Source: Bacteroidetes bacterium HGW-Bacteroidetes-5 (GTDB lineage: Bacteria > Bacteroidota > Bacteroidia > Bacteroidales > UBA932). From it: a stretch of 64,000 bases of DNA. Below are positions 1 through 64,000 of the stretch, piece by piece. Location of the stretch: positions 1,798,001 through 1,862,000 of the forward strand of contig PHDC01000001.1 of NCBI GenBank assembly GCA_002842515.1. The letters run 5' to 3'. Position 1 is the first letter of the stretch, and each line of letters starts with the position of its first letter. The position numbers and the translations under genes were made by a program. The notes beneath the pieces were generated by a model that worked only from the letters and a program-made list of their open reading frames with translations, was not told the DNA's origin and made no database searches.

Positions 1-1
1 G

Positions 2-934
2 ATATTACTGGAGTCTCCCCAAAAGTGGAGTGATTATGAGCTGATTGACTCAGGGGATTTTGAGAAGCTCGAAAGATTTGGCAACTATTGTCTTATCCGT
101 CCGGAGCCCAAGGCGTTGTGGGAAAAGAGACTCTCTCAAAAGGAGTGGCTGGATTTGGCGCATACTAAGTTTACAACCGGTGCCGGGTTTGGCAAGTCGG
201 GCAAAGAGGACTCCGGAACCTGGCATCAGCTTAAAAAAATGCCGGACCAGTGGGTTATCGGCTATAAGAAGGGTCAGCTGGATTTCAATATGAGGCTTGG
301 CCTCACCGCTTTCAAACACGTGGGAATCTTCCCGGAGCAGGCCCCAAACTGGGACTACATCTACGAAAACACCTCCAAAATATCTGCAGAGAACGGCAAG
401 AACGGTTTCCCGAGGCCAAAGATCCTCAACCTTTTTGCCTACACAGGGGCTGCTTCGTTGGCCGCTAAGTGTGCAGATGGGGATGTTACGCACCTGGACT
501 CTGTGAAGCAGGTGGTGAGCTGGGCAAGAACCAATATGGAGTTGAGCAGGCAAGATAACATCCGCTGGGTCATCGAGGATGCTCTCAAGTTTGTTAAGAG
601 GGAGGCAAGAAGGGGAAATCTTTACCAGGGAATAATTATGGACCCACCCGCCTACGGGCACGGCCCGGATGGTGAGAAGTGGAAGCTGGATGAGCTTCTC
701 TTTGAGATGATGCAGGAGGTTGCGCAGATTCTGGCTCCAAAAGATAGCTATCTGGTTTTAAACCTCTACTCGAACGGATACTCTGCACTCCTCTCCGAGA
801 CCATTGTTAAGAGCGCGTTTCACCTGATGGATAAAAAGAGAGAGAGCTATGAGCTCACCTACGGAGAGTTGTTCATTGCAGATAAATTTGAAAAAGCCTT
901 GCCACTGAGCGTCTTCACCCGTCTGCGGAGATAA
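2..934 (+). CDS. Class I SAM-dependent methyltransferase, RlmI/COG1092 type (5' partial)
   Basis: The reading frame is already open at base 2 and reads without a stop into the recognisable protein, so the gene begins left of the window; the TTG at 116 is not a credible start. The protein has the Rossmann methyltransferase core: a glycine-rich SAM loop LNLFAYTGAAS, the acidic strand-2 region THLDSVKQVVSWA, and the catalytic-type motif MDPPAYG. This is the arrangement of 23S rRNA m5C methyltransferases of the RlmI family, which methylate rRNA in the cytoplasm. The N-terminal part (LLESPQKWSDYELIDSG) also fits that group. The exact rRNA target cannot be read from the sequence. The gene ends 139 bp before lgt, on the same strand. 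Confidence 0.85.
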   Translation: MLLESPQKWSDYELIDSGDFEKLERFGNYCLIRPEPKALWEKRLSQKEWLDLAHTKFTTGAGFGKSGKEDSGTWHQLKKMPDQWVIGYKKGQLDFNMRLGLTAFKHVGIFPEQAPNWDYIYENTSKISAENGKNGFPRPKILNLFAYTGAASLAAKCADGDVTHLDSVKQVVSWARTNMELSRQDNIRWVIEDALKFVKREARRGNLYQGIIMDPPAYGHGPDGEKWKLDELLFEMMQEVAQILAPKDSYLVLNLYSNGYSALLSETIVKSAFHLMDKKRESYELTYGELFIADKFEKALPLSVFTRLRR

Positions 935-1073
935 TTAAATAGCAAGATGTTACGGCCGGCCCGGCAGCCTGGCAAGTGAAACAATAGTCTCAGAAGATAA
1001 TAAATAAAAAAATGTGACGGCCGGCCCGGCACTCCAAATAGTTACAACAGAAAGAAGATTTAAAACATAAAAT
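935..1073 (+). repeat. Intergenic spacer with two GC-rich 15-bp direct repeats
   Basis: The spacer between the methyltransferase and lgt is AT-rich but holds two identical copies of ACGGCCGGCCCGGCA, at 952-966 and 1017-1031. They are separated by 65 bp and each is preceded by an ATGT-like stretch. The word contains the palindrome GGCCGGCC. No promoter of the TAnnTTTG type was recognised here, so lgt may be read from upstream. Confidence 0.6.
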
Positions 1074-2006
1074 ATGACAACACTACCGGCAATTCTTGCG
1101 GCTCCGCTTGCAATAACCTGGGGGCCAAACCCGGAGATTTTCTCTATCGGGCCAATACATATCAGGTATTACAGTATTCTGTTTGTATCGGGATTTATAA
1201 TCGGCTACTACATCTTTATGAGGTTTTTCAAGAGAGAGGGGTTGCCTGTAGAGATTCTGGACACACTGCTTTACACACTGCTGGGGTCGGCTGTTGTTGG
1301 TGCAAGGCTGGGGCATTGCCTCTTTTATGAGCCGGCTTACTACCTCTCCAAACCCTGGGAGATCTTTATGATATGGGAGGGGGGTCTCGCCAGCCACGGA
1401 GGCGCAGTTGCAATTCTAATTGCCCTCTGGTACTATGCGCGCAAATATGGCCGCAGATACGATTTTGACTATATGTGGCTCTTAGACAGAGTTGGTGTTG
1501 CAACCCCTCTGGCCGGAGCACTCATTCGTCTGGGGAACCTGATGAACTCAGAGATTTACGGTAACCCAACCGATCTTCCCTGGGGCTTTATCTTCACAAT
1601 TAGGGGAGAGACTCTCGCAAAGCACCCCACCCAGCTCTATGAAGCACTGGCATACCTGTTTACATTCGCATTCCTGATGCTCCTCTACTGGAAATTTCTG
1701 GATAAACTCAAAAAGGGCACGATGTTCGGCATATTTATGATAGGAATTTTCGGAACCCGATTCTTCATAGAGTTTGTAAAAGAGCCCCAGGTAGCATTCG
1801 AACAGGGTATGACACTCAATATGGGTCAGTGGCTCAGCATTCCGTTTATCCTTCTGGGCATTTCCATTATTGTTTACAGCATCATAAAAGGTTCGCCTGC
1901 TGCAATCCAAAACTATGCAGATATCAAAAAAGCAAAAACAAAATCTGCCTCAGATAATATAAAATCTGAAGCAGATAAAATTAAGAGCGGTAAGTCTTAC
2001 AAGTAG
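1074..2006 (+). CDS. lgt: Prolipoprotein diacylglyceryl transferase
   Basis: Lgt is the inner-membrane enzyme that moves diacylglycerol from phosphatidylglycerol to the lipobox cysteine of prolipoproteins, the first step of lipoprotein maturation. The 310-residue protein shows about seven hydrophobic segments and the family hallmarks: IRYYSILFVSGFIIGY near the N-terminus, the RLGNLMNSEIYGNPTDLPWG signature in the middle, and HPTQLYEALAYLF. The start MTTLPAIL matches family length. The last 30 residues form a charged tail (KSASDNI, KSEADKI, KSGKSYK) that looks like a degenerate 7-residue repeat and is not part of the usual fold. Several lipoproteins in this window are possible substrates (7827, 40845, 55210). 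Confidence 0.95.
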   Translation: MTTLPAILAAPLAITWGPNPEIFSIGPIHIRYYSILFVSGFIIGYYIFMRFFKREGLPVEILDTLLYTLLGSAVVGARLGHCLFYEPAYYLSKPWEIFMIWEGGLASHGGAVAILIALWYYARKYGRRYDFDYMWLLDRVGVATPLAGALIRLGNLMNSEIYGNPTDLPWGFIFTIRGETLAKHPTQLYEALAYLFTFAFLMLLYWKFLDKLKKGTMFGIFMIGIFGTRFFIEFVKEPQVAFEQGMTLNMGQWLSIPFILLGISIIVYSIIKGSPAAIQNYADIKKAKTKSASDNIKSEADKIKSGKSYK

Positions 2007-2021
2007 CAGACCTCCCGGGGC

Positions 2022-3200
2022 TTATAAATCCATCGCAGAAAGCTCTGCAAGAGAGAGTTCGAAATTCTTCTCTGTTTCAAGAGCTCTTCTTAAAGCTTCG
2101 TAGTAGTACTCTATCTCGGTTAAGTAGTTGAGCAGAGATATCTCTCCGGCATCAAAAGCTCTCTTAAGCAGGTGCTCGTTGTTGAAAGAGGATAATGCAA
2201 CTCTATACTTTAATGCAGATTGTTTAAGCTTGACAGCTTTGTCATAGAGACCTTGCAGCCGAGTGTAGAACGCTACTTTGCTATCTGCAAGCACAGATTG
2301 ATTTGCGGTTAATTGTGCTTGTGCTTGCCTGACTCTGTTTTTATTATTCCACAAAGGGATAGAGAGACCAACGGTCACGCCTTGAAATCTCTCTCCAAGA
2401 AGTTGCTCACTCATATATCCGGCAGAAAACTTAGGCAACCCCTGGGCTCTGTTCAAGCGGATCTTCTCTTGGCCGATTGTTATTTGCGAGTTTGCGTATA
2501 GTAGTGCGGGATTTTTAGATACAACACTCGAATACCACTCATCAAAATTGTCAGGTAAGAGACCTCCGGGGTAGCTGTTTTGTTCAAAAACAATCTCTTG
2601 CCCGCCATTCAGTCGTTTAAGCTCAGATAAGAGAATAGTTCGTTCGGTCTCTATTCCGCTAGCTTCATTTTGCAGAGAGATAACATTCATTTGAGTTTTA
2701 TTGTTTTCAATAATGTTTGCCTCCCCTTTTTCAAGTTTCGCCCGATAAGCTGCTGCAATCTGTTCTGCATTACTCAATCTTTGAGCAACCTCGCCGGCAA
2801 GTGCATTGTAGTAAACCAGTTCAATGCAAATCTGTTTTGCGTGCAGCAGCAAGGATAACCTCTCTGCCTTGTAAAGAAGCTCTAAGTTTGAATTTTCAAG
2901 TTTCGCAACTCTATCCCTGTGGCCGTAAACTGTTGGGAAATCGAATGACTGTGTGATTTTGAAATCTGTACGCTCTCCGTTTACAGGAGTATTTCCCCAC
3001 AGATAGGCAAACTCAACCTCGGGATCTGACAGGAAGATACCTGTACGGTTCCCGAGTTTTTGAGCTTCCATCTGTTCCCGGAGTGATTGCAGGGTTGTAC
3101 TATTTGCTTCAATCCTTGACAGAATATAATTATAATCGCCTTGAGCTGTTGTAGTTAACGCAATAGCTAATAGGCCTATACTCAAAATTATCCTTTTCAT
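2022..3200 (-). CDS. TolC-family outer membrane efflux protein (CusC-like)
   Basis: A 392-residue protein with a cleavable signal peptide (KRIILSIGLLAIALTTTAQG) and the alpha-helical repeats of an outer-membrane efflux protein. It would form the outer-membrane and periplasmic tunnel of a tripartite metal pump. It lies last in a leftward operon: its start overlaps the stop of the RND pump gene by 4 bp, pointing to translational coupling. Length and the lack of a lipobox match the shorter Bacteroidota CusC-like proteins. Metal specificity cannot be read from this subunit. Confidence 0.88.
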   Translation of the reverse strand: MKRIILSIGLLAIALTTTAQGDYNYILSRIEANSTTLQSLREQMEAQKLGNRTGIFLSDPEVEFAYLWGNTPVNGERTDFKITQSFDFPTVYGHRDRVAKLENSNLELLYKAERLSLLLHAKQICIELVYYNALAGEVAQRLSNAEQIAAAYRAKLEKGEANIIENNKTQMNVISLQNEASGIETERTILLSELKRLNGGQEIVFEQNSYPGGLLPDNFDEWYSSVVSKNPALLYANSQITIGQEKIRLNRAQGLPKFSAGYMSEQLLGERFQGVTVGLSIPLWNNKNRVRQAQAQLTANQSVLADSKVAFYTRLQGLYDKAVKLKQSALKYRVALSSFNNEHLLKRAFDAGEISLLNYLTEIEYYYEALRRALETEKNFELSLAELSAMDL

Positions 3201-6200
3201 ATTTGCTGTTCTTTCTTTAATCTTCTGTTTAGAAGTATTTCATAAGCTATAGGTACAATGTAGATATTTAAAAGGGTAGATGTCAACAGTCCACCCAGGA
3301 CTACTACTGCCATAGGGCTTTGAATTTCATTGCCAGACTTGTCGCCGTTAAGAACTAAAGGAATAAGGGCGAGTGCGGCCGTTAACGCAGTCATAAGTAT
3401 TGGATTCAATCTGTCAAGCGATCCCGCCACAATAGTTTTAGTAAGAGAATCATCACTATGTTCCATATGTTGATATTTTGAAATCAGAAGAATTCCGTTT
3501 CTAGTTGCAATACCAAACAGGGTAATAAACCCGATAATAGACGGAATACTTATAATACCGGAAGTGATCCACACGGCAAATACTCCACCAATCAATGCCA
3601 AAGGAAGATTGACTAAAACAATTGCAGATAGTGATACGTTCTTAAACTCGCTATACAGCAGCAGGAAGATTACACATATCGCTAATATAGAGGTAATAAG
3701 AAGAGTTCTTGATGCGCTTTTGGCACTCTCGAACTGCCCTCCGTACTCTACACGGTAGCCTTGAGGGAGATTAATCTGGGATTCTATATTTGTTTTAATT
3801 TCTCCAACTACACCATTCAAATCTCTCCCTGCAACATTCGCAGAAACAACTATCTTCCGTTGCACGTTTTCTCTGCTTATTGAATTTGGCCCACCAACGG
3901 AAACAATTTCTGCAACCTCTTCCAATGGTACTTTTTTCCCGTTTTGGGTGTCAATAAGAGCAGACTTTACCTGTTCAATATTTTCGGTATAGCTTTTATT
4001 TAATCTCAAAACCAAATCAAAACTGCGCTGCCCTTCATAAATTTCGGATAGCTTCTCTCCTGCAAATGCAAGTTCGATAAACTCATTGAAATCTTCTATT
4101 GATATACCATATTGGGCAAGCATACTTCGTTTAGCTCTCACCTGCAATTGAGGTGTCTCAGTCTGCTGTTCAACGGCAACATCCACCAAACCATCAATTC
4201 CTACAATTGAACCTTTTATTTGGTTGGCAATCATAAACATCTGGCTCAAATCTGTCCCGAACAGTTTGATAGCGATATTTGCCCTTGTCCCGGAAAGCAT
4301 ATGGTCAATGCGGTGTCCAAGCGGTTGTCCTACAGTAAACGCAAGTCCCGGAACAGCTCCCAGTTTTTCACGGACTTCTGCCATAAACTCTTCACGCCCT
4401 CTTTTTCCTAATGTAAAGTTCACATCAATTTCTGCACTATTTGTAGATAATGAGTGCTCGTCAAGTTCTCCACGTCCGGTTCGCCTTGCTGTACTTGTAA
4501 CTTCCGGTAATAAAAGCAACTCCGTCTCTATAAGGTTCCCTAAACGATCGCTTTCATCAAGGGTTACACCGGGTTTGGTTACTGCCGAAATTGTAAGCGA
4601 CCCTTCGTTGAACTCGGGTAGAAAACTTCTCCCCATAGTCACAAAGAGCACTCCGGCAACTAATAGAAGAGCTATTGTGGGGTAAATTACAATTTTCTTG
4701 TTTGTAAGAACCCATAACAGCGACCTTTCATATAGTGTAGAAAGCTTTTGAGTCAGCCAGTTATCCTTTGTTTTTTTGTCAAGGTAGTTGTCTCGCGAAA
4801 GCATCATTCTACAGAGCAGTGGAGTCATTGTCATTGCCACAACCAGCGACATAAACAGCGATACTATATAAGCCACGCCAAGCGGCTTGAGCATTCTTCC
4901 TTCCATTCCGGAAAGGAAAAAGAGGGGTATAAATGCCACTATAATTATAAAAGTTGCATTGAGGATAGAAGCTCTAATTTCAACGGAAGCTTTATAAATG
5001 ACACTTACTACTGACTCCCGCTCTTCCTTTGGCTTACTGTGATTTTGCCTTAAGCGTTTGTAAACATTTTCTACGTCAATAATGGCATCATCTACAAGAG
5101 ATCCTATGGCGATGCACATTCCGCCCAGCGTCATCGTATTAATATTCATTCCAAGCAGGTAGAGAACGATGAGAGTACCGAAAAGTGACAGGGGAATAGC
5201 GATTACCGAAATAATTGTCGTTCTGAAACTGGCTAAGAAAATAAACAGAATAATTATTACAAATATTGCCCCCTCCATCAAAGCTATCCCGACGTTATTT
5301 ACAGAAGCCTCAATAAAGTCAGCCTGACGGAATATTTTAGTATCCATCCGAACATCTGCAGGAAAAGTTTTTTGAATTTCTGCCAAATTGTACTCAATAC
5401 GCTCTGTAACATTGAGAGTGTTGATATTAGGTTGCTTGGAGATAGCCAATATTACAGAAGGCTTAGCATTTTGAGAAGCGTGCCCCATTTTAACCGGGGT
5501 TCCAATTACAATCTCAGCAACATCAGATAGTACTACAGGTCTTCCATTTCTGGTTTTCACATAAGTTTCGCCAAGCTCTTCAAGGTCGTTGGTACGAGCC
5601 ATTCCGCGAAGTGCATACTCGTTTCCGTAGTCCCGAATTATACCACCTGTAGAATTAGTGCTTAATGTTTTTCCAACGCTTTTTAGCTCTTGCAGTGTGA
5701 CTCCGTAGGCGTTCATCTTTACAGGGTCTGCAAGAATCTGATACTGCTTGTAGTCACCACCGATAATGGTTACTTGAGACACTCCTCCGGTAGCTAGTAT
5801 TGCCGGTTTAACAATCCAGTCTGCTAATGTACGAAGCTCCATCATTGAAGTTGAATCGGCTTGAAGTCCTACAAATAGGATCTCTCCCATCAAACTTGAT
5901 TGCGGAGCTAGCACAGGAATAATACCAACAGGTAGTGAACTTGTGAGTGTTCCCATCTTTTCGCTGACTATCTGACGGGCTTTAAAAATATTCGTACCCC
6001 ATTCGAACTCAACCCAAACAAAAGAGTATCCCTGCAGAGATGCCGAACGCACCCGGCGTACATCGGTGGCCCCATTGACTGCGGTCTCTATAGGAAATGA
6101 CACCAGACGCTCTACCTCTTCCGGTGCCATTCCGTGAGCGTCTGTCATTAAAACTACTGTAGGGGCTGTCAAATCCGGAAACACATCCACATCCATTTTT

Positions 6201-6295
6201 TGGAAAGTGTATGTTCCGCCAACAATAAGCAGTACTGCACCAAGCAGTATAAAGAGCTTATTATTGAGCGAGAATTTTATGATATTGTTCAACAT
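3197..6295 (-). CDS. Heavy-metal efflux RND transporter (CusA/CzcA family)
   Basis: A full-length 1032-residue inner-membrane pump of the HME-RND type, which exports metal ions using the proton gradient. The N-terminus (SLNNKLFILLGAVLLIVGG, then MDVDVFPDLTAPTVV) is family-typical. The TM4 proton-relay region reads GSLVDDAIIDVEN, which resembles but is not identical to the known CzcA or CusA versions, so Cu/Ag versus divalent metal specificity stays open. The second half repeats the pore-domain arrangement (PQLQVRAKRSMLAQYGIS). It sits between the adaptor gene (12-bp gap) and the TolC gene (4-bp overlap), giving a complete tripartite system. Confidence 0.95.
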   Translation of the reverse strand: MLNNIIKFSLNNKLFILLGAVLLIVGGTYTFQKMDVDVFPDLTAPTVVLMTDAHGMAPEEVERLVSFPIETAVNGATDVRRVRSASLQGYSFVWVEFEWGTNIFKARQIVSEKMGTLTSSLPVGIIPVLAPQSSLMGEILFVGLQADSTSMMELRTLADWIVKPAILATGGVSQVTIIGGDYKQYQILADPVKMNAYGVTLQELKSVGKTLSTNSTGGIIRDYGNEYALRGMARTNDLEELGETYVKTRNGRPVVLSDVAEIVIGTPVKMGHASQNAKPSVILAISKQPNINTLNVTERIEYNLAEIQKTFPADVRMDTKIFRQADFIEASVNNVGIALMEGAIFVIIILFIFLASFRTTIISVIAIPLSLFGTLIVLYLLGMNINTMTLGGMCIAIGSLVDDAIIDVENVYKRLRQNHSKPKEERESVVSVIYKASVEIRASILNATFIIIVAFIPLFFLSGMEGRMLKPLGVAYIVSLFMSLVVAMTMTPLLCRMMLSRDNYLDKKTKDNWLTQKLSTLYERSLLWVLTNKKIVIYPTIALLLVAGVLFVTMGRSFLPEFNEGSLTISAVTKPGVTLDESDRLGNLIETELLLLPEVTSTARRTGRGELDEHSLSTNSAEIDVNFTLGKRGREEFMAEVREKLGAVPGLAFTVGQPLGHRIDHMLSGTRANIAIKLFGTDLSQMFMIANQIKGSIVGIDGLVDVAVEQQTETPQLQVRAKRSMLAQYGISIEDFNEFIELAFAGEKLSEIYEGQRSFDLVLRLNKSYTENIEQVKSALIDTQNGKKVPLEEVAEIVSVGGPNSISRENVQRKIVVSANVAGRDLNGVVGEIKTNIESQINLPQGYRVEYGGQFESAKSASRTLLITSILAICVIFLLLYSEFKNVSLSAIVLVNLPLALIGGVFAVWITSGIISIPSIIGFITLFGIATRNGILLISKYQHMEHSDDSLTKTIVAGSLDRLNPILMTALTAALALIPLVLNGDKSGNEIQSPMAVVVLGGLLTSTLLNIYIVPIAYEILLNRRLKKEQQI

Positions 6296-6307
6296 AACAT
6301 ATTGCAG

Positions 6308-7813
6308 TTAATGTACGTGACCAGAGTGTGCATCCAGAGCACCCGATGCCTGTGCAAGTTTAACTAAAATAGCACCCTTGCTTACAATCCTCTCTCCTAC
6401 AGATACACCCTCTATAACTTCGGTACGGTATCCATCAGTTACACCTTTACGAATAACTCGTTTCTCAAAAAATTCCGGAGTAAGCTGGGTATAGACAAAA
6501 TAGTTACCCATCTCTTCTATGATAGCTTCGTTGGGAATAGTTATCGCCATATTGTTGGATTGGGTTTTTATAAAAACATCTATAAAGCTCCCGGACAGTA
6601 ACCCTACACTATTTTTTACTTTAAAAAACACCGGGATAAGAGGGTTTTCAATATCTGTTGATTTGCCGTAAGAGAGAACTTTGCCGTCCAGCTCCTCAAG
6701 AGAATACCTTAAGTTGCTGCTCGTATTAATAAAGGTTGCAGATACAATACTGCCCAATAATGGATAGTATTTTGGTTGCAATTGCGCTTTTATTAACATA
6801 TCAAGATTTTTAGATACAATCACTATGGGCTCTCCAGTCTCTACATATTGACCATTTTGAACCATAAGTTTAGCAACATATCCTTTTATAGGAGAACTAA
6901 TTATCTGTCTCCCCAAAGAGAAATTTGCCCGAAGATTGCTGTAGTTAGCTTCAGCATTTGTATACTCGGTCTCTGCTCTTAAAAGTTCACTCTGTGATAC
7001 GATATTATCTTTGGCCAAATCCTTTTTTCGTTCGTATTCTGCTTTGGCCCTGTTGTACTCCGCAGTTGCTTCGCTCAGGCGTACAGAAAGGTTGTTATCT
7101 GCCATACCTTTGCTCTCTACAGAGAATAGTTGCTCTCCTTCGTTTACTATTTTACCCTCCACTATCTCCTGAGCTGAATAGGTTACTATTCCACCGGTCC
7201 TTGCAACAACAACTCTTTGGTCTGCTTGTGATGGCAATATTTGAGCAACTGTACGAATTACTTTCCCAAAAGACTCAAAACGTGCCTCTTCGGTGGCAAA
7301 GTCTAGTTTCCAACTTTGTTCTTTAGTAAAAACAGCACCATTGCTACTGGACATAGCCGCATCTGCAGCATTGTGTTGGGCATCGTGTACATCACTATAA
7401 ACCCTAACATCCGGAACGACTATCTGCGATTTCGCATCGGGAGCCTCTATATCAAAAATGATTTTGCCGGCACCGGCCATTGCGGGAGTTAAAAAGAATT
7501 CATATATGCCTGTACGGGTAGGTTTTTCAAGTGTTTGTCGAATACCTTCAGTGCCAATTATAAGACTTATTGTAACTCTCCCCTCTGTAATCGGTTTGAA
7601 ATTTTTCAAAAAAGAGAAATGGGCAAGAATGCTACTTTGTTGCCCGGCTACAAATGGCTTAGCTTCTGCATATACTTCAAATGCATCGCTATATGCTGTA
7701 AGCTGAAGGTTTTCGTCGTGAGGATGCTCCTCGGCTACGACACTTTGCCTGGTTTTGCAAGATATCATGGTGATTGCTAAAAGCATCACCATAACTAAGT
7801 TCGTTATCTTCAT
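6308..7813 (-). CDS. Efflux RND periplasmic adaptor (CusB-like)
   Basis: A 501-residue membrane-fusion protein. An N-terminal signal ending LLAITMISC makes it a probable lipoprotein. Residues about 30-130 form an extra N-terminal domain (EVYAEAKPFVAGQQSSILAHFSF), common in Bacteroidota CusB homologues. Next come the barrel-sandwich halves and a helical hairpin (SEATAEYNRAKAEYERKKDL). The C-terminus ends in DAHSGHVH, a short His-rich tail that may bind metal. The adaptor bridges the RND pump and the TolC channel. It is encoded 12 bp upstream of the pump and 13 bp downstream of the His-rich lipoprotein, so the four genes appear co-transcribed. Confidence 0.92.
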   Translation of the reverse strand: MKITNLVMVMLLAITMISCKTRQSVVAEEHPHDENLQLTAYSDAFEVYAEAKPFVAGQQSSILAHFSFLKNFKPITEGRVTISLIIGTEGIRQTLEKPTRTGIYEFFLTPAMAGAGKIIFDIEAPDAKSQIVVPDVRVYSDVHDAQHNAADAAMSSSNGAVFTKEQSWKLDFATEEARFESFGKVIRTVAQILPSQADQRVVVARTGGIVTYSAQEIVEGKIVNEGEQLFSVESKGMADNNLSVRLSEATAEYNRAKAEYERKKDLAKDNIVSQSELLRAETEYTNAEANYSNLRANFSLGRQIISSPIKGYVAKLMVQNGQYVETGEPIVIVSKNLDMLIKAQLQPKYYPLLGSIVSATFINTSSNLRYSLEELDGKVLSYGKSTDIENPLIPVFFKVKNSVGLLSGSFIDVFIKTQSNNMAITIPNEAIIEEMGNYFVYTQLTPEFFEKRVIRKGVTDGYRTEVIEGVSVGERIVSKGAILVKLAQASGALDAHSGHVH

Positions 7814-7826
7814 ATTACCTTAGCTG

Positions 7827-8090
7827 CTAATGTTTATGGTTTGGGTCTGAGTGATCGTGTTTGTGGTCATCTTTTTTTTCCGGTTGCACAACGGTAGAAT
7901 CTGCTTTAACTTGAAAACTCTCTTGTGAAGCAGGGGCTTTGGCCTCTTCTTCGTGGTTACCGTGCACAGATCCATCATCGTGAACGTGTGTGTCTGCCGG
8001 TTGGTTTTTACTTGAACAACTTTCGCAAGAGGTGAGTCCAAAAATGATAAGAGCAGATAAGATGATTGCAATAATTTTAAATGATTTCAT
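7827..8090 (-). CDS. Small His-rich lipoprotein of the metal efflux locus
   Basis: An 87-residue protein with a lipoprotein signal (ALIIFGLTSC) and a mature part almost entirely hydrophilic and rich in His and acidic residues: THVHDDGSVHGNHEEE near the middle and KKDDHKHDHSDPNHKH at the end. The ESCSS just after the lipidated cysteine adds another thiol. This composition suggests a periplasmic metal buffer or metallochaperone. Its position 13 bp upstream of the adaptor gene supports a role in delivering metal to the pump. No named family was recognised, so the function is inferred from composition and context. Confidence 0.8.
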   Translation of the reverse strand: MKSFKIIAIILSALIIFGLTSCESCSSKNQPADTHVHDDGSVHGNHEEEAKAPASQESFQVKADSTVVQPEKKDDHKHDHSDPNHKH

Positions 8091-8191
8091 ATTTGTTGTT
8101 ATTATCAGGTTATTAGATACTTAACACAAAGGAAAATGAGCTTAATTTTATAAGCACAGATGCTGCCTTTGCAATAAAAAAACTGAAAAAA

Positions 8192-8653
8192 CTAACAAAC
8201 GGGAGGAGCTCTCAACCCGATAGAGCCGGATGAGAATTTGGAATAATATGATTCAATGTATGGTTTTTGCCGAAACGGTAACCCGCCCTCATTCACTAAG
8301 CTAAACTTGTCAATACCACGCGGGGAGACAAAAGTTTTAGATGTTTTGTAATCACAATTTTCATAGCACTCAAATTTTGGACTATTATCAGAACGGGTAT
8401 AAACCTCATTGAGTGCGCACTTCTCAGTCTCACTGTTACTTTCGTGATTGTGGGTGCTAGGTGCCTGATGATGGTCACTAGGTGTGTGGTTATGGTCACT
8501 AGATGCGTGATGATGATCTTGGGATCTCTCCTTGATGTTCCTCTCAAGCAGTGCTACTACAAACCCATTGTGATGATGGTGCGGGACAATTGTATGAGCC
8601 AACATTATTATATTGGCAAGTAACAAAAGGCTTGTAGAAATTATTTTTTTCAC
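8192..8653 (-). CDS. His-rich secreted protein heading the metal efflux locus (DUF6769-like)
   Basis: A 153-residue protein with an N-terminal hydrophobic segment (ISTSLLLLANIIMLAHTIV) directly followed by PHHHHNGF, a layout I associate with small Bacteroidota proteins annotated DUF6769 (family assignment from memory, tentative). Residues about 45-75 hold three rough copies of a 7-residue His repeat (HHHASSD, HNHTPSD, HHQAPST). The C-terminal half has four Cys residues (KCAL, FECYENCDY, PPVC). A TATCTTTG -7 box lies on the minus strand at 8676-8683, so this is probably the first gene of the efflux operon. A metal-sensing or metal-binding role is inferred. Confidence 0.75.
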   Translation of the reverse strand: MKKIISTSLLLLANIIMLAHTIVPHHHHNGFVVALLERNIKERSQDHHHASSDHNHTPSDHHQAPSTHNHESNSETEKCALNEVYTRSDNSPKFECYENCDYKTSKTFVSPRGIDKFSLVNEGGLPFRQKPYIESYYSKFSSGSIGLRAPPVC

Positions 8654-8675
8654 ACTCTATTCTTAGTAATCCTTC

Positions 8676-8683
8676 AAAGATAA
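8676..8683 (-). promoter_or_regulatory. -7 box for the metal efflux operon
   Basis: On the minus strand the bases read TATCTTTG, a perfect match to the Bacteroidota TAnnTTTG -7 element, 22 bp upstream of the ATG at 8653. A clear -33 TTTG was not seen. No operator for a metal regulator was identified. Confidence 0.55.
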
Positions 8684-8707
8684 AAAAAACATAATCATTT
8701 GGCAAAC

Positions 8708-9157
8708 CTACATCCGTTCACCGTCGCGACGGAGGTCTTTCTCTTTGATTGAGTGGCGTTTGTCGTATTCTCTTTTGCCTTTGGCCAGGGAGATGTTTAG
8801 TTTTGCGTAGCCGTTTTCGGCGATAAAGAGCCGGGTTGCGATTATGGTGAGTCCCTTCTCTTGTGTGGCACGGAAAAGACGGCTGAGCTCTCGTTTGCTT
8901 AGCAGAAGTTTTCTGTCTCGCTTGGGGTCGTGCTTGTTGAAACTGCCCCACCAGTAATCTGCAACGTGCATATTTTTGACAAAGAGCTCCCGGTTCACAA
9001 AATAGCAATAGGAGTCCGAAAGGGAAGCTTTACCGGCGCGGATAGACTTAATCTCTGTACCAGAGAGAACTATACCTGCGGTAAAACTTTCGATGAACTC
9101 ATACTCAAATGAGGCTCTCTTGTTTTTAATCTCTATTTTACTCTTTGCTTTAGTCAT
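8708..9157 (-). CDS. smpB: SsrA-binding protein SmpB
   Basis: SmpB binds tmRNA and brings it to stalled ribosomes for trans-translation. The 150-residue product shows the family signatures: [38 protein letters not shown], and the basic C-terminal tail [18 protein letters not shown]. The ATG at 9157 ([12 protein letters not shown]) is chosen over an in-frame start at 9196. It gives the usual family length, and a minus-strand -7 box lies at 9165-9172, so the longer form would start upstream of the promoter. It is divergent from miaA. Confidence 0.95.
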
Positions 9158-9164
9158 TGGAGTG

Positions 9165-9183
9165 CAAAAATAGTGTAAATTTG
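9165..9183. promoter_or_regulatory. Back-to-back -7 boxes for smpB and miaA
   Basis: On the minus strand 9172-9165 reads TATTTTTG (smpB), and on the plus strand 9176-9183 reads TAAATTTG (miaA). Both fit TAnnTTTG, with only 3 bp between them. Each promoter's -33 region would lie inside the start of the opposite gene, so only one polymerase could occupy the site at a time. Confidence 0.6.
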
Positions 9184-9208
9184 TGAGATGAACCATAATT
9201 TAGTTATC

Positions 9209-10093
9209 GGGATGAATGCAGACCTTCTTTGCATTCTTGGGCCAACGGCCTGTGGCAAGACAAAATATGCCGTAAAGTTAGCCGCTTCGGCTTCGGGAGA
9301 GATAATATCTGCAGACTCCCGCCAGGTTTATAGGGGGATGGATATCGGCACCGGGAAAGACCTTTGTGAATACACATATAATGGAGTTGAAGTTCCGTAT
9401 CACCTTATAGATATTGCAGATCCCGGGAGCAGATACAATATATTTGAGTATCAGCGGGATTTTCATAAAGCGTATGAAGATATTAAAAGCAGGGGCAAGC
9501 TGCCGGTTCTTTGCGGCGGAAGCGGGCTCTACATTGAGGCTGCCACTGCAGGGTATCAGCTGCCGGAGGTTCCCCCCGACCCACTTTTAAGAGAGGAGCT
9601 CGAGAGGGAGAGCAGCGAAGAGCTTATCAAAAGACTCGCGGCAATGAAGAGCCTGCACAATGTAAGTGATACCCAGAGCCGCAAACGGCTAATAAGGGCA
9701 CTTGAGATTGCCATCTACCAGCAGCAGAATCCCTCAAACAGCACAGAGTACCCCCCAATCAAAACCAGATTCATCGGGATAGATGTGGGCAGGGAGGAGC
9801 GAATTAAGAGAATAGACAAACGGCTCAAAGAGCGGCTCAAGGGTGGTATGATTGATGAAGTAAAAGGGTTGCTGGATAGCGGGCTTAAGCCGGAAGACCT
9901 TATCTATTACGGACTTGAGTATAAATATGTAACCCTCTACATTACCGGCGAGATAAGCTATGTGCAGATGGAGAGCCGCCTCTCTACGGCCATTCATCAG
10001 TTTGCAAAAAGGCAGATGACCTGGTTCCGCGGAATGGAGCGCAGAGGCATAAATATTGAATGGGTAAGTCCGGAGGGCAGATTGGTTTTGTGA
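9209..10093 (+). CDS. miaA: tRNA dimethylallyltransferase
   Basis: MiaA transfers a dimethylallyl group to N6 of A37 in tRNAs reading UNN codons. The protein has the P-loop ILGPTACGKT at the N-terminus, ISADSRQVYRGMDIGTGK, the PYHLIDIADP motif, and the tRNA-contact region RQMTWFRGM near the C-terminus. ATG 9209 (MNADLLCILGPT) is preferred to ATG 9188, because the -7 box at 9176-9183 would put transcription start at or after 9188 and because it matches the usual short lead before the P-loop. The last codons lie in a 34-bp tandem duplication that continues past the stop. Confidence 0.93.
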   Translation, partial: GMNADLLCILGPTACGKTKYAVKLAASASGEIISADSRQVYRGMDIGTGKDLCEYTYNGVEVPYHLIDIADPGSRYNIFEYQRDFHKAYEDIKSRGKLPVLCGGSGLYIEAATAGYQLPEVPPDPLLREELERESSEELIKRLAAMKSLHNVSDTQSRKRLIRALEIAIYQQQNPSNSTEYPPIKTRFIGIDVGREERIKRIDKRLKERLKGGMIDEVKGLLDSGLKPEDLIYYGLEYKYVTLYITGEISYVQMESRLSTAIHQFAKRQMTWFRGMERRGINIEWVSPEGRLVL

Positions 10094-10157
10094 TACAGTT
10101 GCACAAGAGAAATTGTAGGTTTTGTGATGTAGTTGCACAAGAGAAATTGTAGGTTTT
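10084..10157 (+). repeat. 34-bp tandem duplication of the miaA tail
   Basis: Two 34-bp units, 10084-10117 and 10118-10151, differ at only two positions (GATACAG versus GATGTAG), and a third partial unit starts with GGTTTTG at 10152. The first unit contains the miaA stop codon, so the gene end was duplicated downstream. Confidence 0.8.
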
Positions 10158-10192
10158 GAAGTAAGTTTAACAGATAATAAATTGAATAGGAT

Positions 10193-11302
10193 ATGAGAAG
10201 AGGTTTAAGGATTGGATTTGTGCTGGTTTTAATGGCAGTGATGTTGCACCCCTTTTATGCAAATGCGCAGAAACAGGAGGAGATGAAGTTTGTGAATGTA
10301 GATGATCTTATGATAATTGGTAAGGGTTTTCAGGAGAGTCACGTCAAATATGGCCGTGTGCCGTTATCTCTTGTGCCGGAGCTCAGGAAAGAGCTGCTGA
10401 GTCTGGGGGCAAACAGTGCCGGGCTCGCCGTACGGTTCAACTCCAACAGCTCCGTAATCTCAGTAAGATGGAAGCTTCTGGAGGATGTTAGTATGAACCA
10501 TATGCCGGACACCGGGATAAAGGGGCTGGACCTCTATGTTCTGGATGGGGGCAGATGGCAATATATTGGTACAGCAAGGCCCAACGCCAAGGAGAGCTTT
10601 GCAGTATTTGTGAGAAATATGACCAAACAGAACCGTGAGTTCATCGCATATTTTCCACTTTATGACGGGGTAGAGTCGGTGGAGATAGGGGTGGAGCAGG
10701 ATGCCCAACTTAGAGCGCCTCAAAACAGCAGGCTGGTAAAGAGTACCAATAAAAAGCCGCTGCTCTTTTACGGCACAAGTATAACCCAGGGCGGATGCGC
10801 CTCAAGGCCCGGAATGGCATACCCATCAATTATTGGAAGAGCTCTGGACAGAGAGACCATAAATCTTGGTTTCTCAGGAAATGGTAAGATGGACTTTGCA
10901 ATGGCAAAGGCAATTAATATGGTTGATGCAGATGCAATTATCCTGGACTGCCTTCCAAACACAACGGCCCAAAGTTTAAAAGACAGCGCTTACAGGTTCA
11001 TTACCCATATTGCTTTGGCAAAACCAAATGTAAAGATCTTTATGGTAGAGAACGCCAACTTCCCATACCTGATTGTTGATACCGTTACCAAAGCAGCACT
11101 GGAAGAGGAGAACCAGGTGTGGCGCGAACTCTACGCCCGGCTTCTCACAGAGGGATTTCTCAACATCGAGTACATAAGAGGCGACAACCTCCTGGGAGAA
11201 GATGGCGAAACCACCGTGGACGGAGTCCACTTCACCGACCTCGGCTTCCTGCGATTCGCTGAGTCACTTATGGAGTACCTCAAGATTTACTCCCCGCAAT
11301 AA
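10193..11302 (+). CDS. Secreted SGNH/GDSL-family hydrolase
   Basis: A 369-residue exported protein (signal LRIGFVLVLMAVMLHPFYANAQ). Residues about 30-170 form the beta-sandwich N-terminal domain common to Bacteroidota SGNH esterases. The C-terminal catalytic domain has block I FYGTSITQGGCASR with the nucleophilic Ser, the GFSGNGKMD block III, and DGVHFTDLGF carrying the Asp/His pair. Such enzymes deacylate polysaccharides or other esters in the periplasm or at the surface; the substrate is not evident. The stop codon directly abuts a 128-bp inverted-repeat element. No promoter was recognised in the 99-bp upstream gap. Confidence 0.85.
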   Translation: MRRGLRIGFVLVLMAVMLHPFYANAQKQEEMKFVNVDDLMIIGKGFQESHVKYGRVPLSLVPELRKELLSLGANSAGLAVRFNSNSSVISVRWKLLEDVSMNHMPDTGIKGLDLYVLDGGRWQYIGTARPNAKESFAVFVRNMTKQNREFIAYFPLYDGVESVEIGVEQDAQLRAPQNSRLVKSTNKKPLLFYGTSITQGGCASRPGMAYPSIIGRALDRETINLGFSGNGKMDFAMAKAINMVDADAIILDCLPNTTAQSLKDSAYRFITHIALAKPNVKIFMVENANFPYLIVDTVTKAALEEENQVWRELYARLLTEGFLNIEYIRGDNLLGEDGETTVDGVHFTDLGFLRFAESLMEYLKIYSPQ

Positions 11303-11429
11303 ACTTTGCCAGTGTTTGATGTATCGCACTATTAATTAGCTAGATATAAAAGGCAGTTTTCCAATATTGGAAAACTGCCTTTTGTAAATATATGAAAAAT
11401 ATATAGTTACATCAAACACTGGCAGAGCG
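11302..11429 (+). repeat. Inverted-repeat element, 128-bp class, copy A
   Basis: Terminal inverted repeats GCCAGTGTTTGATGTA (11308-11323) and its complement (11408-11423) enclose a perfect 36-bp palindrome at 11348-11383 (arms AAAAGGCAGTTTTCCAAT). The element is nearly identical to the copy at 13041 and shares ends with the copy at 57692. It begins at the stop codon of the SGNH hydrolase. The palindrome with its flanking T-run could act as a terminator in either direction. Confidence 0.8.
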
Positions 11430-11489
11430 GGTCCCGCCCACCGCGAAGCGGTAAACACACCTGCGCAGCAGACCTTTAACTAACACTAT
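11430..11489 (+). repeat. REP-like GC-rich word after copy A
   Basis: At 11440-11474 the sequence reads as one unit of the word GCGAAGCGGTAAACACACCT followed by GCGCAGCAGACC. The same word occurs at about 13165, 35178-35292 and 58030, each time next to an inverted-repeat element. The rest of this stretch is unremarkable. Confidence 0.65.
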
Positions 11490-11580
11490 TTTGATTTCAA
11501 AAGCAAAAGCATTACCTTCGTATTCAGATACAGTAGTATCTCAATATAATAAAATACATCATAATCAAATACAGTAGTAT
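11490..11580 (+). promoter_or_regulatory. hipBA promoter with two repeated operator-like sites
   Basis: A -33 TTTG at 11490-11493 is followed after 19 bp by TACCTTCG (11513-11520), one mismatch from TAnnTTTG. Downstream lie two identical 12-bp sites ATACAGTAGTAT, at 11528-11539 and 11569-11580; the second overlaps the hipB start codon. Their arms (ATAC/GTAT) are inverted and the copies are 41 bp apart, about four helical turns. This fits cooperative autorepression by the HipB-like protein, as known for E. coli hipBA; the binding itself is inferred. Confidence 0.6.
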
Positions 11581-11905
11581 GCCTTTGCTCTATAATTTCG
11601 ACATAGAATCTCCTCAAGAGTTATTAGCCATTCTTGCCGGGAATATGCAAAAACGCAGGCTGGAAAAAGGACTTTCCCGAGAAGCTCTTACCGAACTTAG
11701 CGGAGTCCCGACACCTACGATTGCCAAGTTTGAACAAAAGCACACCATTTCACTGGCATCATACGTAGCAATTGCAAAAGCATTGGGATATTCCAATGCT
11801 ATAAAAGAGCTATTATCCAAACCTCTGTTCAGCACTATGAAAGAGCTGGAAATGATTAACAAGAATAAAAACAGAAAGAAGGGGCGCAATGAAATCGGTA
11901 AATAA
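11579..11905 (+). CDS. HipB-like helix-turn-helix antitoxin
   Basis: A 108-residue XRE-type DNA-binding protein. Residues about 16-70 form the helix-turn-helix domain (KRRLEKGLSREALTELSGVPTPTIAKFEQKHTIS in pieces). The C-terminal 30 residues are charged and likely flexible. It overlaps the hipA-like gene by 17 bp, the usual antitoxin-first order of hipBA modules, and its start codon lies inside a repeated operator-like site. By analogy with HipB it would bind and neutralise the kinase and repress the operon. Confidence 0.85.
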   Translation: MPLLYNFDIESPQELLAILAGNMQKRRLEKGLSREALTELSGVPTPTIAKFEQKHTISLASYVAIAKALGYSNAIKELLSKPLFSTMKELEMINKNKNRKKGRNEIGK

Positions 11906-13010
11906 ACTTACAGTAACCTATCACAGCCGGAATGTTGGAACGCTCACTATGACACCCGACAATCGCCTGTGTGCTTTCCAGTACGATAAAGAGTGGCTGG
12001 ACAGTGGGTTTCCCATATCTCCGCTTGACCTACCTCTAAAACCGGACCTGTTCATAGCCAAACCGGAACCATTCTGGGGAAACTTCGGTGTTTTTGAGGA
12101 TAGCCTGCCCGATGGCTACGGACGTTATTTACTCCATCGCTTGCTAAAGAAACAAGGTATAAATGACAGCGAGCTTACTCCCTTGCAACGATTAAGCATT
12201 GTTGGAACATCGGGTATGGGAGCTCTTTGCTATATCCCCGAAACACATATCGGTGAAGAGAAATCATTCCCGAAACTGGATGACCTTCAGCAAATGGCAT
12301 TAGATGTATTATCAGAGAAATCAGATAAAGATGAAGAGATGCTTTACTTTAAAAGTGGGAATTCCGGTGGATGTCGCCCTAAATGTTTACTCAACGATGC
12401 AGAGGGATCCTGGTTAGTGAAATTCAGACACACATACGACCCCAAAGATATGGGGGTAATGGAATACCACTATAATGAGATCGCTCGCCAATGTGGTATA
12501 ACCGTTCCCAGCTTTAAACTGATGGAAGGAAAGTACTTTGCCACGAAACGTTTTGATATTGAGAACGGCGTCAGATTACACATCGCCACCGCAGGAGCAC
12601 TCCTTAATGAATCTATCACACAACCCAGGCTAGAGTATAAAACGCTACTCCACCTGACCGGCTACCTTACCCAAGATCCAAAACAGGTAGATGAGATGTT
12701 TCGGCGTATGGTTTTTAATGTGTTGACGGAGAATAAGGATGATCACGCAAAAAACTTTAGCTTCATCTGTAAAGATGGAATATGGTCATTAGCCCCGGCC
12801 TATGACCTAACCCGCAGCACAAACGGATATAATGGCGAGCACGCAACCTCTGTAAATAATCAAGGAAACCCTACCATTGAAGACCTGCTCATCGTCGGCG
12901 AAAGTATCCGCATACCACTCAAAAAAGGCCGGGAGATGATATTGAGCATAGCAGAAAAGTGCTCCGAAATAACATCCAAGGACTACATCTCTGCTTTAAA
13001 AAAGATGTAG
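11889..13010 (+). CDS. HipA-like Ser/Thr kinase toxin
   Basis: A 373-residue HipA family protein. In E. coli HipA phosphorylates glutamyl-tRNA synthetase and causes persistence. Here the N-terminal subdomain (LPDGYGRYLLHRLLKKQG), the Gly-rich loop region GNSGGCRPKCLL, the ATP lysine in WLVKF, the catalytic motif ENKDDHAKNFSF (Asp284) and the metal-binding Asp306 in APAYDL are all present, so the kinase looks intact. It is shorter than E. coli HipA (440 residues) but not truncated at either end. The substrate here is unknown. The module is bracketed by two copies of the same inverted-repeat element. Confidence 0.88.
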   Translation: MKSVNKLTVTYHSRNVGTLTMTPDNRLCAFQYDKEWLDSGFPISPLDLPLKPDLFIAKPEPFWGNFGVFEDSLPDGYGRYLLHRLLKKQGINDSELTPLQRLSIVGTSGMGALCYIPETHIGEEKSFPKLDDLQQMALDVLSEKSDKDEEMLYFKSGNSGGCRPKCLLNDAEGSWLVKFRHTYDPKDMGVMEYHYNEIARQCGITVPSFKLMEGKYFATKRFDIENGVRLHIATAGALLNESITQPRLEYKTLLHLTGYLTQDPKQVDEMFRRMVFNVLTENKDDHAKNFSFICKDGIWSLAPAYDLTRSTNGYNGEHATSVNNQGNPTIEDLLIVGESIRIPLKKGREMILSIAEKCSEITSKDYISALKKM

Positions 13011-13040
13011 ACTGCAATTGCTACACCAAAAGAGACAATC

Positions 13041-13168
13041 AACTTTGCCAGTGTTTGATGTATCTCATTGTTAGTTAATTAGATATTAAAGACAGTTTTC
13101 CAATATTGGAAAACTAGCTTTTGTAAAGATATGAAAAATATATAGTTACATCAAACACTGGCAGAGCG
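13041..13168 (+). repeat. Inverted-repeat element, 128-bp class, copy B
   Basis: The same ends as copy A: GCCAGTGTTTGATGTA at 13047-13062 and its complement ending at 13162. The core distance between ends (116 bp) is identical, and the interior is closely similar, including CAGTTTTCCAATATTGGAAA. The central palindrome has small mismatches on the right arm (AACTAGC). It lies 30 bp after the hipA stop in the same orientation as copy A. Confidence 0.8.
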
Positions 13169-13195
13169 CGTAGCGGTAAACACACCTGCGCAGGA
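13165..13195 (+). repeat. REP-like GC-rich word between copies B and D
   Basis: GCGTAGCGGTAAACACACCT followed by GCGCAG. It directly joins the end of copy B and lies 8 bp before copy D. Confidence 0.6.
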
Positions 13196-13202
13196 AAAAT
13201 TG

Positions 13203-13326
13203 AACTGGCAGTGTTATGTGAAACAAGCTGGTGTACAAGTGTTTAAAAATAGGGATTTTGGAAATTGAGAAAAACGCAAAAATTAGTCTACTAATCTACA
13301 AGCACTTACACAGAACACTAACAGTT
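13203..13326. repeat. Inverted-repeat element, 124-bp class, copy D (supplies the mscS stop)
   Basis: The left end reads AACTGGCAGTGTTATGTGAA. The right end, read on the opposite strand, is AACTGTTAGTGTTCTGTGTA. Length 124 bp, the same as the copies at 35302, 53393 and 61447. The right end contains the stop codon and last codons of the mscS-family gene on the minus strand. The interior is about 80 percent similar by eye to the copy at 35302. Confidence 0.8.
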
Positions 13327-14625
13327 GATGCCGGTGGTCCCTTCGTAGAATTGGGGCATCTCGATGCCGGTGGGGTATTGGAAGACTTTTAGGTCGAATT
13401 GGGGTACGATGGCTAGTACGTGGTCGAAGATATCTGCCTGAACTCCTTCGTAGTAGACCCAGTCTTTGTTGGAGATGAAGAAGTAGAGCTCAACCGGGAT
13501 TCCTCGCTCGGTGGGTTGGAGTTGCCGTACCATATGGATCATCTGCTGGTTTACCTCGGGGTGGCGGTTGAGGTACTCGACAAGGTATGCACGAAATACT
13601 CCGATGTTGGTTTGGCGCCGTCCGTTTACCAGGACGGAGTTGTCAATATTGTTGTCTGAATTGTATTGTGCAATTTCTGTCTCTGTCTGCTCTAAATAGT
13701 CGCTCAGGTAGCTAATCTTTTTGAACCTCTCAAGCATCTCCGGGGTACAGAACTTTAGGGTGCTCATATCTATCAGCACAGATCTCTTAACCCGGCGGCC
13801 GCCGGACTCCTTCATCCCACGCCAGTTCTGGAAAGATTCGCTCACCAGAGAGTATGGGGGGAGAGTTGTGATGGTGTTGTCGAAATTCCGGACCTTTACA
13901 GAGTAGAGGCTTATCTCCTCCACATCGCCATCTGCACCATATTTGGGAACGGTAATCCAGTCTCCCTGGCGCAACATATCGTTTGCAGATAGTTGCCACC
14001 CGGCCACAAACCCAAGGATGCTGTCTTTGAAGATTAAAAGCAGAATTGCCATTGAGGCTCCAAGGGCAGCAAAAAGGGAGGTGAACTCTTTGTTAATCAA
14101 GATGCTTAAGATAACAATTGCCCCAACAAAGTAGGCCAAAACGGCTATAATCTGGAATATAACTTTGATCGGCTTGTCTGAGTAGTCTTTGGAGAGGGTG
14201 TAGATATCTGTGAGAGCTTTGGTAGCGGAGTGAACAGCGCGTGTTATAGCAATCACAATAAAGATTTCTGCCCCCTTTTGGAAGACAGTTACCCAAAAAA
14301 CGGAGCGGATTGCTATTGGGGTGGCCACCAGAAAGATTATACCGGGGATAATATGAACCAGAGATTTTATAACCTTGTGCTCGATAAAGGCGTCGTCCCA
14401 TTTAGTAGTGGTGTAACTGGCCAGCCTTACAACCAGCTTGTAGACCACAACCCGGGCAAAGATATCTGCCAGATATGCAATTACAAATAGCAGAGCAACG
14501 CTCACAACCTCATCCAAAACAGATGCAAGGGGTTGTGACACCCCTGCATCTATCAGATATTGATATATTTTGTCAACCACTCCAAAGAGGGCAGTCGCTT
14601 TTGTGGCTATCTCACTCTCTATCAT
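13318..14625 (-). CDS. MscS-family mechanosensitive ion channel
   Basis: A 435-residue inner-membrane channel that would release solutes under hypo-osmotic shock. N-terminal residues 1-190 hold about five hydrophobic segments. The pore helix and beta domain follow: FAALGASMAILLLIFKDSILGFVAGWQLSANDMLRQGDWI in pieces, then GADGDVEEISLYSVKVRNFDNTITTLPPYSLVSESFQNW, a typical MscS beta-domain pattern. The C-terminal soluble domain is of the YnaI/YbdG size class. The final residues NC and the stop codon are encoded by the terminal repeat of element D, so the natural C-terminus may have been replaced. Confidence 0.92.
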   Translation of the reverse strand: MIESEIATKATALFGVVDKIYQYLIDAGVSQPLASVLDEVVSVALLFVIAYLADIFARVVVYKLVVRLASYTTTKWDDAFIEHKVIKSLVHIIPGIIFLVATPIAIRSVFWVTVFQKGAEIFIVIAITRAVHSATKALTDIYTLSKDYSDKPIKVIFQIIAVLAYFVGAIVILSILINKEFTSLFAALGASMAILLLIFKDSILGFVAGWQLSANDMLRQGDWITVPKYGADGDVEEISLYSVKVRNFDNTITTLPPYSLVSESFQNWRGMKESGGRRVKRSVLIDMSTLKFCTPEMLERFKKISYLSDYLEQTETEIAQYNSDNNIDNSVLVNGRRQTNIGVFRAYLVEYLNRHPEVNQQMIHMVRQLQPTERGIPVELYFFISNKDWVYYEGVQADIFDHVLAIVPQFDLKVFQYPTGIEMPQFYEGTTGINC

Positions 14626-14700
14626 AATTATCGGTCAATAATAAATCACACACTCTGTTGCAAATTTTACACTCTATTGTAAATCTCTCCCTAGAAGATC

Positions 14701-17529
14701 TTACAACCAGCCCTCGCAGCTGCACATCAGGTTTCTGTCGCCGTATCCGTTATCTACGCGGGCTACGTGCGGCCAGAATTTGTTGTCGCGAATCCACTCC
14801 AAAGGCCACGCTGCAGTTGTTCTGCTATATTTGTGGTTCCACTCATCTGCAGTAACCTCTCCGGCTGTGTGAGGCGCATTCTTGAGCGGGTTGTCATCTT
14901 TATCCAGTTTGCCCTCTTTGATTGCAATGCACTCTTTTTTAATTGTTTGCATTGCCTCAACAAAACGATCCAGCTCTGCCTTAGATTCGCTCTCGGTAGG
15001 CTCCACCATAAGGGTGTCCACAACCGGGAATGAGAGGGTAGGTGCGTGGAAACCAAAGTCCATAAGGCGTTTTGCCACATCTGTTGCATCTACTCCATAA
15101 TCTTTGCGGAAATCGCGAAGATCCAGAATACATTCGTGAGCAACTCTGCCGCTCTCTCCGCTGTAAAGCGTCTTAAAGTCATCTTTCAATCTTGAAGAGA
15201 CATAGTTTGCGTTGAGTATTGCCACCTCAGTAGCCTTTTTAAGACCATCCGGGCCAAGAAGCTTGATGTATGCGTGGGTGATAGGGAGTGCCATAGGATA
15301 GCCGTAAGGTGCCGAGCTTATAGCCTTAGCCCCCTTTGGATTTCCATTCTCCAGGAACGGGTGGTTAGGCAGATACGGAGCCAGCTCTTTTGTTACGCAG
15401 ATAGGGCCGATTCCCGGGCCGCCGCCACCGTGAGGGATTGCAAAAGTCTTGTGAAGGTTCAGGTGACAAACATCTGCACCGATAACGCCCGGGTTTGTAA
15501 GACCCACCTGGGCATTCATATTTGCCCCGTCCATATAGACCAGACCTCCGTTTTCGTGGATAATATCCATAATCTCGCGGATGCTCTTCTCAAACACACC
15601 GTGGGTAGAAGGATATGTGATCATAAGGCAGGAGAGCCTCTCTTTGTGAAGCATAGCCTTTTCGCGAAGCTCGCCAACATTGATGTTTCCCATCTCGTCG
15701 CACGACACCAGCACTATCTCCATTCCGGCCATTGCTGCAGATGCAGGGTTGGTACCGTGTGCAGATGTGGGGATAATGGCAACAGTTCTCTGGGTATCTC
15801 CTTTGGCAACGTGGTAGGCACGGATTGTCATAAGCCCGGCATACTCACCTGCAGCACCCGAGTTGGGCTGAACAGAGCAGGCGTGAAATCCTGTAATTGT
15901 TGCAAGATCCTGCTCGGTCTCCTCGATAAGCTTCATATAACCCTTAACCTGAGTTGAAGGGACAAACGGGTGAATGTTGGTAATCTCTCCCCAGCTTAGA
16001 GGCATCATCTCTACAGCCGCATTGAGCTTCATTGTGCACGAGCCAAGCGGAATCATAGAGTGAGTAAGGGAAATATCCCTGCGCTCCAGCTTCTTGATAT
16101 AACGCATCATCTCTGTCTCGGAGTGGAACTTGTTAAAAGTGTTCTCTGTGAGGTAAGAGCTCTCTCTTGGCAAATAGAGCTCCGGGGTGAATGCTCCCGG
16201 ACACTCGGTTACAACTTTGCCCGAGAATATTGACAAGATTGTTACAGCCTCCTCGCAGTTAGAGAGCTCGTCAAAACTCATCCTAACAGTGGTAGAGCTT
16301 GGGTAGTAGAAGTTCATCTTCTTCTGCTCTGCTTTGGCCTTAATGGCTGCCGCATCTACTCCGGTAACCTCAATTGTGTCAAAGAAATTATCTGCAGAGA
16401 GCTTAAACCCGAGTTTTTTGAGCTCTGCAGCTACAGTGTGCGCGTAGGTATAAACTTTGGTTGCAATATCTTTAACCCCTTTCGGCCCGTGATAGACTGC
16501 ATACATCCCTGCCATAGTTGCCATAAGGGCAGTGGCTGTGCAGATGTTTGAAGTTGCCTTCTCTCTCTTTATGTGTTGTTCGCGGGTCTGGAGAGCCATC
16601 CTCAGTGCACGGTTGCCGTGCCTGTCTACAGATACTCCAATAATCCTTCCCGGCATATTTCTCTTATACTCGTCACGGGTGGCCATAAAGCCGGCAGTCG
16701 GACCGCCAAAACCCATAGGAAGACCAAACCTCTGTGCGGTTCCTACAGCAATATCTGCACCCCAGGCAGCAGGCTCCTTAAGAAGAGCAAGTGCCAGCAG
16801 ATCTGTAACGGCAGTAACCAAAACACCCTTTGAGTGGGCCGTCTCACAGAACTGTGAGTAGTCGCGAACCTCTCCGTTGGCTGCAGGATATTGCAAAACA
16901 GCGCCAAAGCACATATCATCAAACTGATAAGATTTGAAATCTCCGGTAACAACCTTTATCCCCAGAGCCTCTGCCCTGGTCTCAATAACCGCAAGAACCT
17001 GCGGGAATATGTTTACATCTGCAAATACTATATTTTTGCCCGCCTTTTGTGCATCTCGTGAGCGGAGTTCATACATCATTCTCATCGCCTCGGCCGCAGC
17101 AGTTGAGTCATCCAGCATCGAGCTGTTTGCCATCTTGAAACCGGTGAGTGTAGAGACCGTTGTCTGGAAATTGAGAAGAGCCTCCAGACGACCCTGTGAG
17201 ATCTCTGCCTGATACGGAGTGTAAGAGGTGTACCAACTTGGGTTCTCAAAAACATTTCTCACAACTACCGGAAGAGTGCCTGTACCATAGAAACCAAGCC
17301 CTATCATAGAACGAAAAGCATCGTTCTGGGAGACCATAGATTTAAGTTTTGATAAATATTCTTGTTCACTCATTGCACTGCTTATTGCAAGAGGTTTTGT
17401 GATTAGAATATCCGATGGAACGGTTTGTTTTACAAGCTCATCCAGATTATTAATCCCAATTTCCGCAAGCATTTCTACGATTTCGCTTTCACGCGGACCA
17501 TTGTGTCTTTCAACAAAAGGAATTGACAT
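14701..17529 (-). CDS. gcvP: Glycine dehydrogenase (decarboxylating), P-protein
   Basis: A single-chain 942-residue P-protein, which decarboxylates glycine with PLP and passes the aminomethyl group to lipoylated H-protein. The N-terminal half begins FVERHNGPRESEI and contains the GFYGTGTLPVVVRN region. The C-terminal half has the PLP-binding motif HLNLHKTFAIPHGGGGPGIG with the lysine at about residue 694. It ends in the usual NRNLMCSCEGW. Other gcv genes are not adjacent. A minus-strand TACATTTG -7 box lies at 17570-17577. Confidence 0.97.
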   Translation of the reverse strand: MSIPFVERHNGPRESEIVEMLAEIGINNLDELVKQTVPSDILITKPLAISSAMSEQEYLSKLKSMVSQNDAFRSMIGLGFYGTGTLPVVVRNVFENPSWYTSYTPYQAEISQGRLEALLNFQTTVSTLTGFKMANSSMLDDSTAAAEAMRMMYELRSRDAQKAGKNIVFADVNIFPQVLAVIETRAEALGIKVVTGDFKSYQFDDMCFGAVLQYPAANGEVRDYSQFCETAHSKGVLVTAVTDLLALALLKEPAAWGADIAVGTAQRFGLPMGFGGPTAGFMATRDEYKRNMPGRIIGVSVDRHGNRALRMALQTREQHIKREKATSNICTATALMATMAGMYAVYHGPKGVKDIATKVYTYAHTVAAELKKLGFKLSADNFFDTIEVTGVDAAAIKAKAEQKKMNFYYPSSTTVRMSFDELSNCEEAVTILSIFSGKVVTECPGAFTPELYLPRESSYLTENTFNKFHSETEMMRYIKKLERRDISLTHSMIPLGSCTMKLNAAVEMMPLSWGEITNIHPFVPSTQVKGYMKLIEETEQDLATITGFHACSVQPNSGAAGEYAGLMTIRAYHVAKGDTQRTVAIIPTSAHGTNPASAAMAGMEIVLVSCDEMGNINVGELREKAMLHKERLSCLMITYPSTHGVFEKSIREIMDIIHENGGLVYMDGANMNAQVGLTNPGVIGADVCHLNLHKTFAIPHGGGGPGIGPICVTKELAPYLPNHPFLENGNPKGAKAISSAPYGYPMALPITHAYIKLLGPDGLKKATEVAILNANYVSSRLKDDFKTLYSGESGRVAHECILDLRDFRKDYGVDATDVAKRLMDFGFHAPTLSFPVVDTLMVEPTESESKAELDRFVEAMQTIKKECIAIKEGKLDKDDNPLKNAPHTAGEVTADEWNHKYSRTTAAWPLEWIRDNKFWPHVARVDNGYGDRNLMCSCEGWL

Positions 17530-17624
17530 ATAGTTCTATTTATTAAGTTATTAAATCGGTTTAGAACTACAAATGTAAATAAAAAAATGCACAAATTGTG
17601 TATTAAAATAATTTCATATTTTTG
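17530..17624. promoter_or_regulatory. Divergent promoters for gcvP and the carboxylase beta gene
   Basis: The minus-strand box TACATTTG at 17577-17570 serves gcvP; the plus-strand box TATTTTTG at 17617-17624 serves the carboxylase. Between the gcvP start and its box lies an 8-bp inverted repeat, TAGTTCTA (17531-17538) and TAGAACTA (17562-17569), which could be an operator or a 5' leader stem. No glycine riboswitch was recognised. Confidence 0.5.
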
Positions 17625-17645
17625 TGCGTAACAAAACTAAAACCT

Positions 17646-19196
17646 ATGAATCTATTAAAAAGAAAAGTTTCTGAATTGCAGGAGAGAACCGCCAAGGCCC
17701 TTCAGGGTGGAGGCGAGAAAGCTATTGCAAAGCAGATAGCAATGGGAAAGCTTCCTGCAAGGGAGCGTATCAGTCAGTTGCTGGATCCAGGGTCATTTTA
17801 TGAATATGACCTCTTTATAGAGCACGAAGCCAGAGAATTTGGTATGGAGGGCAAAGATCTTGCGGGAGACGGTGTAGTTATCGGGACAGGCACAATCAAT
17901 GGCAAATCTATAGCGATTTTTGCACAGGATTTTACCGTTGCAGGGGGCTCTTTGGGGCTGATGCACGCCAGAAAAATTACAAAAATTATGGACTACGCTC
18001 TTCGGATGCGTATTCCGTTGATCGGAATAAATGACTCCGGAGGAGCTCGTATTCAGGAGGGGGTTAACTCCCTTGCCGGCTACGGAGAGATCTTCTTTCG
18101 CAACACCCTTGCCAGCGGTGTTATCCCACAGCTCTCGGTAATTTTAGGGCCGTGTGCGGGAGGTGCAGTCTATTCACCTGCCCTTACAGATTTTGTATTT
18201 GTGGTGGACAAAATTTCTAAGATGTTCATAACAGGGCCGGAGGTTATTAAGTCGGTTCTGGGCGAGGAGATAGATATGGAGACTCTCGGCGGAGCAAGAG
18301 TTCACAGTGAAACAACCGGAAACGCACACTTTTTTGCAAACAGCGAGACTGAGTGCTTCGAGCAGATAAAAACTCTGCTGGAGTATATACCTGCTCATAA
18401 TGAGTGTAACTGCAACTGTGAAAAGGCTTGTGAGCCGGACACAAAAAAATACGATATTGAGAAGATTGTACCTGTAGACCCTACAAAACCTTATGATGTA
18501 CGAGATGTTATTAAATCTCTTACAGATGGTTCAAAATTCTTTGAGGTACAGCAAATGTGGGCAGCCAACATAGTTGTGGGATTTGGCCGTATAGCCGGCC
18601 GTAGTGTGGGGTTTGTATGTAACCAGCCAATGGTTCTTGCAGGAGTTCTGGACTGCGACTCAAGCGATAAAGCTGCACGATTTATCCTTTTCTGCGACGC
18701 ATTCAACATCCCGATTGTAACTCTTGAAGATCTTCCGGGCTATCTGCCGGGTGTAGACCAGGAGCACGCAGGTGTTATCCGTCACGGAGCAAAACTGCTC
18801 TATGCATATAGCGAGGCAACCGTTCCAAAGGTTACAATAATACTTAGAAAAGCATACGGCGGTGGTTACATCGCAATGAACTCCCGCCACCTGAGGGCAG
18901 ACTTTGTATTTGCCTGGCCGCTGGCAGAGATTGCCGTTATGGGGCCTGAGGGCGCTGCAAATATTATCTTCAAGAAGGAGATTATGGAGGCAGAGGATCC
19001 GGATGCTATGAGAAAACTCAAAGTGGAGGAGTACAAACAAAAGTTTGCCAACCCTTATGTGGCAGCTGCCAAAGGGTATATAGACGCAGTAATTGACCCT
19101 GCAGAGACACGAAGATATCTGATTCATTCGTTTGAAGTATCTGCCAATAAAATTGTTAAAAGGCCTTCAAAGAAGCACGGCATTCCACCATTTTAA
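17646..19196 (+). CDS. Acyl-CoA carboxylase beta (carboxyltransferase) subunit
   Basis: A roughly 516-residue carboxyltransferase of the propionyl-CoA carboxylase/methylmalonyl-CoA decarboxylase beta family. N- and C-terminal crotonase-like domains show GGSLGLMHARKITKIMDYAL, INDSGGARIQEGV, GPCAGGAVYSPAL, and in the second half LPGYLPGVDQEHAGVIRHGAKLLYAY in pieces and GGGYIAMNSRHL. ATG 17646 is chosen because an upstream TTG at 17622 lies inside the -7 box. Between the two halves the linker has an unusual Cys cluster (C254, C256, C258, C262). The biotin carrier gene follows 52 bp downstream; no biotin carboxylase or membrane decarboxylase gene is present. Confidence 0.93.
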   Translation: MNLLKRKVSELQERTAKALQGGGEKAIAKQIAMGKLPARERISQLLDPGSFYEYDLFIEHEAREFGMEGKDLAGDGVVIGTGTINGKSIAIFAQDFTVAGGSLGLMHARKITKIMDYALRMRIPLIGINDSGGARIQEGVNSLAGYGEIFFRNTLASGVIPQLSVILGPCAGGAVYSPALTDFVFVVDKISKMFITGPEVIKSVLGEEIDMETLGGARVHSETTGNAHFFANSETECFEQIKTLLEYIPAHNECNCNCEKACEPDTKKYDIEKIVPVDPTKPYDVRDVIKSLTDGSKFFEVQQMWAANIVVGFGRIAGRSVGFVCNQPMVLAGVLDCDSSDKAARFILFCDAFNIPIVTLEDLPGYLPGVDQEHAGVIRHGAKLLYAYSEATVPKVTIILRKAYGGGYIAMNSRHLRADFVFAWPLAEIAVMGPEGAANIIFKKEIMEAEDPDAMRKLKVEEYKQKFANPYVAAAKGYIDAVIDPAETRRYLIHSFEVSANKIVKRPSKKHGIPPF

Positions 19197-19248
19197 TGGA
19201 GTGTCAGTTTTTTAGAGAATCCGTTCAACTTTTTTAATAAGATAAAGA

Positions 19249-19812
19249 ATGAAAATGTCAGAAAAGAGAGACTTGGTCAAAAAGAGATTGAAGGCCAAGG
19301 AGAAAGAGCTTGAAAAAAAGAGGAAAGAGGATGAGAAAATTGCAAAAAAGCTTAAGAAGGAGGAGAAGAGATTAAGCAAGGAGCAGAGCAAAAATCATTC
19401 AAAAACCCCAAAAGCACACTCTGAGAAGCAGGAGAAGATAAAATATGATATTCTCCAGATTTTCACCGATGCCAGAAAGTACAAAACTACATATACAAAG
19501 AAGTATATAAATAGGGTTCCCTGGAAAAGACCGGACCCTCAGGAGATTAAATCCATTATACCGGGTGTTGTTACCTCCCTGGAGGTTAAAGTTGGAGATC
19601 ACGTACAAAAGGGCGACCACATAATGACCTTTGAGGCTATGAAGATGCTAAACCTGGTGCTTGCTCCATTTGACGGCGTGGTTGAGACCATTCTTGTAAA
19701 GGAGGGAGAGAAGGTGCCAAAGGGCGGCTTGATGATCTACCTAAAGTCGGACCGGGAGTTTGATATAACCGAAGATTTTGTTACTTCCGACGATCTAGGT
19801 CTAGTCGAATAA
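19249..19812 (+). CDS. Biotin carboxyl carrier protein with charged coiled-coil extension
   Basis: A 187-residue biotin carrier. The C-terminal 85 residues are a biotinyl domain: IIPGVVTSLEVKVGDHVQKGD, then EAMKM with the biotinylated lysine at residue 132, then PFDGVVETILVKEGEKV. The first 65 residues are almost entirely Lys/Glu/Arg and predicted to be a long coiled coil (KEKELEKKRKEDEKIAKKLKK), unlike the Pro/Ala-rich linkers usual in such carriers. It probably serves the carboxyltransferase encoded just upstream. The 3' end overlaps the end of the convergent rodA gene by 32 bp. A start at 19255 is also possible. Confidence 0.9.
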   Translation: MKMSEKRDLVKKRLKAKEKELEKKRKEDEKIAKKLKKEEKRLSKEQSKNHSKTPKAHSEKQEKIKYDILQIFTDARKYKTTYTKKYINRVPWKRPDPQEIKSIIPGVVTSLEVKVGDHVQKGDHIMTFEAMKMLNLVLAPFDGVVETILVKEGEKVPKGGLMIYLKSDREFDITEDFVTSDDLGLVE

Positions 19813-21208
19813 AGATAAAGAGAAAGAGCGTAAAGCTCCATAAAGAGGATCCCCCGTAGCTCACAAAGGGCAGGGGGATTCCTATTACCGGCATAATGCC
19901 AATAGTCATTCCGATATTTATAAAGAAGTGCAAAAACATAATTGATGCCAGTGAGTATCCGTATACACGGTTAAAGGTATCTTTCTGTTTTTCCGCCAGG
20001 TTGTAGATTCGGATAATCATAAAGAGATAGAGAAATATTAAGAAGGAAGAGCCCACAAAACCCCACTCCTCGCCAACTGTGCAAAATATAAAATCTGTAC
20101 TCTGCTCCGGCACAAAGTTGAATTTTGTCTGAGTACCCTGAAGAAAACCCTTTCCCCAAAAACCACCTGAGCCGATTGCGATTTTGGACTGGTGAACATT
20201 ATATCCTGCACCTTTGAGGTCTACATTGATTCCCAGCAGATTCTCAATTCTGGCTCTCTGGTGATCCTTTAAAATCCGCTCGAAGAAAAATTCAACCGAA
20301 AATATTAGTATAACTGCCAAAACAAAACTGAGAGCAATGTTTTGGTAGAGTTTGAACTTGGATTTTATGGCAGAGATAATGTGCAGTAATAGGAGCGGCA
20401 CTATAATCGTAGATAGCCAGAAAACATCTGGCAGATCTATTTTTTGGGAGATTGCGGGAATATCTCCCATCCGGGGTGAGAGAATCATTAAGGGCAAAAG
20501 TGCTGCCAGCCCCAAAAGGTGAACAATTGCTCTGCGGGAAAGAACTCCTCTGGCGATAACCATTATGGAGGTAAGCACAATAACCGCAACAAACGGAGAG
20601 GAGCTTAGTGTAATAAGAAAGAGCAGAATGGCCATAATTCCGAGTGAGATATACCATCCGCTCAACCCCTCACGGTATAACATTAAGATAAAGGCACCAT
20701 AGATAAGGGCAGATCCGGTCTCTTTTTGCATCACAATAATTGCCATAGGAATCAAAATTATGAGCGCAATTTTTGCATATCCCTCAATAGACTTGAACCT
20801 AAAGTTGTAGCCACTCATAAGAGACGCAAGAGCCATTGTGGTGGCAATCTTGGAGATCTCTGCCGGCTGGAATCTTACAGGACCAAATTCAAACCAGGAG
20901 TTTGAACCGTTTACCTCTATTCCCAGAAAGATTACCGCTAAAAGCAGAAGCAGACTTCCCCCGTAAATAAGCCAGGCCAGAGTGCTGTAAATCTTGGGGT
21001 CTATTACAAACAGCACAATAAAAGCTATAACCACAGAGGTCACGATCCATATAAACTGCATTCCGTAACGCTGTGTAATATCCAGTATATGGCCGTGCTC
21101 CTCGTCGTAAACGGCAGAGAAGATGCTCACCCACCCTATTAACATTAGAATCAGATAGCAGAGTATCAGTTGCCAGTCCAGTTGTTTATACTCATTACCG
21201 CGAATCAT
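19781..21208 (-). CDS. rodA: Rod-shape determining peptidoglycan polymerase RodA
   Basis: RodA polymerises glycan strands from lipid II during lateral wall growth, with PBP2 as its transpeptidase partner. The 475-residue SEDS protein has about ten membrane segments and the family motifs: RFQPAEISKIATTMALASLMS, the region QSKIAIGSGGFWGKGFLQGTQTKFNFVPEQSTDFIF in pieces, and IGIPLPFVSYGGSSLW. It is longer than E. coli RodA because of a middle extracytoplasmic insert. It is the last gene of the operon; its start overlaps mrdA by 4 bp. Confidence 0.95.
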   Translation of the reverse strand: MIRGNEYKQLDWQLILCYLILMLIGWVSIFSAVYDEEHGHILDITQRYGMQFIWIVTSVVIAFIVLFVIDPKIYSTLAWLIYGGSLLLLLAVIFLGIEVNGSNSWFEFGPVRFQPAEISKIATTMALASLMSGYNFRFKSIEGYAKIALIILIPMAIIVMQKETGSALIYGAFILMLYREGLSGWYISLGIMAILLFLITLSSSPFVAVIVLTSIMVIARGVLSRRAIVHLLGLAALLPLMILSPRMGDIPAISQKIDLPDVFWLSTIIVPLLLLHIISAIKSKFKLYQNIALSFVLAVILIFSVEFFFERILKDHQRARIENLLGINVDLKGAGYNVHQSKIAIGSGGFWGKGFLQGTQTKFNFVPEQSTDFIFCTVGEEWGFVGSSFLIFLYLFMIIRIYNLAEKQKDTFNRVYGYSLASIMFLHFFINIGMTIGIMPVIGIPLPFVSYGGSSLWSFTLFLFIFIRLDLDRRK

Positions 21209-23040
21209 CGTACTGTTGTATTACCGATTAAATCCCCCTGTAAAATAAATGCCTCCATATCTTTTCTCTCAATTTTTCTTGTGAGATACATCTCAGTTAA
21301 AAGAGAGGCAATAGGTGCAGCCCAGGTTGCCCCAAAACCTGCATTCTCTATATAGGCAACAATGGCTATTTTGGGGTTATCTCTTGGAGCAAAGCAGATA
21401 AAAACAGAGTGGTCTTTGCCGTGAGGGTTTTGCGCCGTTCCCGTTTTACCGCAAATATCAAGACCCTTGACCGCCACTCTGGAGGCTGTGGCACCGGATC
21501 CAGGAGGCGAGTTAACGGCAAGGAACATCCCCTCAATTATCTTCTCAAAATTGGCAGTGCTCACCTTGGTATAGTTTTTCTCCCTGTACTCTGTATTTAT
21601 GAGGGTGTCCGGAGAGCCTCTCACAACGTGAGGAACAATATAGTACCCTCTGTTTGCTACTGTTGCCGCAAAATTTGCAAGGTGAAGCGGTGTTGTCCCT
21701 ATCTCTCCCTGTCCAATGGCAAGAGAGATTATAGAGAGAGATTTCCATTTGTCTTTGCCGTGAATTTTATCATAAGTACCTGTAGAGGGGAGTGTTCCTC
21801 CCTGCTCTGCCGGGAAATCGGTCCCAAGTTTTTTCCCAAACCCAAAGCTCTCCACCATCTCTTTCCACCGTATAAAACCCTCTGTTACACTTGAGTATTT
21901 AGGGTTGTCGATAATATTACGGAAAACGTGGCAGTAGTATGTGTTGCAGGACATCATAATAGAGCGGGTAAGGTCTGTAGGAGAGGGGTGAGGGTGGCAG
22001 GCAACACCTCTGCCTACGTGGTACCCTCCGCTGCAGGAGTATCGTGTATCTGAATCCAGAACACCCTCTTCAAGCCCTACCAGGGCATTTACCAGCTTAA
22101 AAACAGAGCCCGGCGGGTATGGCGACATTACCGCCCGGTTGAAGAGCGGCTTAAGCGGATCGTTTACCAGTTCGCTGTAATACTTGTTTATGGTGGCAAG
22201 CTTAGTAACATCTATTCCCGGGCTTGATACCAGAGTGAGAATCTCACCGGTTGAGGGCTCTATTGCCACCAGACTGCCAATTTTATTTCTCATTAGCAGC
22301 TCTCCGTACTGTTGCAGCTCGGCATCTATGGTGCTGATGATACTCATTCCCGGAACAGCTTCCAGGTCATATTTACCATCCGCAAAACTTGATTTTACCT
22401 GGTTGTGCACATCGCGAAGAAAGATGTTATGCCCCTTTTTACCCTTTAGTACCTCTTCGTAAGATTGCTCGATGCCGGTCTTGCCAATATAGTCACCCCT
22501 GCGATATTCGGGGTTTTTTCTCAGGAAAGATGTATCTGCCTCTGTAATGTACCCGAGCAGATTTGCTCCCGAGTTATAAGGATAGTTTCGTATGGTTCGG
22601 GAAACGGCACTAAAGCCGGGAAACTTGTATGCCTTCTCCAGAAAAATTGTATACTGTATGCTAGTCGCCTGCTTTACAAACGGCATTGACTGGAACCCGA
22701 TTCTGCGCCGGTTTTTCCTGTACTCCTTTAGCTTACCTCTTACCTCAAGATAGTCCAAGTCGAAAATATTGCATAGGTCAAGAGTGTCGAATGGCTTAAC
22801 CTCGTAAGGGGTTATCATTATGTCGTAGGCCGTTTCGTTTCCTGCAAGGATCTTTTTATTGCGGTCCATTATAAGACCCCTGGCGGGATAGCGCACATCG
22901 TATCTGTATGCGTTGTTCTCTGCCGTAACTTTATACTCCTCGTCAAGTATCTGAAGGTAAAAGAGCTGAACAAGAAAAACCAGAGCTATAACAATAACCC
23001 CAAGAATCAATATGTTTTTCTTTCCCAGGTCAAATGCCAT
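21205..23040 (-). CDS. mrdA: Penicillin-binding protein 2 (elongation-specific transpeptidase)
   Basis: A 611-residue class B PBP that cross-links peptidoglycan made by RodA. One N-terminal transmembrane helix (ILILGVIVIALVFLVQLFYL) is followed by the dimerisation domain (RYPARGLIMDRNKKILAGN). The transpeptidase domain has the active-site PPGSVFK, the SCN motif MSCNTYYCHVF, and the CGKTGTAQNPHG box. Coupling to rodA by a 4-bp overlap and to mreD by an 11-bp gap supports a single elongasome operon. Confidence 0.95.
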   Translation of the reverse strand: MAFDLGKKNILILGVIVIALVFLVQLFYLQILDEEYKVTAENNAYRYDVRYPARGLIMDRNKKILAGNETAYDIMITPYEVKPFDTLDLCNIFDLDYLEVRGKLKEYRKNRRRIGFQSMPFVKQATSIQYTIFLEKAYKFPGFSAVSRTIRNYPYNSGANLLGYITEADTSFLRKNPEYRRGDYIGKTGIEQSYEEVLKGKKGHNIFLRDVHNQVKSSFADGKYDLEAVPGMSIISTIDAELQQYGELLMRNKIGSLVAIEPSTGEILTLVSSPGIDVTKLATINKYYSELVNDPLKPLFNRAVMSPYPPGSVFKLVNALVGLEEGVLDSDTRYSCSGGYHVGRGVACHPHPSPTDLTRSIMMSCNTYYCHVFRNIIDNPKYSSVTEGFIRWKEMVESFGFGKKLGTDFPAEQGGTLPSTGTYDKIHGKDKWKSLSIISLAIGQGEIGTTPLHLANFAATVANRGYYIVPHVVRGSPDTLINTEYREKNYTKVSTANFEKIIEGMFLAVNSPPGSGATASRVAVKGLDICGKTGTAQNPHGKDHSVFICFAPRDNPKIAIVAYIENAGFGATWAAPIASLLTEMYLTRKIERKDMEAFILQGDLIGNTTVR

Positions 23041-23051
23041 CGTTTCTAATT

Positions 23052-23564
23052 TTAACGCCAGTTTTTATAAAAGAGACCAAATTCGATTAATAGAATAATG
23101 AGCGTGTTTACAAACAGGCTGATTAACATCCTTGGCAAGTTATAAATAAAATGGGTAACTCCGAAACTCTCTGCCAAAGAGATGGCAGTATGGTGTATGA
23201 GTAGTGCAGATAAAATATATACCCCAAAACGGATTAGCCCAAGCTCTCTCAGGCCGGGCCTTGACTGAGTGTCAAGTTCCCCTTTACGACTTACAAGGCG
23301 TAGTATTCTAACCTGAAAAAGAGTCATAACCAGTGCTGCTGCACTGTTTATCCCCATTATTGAGTTTGTGAAGTAGTCTACAACCATTCCCATTGCGAAA
23401 GCCCATAACAGCAAAGAGTTCAAAGAGGTGTTTGCGGGTCGTGTAAGCAGGAAGAGAGGGTAGACAGATATAAACAGCAGAGGCCCAAAATCTATGAGAC
23501 TACTCAGAACAATCTGAGTAATTACAAAGGAGATGAATAGTATTATGTTACCTGACCGACCCAT
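23052..23564 (-). CDS. mreD: MreD-like rod shape-determining membrane protein
   Basis: A 170-residue protein of about five membrane segments, lying between mreC and mrdA. Sequence conservation in MreD is low, so the call rests mainly on position, size and topology. It contains MGMVVDYFTNSIMGINSAAALVM, reminiscent of the MreD core (G-D-F-x-x-G pattern). It overlaps the end of mreC by 17 bp. Confidence 0.82.
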   Translation of the reverse strand: MGRSGNIILFISFVITQIVLSSLIDFGPLLFISVYPLFLLTRPANTSLNSLLLWAFAMGMVVDYFTNSIMGINSAAALVMTLFQVRILRLVSRKGELDTQSRPGLRELGLIRFGVYILSALLIHHTAISLAESFGVTHFIYNLPRMLISLFVNTLIILLIEFGLFYKNWR

Positions 23565-24384
23565 TTGACCCTCTTTGTATAAAATCTAACTCGTCCTTAT
23601 TGTTATTCACCACAATGTTAACATAGTGCAGTGAGTTGAAATTCTGAAACAGCTTCACCTGAATATTGTTGTATGAGCCTTTGGTTACAGAAGATTTTCT
23701 TATCGTTCCCAAAGGGACATCCGGAGGGAACATAGAGGAGAAGCCGCTGGTTACAACGGTATCTCCAACCATAAAATCTATATGATAGGGTATCTCTTTA
23801 AGCATAGCATAGTCGCTTCGCCTCCCCTCCCAAATCATTGGACCAAATGTTCCCGAAGATTTAATCATTGCACTCACACTCTGGTTGATGTTCAGGAATG
23901 AGATGACATAAGAGTATTTGTCGGAGACGGCGGATATCACACCCACAACACCCACCGCAGAGATCACTCCCATATCTTTGCGAACTCCGTGAACCCGTCC
24001 TTTGTTGAGGATAAGATAGTTGTGTAATTTATTGGTGCTGTTGGCAATAATCTTGGCGGGGATGTATGAAAAATCTTCCGAAGGCGGGGTCTTTAACGAA
24101 AGAGAGTCCACATCTGTGTAAGTAAACGCTTTAAGCCTCTCGTTCTCCCGTAAAAGTCTAAGATTCTCCCGCACCAGCATCTCATTCACATTCTGTAGTC
24201 CGAAGTAATATTTTACTCCGGAGGCTAAACCATCCATTACAGATTTTAATTTTATAACAACACCGGATATTTTTGCCTGTTGGAATATACTCTCACTCGA
24301 TATAAAGGAGATAGATATGACCTCCAAGGTCAAAAAAAGCAAAAGTGTCGATAAAAATTTAATAACAGGAGACTTTCCCCACAT
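23548..24384 (-). CDS. mreC: Rod shape-determining protein MreC
   Basis: A 278-residue bitopic membrane protein that scaffolds PBP2/RodA in the periplasm. It has one N-terminal transmembrane helix, a coiled-coil segment (MLVRENLRLLRENERLKAF), then the beta-barrel core with YIPAKIIANSTNKLHNYLILNKG in pieces, GVISAVGVVGVI and DTVVTSGFSSMFPPDVPLG. The gene starts 6 bp after the mreB stop. Confidence 0.92.
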   Translation of the reverse strand: MWGKSPVIKFLSTLLLFLTLEVISISFISSESIFQQAKISGVVIKLKSVMDGLASGVKYYFGLQNVNEMLVRENLRLLRENERLKAFTYTDVDSLSLKTPPSEDFSYIPAKIIANSTNKLHNYLILNKGRVHGVRKDMGVISAVGVVGVISAVSDKYSYVISFLNINQSVSAMIKSSGTFGPMIWEGRRSDYAMLKEIPYHIDFMVGDTVVTSGFSSMFPPDVPLGTIRKSSVTKGSYNNIQVKLFQNFNSLHYVNIVVNNNKDELDFIQRGSNGSVR

Positions 24385-24390
24385 TTTAAA

Positions 24391-25410
24391 TTACCTCATT
24401 AAGAATGGCAGTTTGTCTGTATTTTTAAGAGCAATACTGGTTCCTTTGGCAACGGCGTGCAGAGGGTCTTCCGAGACGTGGAACTTAATATTGATCTTCT
24501 CGTACAACCTTTTGTCCAGCCCGCGAAGCAGGGCTCCGCCGCCTGTGAGGTAGATTCCGTTTTGAACAATATCTGCATAGAGCTCGGGTGGTGTCTGCTC
24601 AAGGACCTGAATAATTGCAACCTCAATTTTTGCGAGTGATTTATCAATACTGTGGGCAATCTCCTGGCTGGTTACGCTAACCTCAACCGGGTGAGCAGTC
24701 ATTAGGTTTGGACCCCTTACGGTGTAAGGCTCCGGATACTCGTCCAGTTCTGACATTGCCGCTCCCACTTTTATCTTTATATCTTCTGCAGTTAGCTCCC
24801 CAATCTTAATTGAGTGCTGCTGACGCATATATTGCTGTATTTCGTAGGTAAAGACATCTCCTGCAACCCGTATGCTCTGGTTAATTACAATACCTCCAAG
24901 GGAGATTACGGCAATCTCGGTTGTACCACCTCCTATATCTACAACCATATTTCCGGTGGGTGCCTCTACATCGATTCCGATACCGATTGCTGCAGCCATT
25001 GGCTCATAGATTAAAAAGACATCTCTCCCGCCGGCGTGCTCTGCCGAGTCTCTAACGGCACGAATCTCTACCTCTGTACTTCCTGAAGGAATACATACCA
25101 CCATCTTTAGACTTGGAGTGAAAAAGGAGTTCCTGTAGTTAATCATCTTTATAAAACCCCGTATCATCTGCTCTGCAGCATTAAAGTCGGCAATTACCCC
25201 ATCCCGGAGCGGTCTTATAGTCTTTATGTTTGCGTGGGTCTTCCCGTGCATCATACGGGCCTTTTGCCCGAATGCGATGGGTTTGCCGGTGTTCTGGTCT
25301 ATTGCCACGATAGAGGGTTCATCGACAACAATTTTGTCGTTCATCAATATTATCGTGTTGGCAGTTCCGAGGTCTATAGCCAGCTCCTGAGTCAAAAATG
25401 AAAATGCCAT
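24391..25410 (-). CDS. mreB: Actin-like rod shape protein MreB
   Basis: A 339-residue bacterial actin that orients the wall elongation machinery under the inner membrane. The nucleotide-binding motifs are clear: IDLGTANTIILMNDKIVVDEPS (phosphate 1, in part), VDIGGGTTEIAVISLGGIV (phosphate 2) and YLTGGGALLRGLDK (adenosine motif). It is the first mre gene, 31 bp after purH. Confidence 0.97.
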   Translation of the reverse strand: MAFSFLTQELAIDLGTANTIILMNDKIVVDEPSIVAIDQNTGKPIAFGQKARMMHGKTHANIKTIRPLRDGVIADFNAAEQMIRGFIKMINYRNSFFTPSLKMVVCIPSGSTEVEIRAVRDSAEHAGGRDVFLIYEPMAAAIGIGIDVEAPTGNMVVDIGGGTTEIAVISLGGIVINQSIRVAGDVFTYEIQQYMRQQHSIKIGELTAEDIKIKVGAAMSELDEYPEPYTVRGPNLMTAHPVEVSVTSQEIAHSIDKSLAKIEVAIIQVLEQTPPELYADIVQNGIYLTGGGALLRGLDKRLYEKINIKFHVSEDPLHAVAKGTSIALKNTDKLPFLMR

Positions 25411-25441
25411 AATTTCTTTAGTCTATCTTGTGATTTAACAA

Positions 25442-26965
25442 TTAATGCTTAAAATGTCGTCTGTTTGTAATTACCATTGCAACTGAGTTGTTGTTGCAGT
25501 ATTCTATGCTCTCGCCATCTCTTAATGAGCCCCCGGGCTGTATAACAGCAGTAACTCCCGCCTGATGGGCAATCTCTACACAATCCGGGAACGGGAAGAA
25601 TGCATCTGATGCCATAACAGCCCCCTCGAGAGAGAATCCGAAGTTGTTTGCTTTTGTAATGGCCTGCTTAAGGGCGTCTACCCGTGATGTTTGTCCTATG
25701 CCGGAAGAGATTAGAACGGAGTTTTTGGCAAGAACAATTGCATTTGATTTGGAGTGCTTTACAATCTTGTTTGCGAAGATCATATCTTCTATCTCTTTTT
25801 CTGTTGCAACTCTTTTTGTCACAGGGATAAGAGACTCTCTCTCCTCTGTTGCAGAGTCTCTATCCTGCACCAGAACTCCCCCAAGCATACTCCTGAATTT
25901 TTTTGAGGAGCGTAAATCTGAGTTGTTTATAAGAATAATCCGGTTCTTCTTCTGGCGAAGAATCTCCAACGCCTCATCTTCATACGAAGGTGCAATTATC
26001 ACCTCAAAAAAGAGTTTGTTCATCTCCTGCGCACTTTGGGTGTCAATCTCCCTGTTGGCTATTATTATACCGCCAAAAGCAGATACAGGATCTGCTGCCA
26101 GAGCTGCCTCCCACGCTTGGGATAAGGTTTGTGCAGATGCGCAGCCGCAGGCGTTGTTGTGTTTTAGGATTGCAACCGTAATTTGGTCGAAATCCGATAT
26201 AAGTTCTATGGCAGCCTCAATGTCCAGCAGGTTGTTGTATGAGATCTCCTTGCCGTGTATCTGCTCCGGAATATCATTTGGCGACCCGTAGAAGAGAGCC
26301 GTCTGGTGAGGGTTCTCTCCGTAACGAAGAGGGGTAGAGTCTTGAATGCTCTCTTTGAATGTATCTATTGAACCCTCTCTGTTAAAATATTTGAAGATTG
26401 CAGTGTCGTAATGAGAGCTCACATTGAATGCCCAGGCAGCAAAACTTGCCCTCTCCTCAATTGAACTCACTCCAGCTTTTTCTGTGAGTATATGTGAAAG
26501 AGCGGGGTAGAGCTCTTTACACCCAACGATAATCACATCTTTATAATTTTTGGCAGCAGCTCTTATGAGAGAGATTCCGCCGATATCTATCTTCTCGATT
26601 ATCTCCTGATGCGAAGCATCCGAAGAGACATATTTCTCAAAAGGGTAGAGATCTACAATTACAAGATCTGTCTGAGGGATGTTGTACTCTTTAACCTGAG
26701 CCGCATCTGAGTCACTCTCCCTGCGAGAGAGAATACCGCCAAAGATCTTTGGATGAAGTGTTTTTACTCTCCCGCCCAGAATTGAGGGGTAGTCCGTAAT
26801 ATCCTCCACTGCTTTAACCGGAATTCCCAGTTTTGTGAGAAAATCATAGGTCCCTCCGGTTGAAAGAATCTCTATATTTAAATCATTGAGTTGCTTTGCG
26901 ATAACATCTATCCCCTCTTTATGATAAACTGAGATTAATGCTCTTTTGACTGTTCTGTTTTCCAT
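25442..26965 (-). CDS. purH: Bifunctional AICAR transformylase / IMP cyclohydrolase
   Basis: PurH performs the last two steps of IMP synthesis. The N-terminal IMP cyclohydrolase domain has RALISVYHKEGI, LSTGGTYDFLTKLGIPV and GGRVKTLHPKIFGGIL. The AICAR transformylase domain has LRYGENPHQTALFYG and KHNNACGCA. The C-terminus carries MASDAFFPFPDCVEIAHQAGV and QPGGSLRD. The 507-residue length is normal. A minus-strand TAATTTTG -7 box at 26982-26989 suggests that purH heads the operon running through mreBCD, mrdA and rodA. Confidence 0.97.
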   Translation of the reverse strand: MENRTVKRALISVYHKEGIDVIAKQLNDLNIEILSTGGTYDFLTKLGIPVKAVEDITDYPSILGGRVKTLHPKIFGGILSRRESDSDAAQVKEYNIPQTDLVIVDLYPFEKYVSSDASHQEIIEKIDIGGISLIRAAAKNYKDVIIVGCKELYPALSHILTEKAGVSSIEERASFAAWAFNVSSHYDTAIFKYFNREGSIDTFKESIQDSTPLRYGENPHQTALFYGSPNDIPEQIHGKEISYNNLLDIEAAIELISDFDQITVAILKHNNACGCASAQTLSQAWEAALAADPVSAFGGIIIANREIDTQSAQEMNKLFFEVIIAPSYEDEALEILRQKKNRIILINNSDLRSSKKFRSMLGGVLVQDRDSATEERESLIPVTKRVATEKEIEDMIFANKIVKHSKSNAIVLAKNSVLISSGIGQTSRVDALKQAITKANNFGFSLEGAVMASDAFFPFPDCVEIAHQAGVTAVIQPGGSLRDGESIEYCNNNSVAMVITNRRHFKH

Positions 26966-26981
26966 ACCCCTTAAATGGCTA

Positions 26982-27018
26982 CAAAATTACTAAAATATAC
27001 AATTAATACCTATTTTTG
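26982..27018. promoter_or_regulatory. Divergent -7 boxes for purH and ispD
   Basis: The minus-strand box TAATTTTG at 26989-26982 lies 17 bp before the purH ATG; the plus-strand box TATTTTTG at 27011-27018 lies 22 bp before the ispD ATG. Both match TAnnTTTG. Confidence 0.6.
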
Positions 27019-27040
27019 TTGATACAAAAAGATTACAGAG

Positions 27041-27718
27041 ATGGAAAAAAAATATTACGCAATAATTGTGGCAGGAGGGAGTGGAAGCCGTATGGGGGGT
27101 GATATTGCAAAGCAATTTATGTCTCTGGGAGATAAGCCGGTGATTGTAACTACTATAGAGCGCTTTTTGTCGCTCTCCTTTCCATTGGAGATAATTGTGG
27201 TGCTACCATCTAACTATAAGGAGTACTGGAAGAGCTACTGTTTTGAAAACAGATTCAATTTCAGGCACACCTTAGTCTCCGGCGGTCTTACCCGGTTTCA
27301 CTCTGTGAAGAATGCGCTTAAATATGTGGGCAGAGGGGGTCTGGTTGCGATACACGATGGCGTAAGGCCATTTGTCACCAAAGAGTATATTGAGGAGCTC
27401 TATGCAATTGCAGATGAAAAGGGGGCAGTAATTCCCGTAATTTCACCGATTGACTCTATGCGGGTTAAGTGTGAAGGTGGCACGACAGAGGTTACCGACA
27501 GGCAGAGGTATCTGATGGTTCAGACTCCACAGGTTTTCAGTACAGATTTAATTCTGGATGCATATAAACAGGCATACTCACCTGCATTTACAGATGATGC
27601 AACTGTTGTAGAGAGTATGGGTGCGAAAATTCACCTTGTACAAGGTAAGGCGGTAAACATCAAACTTACCAGGCCGGAAGATATGCTTCTGGCCAAAGCA
27701 ATACTTAGCGTTTTTTAA
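27041..27718 (+). CDS. ispD: 2-C-methyl-D-erythritol 4-phosphate cytidylyltransferase
   Basis: IspD attaches CTP to methylerythritol phosphate in the MEP route to isoprenoids. The 225-residue protein starts with the CTP-binding loop AGGSGSRMGGDIAKQF and carries VAIHDGVRPFV and TDDATVVESMGAKIHLV, all family hallmarks. The 3' end overlaps the convergent Lrp-family gene by 14 bp. Confidence 0.95.
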   Translation: MEKKYYAIIVAGGSGSRMGGDIAKQFMSLGDKPVIVTTIERFLSLSFPLEIIVVLPSNYKEYWKSYCFENRFNFRHTLVSGGLTRFHSVKNALKYVGRGGLVAIHDGVRPFVTKEYIEELYAIADEKGAVIPVISPIDSMRVKCEGGTTEVTDRQRYLMVQTPQVFSTDLILDAYKQAYSPAFTDDATVVESMGAKIHLVQGKAVNIKLTRPEDMLLAKAILSVF

Positions 27719-28202
27719 CGGTCGATACTTTACCCGGATAATCTTTAACCCAAACCTGTCTCTCTATTGCCTGGTCAAGAGATATAAATGTCTCTGTCTG
27801 CTCAACAGAAGGGATGTTTTGGATTGTATTTATAAGGATCTCCATAAGGTGATCGTGATTCTGGCAGTATATCTTTAGCATAAGTGCGTGCTTGCCTGTA
27901 ACGAAGTGACACTCAACTACCTCAGGTATGTTTTTTAGCGCCTCAATTACCGAAGGGTAGTGATTTGCCTGTGCAAGGCTTACACCAACAAAAGCACATA
28001 CATTAAGCCCCAGAGTTTGGGGTTTTACAAGGAGTCTGGAACCGGTTATGATTCCTAAGTTCTCCATTTTCTTCACTCTTTGGTGAATAGCTGCTCCTGA
28101 GACTCCACATTCGCGCGCAATCTCAAGAAATGGCATTCTTGCATTTTTTACAAGAAACGACAGGATCTTTTGATCAATCTGATCAATCTGATATTTAGGC
28201 AT
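27705..28202 (-). CDS. Lrp/AsnC-family transcriptional regulator
   Basis: A 165-residue regulator. Residues 5-60 form the winged helix-turn-helix (DQKILSFLVKNARMPFLEIARECGVSGAAIHQRVKKMENLGII in pieces); the C-terminal RAM domain (VVECHFVTGKHALMLKIYC) binds small ligands, usually amino acids. ATG 28202 (MPKYQIDQIDQ) is preferred to an in-frame start at 28232 because it gives the usual lead to the DNA-binding domain. It lies 49 bp downstream of the ureohydrolase-like gene, possibly in one transcript with topA. The target genes are not evident. Confidence 0.9.
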   Translation of the reverse strand: MPKYQIDQIDQKILSFLVKNARMPFLEIARECGVSGAAIHQRVKKMENLGIITGSRLLVKPQTLGLNVCAFVGVSLAQANHYPSVIEALKNIPEVVECHFVTGKHALMLKIYCQNHDHLMEILINTIQNIPSVEQTETFISLDQAIERQVWVKDYPGKVSTVKKR

Positions 28203-28251
28203 ACTGATAATGAATATTATGTCAAAGGACAAATATAATAATAAATTATAA

Positions 28252-29250
28252 TTAAATCTGATTTATTTTTTGATAAAAGAAAAGCCATCTCATAGGGATT
28301 TCACCTGAACAGGCTGTAAGATAGTCCTGGTATGAGCAAGGAATATATTGAATATTAGTGGTTTTAACCTCAGAAACCTCCATCCACCAACGGCCGGAAG
28401 AGCAACTTGTAACAAAGACAATATCCTGCCCCTCTTCACCCATACTTACGATTTTTCTAAGGAACATATCCTCCTTTGCACTATTGCCGGGATCTTCGTC
28501 TATGCTTGATGAGAGGGCCTCTGCGATATGCCAGAAAACCTCTGCGATGAGCTCAGATGTAATGGGGTTTGGTTCTAAAGTGGAAGGGTATCCGTAAATA
28601 TAGATGTTCTTTACTTTTTGACCCATTCCGGCGTATCTGGCAATCTGGCAAATCTCCTCTGCATAGAGTCCGTTGGGGGAGAGTGTGGTGTTATCCGGGA
28701 AGTCGCTGCTGCGAACGGCGTTAAGATCTATAAATATTTGATCTTTAGTACGAAGCATTGGCTCGGAGAGGGTATTATTATCTCTAAGCACTCCAAGACG
28801 AATCTCCTCAAAGTTACGCTTTCTTAAAAGGTCCAAATCTTTCGGGCTGTAACGGTAGCTCTGATATCCAATATGGGCAAACTCTACCGCCAGCGGGTCT
28901 TTAAGGATATGTCGGAGAATTGTCTCTTTACTATTTACCGGGCTCCCTGCAGATATCAACGCAGCCGAGTACTCTCTCTCCGGACAGATCTCTTTTAACT
29001 TGGGCAGATGCTCTCCGCAAAGAACAACTGTTTTGATATTCAAGCTGTTTGCCAGCTCAATTGTCTTTGCTAACTGATTGATTCCCGGGCGGGTGAAGTA
29101 GGTTTTATACTGACCGTGAGAGTATAATTTACCTATTACCGATGCCATACGGTCACTTCCTGTGGTATCTATTATTAACGCAGGCGTTCCCGCTATTGCC
29201 TCGCTTATTGCGGCTGCGGGAATTATCTCAATTGAGTAGTTACTGCTCAT
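28252..29250 (-). CDS. Arginase/formimidoylglutamase-fold protein with degenerate metal site
   Basis: A 332-residue protein resembling the Bacteroidota formimidoylglutamase-like proteins that often neighbour topA. Recognisable parts are VVLCGEHLPKL, VEFAHIGYQSYRYSP, IFIDLNAVRSSDFP and PNGLYAEEICQIARYAG. At the positions where ureohydrolases keep their Mn ligands (GGDHS, DAHxD, SxDxDxxDP) this protein reads CGEHL, an unrelated stretch, and DLNAVRSSD, so catalysis in the classical way is unlikely. The family assignment is by remembered pattern; a non-enzymatic role is inferred. It starts 41 bp after topA. Confidence 0.75.
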   Translation of the reverse strand: MSSNYSIEIIPAAAISEAIAGTPALIIDTTGSDRMASVIGKLYSHGQYKTYFTRPGINQLAKTIELANSLNIKTVVLCGEHLPKLKEICPEREYSAALISAGSPVNSKETILRHILKDPLAVEFAHIGYQSYRYSPKDLDLLRKRNFEEIRLGVLRDNNTLSEPMLRTKDQIFIDLNAVRSSDFPDNTTLSPNGLYAEEICQIARYAGMGQKVKNIYIYGYPSTLEPNPITSELIAEVFWHIAEALSSSIDEDPGNSAKEDMFLRKIVSMGEEGQDIVFVTSCSSGRWWMEVSEVKTTNIQYIPCSYQDYLTACSGEIPMRWLFFYQKINQI

Positions 29251-29291
29251 TGAATACTATTTATGCGTGAAACTTTTTTATATGTACGATA

Positions 29292-31622
29292 CTATTTTCT
29301 GGAAGAGGGCTTTTTCGATTTTGGATTTTTACCCGTCTTCTCTGCTTTTTCTATAATCTCCAGGATAGTTGAAATCTCCAGGCTCTCCGGTGCAGTCCCT
29401 TTCGGAATCTTGTAGTTCTCTTTTCCTTTCTTAATATATGGGCCGAATCTGCCGTTGAGTATATCTATACCCTCTGCAGGAAAGCTCTTTATGTTCTTTT
29501 GAGCCTCTTTAAGGGAGCTCTCATCTATGAGCTCAATGCACTTTTGAAGATCTACGGTATATGGGTCACTCTCTTTTCCCAGGGAGATAAACGCACCTTT
29601 ATATTTGATATATGGTCCAAACCGCCCTATCGCACAGGTTATCTCCTCTCCCATATATGTGCCCACAACTCTTGGAAGCTGAAACAGCTTAAGCGCATCT
29701 TCAAGGGTGATTGTCTCTATGAGCTGACCCTTTGCCAGGCTCACAAACCGTTTGTCCGGGTCTTCACTCTCGCCAATCTGTGCAAGAGGGCCAAAACGAC
29801 CTATGCGCACATAGACACTTTTCCCGCTCTTAGGGTCTGTGCCCAGCAGCTTCTCTGCGTTGGTTGGCCTGGATACGGTGAGTGTCTCATCCACTCTTTT
29901 GTGAAAAGGTTTGTAGAAATCTGCAATAAGTTTATTCCAGACAAGTTTACCCTCGGCAACCAGGTCAAAATCCTCCTCGATCTTGGCGGTAAAGTTATAG
30001 TCCAGAATGGTTTCGAAGTTCTCTGTGAGAAAATCGTTAACCAGAATTCCAATGTCTTCGGGAAAGAGTTTGTTCTTCTCTGCGCCGAAACTCTCTTTTT
30101 TAAGGTGATGGGTAATCTTACCCTTGGCAAGGGAGATCTCTCGGTACTCTCTCTCAAACCCGGGGCGGCTATCCTTAATTATGTAGCCTCTGGTAATGAT
30201 GGTAGAGATTGTCGGGGCGTAGGTAGATGGTCTTCCTATACCCAGCTCTTCCAGTTTTTTAACCAGACTTGCTTCGGTGTATCTTGGTGGTTTTTGAGTG
30301 AACTTTTCTGTTGCCTTGATGGTAATGGAGTTCATCTTCTGCCCGCTCTTCATTGCCGGAAGCATAAGCTCCATATTCTCTTCGGCAGATTCGTCATCTT
30401 TTGACTCCATATATACCTTTAGGAATCCGTCAAATGTAACTCTATCTGCAGTAGCAATGAATGGGTATTTCACAGAGTCCGATGTGATTGAGATTTGAGT
30501 TCTCAAGATAGCTGCATCTGCCATCTGCGATGCTATGGTTCTTTTCCATATTAGATTATATAGGCGTTTCTCCTGTGTTCCTGCCTCAATCTCTATGTTG
30601 CTCATATATGTTGGGCGGATAGCTTCGTGAGCCTCCTGTGCCCCTTTGCTTTTGGTAGCAAATTGCCGGGTCTTGGAGTACTCCTTGCCGTAAAGATCTG
30701 TAATGACCTGCTTGGATGCGCCGATTGCCAGCTTGGATAGGTTTACCGAGTCTGTACGCATATAGGTGATGAACCCGCTCTCGTAGAGGTTTTGGGCGGT
30801 TCTCATTGTTTGGTTAAGCGAGAAGCCCAGCTTCCTGGATGCCTCCTGCTGGAGGGTAGATGTGGTAAATGGGGCGGGAGGGGTTCTCTTTGTCTCCTTC
30901 TCCTCAATATCTGCAATCTTAAAAGTGGCTCCGATGCTATTTTGCAGAATCTCCAGTGCCTGCTGCTCATTGTCGAATCTTTCGGTAATCTCTGCGGCAA
31001 CTTTCGCACTCTCCGCAGAGCCATCCGGGTTGAAAACGCCCTCTACCTTAAATTGAGATTTTGAGTTAAACTGCTGAATATCACGCTCTCTCTCAACGAT
31101 GAGTTTAAGGGCTACGCTCTGTACCCTGCCTGCCGAGAGTTTTGGTTTCACCTTCTTCCAGAGAATCGGAGAGAGTTCGAACCCTACCAGGCGGTCCAGT
31201 ACCCTGCGGGCCTGTTGCGCCATAACCAGATTCATATCTACACTCCTGGGATTCTCAATTGCATTGAGAATGGCATCCTTGGTTATTTCGTGGAATACTA
31301 TTCTCTTTGTCTTTTTCGGATCCAGGTTAAGTGCTTCGCTTAGGTGCCACGCAATGGCCTCTCCTTCGCGGTCCTCATCGGATGCGAGCCATATAATATC
31401 TGCCTTTTTTGCCAGTGATTTAAGTTCTGAAACTATTTTCTTCTTCTCTTCAGAAACAAGATAGTCCGGTTCAAATCCATTTTCCAGATCAATTCCGAGG
31501 TTCTTTTTTGATAGATCCCGTATATGTCCAAAGCTAGATTTCACTGTAAACCCACTACCCAGAAACTTTTCGATTGTCTTGGCCTTAGCCGGTGACTCCA
31601 CGATTACTAAGTTTTCTCCCAT
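29292..31622 (-). CDS. topA: DNA topoisomerase I
   Basis: A type IA topoisomerase that relaxes negative supercoils. The TOPRIM domain opens with ENLVIVESPAKAKTIEKFLG and holds SDEDREGEAIAWHL. The cleavage domain has GRVQSVALKLIVERER and the active-site tyrosine (about residue 287) in GFITYMRTDSV. The C-terminal region has no Cys zinc fingers but several RxGRFGPxxx repeats (IGRFGPLAQIG, IGRFGPYIKY, NGRFGPYIKKG), typical of Bacteroidota TopA, and a basic tail. The start at 31622 (MGENLVIVES) fits the family better than an in-frame start at 31649. Confidence 0.97.
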   Translation of the reverse strand: MGENLVIVESPAKAKTIEKFLGSGFTVKSSFGHIRDLSKKNLGIDLENGFEPDYLVSEEKKKIVSELKSLAKKADIIWLASDEDREGEAIAWHLSEALNLDPKKTKRIVFHEITKDAILNAIENPRSVDMNLVMAQQARRVLDRLVGFELSPILWKKVKPKLSAGRVQSVALKLIVERERDIQQFNSKSQFKVEGVFNPDGSAESAKVAAEITERFDNEQQALEILQNSIGATFKIADIEEKETKRTPPAPFTTSTLQQEASRKLGFSLNQTMRTAQNLYESGFITYMRTDSVNLSKLAIGASKQVITDLYGKEYSKTRQFATKSKGAQEAHEAIRPTYMSNIEIEAGTQEKRLYNLIWKRTIASQMADAAILRTQISITSDSVKYPFIATADRVTFDGFLKVYMESKDDESAEENMELMLPAMKSGQKMNSITIKATEKFTQKPPRYTEASLVKKLEELGIGRPSTYAPTISTIITRGYIIKDSRPGFEREYREISLAKGKITHHLKKESFGAEKNKLFPEDIGILVNDFLTENFETILDYNFTAKIEEDFDLVAEGKLVWNKLIADFYKPFHKRVDETLTVSRPTNAEKLLGTDPKSGKSVYVRIGRFGPLAQIGESEDPDKRFVSLAKGQLIETITLEDALKLFQLPRVVGTYMGEEITCAIGRFGPYIKYKGAFISLGKESDPYTVDLQKCIELIDESSLKEAQKNIKSFPAEGIDILNGRFGPYIKKGKENYKIPKGTAPESLEISTILEIIEKAEKTGKNPKSKKPSSRK

Positions 31623-31689
31623 ACGTAAAATAATCCTTGATGGCTGCAAAGTAAAGTATAAATTAAGGTAATATCAAAATTTTTATTCC

Positions 31690-31697
31690 TAATTTTG
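31690..31697 (+). promoter_or_regulatory. -7 box for the class A PBP gene
   Basis: TAATTTTG matches TAnnTTTG and lies 31 bp upstream of the ATG at 31729. The region upstream, toward topA, is AT-rich with no clear -33 element. Confidence 0.5.
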
Positions 31698-31728
31698 GCA
31701 GTTGGTACACTTGGAAATACTGTAAAAA

Positions 31729-34077
31729 ATGGATATTAAAAAGAGGAAAAGGGTTGTCAGGTGGTTATGGATAATGTTCTTGAGTCCCTTTGTATTATTA
31801 TTGTTTTCGTTACTTTTAGTTGGGATGTTTGCAGACATTCCTTCTTTTGAGGAGCTTGAAGATCCCAAGAATAATCTTGCCACCGAAGTGATTTCGGAAG
31901 ATGGGGAGATTCTTACAACCTTTCATATAGAGAACCGCTCCTTTATCACTTACGGGGAGCTTTCACCAACTCTTATAGATGCAGTAATCGCTACCGAAGA
32001 TGTTCGTTTTAACAGCCATAGCGGGATAGATTTTAGAAGTCTTGCCAGGGTGGCGGTAAAGTCACTTATTTTGGGTCAGACCCGCTCCGGAGGTGGAGGA
32101 AGTACCATTACCCAGCAGCTTGCAAAGACACTTTTCCCCAGAGATACAGTTGTGAGCACCTTCCCGGGTGCAAAGATTTATAAACTGGGGGTATCTAAGT
32201 TCAAAGAGTGGATTACCGCTGTTAAACTGGAGAGAAACTATACAAAGCCGGAGATCCTTAGTATGTATATGAACGCTGTGTTTTATGGCAGTAATGCATA
32301 CGGGATAAGAGCGGCAGCCAATACATTTTTCGGGAAGCACCCGTCTCAGCTTACAGTTGAGGAGGGGGCCACGCTGGTGGGGATGGTTAACAAACCTACA
32401 CGATTCAACCCGGTACTCAACCCGGAGCGTTCACTTGCCAGAAGAAATCACGTTTTGGGGCAGATGAGAAAATATGGTTATCTGGACAGGGCAGATTATG
32501 ATTCAATTGTAAACATACCTATTAAACTATCTTACTCGCAGCAGGATCACAACTCCGGCCTCGGCCCCTATTTCCGGGATATGCTTCGGCGGGTTATGAA
32601 TGCAAACGAGCCACAAAGATCTTCCTACAGGCAGTACGAAGATTACAAGGCAGACTCTACTTTGTGGAGGGATGACCCTCTCTACGGATGGTTGAATAAA
32701 AATGTGAAGCCGGATGGTACTAAATACAATCTGGATAAAGAGGGGCTAAAAATCTACACCACAATTAACTCCAAAATGCAACTCTATGCAGAGCAGGCTG
32801 TTGCCGAGCATCTGGGAAAGGAGCTTCAAAAGGTCTTCTTTAGCGATTTAAGATGGAAACGAAACCGTCCGTTTTCGGATGATGTTCCAAAGGATATGAC
32901 CGACAATATAATGCGGCAGGCTCGCAGATGGAGTGACCGTTACAGGATGATGAGTGCCGGCGGTGCAACCGATAAGGAGATTGAGGAGAGCTTCAAAAAG
33001 CCGGTCCCTATGACTGTTTTCGGATGGAATGAAAGGGGTCGTATAGATACTATAATGTCGCCGAATGACTCCATAAAATACTATAAATCTTTCCTGAGAG
33101 CTTCGCTTATGGCAATGGAGCCTCAGACCGGCTTTGTGAAAGCCTATGTTGGAGGGCCGGATTACAGATTTTTTAAATATGACAATGCCCGTCAGGCAAA
33201 ACGGCAGGTGGGTTCGACTATCAAGCCGTTCCTCTACACACTTGCTATGCAGGAGGGGTTCACCCCTTGCGATAAGGTGGTGAATGTGCCTCAGACCTTT
33301 ATGGTGGGAGATAGCACCTGGACTCCCGAGAGTACAGACAAGCCGGAGTGGATTGGAAAGAAGGTAACTCTTAAGTGGGGGCTAACCAAGAGTAGCAACA
33401 ACATATCTGCATACCTGATGAGACAGTTCGGGCCAAATGCTATGGTGGATATGTGCCGTCGTTTGGGAATCAAGAGCCACCTGGATCCTGTTGTTTCGTT
33501 GTGTTTAGGGCCTGCAGATATTACTCTTTATGAGATGGTTGCGGCGTATAACACCTATCCGAGCAGAGGGGTTCATATAGATCCGATATTTGTTTTGAGA
33601 ATTGAAGATAAATCCGGGAATGTGCTGGGTAACTTTACTGCCCGTAAAAGGGAGGCGATAAGTGAACCGACTGCCTACCTGATGGTAAATCTTATGGAGG
33701 GTGTGGTAGACCAGGGTACTGCAGCAAGGCTTAGAAGATATATTCCTCAGGGCCCGATAGCCGGAAAAACAGGTACCACCAATGACCAGAGTGACGGTTG
33801 GTTTATCGGCTTTACTCCCCGCCTTACAGCCGGTGTTTGGGTTGGAGCAGAGGACAGGCAGGTTCACTTTGAGAGTCTGGCGCTGGGTGGAGGTTCAAAT
33901 ATGGCGCTACCAATCTGGGCCCTATTTATGCAGAGGGTAATGAAAGATCCCACTTTGGGAATATCTGCCTTCGATGCCTTTACCTCGCCTCCGGGCTTCT
34001 ATGTAGACCTAAACTGCAAAGGCACAGACGAAGATCTCGAGGAGGGACAAACCAAAAAAGATCTGTTTTTTAACTAA
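31729..34077 (+). CDS. Class A penicillin-binding protein 1A (transglycosylase/transpeptidase)
   Basis: A 782-residue bifunctional peptidoglycan synthase. After one transmembrane helix (LWIMFLSPFVLLLFSLLLVG) comes the GT51 domain: AVIATEDVRFNSHSGID with the catalytic Glu, GGGSTITQQLAKTLFP, and RNYTKPEILSMYMNAVFYGSNAYG in pieces. The transpeptidase domain has RQVGSTIKPF (SxxK), TKSSNNISA (SxN) and AGKTGTTNDQSDGWF (KTG). It lies 47 bp upstream of ddl, so the two wall genes may be co-transcribed. Confidence 0.95.
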   Translation: MDIKKRKRVVRWLWIMFLSPFVLLLFSLLLVGMFADIPSFEELEDPKNNLATEVISEDGEILTTFHIENRSFITYGELSPTLIDAVIATEDVRFNSHSGIDFRSLARVAVKSLILGQTRSGGGGSTITQQLAKTLFPRDTVVSTFPGAKIYKLGVSKFKEWITAVKLERNYTKPEILSMYMNAVFYGSNAYGIRAAANTFFGKHPSQLTVEEGATLVGMVNKPTRFNPVLNPERSLARRNHVLGQMRKYGYLDRADYDSIVNIPIKLSYSQQDHNSGLGPYFRDMLRRVMNANEPQRSSYRQYEDYKADSTLWRDDPLYGWLNKNVKPDGTKYNLDKEGLKIYTTINSKMQLYAEQAVAEHLGKELQKVFFSDLRWKRNRPFSDDVPKDMTDNIMRQARRWSDRYRMMSAGGATDKEIEESFKKPVPMTVFGWNERGRIDTIMSPNDSIKYYKSFLRASLMAMEPQTGFVKAYVGGPDYRFFKYDNARQAKRQVGSTIKPFLYTLAMQEGFTPCDKVVNVPQTFMVGDSTWTPESTDKPEWIGKKVTLKWGLTKSSNNISAYLMRQFGPNAMVDMCRRLGIKSHLDPVVSLCLGPADITLYEMVAAYNTYPSRGVHIDPIFVLRIEDKSGNVLGNFTARKREAISEPTAYLMVNLMEGVVDQGTAARLRRYIPQGPIAGKTGTTNDQSDGWFIGFTPRLTAGVWVGAEDRQVHFESLALGGGSNMALPIWALFMQRVMKDPTLGISAFDAFTSPPGFYVDLNCKGTDEDLEEGQTKKDLFFN

Positions 34078-34124
34078 TAATCTGCTCATAGATTTTAACG
34101 AATAACCTGCACAAGAGTTTTTTG

Positions 34125-35108
34125 ATGAAGAGAATTGCACTTATATATGGTGGTGACTCGTCGGAGTACGAGGTCTCTGTTAAGAGCGGCAAACATATGG
34201 CCTCTCATATAGACAGAAAAAAGTACGAGGTTTACGAGGTTTTGATTAAGGGGGCCGACTGGAGAGTAATTACAGACGGGGAGGACAACTCCTGTTTTAT
34301 TGACAAGGCAGATTTCTCTGTCGTAATTCCCTCAAACGGGTGGATGGCAGAGAGCCGTCACCATTTTGACCTGGCACTGATAATGATACACGGCTCTCCG
34401 GGAGAGAATGGGCTACTTCAGGCCTATTTTGAGATGATCGGGATGCCGTTCACAACTTGTCCTGCCACCGTGGCCGCCATAACATTCAATAAATATGCGT
34501 GTAAATGCTTCTTGAGAGATACCGGGGTAAAGCTTGCCGCAGAGAGGTTCATAAGACGGGGCGACGGTTACAACCCTTACGACATCTCAATAGCTTTGGG
34601 CCTTCCGCTCTTTGTTAAGCCAAACAATGGCGGAAGCAGCTTTGGGGTAACCAAGGTAAAGAAGCTGGAGGAGCTTAACGACGCAATTGAGTGCGCCTTT
34701 AAGGAGGATGCCGCTATTTTGGTTGAAGAGTTTATTGATGGCCGGGAGATGACCAACGGAGTGTACGAGCACAACGGCGAGCTGGTTCGTCTGCCTGTAA
34801 CCGAAATCATATCCAATAACGAATTCTTTGACTACGAGGCCAAATATCTGGGAGCCTCTCAGGAGATCTGCCCTGCAAACATCCCTGTAGAACTCAGCGA
34901 AAGAATCATAGATCTCTCCCACAAAATATACCGCTACCTGGGTTGCCGCGGAGTGGTAAGAATCGACTACATTGTCCGCGGCGAAGAGATCTTCTTCCTC
35001 GAAATCAACACCGTCCCCGGAATGACCGAAATGAGCCTCGTTCCCCAACAAATCCGCGCCGCCGGAATGACCATCAAAGAGTTCCTCACCCAACTGTTGG
35101 GGGAGTAA
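34125..35108 (+). CDS. ddl: D-alanine--D-alanine ligase
   Basis: Ddl makes the D-Ala-D-Ala dipeptide of the peptidoglycan stem using ATP. The 327-residue ATP-grasp enzyme starts KRIALIYGGDSSEYEVSVKSG, contains LIMIHGSPGENGLLQAYFE, FVKPNNGGSSFGVTKV and VEEFIDGREMTNGV, and ends with the Mg/ATP site FFLEINTVPGMTEMSLVPQQ. ATG 34125 is chosen over the TTG three bases upstream. It follows the PBP1A gene on the same strand. Confidence 0.95.
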   Translation: MKRIALIYGGDSSEYEVSVKSGKHMASHIDRKKYEVYEVLIKGADWRVITDGEDNSCFIDKADFSVVIPSNGWMAESRHHFDLALIMIHGSPGENGLLQAYFEMIGMPFTTCPATVAAITFNKYACKCFLRDTGVKLAAERFIRRGDGYNPYDISIALGLPLFVKPNNGGSSFGVTKVKKLEELNDAIECAFKEDAAILVEEFIDGREMTNGVYEHNGELVRLPVTEIISNNEFFDYEAKYLGASQEICPANIPVELSERIIDLSHKIYRYLGCRGVVRIDYIVRGEEIFFLEINTVPGMTEMSLVPQQIRAAGMTIKEFLTQLLGE

Positions 35109-35177
35109 CCTTGCCACGCGGGTAACCTTGCCAAGCATCGTGGGAAGTATCTGATAATCAGCGATAGGAATAAAAAC

Positions 35178-35292
35178 GCGCAGCGGAAAACAAACCCGTG
35201 AAACGGACCACTTTACCGCGTAGCGGAAAACAGACCCGCGCAGCGGACCGCACACCCGCGTAGCGGAAAACACACCTGCGCAGCAGACCGCC
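35178..35292 (+). repeat. Degenerate tandem array of the REP-like word
   Basis: About six units of roughly 20 bp with consensus GCGYAGCGGAAAACACACCC. Some units are decayed (for example GTGAAACGGACCACTTTACC). The last unit carries the TGCGCAGCAGACC ending seen at 11461 and 58052. Single units occur at 11440, 13165 and 58030, always beside inverted-repeat elements. Confidence 0.7.
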
Positions 35293-35301
35293 GGAAAATT
35301 C

Positions 35302-35425
35302 AACTGGCAGTGTTATGTGAAACAAGCTGGTTTACAGATATTTAAAAACAGGTATTTTGGCAATTGGGAAAACTGCAAAAACTATTCCATTAATTTACAA
35401 AGACTTACACAGAACACTAACAGAT
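35302..35425. repeat. Inverted-repeat element, 124-bp class, copy E
   Basis: The left end AACTGGCAGTGTTATGTGAA is identical to copy D, and the right end contains CTTACACAGAACACTAACAG, also as in copy D. Total length is 124 bp, the same as copies D, F and H. It lies 23 bp from the stop codon of the leftward DUF4153 gene. Confidence 0.8.
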
Positions 35426-35448
35426 GAAATTTTGGCAGGATGAATCAG

Positions 35449-36798
35449 CTAGTTGGCCGGCTGGTTTAGGGAATCGGCCGGTTGGGTAAGTGAATCGCTT
35501 GGCTGGATAAGTGAATCGCTTGGCTGGATAAGTGAGTCGGCCGGCTGAGTTAGTGTATCTTTTAGCTTGAGGTATTTACGGACGTTGTGGATTCGGTTGT
35601 AATCTGCCTTCAAGGCCGCATCAAAGTTTGGGTCTCCCTCTTTTGGCAAAATGGTGTCGGGGGAGATGTTGAGCTTTTGTTCAAGCATCTGCAACTCTTG
35701 GCGTTGGGATTTTTCGCCGATTGTTTTTGCGGATATTCCGGGAATAAATGTGAAGATGGAGAGAGAGATTATGGCAATATAGCAGAGGTAGAGGTAGAGG
35801 CTGCTTTTTTTGAACATCTGCATTAAAGTTGCAACGGTGAGGATGGCGCCACTGACGAAAAGATATACCCTGGCCTCGGTGAACCCGTACTCATACACAC
35901 GCTGGATGGCGCCTAACCAAAAGAGAATCAGTGGAATGATGAAGAGGGGGTAGAGGTATTTGTAGAATTTGACAAATATTTGTTTTTCGGTGATTCCGGT
36001 GAGGGCTTTGACAAGGATGCCGGAGATTACAAATGCGTTTACGATTATTGCCAGTTTCCCGTTGGGCAGGGTGAATGTCACGACGATTTTTGCAATGTAG
36101 AGGTAGATGATTGCGGCAAATATTACAAGAGCCGGGGTTAGGATGTAATTAACAGCCGGTGTGCAGATTATATTTCGAATTTTGGTTATTTGTGTCGATA
36201 GTGCGCTCTCTTCGGTTTCGTCAGATGCGTAGAGAAAGAGTAGTGGGGTAGAGAGGATTAGGATTATGTTCATTACCCAGAAAGCGCTGTCGTTTATTAA
36301 TTTATCCGGGAACTCAAACAGCTCTGAGGTAGAAAAGAGTATGGCCATTGCAATGAGAAAGGTGGGTAGAGTTATTGCAAAGGAGGCGGCAACCCTGGAT
36401 GCGAAATTTATGAATGTTTCGGTAATAGTTCTGTTGTCGCGCTCCCTGCGGAATGATGCAATAACCAGCAGTGTGATAACTATGGTTGCCGCATAGGCCG
36501 GCGAATAGAGCCATTCACTAAGGTCAATCAGGAATATCGGAATGAGGGTTAATGCAGATAGGTAGTAGATTGCCCTTTTGATGTTGTTCCCGGGAAAAAG
36601 CCGGTTGAGGATGTATGGAATTGCAAATAGAACAGGTGCCGACAAAAAATTCTCTCCCAGAAGTTCGGGCAGCAGCACCTTGTGGTAAGTTAGCACTGAG
36701 AGCAGAAAATAGGCAATCGCGACAATCACCTCAACAGGGTTTAGAACCACAATGGTTACTAATGCTTTAAGGAGCTTTGAGTTACCGGGTGTTTTCAT
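35449..36798 (-). CDS. DUF4153-type polytopic membrane protein with heptad repeat tail
   Basis: A 449-residue inner-membrane protein with about ten hydrophobic segments, matching the Bacteroidota DUF4153 pattern (TFTLPNGKLAIIVNAFVISGILV, then the GAIQRVYEYGFTEARVY segment). Its function is unknown. The C-terminal cytoplasmic tail ends in four full copies and one partial copy of a 7-residue unit, LTQPADS/LIQPSDS, encoded by 21-bp repeats at 35452-35553. It lies 12 bp downstream of the LytTR regulator gene, so it is probably in the same operon and may be controlled by or linked to that system. Confidence 0.82.
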   Translation of the reverse strand: MKTPGNSKLLKALVTIVVLNPVEVIVAIAYFLLSVLTYHKVLLPELLGENFLSAPVLFAIPYILNRLFPGNNIKRAIYYLSALTLIPIFLIDLSEWLYSPAYAATIVITLLVIASFRRERDNRTITETFINFASRVAASFAITLPTFLIAMAILFSTSELFEFPDKLINDSAFWVMNIILILSTPLLFLYASDETEESALSTQITKIRNIICTPAVNYILTPALVIFAAIIYLYIAKIVVTFTLPNGKLAIIVNAFVISGILVKALTGITEKQIFVKFYKYLYPLFIIPLILFWLGAIQRVYEYGFTEARVYLFVSGAILTVATLMQMFKKSSLYLYLCYIAIISLSIFTFIPGISAKTIGEKSQRQELQMLEQKLNISPDTILPKEGDPNFDAALKADYNRIHNVRKYLKLKDTLTQPADSLIQPSDSLIQPSDSLTQPADSLNQPAN

Positions 36799-36810
36799 AA
36801 TATGAGAGGT

Positions 36811-37497
36811 TTAGGTGTGAAGGACAAGTTTTATAAAGTTCTCTTTGTAGTTGCTCCCAACAGGGATTGTCTTATCGTTTATCTTAATTGTGCTGCGCTC
36901 TATTTTGTCAATTTTGTCTATGGCAACTATGAATGATTTGTGAACTCTCACAAAGTTTTCGGGGGGGAGCAGCGATTCCATTCCGGCAAACGACTGCAAA
37001 ACCATCAGCTTAGAACTTTTAGTCACTATCTGCAGATACTCCTGCATCCCCTCAATGTAGAGAATTGAGTCAAAATCTACCCGCTCCATACTGTATCCGC
37101 TTTTAACGAAGATGTAAGATCTTTTTACAGAAGATATTGTGTTGAACTGGTTGAAGATCTTCTCTGTAGCGGTTACAAACCTTTCAAAACCGAAGGGTTT
37201 AAGCAGATAGTCACACACCTCGAATTCGTACCCGGCTATTGCGTACTCTTTGTAGGCAGATGTGATTATGACCTTTGGTTTTATTTTGAGTGAGCGCAAA
37301 AAATCAATTCCGTTAAACTCATCCATCTGAATATCAAGAAATATCAGGTCGGTTTCGTTCTCCTTAAGAAAAATAAGGGCATCAATGGCGTTGTTGAAGG
37401 TTCTCTGTAACTTAAGCCACGAGATCTTTGAGATAAAAGAGCTCAGTTTCTCAATGGAAAGTGGTTCATCATCAATAACAATACACCTTATATCCAT
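36811..37497 (-). CDS. LytTR-family response regulator
   Basis: A 228-residue regulator. The receiver domain (residues 1-115) has IRCIVIDDEP, the phospho-acceptor in LIFLDIQMDEFNGIDFL, VIITSAYKEYAI and YLLKPFGFERF. The C-terminal LytTR DNA-binding domain has DSILYIEGMQEYLQI and FVRVHKSFIVAIDKID. ATG 37497 (MDIRCIVIDDEP) is preferred to an in-frame start at 37524. The cognate sensor kinase gene lies 84 bp upstream. Direct targets are unknown; the DUF4153 gene downstream is a candidate. Confidence 0.92.
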   Translation of the reverse strand: MDIRCIVIDDEPLSIEKLSSFISKISWLKLQRTFNNAIDALIFLKENETDLIFLDIQMDEFNGIDFLRSLKIKPKVIITSAYKEYAIAGYEFEVCDYLLKPFGFERFVTATEKIFNQFNTISSVKRSYIFVKSGYSMERVDFDSILYIEGMQEYLQIVTKSSKLMVLQSFAGMESLLPPENFVRVHKSFIVAIDKIDKIERSTIKINDKTIPVGSNYKENFIKLVLHT

Positions 37498-37581
37498 TTT
37501 GGTTTGCAAATTATATCTTTCCAAATTTACTCTCTTTTTCTGATTTTATTCACTTTTTACGATTCTAGTTTTTGATACTTA

Positions 37582-38562
37582 TTAGGAGCTTGCATTTGTG
37601 TCGATAGTGAGTTCGGCTTTGAAGAGCTCGGAGTCGTGGGAGATGTTGAGTTTGTGTTTGCCGGGATAGAGTATCTCCATTCGTTTAGAAACGTTGCTTA
37701 TGCCGATCCCTTTTGAGCTATCTTTGGATATCATCTTCTCGGGATCGTGCAGATTGCTCACCTTGAAGTTGATAATGCCGGATTTTTCGTTCAGGGTAAT
37801 TGTGATTCCCTGTTTTTTATCTTTATCGGTGGTGTGTTTGAATGCATTTTCGACAAATGGGATAAGTAGCATAGGGGCAATTTTTGTGTTTGGGTTCTCA
37901 ATGGAGATGTTGAACTCTACAAGCTCGCTATTTGAGGTTCTGAGATTTTGCAGATTCAGATATTTTTTCAAATACTCTACCTCTTTGTCCAGTTCTATCT
38001 CTTCACAATCTGCCTCATTAAAAGAGTAGCGGAGCATATCGGAGAGTTGAAGCAGTGAGTATGAGGCCTTTTGGGGGTCTTTTGCGATAAGGGTATCTAT
38101 GTTGTGAAGTGAGTTGAAAAGGAAGTGGGGGTTGATTTGATTGCGCAAAAGTGCAAGTTCGCTTTTGAGATTCTGTTTTGATTGCTGCAGTTGCATCCGG
38201 TCTTTGTTAGCCCAGTCGATAAAGAAGCGAAATAGTGCTCCGTAGATTGTCCAGGTAACCAGCAAGATATAGAACCGAAAGAAGTACATCGAGATATCTA
38301 TCTTTATAACAATCACCGAAGCGATCATAACCAGAACTACTCCGAGAGCTGTCAATATCATCTTCTTATTTTTAATGAATTTGAAAACATTTACATAAGA
38401 GATATAAAAGAAGATTGGTATTAGTGATGCCATTACAACGTTATAGTAGGCAAATGCCTTCTGATCCGTTATTGTGGGTGCCAATAACGAATTAATCAGG
38501 TGGTTGAAAAAGTAGATGCCCCAATATGCGAGGTGAACCTTAATGATTGTAGATTTTTTCAT
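37582..38562 (-). CDS. LytS/YehU-type sensor histidine kinase
   Basis: A 326-residue membrane kinase. About four transmembrane helices fill residues 10-130, followed by the His_kinase domain with the phospho-acceptor in LRNQINPHFLFNSLHNIDTL, then PMLLIPFVENAFKHTTD (N box) and KGIGISNVSKRMEILYPG (G box). There is no extended periplasmic sensor domain, so the signal is probably sensed in the membrane. ATG 38562 is preferred to GTG 38583. It pairs with the LytTR regulator encoded next. Confidence 0.92.
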   Translation of the reverse strand: MKKSTIIKVHLAYWGIYFFNHLINSLLAPTITDQKAFAYYNVVMASLIPIFFYISYVNVFKFIKNKKMILTALGVVLVMIASVIVIKIDISMYFFRFYILLVTWTIYGALFRFFIDWANKDRMQLQQSKQNLKSELALLRNQINPHFLFNSLHNIDTLIAKDPQKASYSLLQLSDMLRYSFNEADCEEIELDKEVEYLKKYLNLQNLRTSNSELVEFNISIENPNTKIAPMLLIPFVENAFKHTTDKDKKQGITITLNEKSGIINFKVSNLHDPEKMISKDSSKGIGISNVSKRMEILYPGKHKLNISHDSELFKAELTIDTNASS

Positions 38563-38567
38563 AATAG

Positions 38568-38621
38568 TTTGTATTAGTTTCACCGCAAATTTGTGGCTAC
38601 TGGGATTCTAATACAAAAATA
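38568..38621 (-). promoter_or_regulatory. -7 box and inverted repeat before the sensor kinase
   Basis: A minus-strand TATTTTTG box lies at 38621-38614. A perfect 10-bp inverted repeat, TTTGTATTAG (38568-38577) and CTAATACAAA (38608-38617), overlaps the box and spans the expected transcription start. It may be an operator or a hairpin at the 5' end of the mRNA. Confidence 0.5.
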
Positions 38622-38697
38622 ATCAATGAAACGGGTAAATTGCTAAACGAAGGGAACCTTACCAAGGGTCGTGGGGCTTTGTTGATTATCAGTTCAA

Positions 38698-40761
38698 TTA
38701 CTGCACCGCCTTTATCATAGCCACCATTTCATCCACTAAATGGCTATAAATACCACTGCCAACGGCTTTATAGCGCATAATGCCATTTTTGTCTATTACA
38801 AATTTGGCAGGAATGCTCTTTACTTTATATTTTGCAGCTACTTCATCACCTGCATCAAATAGTACATTGAAGGAGAAATTTTTCTCTTCCATAACTTTTT
38901 TAGCTCCCGGCCTCATTTTGTCGACTGTGGTTCCACCTGTGTTCCCTTCAAATGTATCAATGAAAAGAAAAACTATGTCGGGATTGGGTTTGTAATAATC
39001 TACTAATTGCTGCATAGCGGGAAAGCTTGCACGGCAAGGTCCGCACCAAGTTGCCCAAAAATCAAGAATCACGGTTTTTCCTTTTAAATCTGAAAGTTTT
39101 ACGGTTTTTCCATCTATATTCACTAACGAAAAGTCCGGGGCTGCTTCATTGGTTTTCATCTCCTCAAGCTTTTTGGCAATTTCAAGGTTATCATTACTTT
39201 TCAACCCGGTGATAAATGCACTAAATCCATCATCGCTTCCGTTTTTCTTCACATACAACTCTTTTAAAATTTCGATTATATTCTCACCATACAGCCCGGA
39301 ACTAATAATTTTCCCCATTGTTTTAATCGCCTCCTCTAAAGGCAAACATTTTGGAACGACTTCTGCAATGGTGGACATTAATTCAAGCTCCATTGTTTTT
39401 TCTGTAAATCCCATCTCCTGTGCTTCGGAAAATGTAGCATAATTGCGACATTCATTTATTTTTGCAAGAGCATTTTCACACTCTCCGTTTTGCGAATATA
39501 TTACAGCTTGTGTTTTAGCTAGTTGAATTATCTGCCTCAACAGGTTGAGCTTCATCTCCCGTTTAGTAAAATAGGCTTCACTTTTATCGTTTTGTTTGAA
39601 GCCGGCAGGGTTGTTTATAAGTGTATTATATTTCTTCCAACAAATTGAATATAGGGTGTTGCAGTAGTTAATCGCAGCACTATAATTTTTGACTTCGGTC
39701 TCTGCGTTAGCTAATTCCATATATGGGAAGAAATTTTCAAAACCACAATTTATCTCATTTTGAATATAATTAAGGGCTATATCAAATGTCTTTTTATCAC
39801 CGGTCTTATAGGCTGTTGCCAGGTAATTATCTATCAATGCAGATAAGAATCCGCCAGCCATAGCTGCATTGTACCTCATATAAAAATCCATATTTTTAAA
39901 GCTGACAATTGATGAATCCAGCAGGGTCTTCTTCTTAATTAAATCTGTTTCGGAAATTGTCTTCTCATATAAATTCGATGTCCTGAAATATCCCTCAATA
40001 TTGTTTTGTGTAGCATATTCCGTGAAATAGGATGCTGTTCTCTTTAACCCCATCGCATAAAAAAAGGTATTGCAAGCAAGATAATCGGCATCGGTGACAG
40101 GCTTATCTTTGAATATTCTATCTAATTGCATTACAGCTAATTTTCTACAATCAACCGAATCAGTTTTCGGATTGTAGGTCCGATAAATATCAACGGCAAT
40201 AGCTGAACTTTTTTCAGGATAGTGCTCCATCTCCTTTAAATAGTACTCCCTTGCTAAAGCTGGGTTTTTGGATTGCCATTTACTGAAAAACGAATCGGAT
40301 AAATGCTTTCCCATTCTGGAATATGCAGTGGGGCTAGGTTTGTTTTCCGATGTGTAAAAGGGGACGAAATAACCGTTATTGTTATTGTTTTCTAGCCTCC
40401 CGGATATACAAACGCCACTTCGGTCAATTTTATAGTCTCCCCAGGTAAATCGAAAAACAAGCCCACAAACTGTCTCTTCAGTTGTCAGTTCCCCGACATA
40501 TTCATTGCCGCTTTTTTCAACCTCCATCTCAACAGGTTTTCCCAAGGGATCCAACACCCCGTAGAAGTCGTCATAGTTTCCCATTTTATATACTGTACAT
40601 TGCAAGGGACCCTTTTCATCTGCAAATTCTGTTGGAGGAGTATAAGAAAATTTTACCTTATCACCGGGGTGTGGCTTCTCAGGTGTTAATTTCAAATTAT
40701 TTTGTGCAAATAATCCAGTTGTGATTGCAATTGCAAGTATTGTTAGATATATTTTTTTCAT
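38698..40761 (-). CDS. Secreted thioredoxin-domain protein (TlpA-like) with large N-terminal region
   Basis: A 687-residue exported protein (signal KKIYLTILAIAITTGLFAQ). Residues about 20-130 look like a beta-sandwich (KLTPEKPHPGDKVKFSYTPP). The middle, about 150-530, is helical and TPR-like. The C-terminal 140 residues are a TlpA/AhpC thioredoxin domain with an intact WCGPC at residues 572-576 (VILDFWATWCGPCRASFPA). It would act as a periplasmic thiol-disulfide reductase. It is the last gene of the ECF-FecR-SusC-SusD locus, separated from susD by a 34-bp palindrome, so its dose may be set separately. Confidence 0.88.
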   Translation of the reverse strand: MKKIYLTILAIAITTGLFAQNNLKLTPEKPHPGDKVKFSYTPPTEFADEKGPLQCTVYKMGNYDDFYGVLDPLGKPVEMEVEKSGNEYVGELTTEETVCGLVFRFTWGDYKIDRSGVCISGRLENNNNNGYFVPFYTSENKPSPTAYSRMGKHLSDSFFSKWQSKNPALAREYYLKEMEHYPEKSSAIAVDIYRTYNPKTDSVDCRKLAVMQLDRIFKDKPVTDADYLACNTFFYAMGLKRTASYFTEYATQNNIEGYFRTSNLYEKTISETDLIKKKTLLDSSIVSFKNMDFYMRYNAAMAGGFLSALIDNYLATAYKTGDKKTFDIALNYIQNEINCGFENFFPYMELANAETEVKNYSAAINYCNTLYSICWKKYNTLINNPAGFKQNDKSEAYFTKREMKLNLLRQIIQLAKTQAVIYSQNGECENALAKINECRNYATFSEAQEMGFTEKTMELELMSTIAEVVPKCLPLEEAIKTMGKIISSGLYGENIIEILKELYVKKNGSDDGFSAFITGLKSNDNLEIAKKLEEMKTNEAAPDFSLVNIDGKTVKLSDLKGKTVILDFWATWCGPCRASFPAMQQLVDYYKPNPDIVFLFIDTFEGNTGGTTVDKMRPGAKKVMEEKNFSFNVLFDAGDEVAAKYKVKSIPAKFVIDKNGIMRYKAVGSGIYSHLVDEMVAMIKAVQ

Positions 40762-40783
40762 AAGGAGGATTTAAATTGGAATA

Positions 40784-40817
40784 TATTCTCTCTTCCTCCC
40801 GGGAGGAAGAGAGAATA
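40784..40817. terminator. Perfect 34-bp palindrome between susD-like and thioredoxin genes
   Basis: The arms TATTCTCTCTTCCTCCC and their exact complement form an uninterrupted palindrome, giving a very stable hairpin in either strand's RNA. There is no strong T-run after it in the leftward direction, so it could be a leaky terminator or an mRNA-stabilising stem at the end of the susCD message. Confidence 0.6.
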
Positions 40818-40844
40818 CATATGATAAAAAGAATTAATGATGGT

Positions 40845-42278
40845 TTAGTACCCCGGGTTTTGTACTAATTTATTGTTGACAATAAGCTCTTTAGCAGGAA
40901 TAGGTAATAAAGATTTATGTGATTCCCAGCCGGTTTTGTTGCTCTCTTTGCTTAATACGGCATCTGCCCTTCCTGTACGCACTAAATCGTACCAGCGATG
41001 AGACTCACACATAAATTCCACCCTGTTTTCGTGTTCAAGCGCTAAAAGAAGCGCAGCCTGAGTAGTCGCAGTTGTGTTGCCTAATTTACCGTGGGTGTTT
41101 CTTATCAGATTAAGGTCGGCAGCTGCACCTGTAAGATCCGGAGAGGATTTACGGACTTTTGCTTCTGCCCTTATCAAATACATCTCTGCAAGTCTTAATA
41201 CACAAAAATCCTGAGGATCGGCATCGGCCGCCTCCTGATCTAACATACCATGAGGATATTTCAGAGTAAATACATTCTCTTCGGCTGAATAAGTAAACAG
41301 TGTAGAGAACCTTTGATCACCGGACTCAAATTCATTTATTGCACTCTGTGTCAAGCATCCCCAGCCTGAATACTCCCACGCATATGGCTCCGGGAAAAAA
41401 GAATACATCATAGGCATTCCCTGCATTGCATAATACCAGCAACTATTAGGTACATCTGCCATAGTTCCATCCATTGAGAAAATGATCTCTTTGCTTCTTC
41501 TCATTAACACCTTAGTCAGATCGGCTTCTAACATATACTTACCACTGCTAATAACCTCAGTTGCAGACGCTTCTGCATTGGCCCAATCGCCCATATGTAG
41601 ATAGACTCTTGCCAGCAATGCTTTAGCCACATTTTTGTTGGCACAACGTCTGGCATCCATACCGCTAATATTGGTTTCCGGTAATTTATTAAGGGCATCT
41701 TTCAGGTCTGTTATGATAGAGGCATACACTTCGGCTTTAGGTGTACGAGCTAACAATTTTGACTCTGCCGGGTCAGATTTTAAAACCAAAGGCACATCTC
41801 CAAATAACCTGAGCAGTTCAAAGTGCATTAATGCCCTTAGGAATAGATTCTGAGCTAAGTATTGATCAAGAATTTGAGTGGATAGTTTCGTTGTAGATAC
41901 GGGTAAATTTTCCAACATTACATTAGCCTCGTAAATTACCGAATAAGGTCTACTCCATAAAGAGCTGAATGATTCTGAAGTGTTGAGATCGTATTCGGAA
42001 TTTGACATAATATCCATAGCCAATGGGGGATTTCTACTTAAATTGTCAGCTAAAGATTCTGTATTATAAACAATTCCCCCTGCTCCATAAAAATTTGAAG
42101 CTTTGGAATATATACCGAGCATTGCCATTTCAATAGTACTTGCAGAGCCAAACACTTTATCGGTGGTTATTTTATCCGGTGGAAGAGGTGCTACCAAAAA
42201 GTCTTCACAAGAAGTTGTAAATAATGATAGTACAGATACTATTGCAAAAAGCGATATGTTTTTATATATATGTTTCAT
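40845..42278 (-). CDS. SusD/RagB-family outer membrane lipoprotein
   Basis: A 477-residue surface lipoprotein (signal SVLSLFTTSCEDFL with the lipobox Cys). It begins the typical SusD way (PPDKITTDKVFGSASTIEMAMLGIY in pieces), has the helical TPR core (NLFLRALMHFELLRLFGDVPLV), and the C-terminal RAEAKVRKSSPDLTGAAADLNLIR and ENRVEFMCESHRWYDLVRTG motifs. SusD proteins cap the SusC channel and capture ligand. Substrate class cannot be read; no glycan hydrolases neighbour it, so peptides or other compounds are as likely as glycans. ATG 42278 is preferred to TTG 42287. Confidence 0.93.
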   Translation of the reverse strand: MKHIYKNISLFAIVSVLSLFTTSCEDFLVAPLPPDKITTDKVFGSASTIEMAMLGIYSKASNFYGAGGIVYNTESLADNLSRNPPLAMDIMSNSEYDLNTSESFSSLWSRPYSVIYEANVMLENLPVSTTKLSTQILDQYLAQNLFLRALMHFELLRLFGDVPLVLKSDPAESKLLARTPKAEVYASIITDLKDALNKLPETNISGMDARRCANKNVAKALLARVYLHMGDWANAEASATEVISSGKYMLEADLTKVLMRRSKEIIFSMDGTMADVPNSCWYYAMQGMPMMYSFFPEPYAWEYSGWGCLTQSAINEFESGDQRFSTLFTYSAEENVFTLKYPHGMLDQEAADADPQDFCVLRLAEMYLIRAEAKVRKSSPDLTGAAADLNLIRNTHGKLGNTTATTQAALLLALEHENRVEFMCESHRWYDLVRTGRADAVLSKESNKTGWESHKSLLPIPAKELIVNNKLVQNPGY

Positions 42279-42298
42279 AATTTTCAATTTTTAGATAG

Positions 42299-45200
42299 TT
42301 AAAAGGAGAGTTGAACACCAAACACCCAACTTTTTATAGGAGTTCCATTTGAGGCACTTTGTGCCTGCGGATCTTTTCCTAAATCTATTGGGGAATAGAA
42401 CATAAGGTTTTGTCCGCGTGCATATACAGACGCTCTGCTTAAACCGGCTTTTTCAACCCAGTTTGAAGGTAAAGTATATGTAACGGACACATTGTTCAAC
42501 CTGAACCACAGGATATCATTATATGCGAGATTTGAAATATTCGCATAGGTCAGTTGCATAATGTTGGTATTGGAAACCAGACCAGATGTTGCCCTTGGAT
42601 ATGTTGCCTGATCGCCCGGTTTCTGCCAGTAGTTCCCCAACACCTGGACAGGAAGATTTCTTGCCCTACCGGGAAGAGATGAGCCCATAAACCAGTTAGA
42701 GACCATTTGATTGGCGCAGGTTACAGAAAAACTAAATTCAAAACCTTTGTAGTTGAAGATATTTTCCATTCCCCCGTAATTTTTTGGTGAAGGAGACCCT
42801 AGTGTTACCAAATCACCTGGAGAGGTAAGCGAGCCATCTTTATTTACATCTCTGAATTTGGCATAACCGGTTGTTGTAGAAATTGAGTCAACATAAAACC
42901 GCCTTATAATATCAAGTGGTTTTCCTATCTCATATATATCGGCATAGGCAGATCCTGCTAAATCGTCATATTTGTAAAGTGAATTTTTAGCAATGGTAAA
43001 ATTGACATTGGTTCTCCATTGAAAGTGTTTGGTTAGTACATTACTGGTTCTCAATTCAAATTCCCATCCGGTATTTTGTACAGTACCATCAAAATTGTTA
43101 ACGAATGAACTAAAGCCTGTTTGTGAAGTAATAGGTTCAGATACCAGAAAATCGGTAGTCCTGTTTCTATACCAGGAAACTGAACCGGAAATACGGCTTT
43201 TAAACAACCCAAATTCCAGAGCCGCCTCCAGCTTTTTTGTTTGTTCCCAATGGATGTCCTCATTATATAAATATTGGGTATTAAGACCAATTGCAGTTCC
43301 GTAATTAACATTATCGGCTGAATATAGGTTTAAATACTGATAGTCTGCAATCTGGTCGTTTCCTGTTACTCCCCAGCTAGCCCTTAGTTTTCCGAAACTT
43401 ATAAATGGTAAAGCCTCTTTTACAAAAGATTCATCTGAAAATATCCAGGATGCACCTACGGCACCAAAGTCACCCCACTTGTAATTATCTCCAAATTTTG
43501 AAGAGCCATCCCTTCTGTATGATAGATTCAAGTAATATTTTTGACCCCAGTTATAGTTTACCCTTCCAAAGTATGAGCGAAACCGTTCATCTGCCCTTGA
43601 ACTGGATTTTAATTGTACTGTGTTTGCAAAACCCCACGAGCCCATAAAGTCATCTCCGGGGAATCCTGTCAAATCTAGTGATCTGTTGGAACTGGAACCT
43701 TTAAACCAGGTTGATCCCACCAAAACGGATATGTTTCCATCTGATATTTTACCATTATAGGTAAGTTGCGGCTCAAAATTAAGTGAGCTATAATTTCCAA
43801 AATATGAGGAGCTGGACGGAGTTGATACGAATGAAGATTTTGGATTTATGGCAGTAGAAGGTACAATTTTCTCAGATTCGTTGCCCTGATTGCCATAAGA
43901 GAACGATGCCTTTGCTTTAAGCCCCTTAAAGATTAAATAACTAAAATTGGCACTCATCAATAAATTCGAACTTAAATAACTCACCTTTTGAGTCATACTC
44001 GCTTCGGGATTTGCAAAATTGAAAGATGTGGATGATCCCCAGTAAAAATCGCCCTGATCTGTATACAATGGGTAATTTGGAGGAAGAAAGCGAACGCCAC
44101 CTACAATATTTGTCGCAACCTGAGTGGGTTTTAATTTATCTGCAGAATATTGAACTGACAAAGTTGACTCAAGCCTATCGTTCATACTAATACTACTTAG
44201 ATTTAAACGACTAGAGATTCTCTCCTGATATGGATTCCCGGGTTGTATGTCATACTGCTTCAGATAGCCGGTGCTGAAATAATAACTTAACCCCTTTGTG
44301 CCTCCCGACATATCTATGTTTGCATTCATAATAGGAGCGTTATTCCCAAATTCATACTTTGTCCAGTCTGTATAGGCATTCTCTTTCCAAGGTGAAAGAT
44401 TTGTAAGATCGGCCGCCCTGCTCTCAGTTGGGACCCTATTATCCAGTGTAAATCCCTCCTTACGCATTGCAACGTATTGTTCTGTATTTAATAATTTTGG
44501 CATATATGTAGCTTTGTTAAAGCCTGTATACATATCCAGATTCACCCTGGTCTTGCCTAATTCTGCCTTTTTGGTAGTGATGAGAACGACACCATTCGTT
44601 GCCCTAGAACCATAGATTGCAGTCGCATCGGCATCTTTCAGAATGTCAATGCTTGCAATATCATTTGGATTTAAGGCGCCTAATGGAGAAGTGCCGTGAA
44701 CATAACTTGAGTAAACGGCGTTTGTATTTGCCGCGTTAATAATTACACCATCAACTATGAATAGGGGCCTGGTACCGGAACCAAATGAATTCAATCCTCT
44801 GATAACGATGTCTACACTGCTTCCTACCCCTTCACTGTTATTAACCACTATTCCTGTCATTTTACCTTGTAAAGCCAAAGCAAAATTTGACACGGGTTGT
44901 TTACTCAAATCTTTGGCCTTAACGGAGCTGATAGCCCCTGTATTTTCTCGTTTTGTAGTTGTTCCGTATCCGATTATCTGAACCTCGTCAAGGACGTTAA
45001 TTCCACCTTTAAGAACCACATTAATAGGACCATCTCCTACAGTTACCTCAAGGGTTTGGTAACCTACAAATGAAAATACGAGAATACTCCCTTTTGCGGC
45101 ATTAATTGTAAAATTCCCCTTTTCATCGGTAAAAGTACCCGTTGTGGTCCCTTTTACCATTACATTTACGAATGCAAACAGGTTCCCTTGTTCATCCATA

Positions 45201-45553
45201 ACCACCCCTTTTACCGGAGGTGGTGGAAGCTCCTTCATCTTCACAATTACAGTATTGTCTTCATCAATGATATAAGTGAGTGGCTGCCCTTCGAAACAAA
45301 GTTCTAAAGCCTCATCAAGAGTTACATTTGTAAGATTGATATTAACAGGATTTGCCACCTTAAGCATAGTAGAAGAGTAGACAAACTTACTGTTTGTCTG
45401 TTTCATAATCTCGACAAAAACATCCTCAAGCTGAGCGTTTTGCTGATTAAGGGTAATCATCTGCGAATAGCCTTTAGCCTGAACCTGCAGGAAGGCTACT
45501 ACTAGAAGAATCATTGTAAGTTTCATTTTTAGTAGGAATGTGGAATTTTTCAT
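42299..45553 (-). CDS. SusC/RagA-family TonB-dependent outer membrane transporter with STN domain
   Basis: A 1084-residue TonB-dependent transporter. After the signal peptide comes a secretin/TonB short N-terminal domain (QNAQLEDVFVEIMKQTNSKFVYS, residues about 35-105), which signals to FecR-type anti-sigma factors. Next are a carboxypeptidase-regulatory-like domain (KGTTTGTFTDEKGNFTI), the plug (RGLNSFGSGTRPLFIVDGVI; IYGSRATNGVVLITTKK) and the 22-strand barrel ending in WVFGVQLSF. It imports a ligand captured by the SusD partner encoded 20 bp downstream. The fecR and sigma genes just upstream imply ligand-induced expression. Confidence 0.95.
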   Translation of the reverse strand: MKNSTFLLKMKLTMILLVVAFLQVQAKGYSQMITLNQQNAQLEDVFVEIMKQTNSKFVYSSTMLKVANPVNINLTNVTLDEALELCFEGQPLTYIIDEDNTVIVKMKELPPPPVKGVVMDEQGNLFAFVNVMVKGTTTGTFTDEKGNFTINAAKGSILVFSFVGYQTLEVTVGDGPINVVLKGGINVLDEVQIIGYGTTTKRENTGAISSVKAKDLSKQPVSNFALALQGKMTGIVVNNSEGVGSSVDIVIRGLNSFGSGTRPLFIVDGVIINAANTNAVYSSYVHGTSPLGALNPNDIASIDILKDADATAIYGSRATNGVVLITTKKAELGKTRVNLDMYTGFNKATYMPKLLNTEQYVAMRKEGFTLDNRVPTESRAADLTNLSPWKENAYTDWTKYEFGNNAPIMNANIDMSGGTKGLSYYFSTGYLKQYDIQPGNPYQERISSRLNLSSISMNDRLESTLSVQYSADKLKPTQVATNIVGGVRFLPPNYPLYTDQGDFYWGSSTSFNFANPEASMTQKVSYLSSNLLMSANFSYLIFKGLKAKASFSYGNQGNESEKIVPSTAINPKSSFVSTPSSSSYFGNYSSLNFEPQLTYNGKISDGNISVLVGSTWFKGSSSNRSLDLTGFPGDDFMGSWGFANTVQLKSSSRADERFRSYFGRVNYNWGQKYYLNLSYRRDGSSKFGDNYKWGDFGAVGASWIFSDESFVKEALPFISFGKLRASWGVTGNDQIADYQYLNLYSADNVNYGTAIGLNTQYLYNEDIHWEQTKKLEAALEFGLFKSRISGSVSWYRNRTTDFLVSEPITSQTGFSSFVNNFDGTVQNTGWEFELRTSNVLTKHFQWRTNVNFTIAKNSLYKYDDLAGSAYADIYEIGKPLDIIRRFYVDSISTTTGYAKFRDVNKDGSLTSPGDLVTLGSPSPKNYGGMENIFNYKGFEFSFSVTCANQMVSNWFMGSSLPGRARNLPVQVLGNYWQKPGDQATYPRATSGLVSNTNIMQLTYANISNLAYNDILWFRLNNVSVTYTLPSNWVEKAGLSRASVYARGQNLMFYSPIDLGKDPQAQSASNGTPIKSWVFGVQLSF

Positions 45554-45622
45554 ACATTTGTGTGTTTGGTTAGTGATTTTGATTATCTATCGTCGATTTT
45601 TAAATTGCACTTCCGAACTCGG

Positions 45623-45658
45623 GGCGGGGTCCTGCCCAACGGGACTTCGCCTTTTTTT
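45623..45658 (+). terminator. Plus-strand terminator-like hairpin between fecR and susC
   Basis: GGCGGGGTCC (45623-45632) pairs with GGACTTCGCC (45642-45651), leaving a two-base internal mismatch, and is followed by seven T residues. It is oriented rightward although both neighbours run leftward, so it would stop antisense transcription. The fecR-susC gap (117 bp) shows no clear -7 box. Confidence 0.45.
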
Positions 45659-45670
45659 CGGTTGCCGTGT

Positions 45671-46915
45671 TTATTGCAAAACAGTAACTATTTTTCCATC
45701 AATTTTAAAATGTATTGTCTCAGTCATCTCAAGCTTACGCAGTACTTCTGAGATATTTTTAGTCCGAGAAATTTTAGCGGTATAGAGCATTGATTCATTT
45801 GTAGTTTCATAAACCACATTCACATCGTACCAGCGAGCCAGTTTCTGCATCACACTCTCAATTGGCTCATCTTCGAATATGAAGAATCCGTTTTTCCAGG
45901 CGATTGCCTCTTCGGTATTTGCCTCAACTACAGTCATCTCATTGTTATCAAAAACCTGTGCCTGTTGTCCGGGCTCAAGTCTTATAACGGCCTCTTCATT
46001 AGTAGTGTTAGCGGCGCCGGAAATGAGCGACACCTCAACACTTCCTTCCAGCAGTGTGGTTTTGAACAACTTTTCATCTGCATAGGCCATAACATTAAAG
46101 TGGGTTCCCAATACCTTTATCTCGGAATTTCCGGCCTTAACTATGAATGGCATTGCTTCATTTTTAGCAACCTCAAAATAGGCCTCCCCTTTTACCTCAA
46201 CCTTACGGGTTTTACCGGCAAACGCTATCGGGAAGCGAAGGGTTGTAGATGCATTCAGCCAGACAATGGTACCATCGGGGAGGGTGACGCAATATTTTCC
46301 TCCGCGTGGAGTAGTGAGAGTATTGTATTGAACAATCTTTTCAAGTGTTGGGGATTCCGAACTTGTGTCGTAAGCCAGAGAGCCGCTGTCTAGTTTTATA
46401 ATTGTAGTGTTTCCTTGTTTGTGAAGTTTCCCCTCTTTGGCATCGTCCAGCACCACTTTGGTTCCATCTGCCAATGTAAGTATGGCTTTGTTTCCACCCG
46501 GTTTTATATCGTTTTTATAGAGTGGTTTCTGTAAAGGCTTGGCAATCTCTACGATCTTGTTTATCTCCTTAGCCGGATTCTCGGGTTCGTTATTAAAAAT
46601 ATAGAGAGTGGCGGTTAATAAGATAATTGCAACAGCAGCGGCAGCGGCAAATCTGGTGAAAAATCCTCCTTTTGCGAAGGATGGCAGATATGTTTTTGCA
46701 GATGTTCTTTTAACAAGAAGCTTGTATAATCTGTCGGAAGCTGCTTCGTCCAATTTATAAGTTTCGGGCAAGGTGTCATAACACTCTTCAACTAACCTCT
46801 TAAGCTCATCATCTTTCAATCCGGCAAGTATCTGCATTAACTCTGTCTCTTCGCTCTCACAAAGAGTTTGTTCGAGATAGCTTCTAAAAAGCAGATGTAA
46901 TCTATCTTTTTTCAT
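45671..46915 (-). CDS. FecR-family anti-sigma factor / sigma regulator
   Basis: A 414-residue membrane protein. The N-terminal cytoplasmic part (KKDRLHLLFRSYLEQTLCESEETELMQIL in pieces) binds sigma. One transmembrane helix lies near residue 100 (FAAAAAVAIILLTATLYIF). The periplasmic part has the FecR domain (TPRGGKYCVTLPDGTIVWLNASTTLRFP in pieces; VKGEAYFEVAKNEAMPFIV) and a C-terminal STN-contact domain. ATG 46915 (MKKDRLHLL) is preferred to an upstream in-frame start at 47014. It relays the transporter's ligand signal to the sigma factor encoded 132 bp upstream. Confidence 0.93.
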   Translation of the reverse strand: MKKDRLHLLFRSYLEQTLCESEETELMQILAGLKDDELKRLVEECYDTLPETYKLDEAASDRLYKLLVKRTSAKTYLPSFAKGGFFTRFAAAAAVAIILLTATLYIFNNEPENPAKEINKIVEIAKPLQKPLYKNDIKPGGNKAILTLADGTKVVLDDAKEGKLHKQGNTTIIKLDSGSLAYDTSSESPTLEKIVQYNTLTTPRGGKYCVTLPDGTIVWLNASTTLRFPIAFAGKTRKVEVKGEAYFEVAKNEAMPFIVKAGNSEIKVLGTHFNVMAYADEKLFKTTLLEGSVEVSLISGAANTTNEEAVIRLEPGQQAQVFDNNEMTVVEANTEEAIAWKNGFFIFEDEPIESVMQKLARWYDVNVVYETTNESMLYTAKISRTKNISEVLRKLEMTETIHFKIDGKIVTVLQ

Positions 46916-47047
46916 AATTACGGGTGATTCTTTGGCACTAAAGACAATTGGCAGAAAAAAAAGTGGGGGTAGGGGAAATAAAATATTTACAAGAAAAGCA
47001 TCAACTCCTTGCAAATTAGAAAAATAATTTTCTAGAAACAGTTATAA

Positions 47048-47647
47048 TCAGTTGTTGAAAAAGATTTGTGCCGCAGCAATAATTGAATACTGAATCTTGT
47101 TATCTACAAATTTCCTTACAGATGTAATGGCACTTTTCATATGCTCTTTAACAGTGTGGATGGAGATATTCATCTTTTTTGCTATCTCCTCCTGTTTAAG
47201 ACCTTCCTGACGGCTAAGTATGTAGACCCTTTTTTGCTGAGGAGGGAGCTTCTGAATTGCTTGTTCCAGAATAGCCTGATAATCATTGAACAATACCGTA
47301 TGTTCTGTTGAGTTGCTGCTGTCGGTGGACTCCCTGGATAAAGATTTAAGAATAAACTTTTCGTTTGCCAATCGTTTAAGATAGTTGTAGGCAACATTTG
47401 TGACAATTGTTCTCAGATATGAATTGAAGAACTCAATTTTACCAAGTTCTGCTTTGTGTTGCCAGACTTTGTAGAACACCTCTTGCGTTATCTCTTCTGA
47501 AACATATTCAGAGTGAGTGATATACATAGACATCGAGTATATTTTGTTCTTGTATTTGTCAAACAGATACTTAAATGATTCTGCATCTCCACCGGCTACT
47601 TCTTGAAGCAGCTCTTTCTCGGTCAGTTTTGATTTATCTGTATGCAT
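47048..47647 (-). CDS. ECF RNA polymerase sigma factor (Bacteroidetes FecI-like)
   Basis: A 199-residue ECF sigma. Region 2 is DAESFKYLFDKYKNKIYSMSMYI; region 4 is KLPPQQKRVYILSRQEGLKQEEIAKKMNIS in pieces, followed by HTVKEHM. Together with FecR and the STN-bearing SusC it forms a cell-surface signalling circuit. ATG 47647 is chosen because a minus-strand TACTTTTG -7 box lies at 47652-47659, downstream of the alternative start at 47668. The very short leader implied is unusual, so the promoter call is tentative. Confidence 0.92.
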   Translation of the reverse strand: MHTDKSKLTEKELLQEVAGGDAESFKYLFDKYKNKIYSMSMYITHSEYVSEEITQEVFYKVWQHKAELGKIEFFNSYLRTIVTNVAYNYLKRLANEKFILKSLSRESTDSSNSTEHTVLFNDYQAILEQAIQKLPPQQKRVYILSRQEGLKQEEIAKKMNISIHTVKEHMKSAITSVRKFVDNKIQYSIIAAAQIFFNN

Positions 47648-47668
47648 AAAGCAAAAGTAGCTATTCAT

Positions 47669-47890
47669 TCCCGTTTCGCCAAATAGGCACGAGGGTACAC
47701 ATTCAGGGGGATATTTGTCTCTAAAATTGTATCTTTAAACTGATGTGAGGCTCATTTGAGAATTTTTACCCGTAAAAACTCGCCCGGTTTGTTGTGTTAG
47801 TGTATCGTGTGGAGATAAAAATTATAAAATGTCCAGTTATTTTGTTAATATACTGGACAAAATTACTATCTTTGCATTAGATTTAGCACA
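47669..47890 (+). promoter_or_regulatory. abiE promoter with 8-bp inverted-repeat operator
   Basis: In the 222-bp divergent gap, TGTCCAGT (47830-47837) and ACTGGACA (47852-47859) form a perfect inverted repeat with a 14-bp spacer. It overlaps a -33-like TTTG (47841-47844) and lies just before the -7 box TATCTTTG (47867-47874). The antitoxin ATG is at 47891. Related AbiEi proteins are known to repress their operon by binding inverted repeats, so this is the likely operator. The rest of the gap is unremarkable. Confidence 0.6.
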
Positions 47891-48616
47891 ATGAAAACAT
47901 CTCAATACATATTATTTACAATTAATAAATTTCCGAGAGGATTTGTTTTCACCTACTTAGATTTTACGACTGAGGTGAATCAAAAGGAAGCGGTAATAAA
48001 AGCATTGAACCGTTTGGTGTCTTCGGGTAAAATAGCCAAACTATCCAAAGGTAAATACTACAAGCCTGAGAATTCAGTATTTGGCAAACTTCAACCCATT
48101 CAATATCAAGTAGTAAAAGACCTGCTGGAAGATAACGGAAAGAATACAGGCTATCTAACAGGTTACAGTATCTACAACAAATTAGCATTAACCACTCAAG
48201 TAAGTAATACAATACAAATCGGCAAAAATCAAGTTCGCCCCAGTTTTAGAAGAGAACGCTATAAAATTGCTTTTGTAAAGCAAAAAAACACCATAACTAA
48301 AGAGAATATTCCATTGCTGCAATTGCTGGATGCCATACGTTATATAAAAAAAATTCCAGATGCAAGTATAAGCGATTCCTGTAGACGTTTTTTAGCTATC
48401 ATAAAAGTCTTTTCTGATAAAGATGTCAACACCTTGATTCGTTTGGCTTTAAAATACCCTCCTTCTACAAGGGCTTTGTTAGGTGCTATTTTAGAGCAAT
48501 TACAACGAACCCACGCCACAGATTCACTTTTAAAATCATTGAATCCAATTTCAAAGTATAAACTCTCTGGTGCATCAAAGGTACTATCCACCACCGAAAA
48601 ATGGAATATTGTATGA
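47891..48616 (+). CDS. AbiEi-type antitoxin (DUF6088-like)
   Basis: A 241-residue protein with an N-terminal winged-helix domain (SQYILFTINKFPRGFVFTYLDF, LVSSGKIAKLSKGKYYKP), followed by the AbiEi-like region (NTGYLTGYSIYNKLALTTQVSNTIQIG in pieces). In type IV AbiE systems this protein represses the operon and opposes the nucleotidyltransferase toxin without binding it. It overlaps the toxin gene by 4 bp (ATGA), the usual coupling. Confidence 0.88.
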   Translation: MKTSQYILFTINKFPRGFVFTYLDFTTEVNQKEAVIKALNRLVSSGKIAKLSKGKYYKPENSVFGKLQPIQYQVVKDLLEDNGKNTGYLTGYSIYNKLALTTQVSNTIQIGKNQVRPSFRRERYKIAFVKQKNTITKENIPLLQLLDAIRYIKKIPDASISDSCRRFLAIIKVFSDKDVNTLIRLALKYPPSTRALLGAILEQLQRTHATDSLLKSLNPISKYKLSGASKVLSTTEKWNIV

Positions 48617-49557
48617 CGTTACATAATGATTTAAAACTATATTCCGATACCTTGAGAGCAGCATCGCAACATCTTGATATTAAATTGGATTTTATTGAGA
48701 AGGATTACTGGATAACTTTGGTATTAAGCCGATTGGCAAAAAGTAAGTATTTTGATGAATCAGTTTTTAAAGGAGGGACTTCGCTTACAAAAGGTTACGA
48801 TTTGATTGAGCGATTTTCAGAAGATGTGGACATTGCCATCATAAGCGACATAGGGAGAACTGGAAATGAAATTAAAACCATCATACGAACAATTGAAAAG
48901 GAGATTACACCGGATTTATCAGAGTTAAAAATAGATGGTGTTACCAGTAAAGGTTCTAGGTTCAGAAAGTCAGTTTTTGAATATGTGAGTATAGAAAAAA
49001 ACAATGAAAACAATAAATTGATTGTCGAGATTAATTCGTTTGCTAATCCCTACCCCTTTCAGAGGCTCAGTATAAAAAGCTTTATATTTGAATTCTTTAT
49101 ACAAACTGGGAATGAAAAGTACATAGAACATTATGACCTTCAATCTTTTGAATTAAATGTGTTAAGCAAAGAGCAAACTTTATTGGAAAAGATGGTTTCA
49201 CTAATTCGGGTTTCATTCGAGGAAAATACAGTTGATAGTATCTCTAAGAAGATTCGCCATTTTTACGATTTATACTTTTTAATGAAAGATCCTGAATGTG
49301 AAAAATTTGTAGCATCAGATTCGTTTAAGACGCAGTTTGATACTATTTTGCAACACGATAAGAAAATGTTTGAAGAGCCCACTGGCTGGCAAACGAAACA
49401 GATTATAGAATCTCCCTTAATCATTGACTTTATGACTATTTGGGACCAAATAAAGGAAAAATATCAAACTGAACTATCCGCTTTAGCCTACAGAACAATT
49501 CCTGATGAAGAGAGCGTTGCAAAGAGTTTTATCCAACTAAAAAACAGGATTAGATGA
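48613..49557 (+). CDS. AbiEii/AbiGii-family nucleotidyltransferase toxin
   Basis: A 314-residue toxin. The nucleotidyltransferase signature is intact: VFKGGTSLTKGYDLIERFSEDVDIAI in pieces, with the GG/S-T motif and the D-x-D metal ligands, followed by a conserved lysine-rich region near ALEKMVSLIRVSF-like sequence (LLEKMVSLIRVS). AbiEii toxins transfer nucleotides to tRNA or other targets and can cause abortive phage infection. ATG 48613 is chosen over ATG 48601 because it gives the coupled 4-bp overlap with the antitoxin gene. Confidence 0.88.
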   Translation: MTLHNDLKLYSDTLRAASQHLDIKLDFIEKDYWITLVLSRLAKSKYFDESVFKGGTSLTKGYDLIERFSEDVDIAIISDIGRTGNEIKTIIRTIEKEITPDLSELKIDGVTSKGSRFRKSVFEYVSIEKNNENNKLIVEINSFANPYPFQRLSIKSFIFEFFIQTGNEKYIEHYDLQSFELNVLSKEQTLLEKMVSLIRVSFEENTVDSISKKIRHFYDLYFLMKDPECEKFVASDSFKTQFDTILQHDKKMFEEPTGWQTKQIIESPLIIDFMTIWDQIKEKYQTELSALAYRTIPDEESVAKSFIQLKNRIR

Positions 49558-49659
49558 AATTCACCGAAAAAAGCTGGAAGTTAGTTAGTTTACCAAGTGG
49601 GCTAAAGTGAACGTTAGTGGCGTTAAATTATGATTAATCGTTACAAAAAATAGAAGAAG

Positions 49660-52335
49660 ATGATAAAAATTCTACAAAGAGTATTTTTAATTGCAGTGAT
49701 GCTAATCTGCACTATTTCAACTATTAAGGCAAGTAGTGTTTCCGGCAAACTTGGTAAGGGTGAGCAATCTGAGGTTTTAAATATAGAGGTTGTTCGGGGC
49801 GTTGTGTTGGACGAAAATGGCCGGGGTGTTGCGGGGGTTGTGGTGTCGGATGGGTTTTGGGTGTGCAAGAGTGATGCGGGTGGGCGATTTTCGTTTGTGC
49901 CGACGGAGCGGGCGAGGTTTGTGTTTATGAGTACGCCGGACGGTTATGAGCAGGTGGGGAGTTTCTTTTACAGGATTGATGGCAAGGGGATTGATGGAAA
50001 AGGGGGTATTGATAGTGTGGATGGTGCAGATGAGTTGGTCTTTAGGGTGGTTAAGAGTGAGGCGAGAGATGCTGAGAGTCCGGCGGTGCGTTCGGAGTTT
50101 TTGCATTTGGGTGATACTGAGGCGAGAATCCATAAGGATTGGGTGGATGTGCTTAAGGAGTATGTTGTCTATAACAGGCCTGCGTTTGTGCTTTTCAATG
50201 GGGATATCTGCTATGAGAATGGGTTGAGGTTTCACGCCCGGGAGCTCACTTCGGGAAATCTGGGGGTGAGAGCTGTTTACACATTGGGGAACCACGATTT
50301 GGTAGATGGTGCCTACGGCGAGGAGTTGTATGAAGAGTTGTTCGGGCCGGTGTGGTACTCATTTAACAGCGGTGGGGTTCACTTTGTTAACATCCCTGTA
50401 CTGCAGGGAGATAGAAAGCCCTCCTATAGTGCAGATGATGTATACGCCTGGCTAAAAAAAGATCTGGATGCAATACCTGTGGGTATGCCGGTTATTTTGA
50501 TGGATCACCATTTTGTAGGTTATGGAGATGATTTCCATTTAAAAGGGGAGAAGGTATCTGTAAATCTTCTGGATTATAATCTCAAGGCCTATCTGTATGC
50601 CCATTATCATATTAATCTATTGGAGAGATCTCCGAGGACGGGTGTAACGACCATTGCAACTATGTCTCCCAATAAGGGTGGGATAGATCACACCCCATCC
50701 TCCTTTAGGCTGATAAAATTTGACCGCAACGGGAATCTGGGTTCGGAGATACGTTACGCATCGCTGAAAGGGCATATCGCAGCTACAATCTACCCGGCAA
50801 ATATTTTGGGAAAGGGATCATCTGCAAAAGACAAATTACCTGCAAATAAGAAATTATCTGCAAACGAGAATGCATCTGCAAAAAACAAATTATCTGCAAA
50901 CGAGAAAGAATCTGCAGATAGTAGTTATGAGCTGATAGCCAATGTCTATGACACACGAACGGAGGTGGCGGAGGTGACGGCTAGGTTTAACGGGGCAGAT
51001 TATCATCTGCAGAAAGTGAGTGAATGGACTTGGCGGGCTACGCTTCCGGGTGGGGAAATGGCTGGCGGGAAAGGTGCTTTGGGGATGGCTTCCGGGAAAG
51101 GTGCATCGGGAAAGATTTCTGGAGATGGCGCTCTGGGGATGGCTGGCGGGGCAGTTGTGACGGCGAAATTTGGCAACGGGATGGTTGTGAAGGGGGTGGC
51201 GAGGGTGCCTGCAGATATTGGGGAGTTCACTCCGCGCAAGGAGGATGCCTTTAGGCCGGCAATCAAGTGGGTGACATCTTTGGGGAGCCATACATTTATG
51301 ACATCGCCTTTGGTAGTGGGAGATTTGGTGGTATCTGCAACTTTTGACGATAATGGGAAGGGTGGGAGTGCGATTCACGCGATGCGCAAAAGTGACGGGT
51401 CGGTTGTTTGGAGGGTGCCTCTGCTCAACTCTGTCAAGAACAATATGGCGCTTTGGGAGGGGACTCTGCTTGCGTGTGATGTGGTTGGAAATTTGTATGC
51501 GATTGAGGCATTATCGGGGAGGGTTATGTGGAGCAAATCTTTGCGGGAGAAGGAGTTGCATCCTGTTTATACTCAGGGGGTGACAGTTCACAACGGGATT
51601 GTTTATGCGGGTCACGGTCATTATCTTACGGCGCTTAAGGTCTCAAACGGAGAGGTTTTGTGGAAGAATACGGCTTGGCGGGGTGGTGTGTGTACCGTGG
51701 CCTCCCCTGTGGTGGAGCCGGAGTCCGGCGTTCTGCTCACAGCGGCATACTGGACCGGGAGGTTTGCACACAATGCCGTTACCGGAGAGCTTTTGTGGGA
51801 GAAAAGGGACGATGATACCAGGATTGCAGATAACTCGCCTGTTTTCTTTAAGGGGAGGTTCTTTTACGCTTCGCCGGGTCATATTATGGAGGTAGATCCT
51901 TTGAGCGGCAAAGAGTTGGTCAAGCACGCGATCAATTATACCATTAACAACAACTCCCGCCCTGTGGTGACCGATAAATTATTTATTGTAGGGACTACAG
52001 ATAAGGGGGTTGCAGCATTTGACCGGGAGAACGGGTACAAAGAGCTCTGGAATTTCAAAACCAATCCGGCTCTAATTTACACTGCGCCATATACCAAAGA
52101 TTTTCAGATGACTGTAGAGAGCGGGGCGTTTTTGGACAGAGTGGCTATTACCGGCGAGGAGGTGATCTATTTTGGTGCAAATGACGGGTATCTGTATAGT
52201 GTGAATGCGCGTAACGGGGTTTTCCGCTGGCGGATAAACCTTGCGGCTCCTGTTTTGGGGAATATTGTGGTTAGTGAAGGGGTTTTGTATGCGTCAGATT
52301 TTGCGGGGAATGTTTGGGCGATTTCTGTGAATTAA
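49660..52335 (+). CDS. Exported metallophosphoesterase fused to a PQQ-type beta-propeller
   Basis: An 891-residue secreted protein. After a signal peptide, residues about 45-110 form a carboxypeptidase-regulatory-like domain (VVRGVVLDENGRGVAGVVVSDG). The calcineurin-like domain follows: LHLGDTEARIH (the His of the usual DxH is not in place), FNGDICYENG, TLGNHDLVDG, LMDHHFVGYG and YAHYHINL. The C-terminal 370 residues are a PQQ-like propeller (AIEALSGRVMWS; YSVNARNGVFRWRINL). Three in-frame repeat tracts interrupt it: IDGKG units (49975-50027), six 18-bp units (50818-50925) and Gly-rich 27-bp units (51055-51153). Much of the coding strand is markedly G-rich. The substrate is unknown. Confidence 0.85.
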   Translation: MIKILQRVFLIAVMLICTISTIKASSVSGKLGKGEQSEVLNIEVVRGVVLDENGRGVAGVVVSDGFWVCKSDAGGRFSFVPTERARFVFMSTPDGYEQVGSFFYRIDGKGIDGKGGIDSVDGADELVFRVVKSEARDAESPAVRSEFLHLGDTEARIHKDWVDVLKEYVVYNRPAFVLFNGDICYENGLRFHARELTSGNLGVRAVYTLGNHDLVDGAYGEELYEELFGPVWYSFNSGGVHFVNIPVLQGDRKPSYSADDVYAWLKKDLDAIPVGMPVILMDHHFVGYGDDFHLKGEKVSVNLLDYNLKAYLYAHYHINLLERSPRTGVTTIATMSPNKGGIDHTPSSFRLIKFDRNGNLGSEIRYASLKGHIAATIYPANILGKGSSAKDKLPANKKLSANENASAKNKLSANEKESADSSYELIANVYDTRTEVAEVTARFNGADYHLQKVSEWTWRATLPGGEMAGGKGALGMASGKGASGKISGDGALGMAGGAVVTAKFGNGMVVKGVARVPADIGEFTPRKEDAFRPAIKWVTSLGSHTFMTSPLVVGDLVVSATFDDNGKGGSAIHAMRKSDGSVVWRVPLLNSVKNNMALWEGTLLACDVVGNLYAIEALSGRVMWSKSLREKELHPVYTQGVTVHNGIVYAGHGHYLTALKVSNGEVLWKNTAWRGGVCTVASPVVEPESGVLLTAAYWTGRFAHNAVTGELLWEKRDDDTRIADNSPVFFKGRFFYASPGHIMEVDPLSGKELVKHAINYTINNNSRPVVTDKLFIVGTTDKGVAAFDRENGYKELWNFKTNPALIYTAPYTKDFQMTVESGAFLDRVAITGEEVIYFGANDGYLYSVNARNGVFRWRINLAAPVLGNIVVSEGVLYASDFAGNVWAISVN
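50818..50925 (+). repeat. In-frame 6 x 18-bp tandem array with ATCTGCA core
   Basis: Six consecutive 18-bp units of the form TTATCTGCAAACGAGAAA encode SSAKDK, LPANKK, LSANEN, ASAKNK, LSANEK and ESADSS. The ATCTGCA word is exact in most units. The tract lies in the linker between the phosphoesterase and the following beta-domain. Confidence 0.85.
51055..51153 (+). repeat. In-frame Gly-rich 27-bp tandem repeat
   Basis: Three and a half units of 9 residues (EMAGGKGAL, GMASGKGAS, GKISGDGAL, GMAGGA). The tract sits between two beta-strands of the phosphoesterase/propeller protein, suggesting a flexible loop expansion. Confidence 0.75.
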
Positions 52336-52404
52336 TATAAGTATGATTATAATAATTGTTATATTAACGTAGAATTATAATCGTAACGATAATAACAAGC
52401 TATG

Positions 52405-52430
52405 AAAATTCGGGGTCTGACCCTAATTTT
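52405..52430. repeat. Hairpin AAAATTCGGGG-TCTGA-CCCTAATTTT
   Basis: A near-perfect inverted repeat between the phosphoesterase gene and prmC. The core GGGGTCTGACCC resembles GGGGTCAGACCCC-type palindromes that in other bacteria accompany REP-associated transposases; that comparison is from memory. It could also serve as a terminator for the upstream gene. Confidence 0.5.
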
Positions 52431-52445
52431 CAATTTTAGGTGGAT

Positions 52446-53417
52446 ATGGTTTATAAAGAGTTTATTGAGAGGGTTGTGGAGATGGGGGGCCATCTTTATG
52501 GGAAGGAGGAGGGGCGGGCGATAGCCGCAAGGCTATTGCAGCACTTTTGCGGGATAAGTGCTTATGAGCATTTGGTGGAGCCTTACGCTGCAATTGCGCC
52601 CGAACATATTGGTGAACTCGAAAGTGCTGCGCAGCAGATTGCTGCCGCCCGCCCACTCCAGTACATCCTTGGTTACCAAGAGTTTCTTGGGCTAAAAATC
52701 TCCGTTGAGGAGGGCGTACTCATCCCCCGCCCCGAGACCGAAGAGCTTGTCAGCTGGGTCCTCAGCCAAATCACCACCCGGAACGGCCAGGCTGCCACCC
52801 TGAGAATTCTTGACGCGGCCTGCGGTTCGGGTTGTATTGCCGCTGCCCTGAAGTGCAATCTGCCGCAGTCACAAATCTTTGCCTGTGACCTGTCGCCCAA
52901 AGCACTTGAAGTAACGGCACGCAACCTATCTTCTTTGCACAATCATTCATCTGCACTTGAAAGTTCATTTGCGTACGAAAGCTCATCTGCACCAAATCAC
53001 TTATCTGCACTTGAGTATTCATCTACGCCCGAAAAATTATCTGCACAAAATGTTTTTAGTTACGATTTGCTAAAATCTCCGGAAGGGTTTCCGGTTGGCG
53101 ACCTTGACATTATTGTGAGCAACCCTCCTTATGTCAAAGAGTCGGAGAGGGCACAAATGAGATCCAATGTGCTTGATTATGAACCCTTAGAGGCGCTTTT
53201 TGTGCCGGAGGAGGACCCTCTGCTCTTCTATCGTGCACTTGAGCGATTGGCATCTGCAACACTAAAACCCACAGGGGCAATCTTTATGGAGGTAAACGAA
53301 AATCTTGCAGTTGAAACGGCCGCGATTTTCGAAGAGGCTGGTTACACAGCAGTCGAGATTAAACGCGATATTTTTGGTAAAGCCAGGATGGTAACTGGCA
53401 GACTTTTGAGTAATTAG
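52446..53417 (+). CDS. prmC: Release factor glutamine methyltransferase with repeat insertion
   Basis: PrmC methylates the GGQ glutamine of peptide release factors. The roughly 323-residue protein has the N-terminal helical domain, LQYILGYQEFLGLKI, VLIPRPETEELVSWVL, the SAM loop LDAACGSGCIAAALK, and the catalytic VSNPPYVKESE. Between strands 3 and 4 of the Rossmann core, where the family has a short loop, six 18-bp units (52947-53054) encode SSALES, SFAYES, SSAPNH, LSALEY, SSTPEK and LSAQNV. The last eight codons and the stop lie inside the 124-bp element H. ATG 52446 is preferred to GTG 52440. Confidence 0.93.
   Translation: MVYKEFIERVVEMGGHLYGKEEGRAIAARLLQHFCGISAYEHLVEPYAAIAPEHIGELESAAQQIAAARPLQYILGYQEFLGLKISVEEGVLIPRPETEELVSWVLSQITTRNGQAATLRILDAACGSGCIAAALKCNLPQSQIFACDLSPKALEVTARNLSSLHNHSSALESSFAYESSSAPNHLSALEYSSTPEKLSAQNVFSYDLLKSPEGFPVGDLDIIVSNPPYVKESERAQMRSNVLDYEPLEALFVPEEDPLLFYRALERLASATLKPTGAIFMEVNENLAVETAAIFEEAGYTAVEIKRDIFGKARMVTGRLLSN
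52947..53054 (+). repeat. In-frame 6 x 18-bp tandem array in prmC with ATCTGCA core
   Basis: Six 18-bp units of the form TCATCTGCACTTGAAAGT. Unit length, copy number (108 bp in total), reading frame and the ATCTGCA core are the same as in the array at 50818-50925 in the neighbouring gene; the other positions differ. Confidence 0.85.
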
Positions 53418-53516
53418 CTGTTTATCTGCAATATAAAAAAGCCACTTATTTAAATTCCTTAAAATGAATTTTTTAAATGCCTTGTAATTAAAAAGTTTCA
53501 CAAAACTCTGCCAGTT
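53393..53516. repeat. Inverted-repeat element, 124-bp class, copy H (encodes the prmC C-terminus)
   Basis: The left end AACTGGCAGACTTTTGAGTAA minus its last base and the right end (on the opposite strand) AACTGGCAGAGTTTTGTGAA are inverted repeats with few mismatches. Length is exactly 124 bp. Near the left end TATCTGCAATATAAAAA matches the reverse complement of the right arms of copies F and G, so H is inverted relative to them. The prmC residues TGRLLSN and the stop are read from the left end. Confidence 0.75.
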
Positions 53517-53529
53517 CAAATTTTTTTTA

Positions 53530-53537
53530 TACATTTG
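53530..53537 (+). promoter_or_regulatory. -7 box of the trpL-trpB transcript
   Basis: TACATTTG matches TAnnTTTG and lies 16 bp before the leader peptide ATG at 53554. It starts 13 bp after the end of element H. No clear -33 motif was seen. Confidence 0.55.
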
Positions 53538-53553
53538 CCCCGAAGAAAAAACG

Positions 53554-53631
53554 ATGATAAAAAACCTTAACATACAACTATGGTGGTGGCACAGTTCGGT
53601 AAGATCTGTGAGCACGGCTATGTTTGGATGA
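53554..53631 (+). CDS. trpL: Trp attenuator leader peptide
   Basis: A 25-codon reading frame with three consecutive TGG codons at 53581-53589 (residues 10-12, context IQLWWWHSS) and a TGA stop at 53629. A promoter-type box lies just upstream, and an intrinsic terminator follows 42 bp after the stop, ahead of trpB. Three Trp in a row in a 25-residue peptide is the hallmark of ribosome-mediated attenuation: with scarce Trp-tRNA the ribosome stalls there and downstream transcription proceeds. Too short for most automatic gene callers. Confidence 0.82.
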   Translation: MIKNLNIQLWWWHSSVRSVSTAMFG

Positions 53632-53706
53632 TAAGTAGGTAAAGTGAATTAATTTAATTTAACCGATATACGAAGGTCCGGCGCTCACGCTCCGGGCCTT
53701 TTTTTA
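53608..53706 (+). terminator. Trp attenuator: antiterminator and terminator
   Basis: The terminator stem AAGGTCCGG (53673-53681) pairs with CCGGGCCTT (53692-53700) over 9 bp with one G-U pair, and is followed by five more Ts. An alternative pairing joins GTGAGC (53608-53613) plus CGG (53615-53617) to CCG (53678-53680) plus GCTCAC (53683-53688), which would destroy the terminator's left arm. GTGAGC is 19 nt beyond the last Trp codon: free when a ribosome stalls there, covered when it reaches the stop. The pairing logic is inferred from sequence. Confidence 0.72.
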
Positions 53707-53797
53707 TTTCTCCCGGTGAGCAAAAAACCGCAACCACAAAACACAATCTGCAAACAAAACCTAAAATAAAATTCAATATTTTCTAAAAACAAACAAG

Positions 53798-55099
53798 ATG
53801 AAAACAACCAAAAAATTCCAGCTCGCAGAGAGCGAAATCCCGAGGCAATGGTATAATATTGTGGCAGATTTGCCAAACCAGCCCCGTCCTTTACTTAACC
53901 CACAAACCAGAGAGCCGCTTAAACCACAAGAGATGGAGGGGCTGTTCGCAAAAGAGTTGGTGGCGCAGGAGTTCTCTGCTCAGCGATGGATTGACATTCC
54001 GGATGAGATTGTGCAGCTTTATAAGATTTACCGGCCGACGCCACTTGTGAGGGCTCGTAAACTGGAGAAGGCTCTGGACACTCCGGCGAAGATCTATTTC
54101 AAAAATGAGAGTGTAAGTCCTGTGGGGTCTCACAAACTAAACACTGCAATTGCGCAGGCCTATTATAATAGTAAGCAGGGAATTATGAGACTCACTACCG
54201 AGACTGGTGCCGGTCAGTGGGGCTCTGCAATGAGTGTTGCGTGCGGGTACTTCGGGATAGAGCTGGTTGTTTTTATGGTTAAACAGAGTTATGAGCAGAA
54301 ACCCTACCGGAAAATTGTTATCAATACATATGGGGGAAAAGTTCACGCTTCTCCATCATCTTTAACTAATTATGGTCGGAGTGTTTTGGAGAGTGATCCC
54401 GGGTGCAGGGGTAGTCTTGGGATGGCAATCTCGGAGGCGGTAGAGATGGCCGTGACCACACCCGACACTCGTTACTCTTTGGGCAGTGTTCTCAACCACG
54501 TCCTTTTGCACCAGACTATTATTGGTCTTGAGGCCGAAAAGCAGATGGAGATGACAGGCGACTATCCCGATAAGGTGATAGCCTGCTTTGGAGGCGGCTC
54601 CAACTTCTCGGGAATCTCCTTCCCTTTTCTCAGGCACAAACTTACGGGGGGGCGCTCTGTTGAGCTAATTGCTGCAGAGCCGGCCGCTTGCCCAAAGCTT
54701 ACACGAGGTGTGCTGGAATATGACTTTGGCGATACCGCAGGAATGACTCCGTTAATTCCAATGTACACCCTGGGCCACGACTTTCAGCCCGAACAGATTC
54801 ACGCCGCCGGCCTCCGCTACCACGGTGGTGGACAAATTGTTAGCCAGCTTAAACTAGATGGTTTTGTAAACTCCTGTGCAATAGAACAGCAAGAAACTTT
54901 TGCCGCCGGCCGGCTCTTCGCCAAAACCGAAGGGATAATTCCTGCCCCGGAATCCTGCCACGCCATTGCCGCAACCATCCGCGAAGCCCTTAAAGCCAAA
55001 GAGGCCGGCCGCAGCGAAGTGCTGCTCTTCAACCTCTCCGGCCACGGCCTGCTGGATATGGCAGCCTACGAAAGTGGTTGTCCTGACAGTATTTTGTGA
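53798..55099 (+). CDS. trpB: Tryptophan synthase beta chain, TrpB2 type
   Basis: A 433-residue PLP enzyme that condenses indole with serine. The N-terminus LAESEIPRQWYNIVADLPNQPRP in pieces and the extra length mark the TrpB2 class rather than the trpA-coupled TrpB1. Residue Lys113 in VGSHKLNTAIAQ is the PLP lysine; TETGAGQWGSA, GGGSNFSGISFPF and LFNLSGHGLLDM are also present. No trpA or other trp gene is nearby. The Trp-codon leader upstream argues that it really acts in tryptophan supply. The final codons SIL and the stop are part of element G. Confidence 0.93.
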   Translation: MKTTKKFQLAESEIPRQWYNIVADLPNQPRPLLNPQTREPLKPQEMEGLFAKELVAQEFSAQRWIDIPDEIVQLYKIYRPTPLVRARKLEKALDTPAKIYFKNESVSPVGSHKLNTAIAQAYYNSKQGIMRLTTETGAGQWGSAMSVACGYFGIELVVFMVKQSYEQKPYRKIVINTYGGKVHASPSSLTNYGRSVLESDPGCRGSLGMAISEAVEMAVTTPDTRYSLGSVLNHVLLHQTIIGLEAEKQMEMTGDYPDKVIACFGGGSNFSGISFPFLRHKLTGGRSVELIAAEPAACPKLTRGVLEYDFGDTAGMTPLIPMYTLGHDFQPEQIHAAGLRYHGGGQIVSQLKLDGFVNSCAIEQQETFAAGRLFAKTEGIIPAPESCHAIAATIREALKAKEAGRSEVLLFNLSGHGLLDMAAYESGCPDSIL

Positions 55100-55205
55100 A
55101 ACGCATTGTTTATAAGGCACTTGAAAAACCCATATTGGCAAAAACGCCAAAATGGGTTTTTTTATATTGCAGATATACAAATATTTACACAAGATACTGT
55201 CAGCA
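55081..55205. repeat. Inverted-repeat element, 124-bp class, copy G (contains the trpB stop and a terminator)
   Basis: The ends CTGACAGTATTTTGTGAAAC and, on the other strand, CTGACAGTATCTTGTGTAAA are inverted repeats. Inside, AAAACCCATATTGGC (55125-55139) and GCCAAAATGGGTTTT (55146-55160) form a stem with one mismatch followed by Ts, a good intrinsic terminator for trpB. The right arm TATATTGCAGATATACAA is shared with copy F. The trpB TGA is at 55097-55099. Confidence 0.78.
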
Positions 55206-55209
55206 CAAA

Positions 55210-56457
55210 TTATCTCTTCAATTTCACCAAAATCATTACCGGATTATCGGTCTCTTTAAGACGGCCGGCCAGCTCCCGGAATTTATCGGAGACTTTATGG
55301 GTCTCGGAGTATGTGATGAGATCCAGGGCGTTAATGTAGGCCAAAATGTGGTCACAGGTACTAACGTACACTGGCCACACGGCCGGCCCTCCTTCAAAAT
55401 CATCCGGGAAACCAATCTGGTTTTTCTCCGGCTGATCTACAAGAAAAAACTCTCCGGTTCTTTTATTGAAAAGGGAACAAGAGATATCTGAGGTAAATGT
55501 ATCATCTTCAGTTTTTGCACTAAACCTTAGCATCACTCTTGGTTTGTGTGCAGATGTCCCCAGCTTGAACTGAGCAAATATATAACCGGAGGATTCAAAA
55601 GGAAATAGATAACGGTGTACAGATGAACCAACGCCCCCTCTGTCAAAAATACCTCCGGGGATATCCCTTGGGTTGTATTTCCCGAAATTTATTTGAAAAA
55701 GAGTATCTATATTCATATTGCTGTCTACACGCATAATATTTTGATCCAGACCGTTTATCAGAAGAATCCCATCGCCGGAACGCATAGCGGTTATCTCATA
55801 AAAAGAATATCTGTACATATTAGGCAACGACTTCACAAACTCTCTCTCTTTGTCGGGATATCTAATCTTAAAGACTTTATTTGATTTCAGATCCATTATA
55901 ATTGCAGAGTACTCATTATCTGTGCCTCTTCTAAGTTCTGTTGTAAACAGATATATATTTTCATCCAAAGGAAAACATTTCTTTAAAATTATTCCGGGGG
56001 CGTATTTCTTATCTGCCAGAATTTTAACGAATTTCCCCGATTTGTCATACAGAATAAATTTCTCGAAAGATCTTATAATTATATTCCCATTTGGCTCGAC
56101 ACTGAAATCGCTTAAATAATCATACTCCTGTGGCCCTCTTCCCTGTCTGTTTAGTTCGAACAGAAATCCCCCTTTGTTGTCAAATACAAAAATTGAGTGG
56201 TTGAACTTAATATAAAACTTCTCTTTCTCAAAAATGGCAGAACTCCACGAAAGCTTGGCTACCAAGCAATTCGAATTTGTTTCAAGTGGGATGTACTCGA
56301 TAGATTCTGCAATTTCGGAGAGCTGAACCACTCTCCCTTTACCAATAGCACCTGCGACATCTATTGTTTTGATATCGCTCTCTGCATCTGCACCCCCATT
56401 AATGCAGGAGACGGAGAGCAGAATAGACACGAAAATTACACTTAAAAATCTGTTCAT
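55210..56457 (-). CDS. 6-bladed beta-propeller lipoprotein
   Basis: A 415-residue protein with a lipoprotein signal (SVIFVSILLSVSC). It matches the Bacteroidota 6-bladed propeller family: the lead EIAESIEYIPLETNSNCLVAKLS in pieces, blade repeats such as IFVFDNKGGFLFELNRQGRGPQEYDYLSDF in pieces, and GNIIIRSFEKFILYDKSGKFVKIL in pieces. These proteins are attached to the outer membrane or periplasmic; their function is not established. It runs toward trpB with only 110 bp between the ends. No neighbouring partner was recognised. Confidence 0.82.
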   Translation of the reverse strand: MNRFLSVIFVSILLSVSCINGGADAESDIKTIDVAGAIGKGRVVQLSEIAESIEYIPLETNSNCLVAKLSWSSAIFEKEKFYIKFNHSIFVFDNKGGFLFELNRQGRGPQEYDYLSDFSVEPNGNIIIRSFEKFILYDKSGKFVKILADKKYAPGIILKKCFPLDENIYLFTTELRRGTDNEYSAIIMDLKSNKVFKIRYPDKEREFVKSLPNMYRYSFYEITAMRSGDGILLINGLDQNIMRVDSNMNIDTLFQINFGKYNPRDIPGGIFDRGGVGSSVHRYLFPFESSGYIFAQFKLGTSAHKPRVMLRFSAKTEDDTFTSDISCSLFNKRTGEFFLVDQPEKNQIGFPDDFEGGPAVWPVYVSTCDHILAYINALDLITYSETHKVSDKFRELAGRLKETDNPVMILVKLKR

Positions 56458-56534
56458 AAAAGAGTTAATTTGGAGTAAAGTTTAAATTTATCTAAAACTA
56501 TATTTAAAAACAAATCAAAAACTATCTTTTTTTC

Positions 56535-56542
56535 TACATTTG
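56535..56542 (+). promoter_or_regulatory. -7 box for the EamA transporter gene
   Basis: TACATTTG matches TAnnTTTG, 19 bp before the ATG at 56562. Confidence 0.55.
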
Positions 56543-56561
56543 CGACTCAAAACTCTGTTAA

Positions 56562-57629
56562 ATGCAACAATATTTTGGTGAGCTCATTGCGATCGCGGTA
56601 GCGGTATCGTGGACATTTACGGCACTATTTTTCGAATTTGCCGGAAACAGAATTGGGTCGCTGGCGGTGAATCTGCTCAGGCTCTTCTTTGCCTTCTTCC
56701 TGCTGGGAGCTTTGCTCTATTTCACCACTGGTTCCTTTATGCCGGCCAATGCAGATGGGAAGACCTGGCTCTGGATGTCGCTCTCCGGTTTGGTGGGCTT
56801 TGTCTTTGGAGATCTGTGCCTTTTCTACTCCTACATCCTCATAACAGCCCGCTTCTCTCAGCTTCTAATGACCCTTGCTCCACCCTTCGCAGCCTTTTTC
56901 GGGTGGATGATGCTTGGAGAGAATCTCTCCCCGATGGGGTTCCTTGGAATGGCGGTAACAATGACCGGAATCGCAATTTCAATACTTAAAAGGGGTGGGA
57001 AAACTCAACCAAGCGCTTCTCAACCAAACGGTTCGCAACCAAACGCTTCTCAACCAAGTGAAAGTGAGCAGATAAAAGATGATACACTGGTGGCCGGGGT
57101 GAGCAGCATCTCTGTGGTGACGGATCCGGGAATCTCTGCGAAGAGGGGGATACATCTGCATTTACCTTTGAAGGGGGTACTGCTTGGGCTGGGAGGGGCT
57201 CTGGGACAGGGACTTGGAATTGTATTAAGCAAGATTGGGATGAACCACTACGCCGTTGCTTCCAAAGGTTCGCAGGTTGCAGATTTTATCCCGTTTGCCG
57301 CCACGCAGATGCGAATCATCACCGGAGTTATTGGTTTTGCACTTATAATCTTCCTTACCCGCAGAGCCGAGCTTCTGCGCAAAGGGATAAAGGACCGCAA
57401 AGCAGTTGCAGCGATATTTATGGGAGCAATCTTTGGCCCGTTTGTGGGAGTATCACTTTCACTAATGGCCGTCCAGCACACTAACACAGCCGTGGCATCT
57501 ACAATTATGGCTACCACACCCATCATAATCCTCATCCCGTATGTCCTGCTCTACAAAAAGAAGATAAGCTTCATCGAAGTTCTTGGCGCAATCCTCAGCG
57601 TAGTGGGTGTTTCACTGTTTTTCTTGTAA
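56562..57629 (+). CDS. DMT-superfamily (EamA) transporter with repeat insert
   Basis: A 355-residue inner-membrane protein of ten transmembrane helices in two EamA halves. The first half ends in AVTMTGIAISILKRGG and the second ends in PIIILIPYVLLYKKKISFIEVLGAILSVVGVSLFFL in pieces. Such proteins export metabolites or amino acids; the substrate is not known. The cytoplasmic loop between helices 5 and 6 is enlarged to about 60 residues and contains four 15-bp units (57003-57062) encoding TQPSA, SQPNG, SQPNA and SQPSE. Confidence 0.88.
   Translation: MQQYFGELIAIAVAVSWTFTALFFEFAGNRIGSLAVNLLRLFFAFFLLGALLYFTTGSFMPANADGKTWLWMSLSGLVGFVFGDLCLFYSYILITARFSQLLMTLAPPFAAFFGWMMLGENLSPMGFLGMAVTMTGIAISILKRGGKTQPSASQPNGSQPNASQPSESEQIKDDTLVAGVSSISVVTDPGISAKRGIHLHLPLKGVLLGLGGALGQGLGIVLSKIGMNHYAVASKGSQVADFIPFAATQMRIITGVIGFALIIFLTRRAELLRKGIKDRKAVAAIFMGAIFGPFVGVSLSLMAVQHTNTAVASTIMATTPIIILIPYVLLYKKKISFIEVLGAILSVVGVSLFFL
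57003..57062 (+). repeat. In-frame 4 x 15-bp tandem repeat in the EamA loop
   Basis: Units of TCTCAACCAAACGCT type encode a 5-residue SQPNA-like repeat in the central loop of the transporter. Confidence 0.8.
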
Positions 57630-57691
57630 ATTGGCGTAACCTTCTCAAGGTTCTTGTGAATTTGGGGATATAATCACTTTAAGTTAGGGAC

Positions 57692-57819
57692 AACTTTGGC
57701 AGTGTTTGATGTAAATCCTTAATAATCAATGGAAAGCAAAAGGCAGTTTTCCAATTATGGAAAATAGCAATTTGCAATTTGTTGTATGCAAACTACTTAC
57801 ATCAAACACTGGCAAAGTT
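57692..57819 (+). repeat. Inverted-repeat element, 128-bp class, copy C
   Basis: The ends AACTTTGGCAGTGTTTGATG and, on the other strand, AACTTTGCCAGTGTTTGATG form a 22-bp inverted repeat with one mismatch. The distance between the GCCAGTG cores is 116 bp, as in copies A and B. The interior keeps AAAAGGCAGTTTTCCAAT but has otherwise diverged. Confidence 0.8.
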
Positions 57820-57912
57820 TAACTAAAGTTCCCCACGTGCTTAAACGCCACATTTACAGCTAATAGCTATATAATCTCTCGGTTTTTTTGTATAGCACAG
57901 ATGACCGCATTC

Positions 57913-58019
57913 ATCTCAGAGCTATAGTGCCAAACATCAGATTTTAACCTACTTACACCAAATACGCTATTTGTGGTAATTCCCTGATATTAAGCAAATT
58001 GGAACTACAACTCTGAGAT
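57913..58019. repeat. Inverted-repeat element I
   Basis: The ends ATCTCAGAGCTATAGTGCCA and, on the other strand, ATCTCAGAGTTGTAGTTCCA are inverted with four mismatches. Length 107 bp. The end sequence is not related to the CAGTGTT class. Confidence 0.65.
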
Positions 58020-58027
58020 AAATCTCT

Positions 58028-58064
58028 CCCGCGCAGCGGTAAACACACCTGCACAGCAGACCGC
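58028..58064 (+). repeat. REP-like GC-rich word between elements I and J
   Basis: GCGCAGCGGTAAACACACCT followed by GCACAGCAGACCGC, nearly identical to the copies at 11440 and 13165. Confidence 0.65.
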
Positions 58065-58069
58065 ATCAT

Positions 58070-58185
58070 TGGGAGTTTTTTGTAATTAATTGTAATTCAA
58101 AGATATAGACCAGATGACTTTGCGTTTGGGATGGAGTTGATAAGAGCTATATATCACAAAATATGCATAATACAAAAAACTCCCA
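58070..58185. repeat. Inverted-repeat element J
   Basis: The perfect 15-bp ends TGGGAGTTTTTTGTA and its complement are 116 bp apart outside to outside. The ends differ from the other elements, but the size matches the core length of the A-C class. It lies 39 bp from the radA stop. Confidence 0.7.
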
Positions 58186-58224
58186 GGGATCTTTAGCAAA
58201 GACCCCCCTAGATTATTGCCATTA

Positions 58225-59661
58225 TTATTTAAATAGTTTGCGCACCAGCTCGGGAATATCCTGGACGGTTACGACCTCAATTGAGTGGGATTTGAGGGCT
58301 TTGGCAGATGCGGTGGTTGATGGTTTGTCGATAGCCGTAGTTGATTGTTTGCCAATTGCCGATGTTGATGGTTTCCCGAATGAGGAGATGAAGATTTTTT
58401 CGAAGCCGAGCTTTTCGGCCTCTGCAATGCGGCGCTCGATTTGGGCGACGGGGCGGATCTCACCGCTCAGGCCAACTTCTGCGGCGAAGCAGATGCGCTG
58501 GGAGATTGCAACGTCAAAGTTGGAGGAGAGGATGGCGCATACGACAGCCATATCGCAGGCGGGGTCGGTTACCTTGAGGCCACCGGCCATATTGAGGAAG
58601 ACATCTTTGGCAGAGAGGTGAAACCCGGCTCTCTTCTCCAGCACTGCAAGCAGCATATTTGTACGGCGCACATCGAAGCCGGTGGCCGACCTTTGTGGCG
58701 TTCCGTATGCAGCTGTACTAACCAGAGCCTGAGTCTCTATCAGGAATGGGCGCGAGCCATCCAACATTGCTGCAACGGCAATTCCGGAGAGGTTCTCTTT
58801 GTGCATCGGGATGAGCATCTCCGAAGGGTTGCTCACCTCGCGCAGCCCGGTGTTTATCATCTCAAAGATGGCTAGCTCGGCGGTAGATCCAAATCTGTTC
58901 TTGATGCTGCGTAAAATCCTGTATGAGTGGCGTGTATCCCCCTCAAACTGGAGTACCACATCTACAATATGCTCCAGAATCTTTGGCCCGGCAATCATTC
59001 CATCCTTGGTGATATGCCCAATCACAATTATGGGAGTGTTTGTCTCCTTGGCATATTTGAGCAGGGCGGCGGCCGATTCACGAACCTGGGTCACAGAGCC
59101 GGGCGAGCTCTCAATTACTTGAGAGTATACTGTTTGAATTGAGTCTACAATTATGAGTTGAGGCTGGTTTTCGTTTGCCCTGTTGAGGATATTCTCCAGA
59201 AGGGTTTCACACAAAATGTAGCAGTTGTCGTGTATGCCGCCCAGCCTTTGTGCACGCAGCTTAATCTGTTTGGCGCTCTCCTCACCGGAGACATAAAGGG
59301 TCTTAAGGTTGGGGCAATGCAGAGGAATCTGCAGTGAGAGTGTAGATTTGCCAATCCCGGGCTCTCCGCCTATTAAAACCATAGAGCCCAAAACCAACCC
59401 GCCACCCAGAATTCTGTCCAGCTCATCGTTCCCTAACGAAATCCGGTGCTCATCTGTAAAGCTGATGTCTGAGAGAGGTTGTGGCCTAGAGTTCTGGACA
59501 GGAAGGAAGCTCATACTCCTGGCACCTGAACCTCCGCTATCTTTGGAGATAATCTCCTCCTGCAATGTATTCCACTCCCCGCACGCAGGACATCTGCCCA
59601 GCCATTTTGCACTCTCATTGCCACAAGATGTACAAAACCAGCCCTTTTTGATCTTTGCCAT
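58225..59661 (-). CDS. radA: DNA repair protein RadA (Sms)
   Basis: RadA is a RecA-like helicase that promotes branch migration in recombinational repair. The 478-residue protein has the C4 zinc finger (CTSCGNESAKWLGRCPACGEW in pieces), Walker A GGEPGIGKSTLSLQ, the RadA-specific KNRFGSTAE motif, and the C-terminal Lon-like domain (GLSGEIRPVAQIERRIAEAEKLG in pieces). Near the end, after EKIFISSFG, three 24-bp units (58309-58380) encode the repeat xGKPSTSA where the family has a short loop. ATG 59661 (MAKIKKGWFC) is used. A minus-strand TATATTTG -7 box lies at 59682-59689. Confidence 0.95.
   Translation of the reverse strand: MAKIKKGWFCTSCGNESAKWLGRCPACGEWNTLQEEIISKDSGGSGARSMSFLPVQNSRPQPLSDISFTDEHRISLGNDELDRILGGGLVLGSMVLIGGEPGIGKSTLSLQIPLHCPNLKTLYVSGEESAKQIKLRAQRLGGIHDNCYILCETLLENILNRANENQPQLIIVDSIQTVYSQVIESSPGSVTQVRESAAALLKYAKETNTPIIVIGHITKDGMIAGPKILEHIVDVVLQFEGDTRHSYRILRSIKNRFGSTAELAIFEMINTGLREVSNPSEMLIPMHKENLSGIAVAAMLDGSRPFLIETQALVSTAAYGTPQRSATGFDVRRTNMLLAVLEKRAGFHLSAKDVFLNMAGGLKVTDPACDMAVVCAILSSNFDVAISQRICFAAEVGLSGEIRPVAQIERRIAEAEKLGFEKIFISSFGKPSTSAIGKQSTTAIDKPSTTASAKALKSHSIEVVTVQDIPELVRKLFK
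58309..58380 (-). repeat. In-frame 3 x 24-bp tandem repeat in radA
   Basis: Three 8-residue units, FGKPSTSA, IGKQSTTA and IDKPSTTA, in the C-terminal Lon-like domain. The DNA units are about 75 percent alike, so the expansion is not recent. Confidence 0.78.
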
Positions 59662-59681
59662 AAACAAGAAATATTGATTAG

Positions 59682-59721
59682 CAAATATAGCAATTTAGAT
59701 TTCCATTTTCTATTATCTTTG
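59682..59721. promoter_or_regulatory. Divergent -7 boxes for radA and the serine hydrolase
   Basis: The minus-strand TATATTTG at 59689-59682 serves radA; the plus-strand TATCTTTG at 59714-59721 serves the gene at 59773. Confidence 0.55.
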
Positions 59722-59772
59722 TGACCGTTGCCGGCAGATAAGTAATCTCCGGCACTTAAAAACCGGACAAAT

Positions 59773-61452
59773 ATGAGAAGAATTACCGCCCTATTAATGC
59801 TGCTCTTTTTTATTCAGGCAGCAACCCTAAGTGGTCAGGACAATGATGTAATTGTCAAAAAAATTGTAGATTACGCCAAAGAGGTTCAAAAGCTTTGGCA
59901 GATTCCGGGAATGGCCATCTCCATTGTAAAGGATGGCAAGATGATCTGGTCGGGGGGGCTCGGTGTGAAAGAGAAGTGCGCAGAGTGTGGCGAGAAGCAG
60001 GTGGACGCAAATACTCTGTTTCAGATTGGCTCTGTTTCAAAATCTTTTACCGCGGCGGTGATGGCCTCGCTAGTAGATGAGGGGAGGGTTAAGTGGGAAG
60101 ATACAGTAAAAAATATTCTGCCCGATTTCAAAATGTACGACAAGTGGGTGGAGAGTAACCTCCAGGTTAAGGATATTATGACACACCACTCGGGGCTTCA
60201 GGGCCAGCTTGGAACCTATATTCCGAATATGGGTTACGGGAGGGAGGATATCTGGAATATGCTGCCGTTGCTTAAGCCAAAGTACAGCCTGAGAGGCTCA
60301 TACGAGTATAATAACATCACGTTTATAATTGCTTCAAAGATAATTGAGAAGCTTACAGGCAAAAGTTGGGAAGATAATGTGAGAGAGCGCATCTTCAAAC
60401 CTCTCGGGATGAGCTCGAGCAGGGTTATCGGGGATGAGTTCAAGGCTGCCCAAAATGTGTCAACACCTCACGAATTTGTCTACAAAAAGGGGAGGATGCT
60501 CTCAGATACCACCTGGGTAGATTCTGTGGCCGTAAATGCTCTTTACGGCGATGAGCAAGCGCTTCACTGGCTTACCGTAGTGGGCCCGGCAGGCTCCATC
60601 AGCTCTACTGCAAACGATATGGCAAAGTATACCCTCTTCCACCTTAATAAGGGGCTTGCAGATGGTAACCAGGTTATATCAAAGGAGCAGGCGAACTATC
60701 TGCGTAAAGGGCATACAATTACCTCGCAGGACTCTTCAAGGATAACTCTCTATGGTCACTGCTGGTTTATTGAGCAGAACAGCCGTTACAGGGTGATATT
60801 CCACACGGGAACTACCTGGGGCTTCACCACCCTTTGCGCATACTTCCCGGAGATGGATCTTGGAATAACAATTCTCGTTAACTCGGAGGCTCCGGCATTC
60901 CCTCGTTATGCGATAATGAGGCGGATGATAGATCTTTACAAAGGGTTTCCGGACAAAGATTACAACAAACTCTTCTACGAAGAGTGGCTAGCATCTGCCC
61001 GCAAGGGGATGAGAACAGCCGACAAAAAAGCGGCAGAGGAGGCAAAAGAGGCCTCTCCGGATATCAAACTCCTCACCGGCACTTACGACAAAGGGGTCCT
61101 CTTTGGAAAGGCCGTTGTTACGCTTGAGAAGAGTTCCGAGAGCGATGCGGGCAACGCCGCCAAAGCACATCAGGGGTCAAAATCTGCAGTAGATCTCAAA
61201 TCCCCGGTGGCGCAGCAGGGGTCAAAATCTGTAGTAGATCTCAACGCAGCAGAAAATCTCTACATAACAGTTGGGCCAAAGGGTTGGAAGAGCAAGCTCA
61301 CCCACAAAAACGGCAATGAGTTCACATTCCGGATGGATGGAAATGAGTTCAAGGTTAAGTTTGTGAAGGATAGCAAGAGCGGGAAGTTCAATGGGCTGGA
61401 TATAGATTTTGGCTACACCGAGAATTTTGGTGTATGGAGCAAATTGAACTAG
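59773..61452 (+). CDS. Class C beta-lactamase-fold serine hydrolase
   Basis: A 559-residue exported protein (signal ITALLMLLFFIQAATLSGQ). The hydrolase domain has the active-site SxxK in GSVSKSFTAAV, the YxN motif in YEYNNITF, and a HxG-type third motif in FHTGTTWGF. This architecture is typical of peptidases/esterases rather than drug resistance. A C-terminal DUF3471-like beta-domain follows from about residue 430, interrupted by a 45-bp x 2 repeat (61171-61260; QGSKSAVDL, QGSKSVVDL). The stop codon TAG is inside the left end of element F. Confidence 0.87.
   Translation: MRRITALLMLLFFIQAATLSGQDNDVIVKKIVDYAKEVQKLWQIPGMAISIVKDGKMIWSGGLGVKEKCAECGEKQVDANTLFQIGSVSKSFTAAVMASLVDEGRVKWEDTVKNILPDFKMYDKWVESNLQVKDIMTHHSGLQGQLGTYIPNMGYGREDIWNMLPLLKPKYSLRGSYEYNNITFIIASKIIEKLTGKSWEDNVRERIFKPLGMSSSRVIGDEFKAAQNVSTPHEFVYKKGRMLSDTTWVDSVAVNALYGDEQALHWLTVVGPAGSISSTANDMAKYTLFHLNKGLADGNQVISKEQANYLRKGHTITSQDSSRITLYGHCWFIEQNSRYRVIFHTGTTWGFTTLCAYFPEMDLGITILVNSEAPAFPRYAIMRRMIDLYKGFPDKDYNKLFYEEWLASARKGMRTADKKAAEEAKEASPDIKLLTGTYDKGVLFGKAVVTLEKSSESDAGNAAKAHQGSKSAVDLKSPVAQQGSKSVVDLNAAENLYITVGPKGWKSKLTHKNGNEFTFRMDGNEFKVKFVKDSKSGKFNGLDIDFGYTENFGVWSKLN
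61171..61260 (+). repeat. In-frame 2 x 45-bp repeat in the serine hydrolase
   Basis: Two units begin with CAGGGGTCAAAATCTG at 61171 and 61216. They expand a loop of the C-terminal domain. Confidence 0.7.
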
Positions 61453-61570
61453 CAGTGTTTTGAGAAACACTTTGATAATGAGACTCTTGAAAAACCAGTT
61501 TATAGAATTTTACCAAATTAGAATTTTTATATTGCAGATATACAATTATTTACACAAAACACTGTTAGTT
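61447..61570. repeat. Inverted-repeat element, 124-bp class, copy F (supplies the hydrolase stop)
   Basis: The left end AACTAGCAGTGTTTTGAGAA and the right end (other strand) AACTAACAGTGTTTTGTGTA are inverted repeats with few mismatches; TTG/CAA flanks extend them. Length 124 bp. The right arm shares TATATTGCAGATATACAA with copy G. The TAG in AACTAG is the stop codon of the hydrolase. Confidence 0.82.
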
Positions 61571-61623
61571 CAAAATTCAATTATAAACCGTCCCCGATAA
61601 GGACATAAAAACTAAATGACAAA

Positions 61624-63138
61624 ATGACTAAGAAAAGCCGTTTTGCCCGAGTGTTAGACACTATTGAGGTTGTTGGAAACCGACTGCCACATCCGGCAAC
61701 CCTATTTTTAATGATGGCAGCTCTTGTGGCTCTGCTATCCTGGTGGGCATCTGCAGCCGGTCTGCAGGCAACACATCCGGCCACAGGAGAGATTGTGAGT
61801 GTGAAGAATCTGCTTAATGCAGATGGAATTCGCTGGATCTACACCAATGTAGAGCACAATTTCGTGAAGTTTCCCCCTCTGGGCCTTGTTCTGGTGATTA
61901 TGATCGGTATTGGAGTTGCCGAGGGTTCGGGGCTCTTTACTGTTCTGGTTCGCCAGCTTGTATTGGGTGCTCCCAAGAAGTTGATTACTGCTGCGATTAT
62001 TATTGCGGGTATCTTCTCTCACTTGGCATCTGAGGTTGGTTATGTGATTCTGATACCTTTGGGAGCGATGATTTTCCACGCTCTGGGAAGGCACCCTATG
62101 GCGGGTTTTGCTGCCGCATTTGCTGGGGTGAGTGCAGGTTTCGGCTCCAACTTCTTAATCGGGTCGGTGGATCCTATTTTGGCTGGGCTCTCAACATCTG
62201 CAGCGCAGATTATTGACCCCGAAATGAATATCAACCCTATGGTAAACTACTTCTTTATGTTTGCCAGTGCGGTGATGATTACAATTGTGGGGACCTGGAT
62301 TACGGAGAAGATAATAGAACCGAGGCTCGGTGTCTATGGCGGGACAGAAAAACCGCTTGAAATTGAGCAACTTACCAAGGTTGAGAAAAAGGGTTTGCGC
62401 TGGGCAGGGTATGGCACCCTGATTTTCATTGCTTTAATGGCGTGGACTATTATTCCGGAAGATGGTCTGCTACGTGACCCGCAGACTGGTGGAATCCTAA
62501 GATCTCCTTTCTTTTCGGGAATAGTGGTGGGGCTGCTTCTGCTCTTCTTTATTCCGGGTCTTATTTACGGGATTATTGTAAAAACAATCAAGAACGACAA
62601 GGATGTTGTAAAGCATATGACCCACTCTATGAAGGGTTTAGGGGGATATATCGTGTTGGTATTTTTTGCTGCCCAGTTTATCTATTGGTTCAACTACTCA
62701 AATCTCGGCCTGGTGCTGGCAATTGACGGCGCTCAGTTCCTGAGCCATATTGGCTTTACGGGAATTCCTCTTATACTTGCATTCCTGTTGTTATCTGCTT
62801 TTCTCAATATGTTTATGGGGAGCGCATCTGCAAAATGGGCCATTATGGCACCGGTATTTATTCCGATGTTTATGATTTTGGGTTATCACCCCGGTTTTAC
62901 TCAGGCCGCATTTAGGATTGGCGACTCAGTAACCAATGTAATTACCCCGATGATGAGCTATTTTGCTCTTATTGTGACATATGCACAACGCTACGACGAG
63001 AAGAACGGAATCGGCACCATAATTTCACTGATGATTCCTTACACAGTAATCTTTATGATTATCTGGGCAATACTCATAACAGTGTGGATGCTGCTCGGAA
63101 TTCCTGTAGGATTTGACGGGCCGGTATATTTGCCTTAA
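61624..63138 (+). CDS. AbgT-family transporter
   Basis: A 504-residue inner-membrane protein with about eleven hydrophobic segments, matching the AbgT family, whose members import p-aminobenzoyl-glutamate or export sulfonamides. Recognisable parts are VLDTIEVVGNRLPHPATLFLMM in pieces, PPLGLVLVIMIGIGVAEGSGLF, AGVSAGFGSNFLIGSVDPILAGLS, and MGSASAKWAIMAPVFIPMFM. The substrate in this organism is not evident. It follows element F. Confidence 0.92.
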   Translation: MTKKSRFARVLDTIEVVGNRLPHPATLFLMMAALVALLSWWASAAGLQATHPATGEIVSVKNLLNADGIRWIYTNVEHNFVKFPPLGLVLVIMIGIGVAEGSGLFTVLVRQLVLGAPKKLITAAIIIAGIFSHLASEVGYVILIPLGAMIFHALGRHPMAGFAAAFAGVSAGFGSNFLIGSVDPILAGLSTSAAQIIDPEMNINPMVNYFFMFASAVMITIVGTWITEKIIEPRLGVYGGTEKPLEIEQLTKVEKKGLRWAGYGTLIFIALMAWTIIPEDGLLRDPQTGGILRSPFFSGIVVGLLLLFFIPGLIYGIIVKTIKNDKDVVKHMTHSMKGLGGYIVLVFFAAQFIYWFNYSNLGLVLAIDGAQFLSHIGFTGIPLILAFLLLSAFLNMFMGSASAKWAIMAPVFIPMFMILGYHPGFTQAAFRIGDSVTNVITPMMSYFALIVTYAQRYDEKNGIGTIISLMIPYTVIFMIIWAILITVWMLLGIPVGFDGPVYLP

Positions 63139-63142
63139 CCGA

Positions 63143-63217
63143 TGCAGATTGTCAATTGAATAAAATGTGCAGTTTGTCTATTGAATAAAATGTGCAGATT
63201 ATTTACTGAATAACGAT
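63143..63217. repeat. 25-bp tandem repeat overlapping the uxuA end
   Basis: Three units of 25 bp begin with TGCAG at 63143, 63168 and 63193; the first two share TATTGAATAAAATG-type sequence almost exactly. The third contains the uxuA stop codon (63199-63201), so the gene end has been copied outward, as at miaA. Confidence 0.7.
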
Positions 63218-64000
63218 TTTGCAATTCCCATCTCCAACCCCCGGAGTTCTGCTATTCCCCTTAACCGGCCAATGCAGGAGTATCCGGGGTTGCTCTTTTT
63301 TGTGAGATCGTCACAAATCTGGTGTCCGTGATCGGGCCTGAGGGGTATTGAAACCTCTCTCTTTTGCTCTATCTCAAGCAGGGCTTTCATCACCTTGTAC
63401 ATATCCACATCTCCTTCAAGATGGTTGGCTTCGTAGAAGCTGCCATCGTCATCTCTTTTTGTGCTTCTAAAGTGAACAAAATTTATGCGGTTGGAGAATC
63501 TGTGCATAATATCAACCAGATCATTATCTGAGCGAACACCGAATGAGCCGGTACAGAGGCACAACCCATTTGAAACATTGGGAACCTCTTTGAGAAGCTT
63601 TTCAAAATCCTCGGCTGTACTAAGAATTCGGGGTAACCCAAAAATAGGGTAGGGTGGGTCATCGGGGTGAATTACCAGTTTTATCTCAAACTTATCTGCA
63701 ACAGGGGTAATCTCTTTAAGGAACAGAATGAGGTTAGACCTAAGTTTATGGGCATCAATGCCGGAGTATACATTGAGTGCTTGTCTGAACTGCTCTATAG
63801 AAAAGCTCTCTTCCGACCCGGGCAGCCCGGCAATAATATTTTTGGTGATGGTATCTCTCTCTTGTTGTGACATCTGCTTAAACCTCTCCTCTGCTCTAGC
63901 TATCTCTGCCGGGGTGTACTCTGCAAATGCCCCCTCTCTATTGAGCAGAAAGAGATCAAATGCAACAAAAGCATCTCTTTCGAACCTTAGCGCTTTTGAA
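63199..64000 (-). CDS. uxuA: Mannonate dehydratase (5' partial)
   Basis: UxuA dehydrates D-mannonate to 2-keto-3-deoxygluconate in hexuronate breakdown. The frame stays open to the right edge ([20 protein letters not shown] in pieces), so the start lies outside the window and the ATG at 63873 is internal. The visible 267 residues include [20 protein letters not shown] in pieces, [40 protein letters not shown] in pieces and [11 protein letters not shown], all UxuA hallmarks including the metal-binding Asp/His. The end [13 protein letters not shown] is also typical. Confidence 0.95.

Follow-up and report, generated by a model that had tools for sequence, protein, structure and literature searches.

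Results and Discussion

The elements and their families

The 64,000-nucleotide window analyzed here (contig PHDC01000001.1 of Bacteroidetes bacterium HGW-Bacteroidetes-5, positions 1,798,001 to 1,862,000) was described in a first-pass annotation as harboring five inverted-repeat elements of 124-125 bp whose ends supply stop codons. What kind of element is this, what might move it, and does it seek out the ends of genes? All five elements were found again. The one at 13203-13326 (minus strand, inner 112 bp at 13209-13320) contains the stop codon of a mechanosensitive-channel gene (13318-14625, minus strand), that at 53393-53516 (plus strand) the stop of a PrmC-like gene (52440-53417), that at 55081-55205 (minus strand, inner 113 bp, with a strong central hairpin) the stop of a gene for a PALP enzyme (53798-55099, earlier called trpB), and that at 61447-61570 (minus strand) the stop of a gene for a beta-lactamase-family serine hydrolase (59773-61452). 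The ORF ends place all four stop codons within the terminal repeat. The fifth element, at 35302-35425 (minus strand), has convergent flanking genes and lies, as originally reported, ∼23 bp from a gene end, at position 35449. End matches with two or fewer mismatches number seven versus 0.70 expected, and none of 100 shuffles reaches seven.

These elements belong to what is referred to here as family A, with 21 copies in the stretches searched. A second family, B, is homologous to A, equal in length, and represented by 16 copies, three of which lie in the window and had escaped notice. Two of these bracket a HipB/HipA-like pair (11579-13010, plus strand), which provides context and is not part of either element; the HipA domains were identified with Pfam, and HipB was assigned from position only. 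The left copy (11302-11429, plus strand, inner 112 bp at 11310-11421) furnishes with its left end the TAA codon of the upstream gene, and the right copy (13041-13168, plus strand, inner 112 bp at 13049-13160) is oriented in the same manner. In the third copy (57692-57819, plus strand), the two outer ends match (AACTTTG).

The length of the elements is nearly invariant. Pairings of ends outside of 111-113 bp were discarded as chance or internal partners, with the exception of one internally deleted copy of 63 bp. The inner-end spacing in the remaining 36 full copies is 112 bp in 31, 111 bp in three, and 113 bp in two. The length peak is narrow, which the first-pass annotation had named as a point in favor of its reading. 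With the spacing left free (31 values), two related MAGs yielded 20 elements, 19 of which were of the same length. Exact A doublets were observed in three of 299 genomes of the taxonomic family, all three in one genus and of equal length. The A ends occur as doublets: 19 of 22 matches with one mismatch fall inside full elements, and one of the three others adjoins a gene encoding a RAYT, a protein that is considered below. The copy number is modest, with 37 elements in the genome (G000) by end pairing; an additional copy at C3:8748-8883, which came from a model search, is not counted among them. Note that the models were built on copies from G000, G168, and G186, and matches in these genomes are therefore partly by construction. 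Across nine orthologous element pairs there are 0.12 gap openings per substitution versus 0.21 in 38 control gaps, a weak difference because several of the element gaps are alignment edges. Searches of an A element against plasmids and of a B element against phages gave zero matches.

Folding of the elements

The three B copies in the window fold with z-scores of -7.7 to -11.9, and B copies display a central palindrome flanked by runs of A and T. For the family A copies in the window, the z-scores are -1.0 to -3.9 in four and -9.7 in the fifth, and the A interiors are mostly non-palindromic (44.7% of cells paired). The earlier description of the elements as terminator-like is thus plausible for family B, which may also function as a bidirectional terminator, and less so for all but one of the five A copies. 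The arms of B match equally well within and between elements. A selected long hairpin in family A was considered and rejected, given that arm-pairing covariation did not rise above that of shuffles. Seven single ends showed no stable hairpin and folded like shuffled sequences (z-scores of -1.3 to +1.3), and visual inspection of the aligned ends showed no GTAG or CGTC tag. Accordingly, the ends are not REP hairpins with a GTAG-type guide tetranucleotide.

A RAYT transposase beside the elements

The first-pass annotation reported no transposase, which holds for the window; elsewhere in the genome, however, there is a Y1/HUH protein of the RAYT type. It matches Y1_Tnp above the cut-off of that model. 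Of the NCBIfam models, it matches that for "REP-associated tyrosine transposase" alone (E = 7e-15, short of the curated cut-off). In an alignment of 18 proteins, the H-x-H and Y-x-x-x-N-P motifs are invariant, which are residues of class 2 RAYTs. Weak helix-turn-helix matches, below cut-offs, cover residues 217-263 near the C-terminus. Comparison with the sequences in the PDB, including by profile, revealed no TnpAREP structure and nothing else of relevance.

In G000, a B copy lies immediately upstream of the RAYT gene, which is closely followed by an unpaired A end. In two relatives the orthologous gene is flanked by full copies, the downstream one of which holds the RAYT stop codon. By eye, the RAYT stop lies inside an element end at loci L176 and L178, and inside other palindromic ends at L177, L179, L183, and L186. 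From 54 match rows, 31 distinct RAYT loci were scanned for elements, and 23 rows were left unscanned. An element lies within 350 bp of the RAYT match at 18 of the 31 loci, on both sides at seven, and within ∼11 bp of its 3'-end at 11; several of these neighbors are weak, as E-values up to 0.05 were accepted. The other 13 loci lack an element within this distance. The RAYT is thus flanked by the repeats of the elements, which are long, inverted, and unrelated to REPs, though not at every locus. The two other Y1 genes of G000 have no element nearby.

Location at gene ends

Within the window no element lies between divergent genes, in keeping with the initial observation, but this does not extend to the genome. 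By crude ORF calls (at least 80 residues), 19 of the 37 elements are in convergent gaps, 11 in co-directional gaps, and five in divergent gaps, with two missing one neighbor. With ORFs of at least 100 residues, 32 elements divide into 17 convergent, 13 co-directional, and two divergent, as compared to an intergenic-base background of 9.6%, 62.9%, and 27.5%, respectively. The elements are extragenic, with an ORF overlap of 40 bp or less in these 32; at the 80-residue threshold two larger overlaps, of 83 and 211 bp, involve ORFs that are probably spurious.

A stop codon is found at the element edge at 12 of 23 unique sites. Against random intergenic points without matching of context, for which 24% is expected, this is an excess (P = 0.003). 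When gene context is matched the expectation rises to 38% (P = 0.12), and stop-codon targeting as a separate signal was rejected since the excess is no longer significant once gene context and short gaps are matched. Neither the targeting of gene ends that had been proposed nor that of stop codons is supported as an active process; selection after insertion explains the bias toward 3'-ends and convergent gaps equally well. The element-supplied stops include TAA, TAG, and TGA. At one locus, comparison with a relative shows that ∼58 bp are missing between the AACTTTG of the gene and the AACTTTG of the element, a probable loss (the direction of which we infer) that has brought the stop of the gene into the element. 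The stop overlap there looks secondary. Repeat-supplied stop codons, then, need not imply gene-end targeting.

Turnover of sites between relatives

In two syntenic regions, nine of 17 and nine of 16 elements occupy shared sites, and when the HGW-Bacteroidetes-8 contig is compared with the G000 segment, 15 elements are unshared. Seven unshared elements were compared base by base: a remnant is left in G000 where H 273600 is absent, and the other six junctions are replaced, diverged, or ambiguous. Three more unshared elements were compared (the G000 A element at 13203, and the site occupied by B in one genome and by A in the other); H 38050, 186504, 315397, and 322319 and X 1937833 were left out. 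Loci L103 and L117 are element losses with remnants in G000. There was no clean empty site, in that three G000 absences leave remnants and the other comparisons aligned poorly, and the site differences thus fall short of proving recent transposition. Inspection by eye revealed no evident target duplications, in agreement with the first-pass annotation. Judged by eye, halves appear to have been shuffled among the B copies, the DNA flanking the copies differs between relatives, and some junctions resemble deletions at short shared sequences.

Nature of the elements

The elements are most readily understood, with a probability of roughly 0.8, as REPIN-like doublets of fixed length (∼130 bp) that a RAYT, encoded elsewhere in the genome, copies and mobilizes in trans. 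The original view of a non-autonomous, dispersed family is supported in this respect by the narrow length peak and by the presence of a candidate transposase. GTAG-tagged REP hairpins were not found, and the system would thus be a variant closer to those termed TIRYT or TIRtron. The RAYT would bind and nick the single-stranded ends of the element and insert copies without target duplication; its action on single-stranded ends would explain an end-to-end distance that stays constant even as the interior drifts. The copies would survive mainly downstream of genes because upstream insertions damage promoters, and would there come to supply stop codons, either directly or via deletions that reach the element edge.

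Three other explanations were weighed. Terminal inverted repeats, a size of ∼130 bp, the non-coding character, and the dispersal would all suit classical MITEs, which arise by deletion from a DDE insertion sequence and retain its terminal inverted repeats, the transposase having been lost or residing elsewhere. Yet every transposase gene found beside the ends encodes a RAYT; this holds in several genomes, and the ends are type-specific. No target duplication was detected by eye. A non-exhaustive examination of ten ORFs at five loci with unpaired ends or end-like sites (L022, L023, L060, L065, and L091) yielded ordinary gene families and no autonomous insertion sequence sharing these ends, and we regard a MITE origin as unlikely. 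Slightly less probable still are immobile bidirectional terminators or structured RNA elements selected at convergent gene ends. The strong bias to 3'-ends and convergent gaps and the B palindrome between A and T runs are as such an explanation would have them, but a terminator needs no long conserved terminal repeats, the A interiors are mostly unpaired, and no Rfam family is matched at the gathering threshold. Moreover, the copies adjoin RAYTs, with which they form linked families, and their sites differ from one relative to another.

The notion that the elements are attC-like recombination sites of a cassette system draws on the presence of 124-bp palindromes after genes, on hipBA between two B copies of the same orientation, and on the seemingly shuffled B halves with their variable neighboring DNA. 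The elements, however, form no arrays but lie dispersed next to unrelated genes on the contigs searched, some junctions are suggestive of deletion at short shared sequences, and the ends do not match attC boxes. This explanation is highly improbable.

Comparison with known systems

As described in the sections of Bertels and Rainey (2011, PMC3116915) drawn upon here, the REPINs of Pseudomonas fluorescens SBW25 are inverted doublets of fixed spacing with peaks at 71 and 110 bp. The REPIN-like elements under study resemble them in having two inverted ends at a narrow spacing, an interior that varies more than the ends, a critical length, a nearby RAYT, and an extragenic location. They differ in that the ends have no recognizable tagged hairpin core, the arms show no covariation, whereas compensatory changes are common in SBW25, and the copies number in the tens rather than the hundreds per genome. 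Many published REP families, on the other hand, have 20-100 units, according to the parts of Di Nocera et al. (2013, PMC3733652) used here. The TIRYT/TIRtron systems of that review likewise have a RAYT-like gene between terminal inverted repeats that are not REPs, repeat families dispersed in some genomes and in part present as dimers or clusters, and flanking repeats that sometimes overlap the transposase gene. The TIR examples named in those parts are not from Bacteroidota, and the fixed-length doublet and the several element types across one genus set the present system apart. The same source (section 15) notes that the termini of GTAG REPs often give flanking ORFs a TAG stop and that these REPs occur mainly in convergent or co-directional gaps, the convergent ones mostly <20 bp from both 3'-ends. 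The elements here similarly supply stops and favor convergent gaps, but provide TAA, TAG, and TGA from a different end sequence.

With respect to the transposase, the Y1 core and the Y-x-x-x-N-P motif agree with TnpAREP class 2, and the C-terminal helix-turn-helix, a weak signal below cut-offs, would if real be as in subclass 2.1, as presented in the portions of PMC6006769 consulted; YIL.NP, found in most aligned rows, fits neither the 2.1 nor the 2.6 printed consensus exactly. In those portions, no REP-like sequences are reported near subclass 2.1 genes, and the flanking structures of subclass 2.6, from Bacteroidetes, are atypical and recur elsewhere in the genome. Apart from this note on subclass 2.6, the matches listed from open-licence literature include no fixed-length Bacteroidota REPINs, and in the literature examined RAYT-REPIN populations are described mostly from Proteobacteria.

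Distribution across the genus

Among 25 genomes of the genus, a RAYT homolog is present in 22, elements (by either model) in 20, both in 19, and neither in two; three genomes have a RAYT homolog and no element, and one has elements and no RAYT match. A tentative proposal, to which we assign somewhat less than even odds, is that these systems constitute an undescribed Bacteroidota RAYT class, in which a ∼130 bp doublet has linear terminal repeats instead of GTAG hairpins, the repeat provides the RAYT stop codon, and RAYT and element have co-diversified into genome-specific families across one genus. A clear hairpin-less doublet system of fixed length in uncultured Bacteroidota would point to the doublet, rather than to the REP hairpin, as the general unit, and the genus would offer several natural RAYT-element pairs for tests of recognition. 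Two further element types, which are linked to other RAYTs of the genus, pair with them in a type-specific manner: each is dispersed within its own genomes, and the other genomes tested lack it. The L179 type has zero places in G000 or G168, ten in G010, and four in G224. The L198 type has zero places in G000 or G198; in G143 it matches 21 distinct places and in G111 it matches 22, many of them partial, with 40 candidates scored in each.

Association with a candidate transposase

The inverted-end elements of ~130 bp in the window probably (roughly 80%) belong to a REPIN-like population of fixed-length doublets, REPINs being REP doublets mobilised by a RAYT, a Y1/HUH single-strand transposase. 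Three Y1_Tnp genes are present in the source genome (contigs denoted C1, C2, and C3 in coordinates). One of these, the RAYT candidate, is matched at C1:1380701-1381510. An element of family B (see below) ends ~50 bp ahead of it, and a lone end of the family A type lies ~55 bp past its stop codon. Its sole NCBIfam match is to "REP-associated tyrosine transposase", with an E-value of 7e-15 that falls below the curated cut-off. Alignment of 18 relatives shows no variation at the HUH and Y-x-x-x-N-P residues, the latter motif being the class 2 signature according to PMC6006769. No element-model match was found near the remaining two Y1 genes. In both HGW-Bacteroidetes-8 and the C8 MAG, the RAYT orthologue is bordered on both sides by full A-like elements, and its reading frame enters the downstream element and stops at a TAG within its end. 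As judged by eye, the RAYT stop codon also lies inside a flanking repeat, with other end sequences, at loci L177, L179, L183, and L186, and immediately before a repeat at L185, L198, and L199.

Across 25 genomes of the genus, the A model matches 20, the B model 19, and at least one of the two 20, both models having been derived from copies of the source genome, HGW-Bacteroidetes-8, and the C8 MAG. A RAYT homologue (E 1e-5 or better) occurs in 22. RAYT and elements are found together in 19 genomes, RAYT only in three, elements only in one, and neither in two. Out of 54 RAYT match rows, 31 distinct loci were scanned for elements, with E-values up to 0.05 accepted. An element lies within 350 bp at 18 of these (on both sides in seven) and is absent from that interval at 13; at 11 loci, the element and the 3' end of the RAYT match are ~11 bp or less apart. 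Two RAYT-linked element types served as search queries. For the L198 type, matches (often partial ones) fell at 21 distinct places in genome G143 and at 22 in G111, with zero in the source genome and G198. The L179 type matches 10 places in G010 and four in G224, with zero matches in the source genome and HGW-Bacteroidetes-8.

Two families of constant length

The five elements reported in the first-pass annotation (13203-13326, 35302-35425, 53393-53516, 55081-55205, and 61447-61570), here assigned to family A, are confirmed in position. Their mean column identity, flanks included, is 71%, and their conserved end occurs above chance (7 matches versus 0.70 expected). A repeat search of the window revealed three more palindromes of the same size at 11302-11429, 13041-13168, and 57692-57819, referred to as family B, and all three display a strong central palindrome. 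Genome end searches, followed by pairing of ends in ~236 kb of stretches, yielded 37 elements in the source genome. Family A, marked by the inner end CAGTGTTTTGTGWA, accounts for 21 of them, and family B, marked by CAGTGTTTGATGWA, for the other 16. One further B element, at C3:8748-8883, came from a model search. The length peak is narrow, the inner length being 112 bp in 31 elements, 111 bp in three, and 113 bp in two; one B copy is shortened to 63 bp. In pairwise comparison, the 112-bp copies average just 64% identity within family A and 70% within family B, so that length is steadier than sequence. With the gap left free over 31 values, 20 B doublets were recovered from two MAGs of a species-level genome collection, 19 agreeing in length and one shorter by a single base. 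Exact A doublets, again with this length, occur in three of 299 genomes of the taxonomic family, and a single genus accounts for all three. By eye, A and B share motifs that lie in register within each arm, and thus the two families look homologous.

No stable hairpin was found in the seven single ends folded, and covariation in the A arms is no greater than in shuffles. The ends therefore behave like terminal inverted repeats, unlike REP hairpins. The TIRtrons named in PMC3733652 are a near match.

Gene context

The four stop codons placed within terminal repeats are real. Among 32 elements in two contiguous regions, 17 lie in convergent, 13 in co-directional, and two in divergent gaps, against an intergenic-base background of 9.6, 62.9, and 27.5%, respectively. 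With each common site taken once, 12 of 23 show a stop codon where the element begins or ends, versus 24% for random intergenic positions and 38% once gene context is matched. An additional stop-codon signal is thus not established, and the earlier proposal that the elements target gene ends is not supported. Published REPs have like habits, including termini that provide stop codons, according to section 15 of PMC3733652.

Site turnover and possible recombination

The earlier view of a non-autonomous mobile element has gained a candidate enzyme in the RAYT. Since no clean empty site was found among the relatives compared, we infer recent transposition rather than observe it; element remnants remain at three sites of absence in the source genome. 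In the syntenic comparison (HSPs >800 bp totaling 252 kb, 86.5% identity), elements at common sites number 9 of 17 and 9 of 16. Such pairs are 76-99% identical, and copies may therefore have been replaced or converted in place at times.

Several breakpoints coincide with element edges. At window 11302-13168 (also in L108 and L111), a HipA-like pair is flanked by two B copies in the same orientation. The DNA ahead of the left B edge at this hipBA locus differs by ~1 and 2 kb among three genomes, for which deletion would be the simpler direction. The C8 MAG is without ~770 bp of the hipA region. At C1:1691244, the source genome lacks ~58 bp found in HGW-Bacteroidetes-8 between the AACTTTG of the gene and that of the element, and in the source genome the gene terminates inside the element.

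Two very similar A copies, at C2:217734 and C2:229146, bound ~11.4 kb in the source genome. Both outer flanks are seemingly joined around a single A copy in the C8 MAG (L109, 2147-5308), which suggests that the segment may have been gained or lost through recombination between copies. In some B copies (L104, L114, L119, L120, and C2:123909), the left half matches one B copy and the right half another by eye, a pattern that recombination of halves at the central palindrome would give.

Neighboring repeats

A separate dispersed repeat of ~370-420 bp, with ends reading like CTAAAGTTCCCCAC and GTGGGGAACTTTAG, is located at window 57820-58191, L111 5447-5819, and to the left of C1:1937833. It adjoins B elements, at differing places in the source genome and HGW-Bacteroidetes-8. 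Short runs of a GC-rich unit of ~20 bp (CGCGNAGCGG NAAACACACC) occur between genes; the repeat search placed them at window 35177-35296, 13167-13200, 11442-11481, and 58030-58069, and some directly adjoin A or B elements. A B-type end lies within ~94 bases of two contig ends (C1:1-94 and C2:506902-506995), and thus these repeats may break the assembly. Finally, 18-bp tandem repeats of the ATCTGCA type at window 50819-50916 and 52948-53045 overlap two long ORFs.
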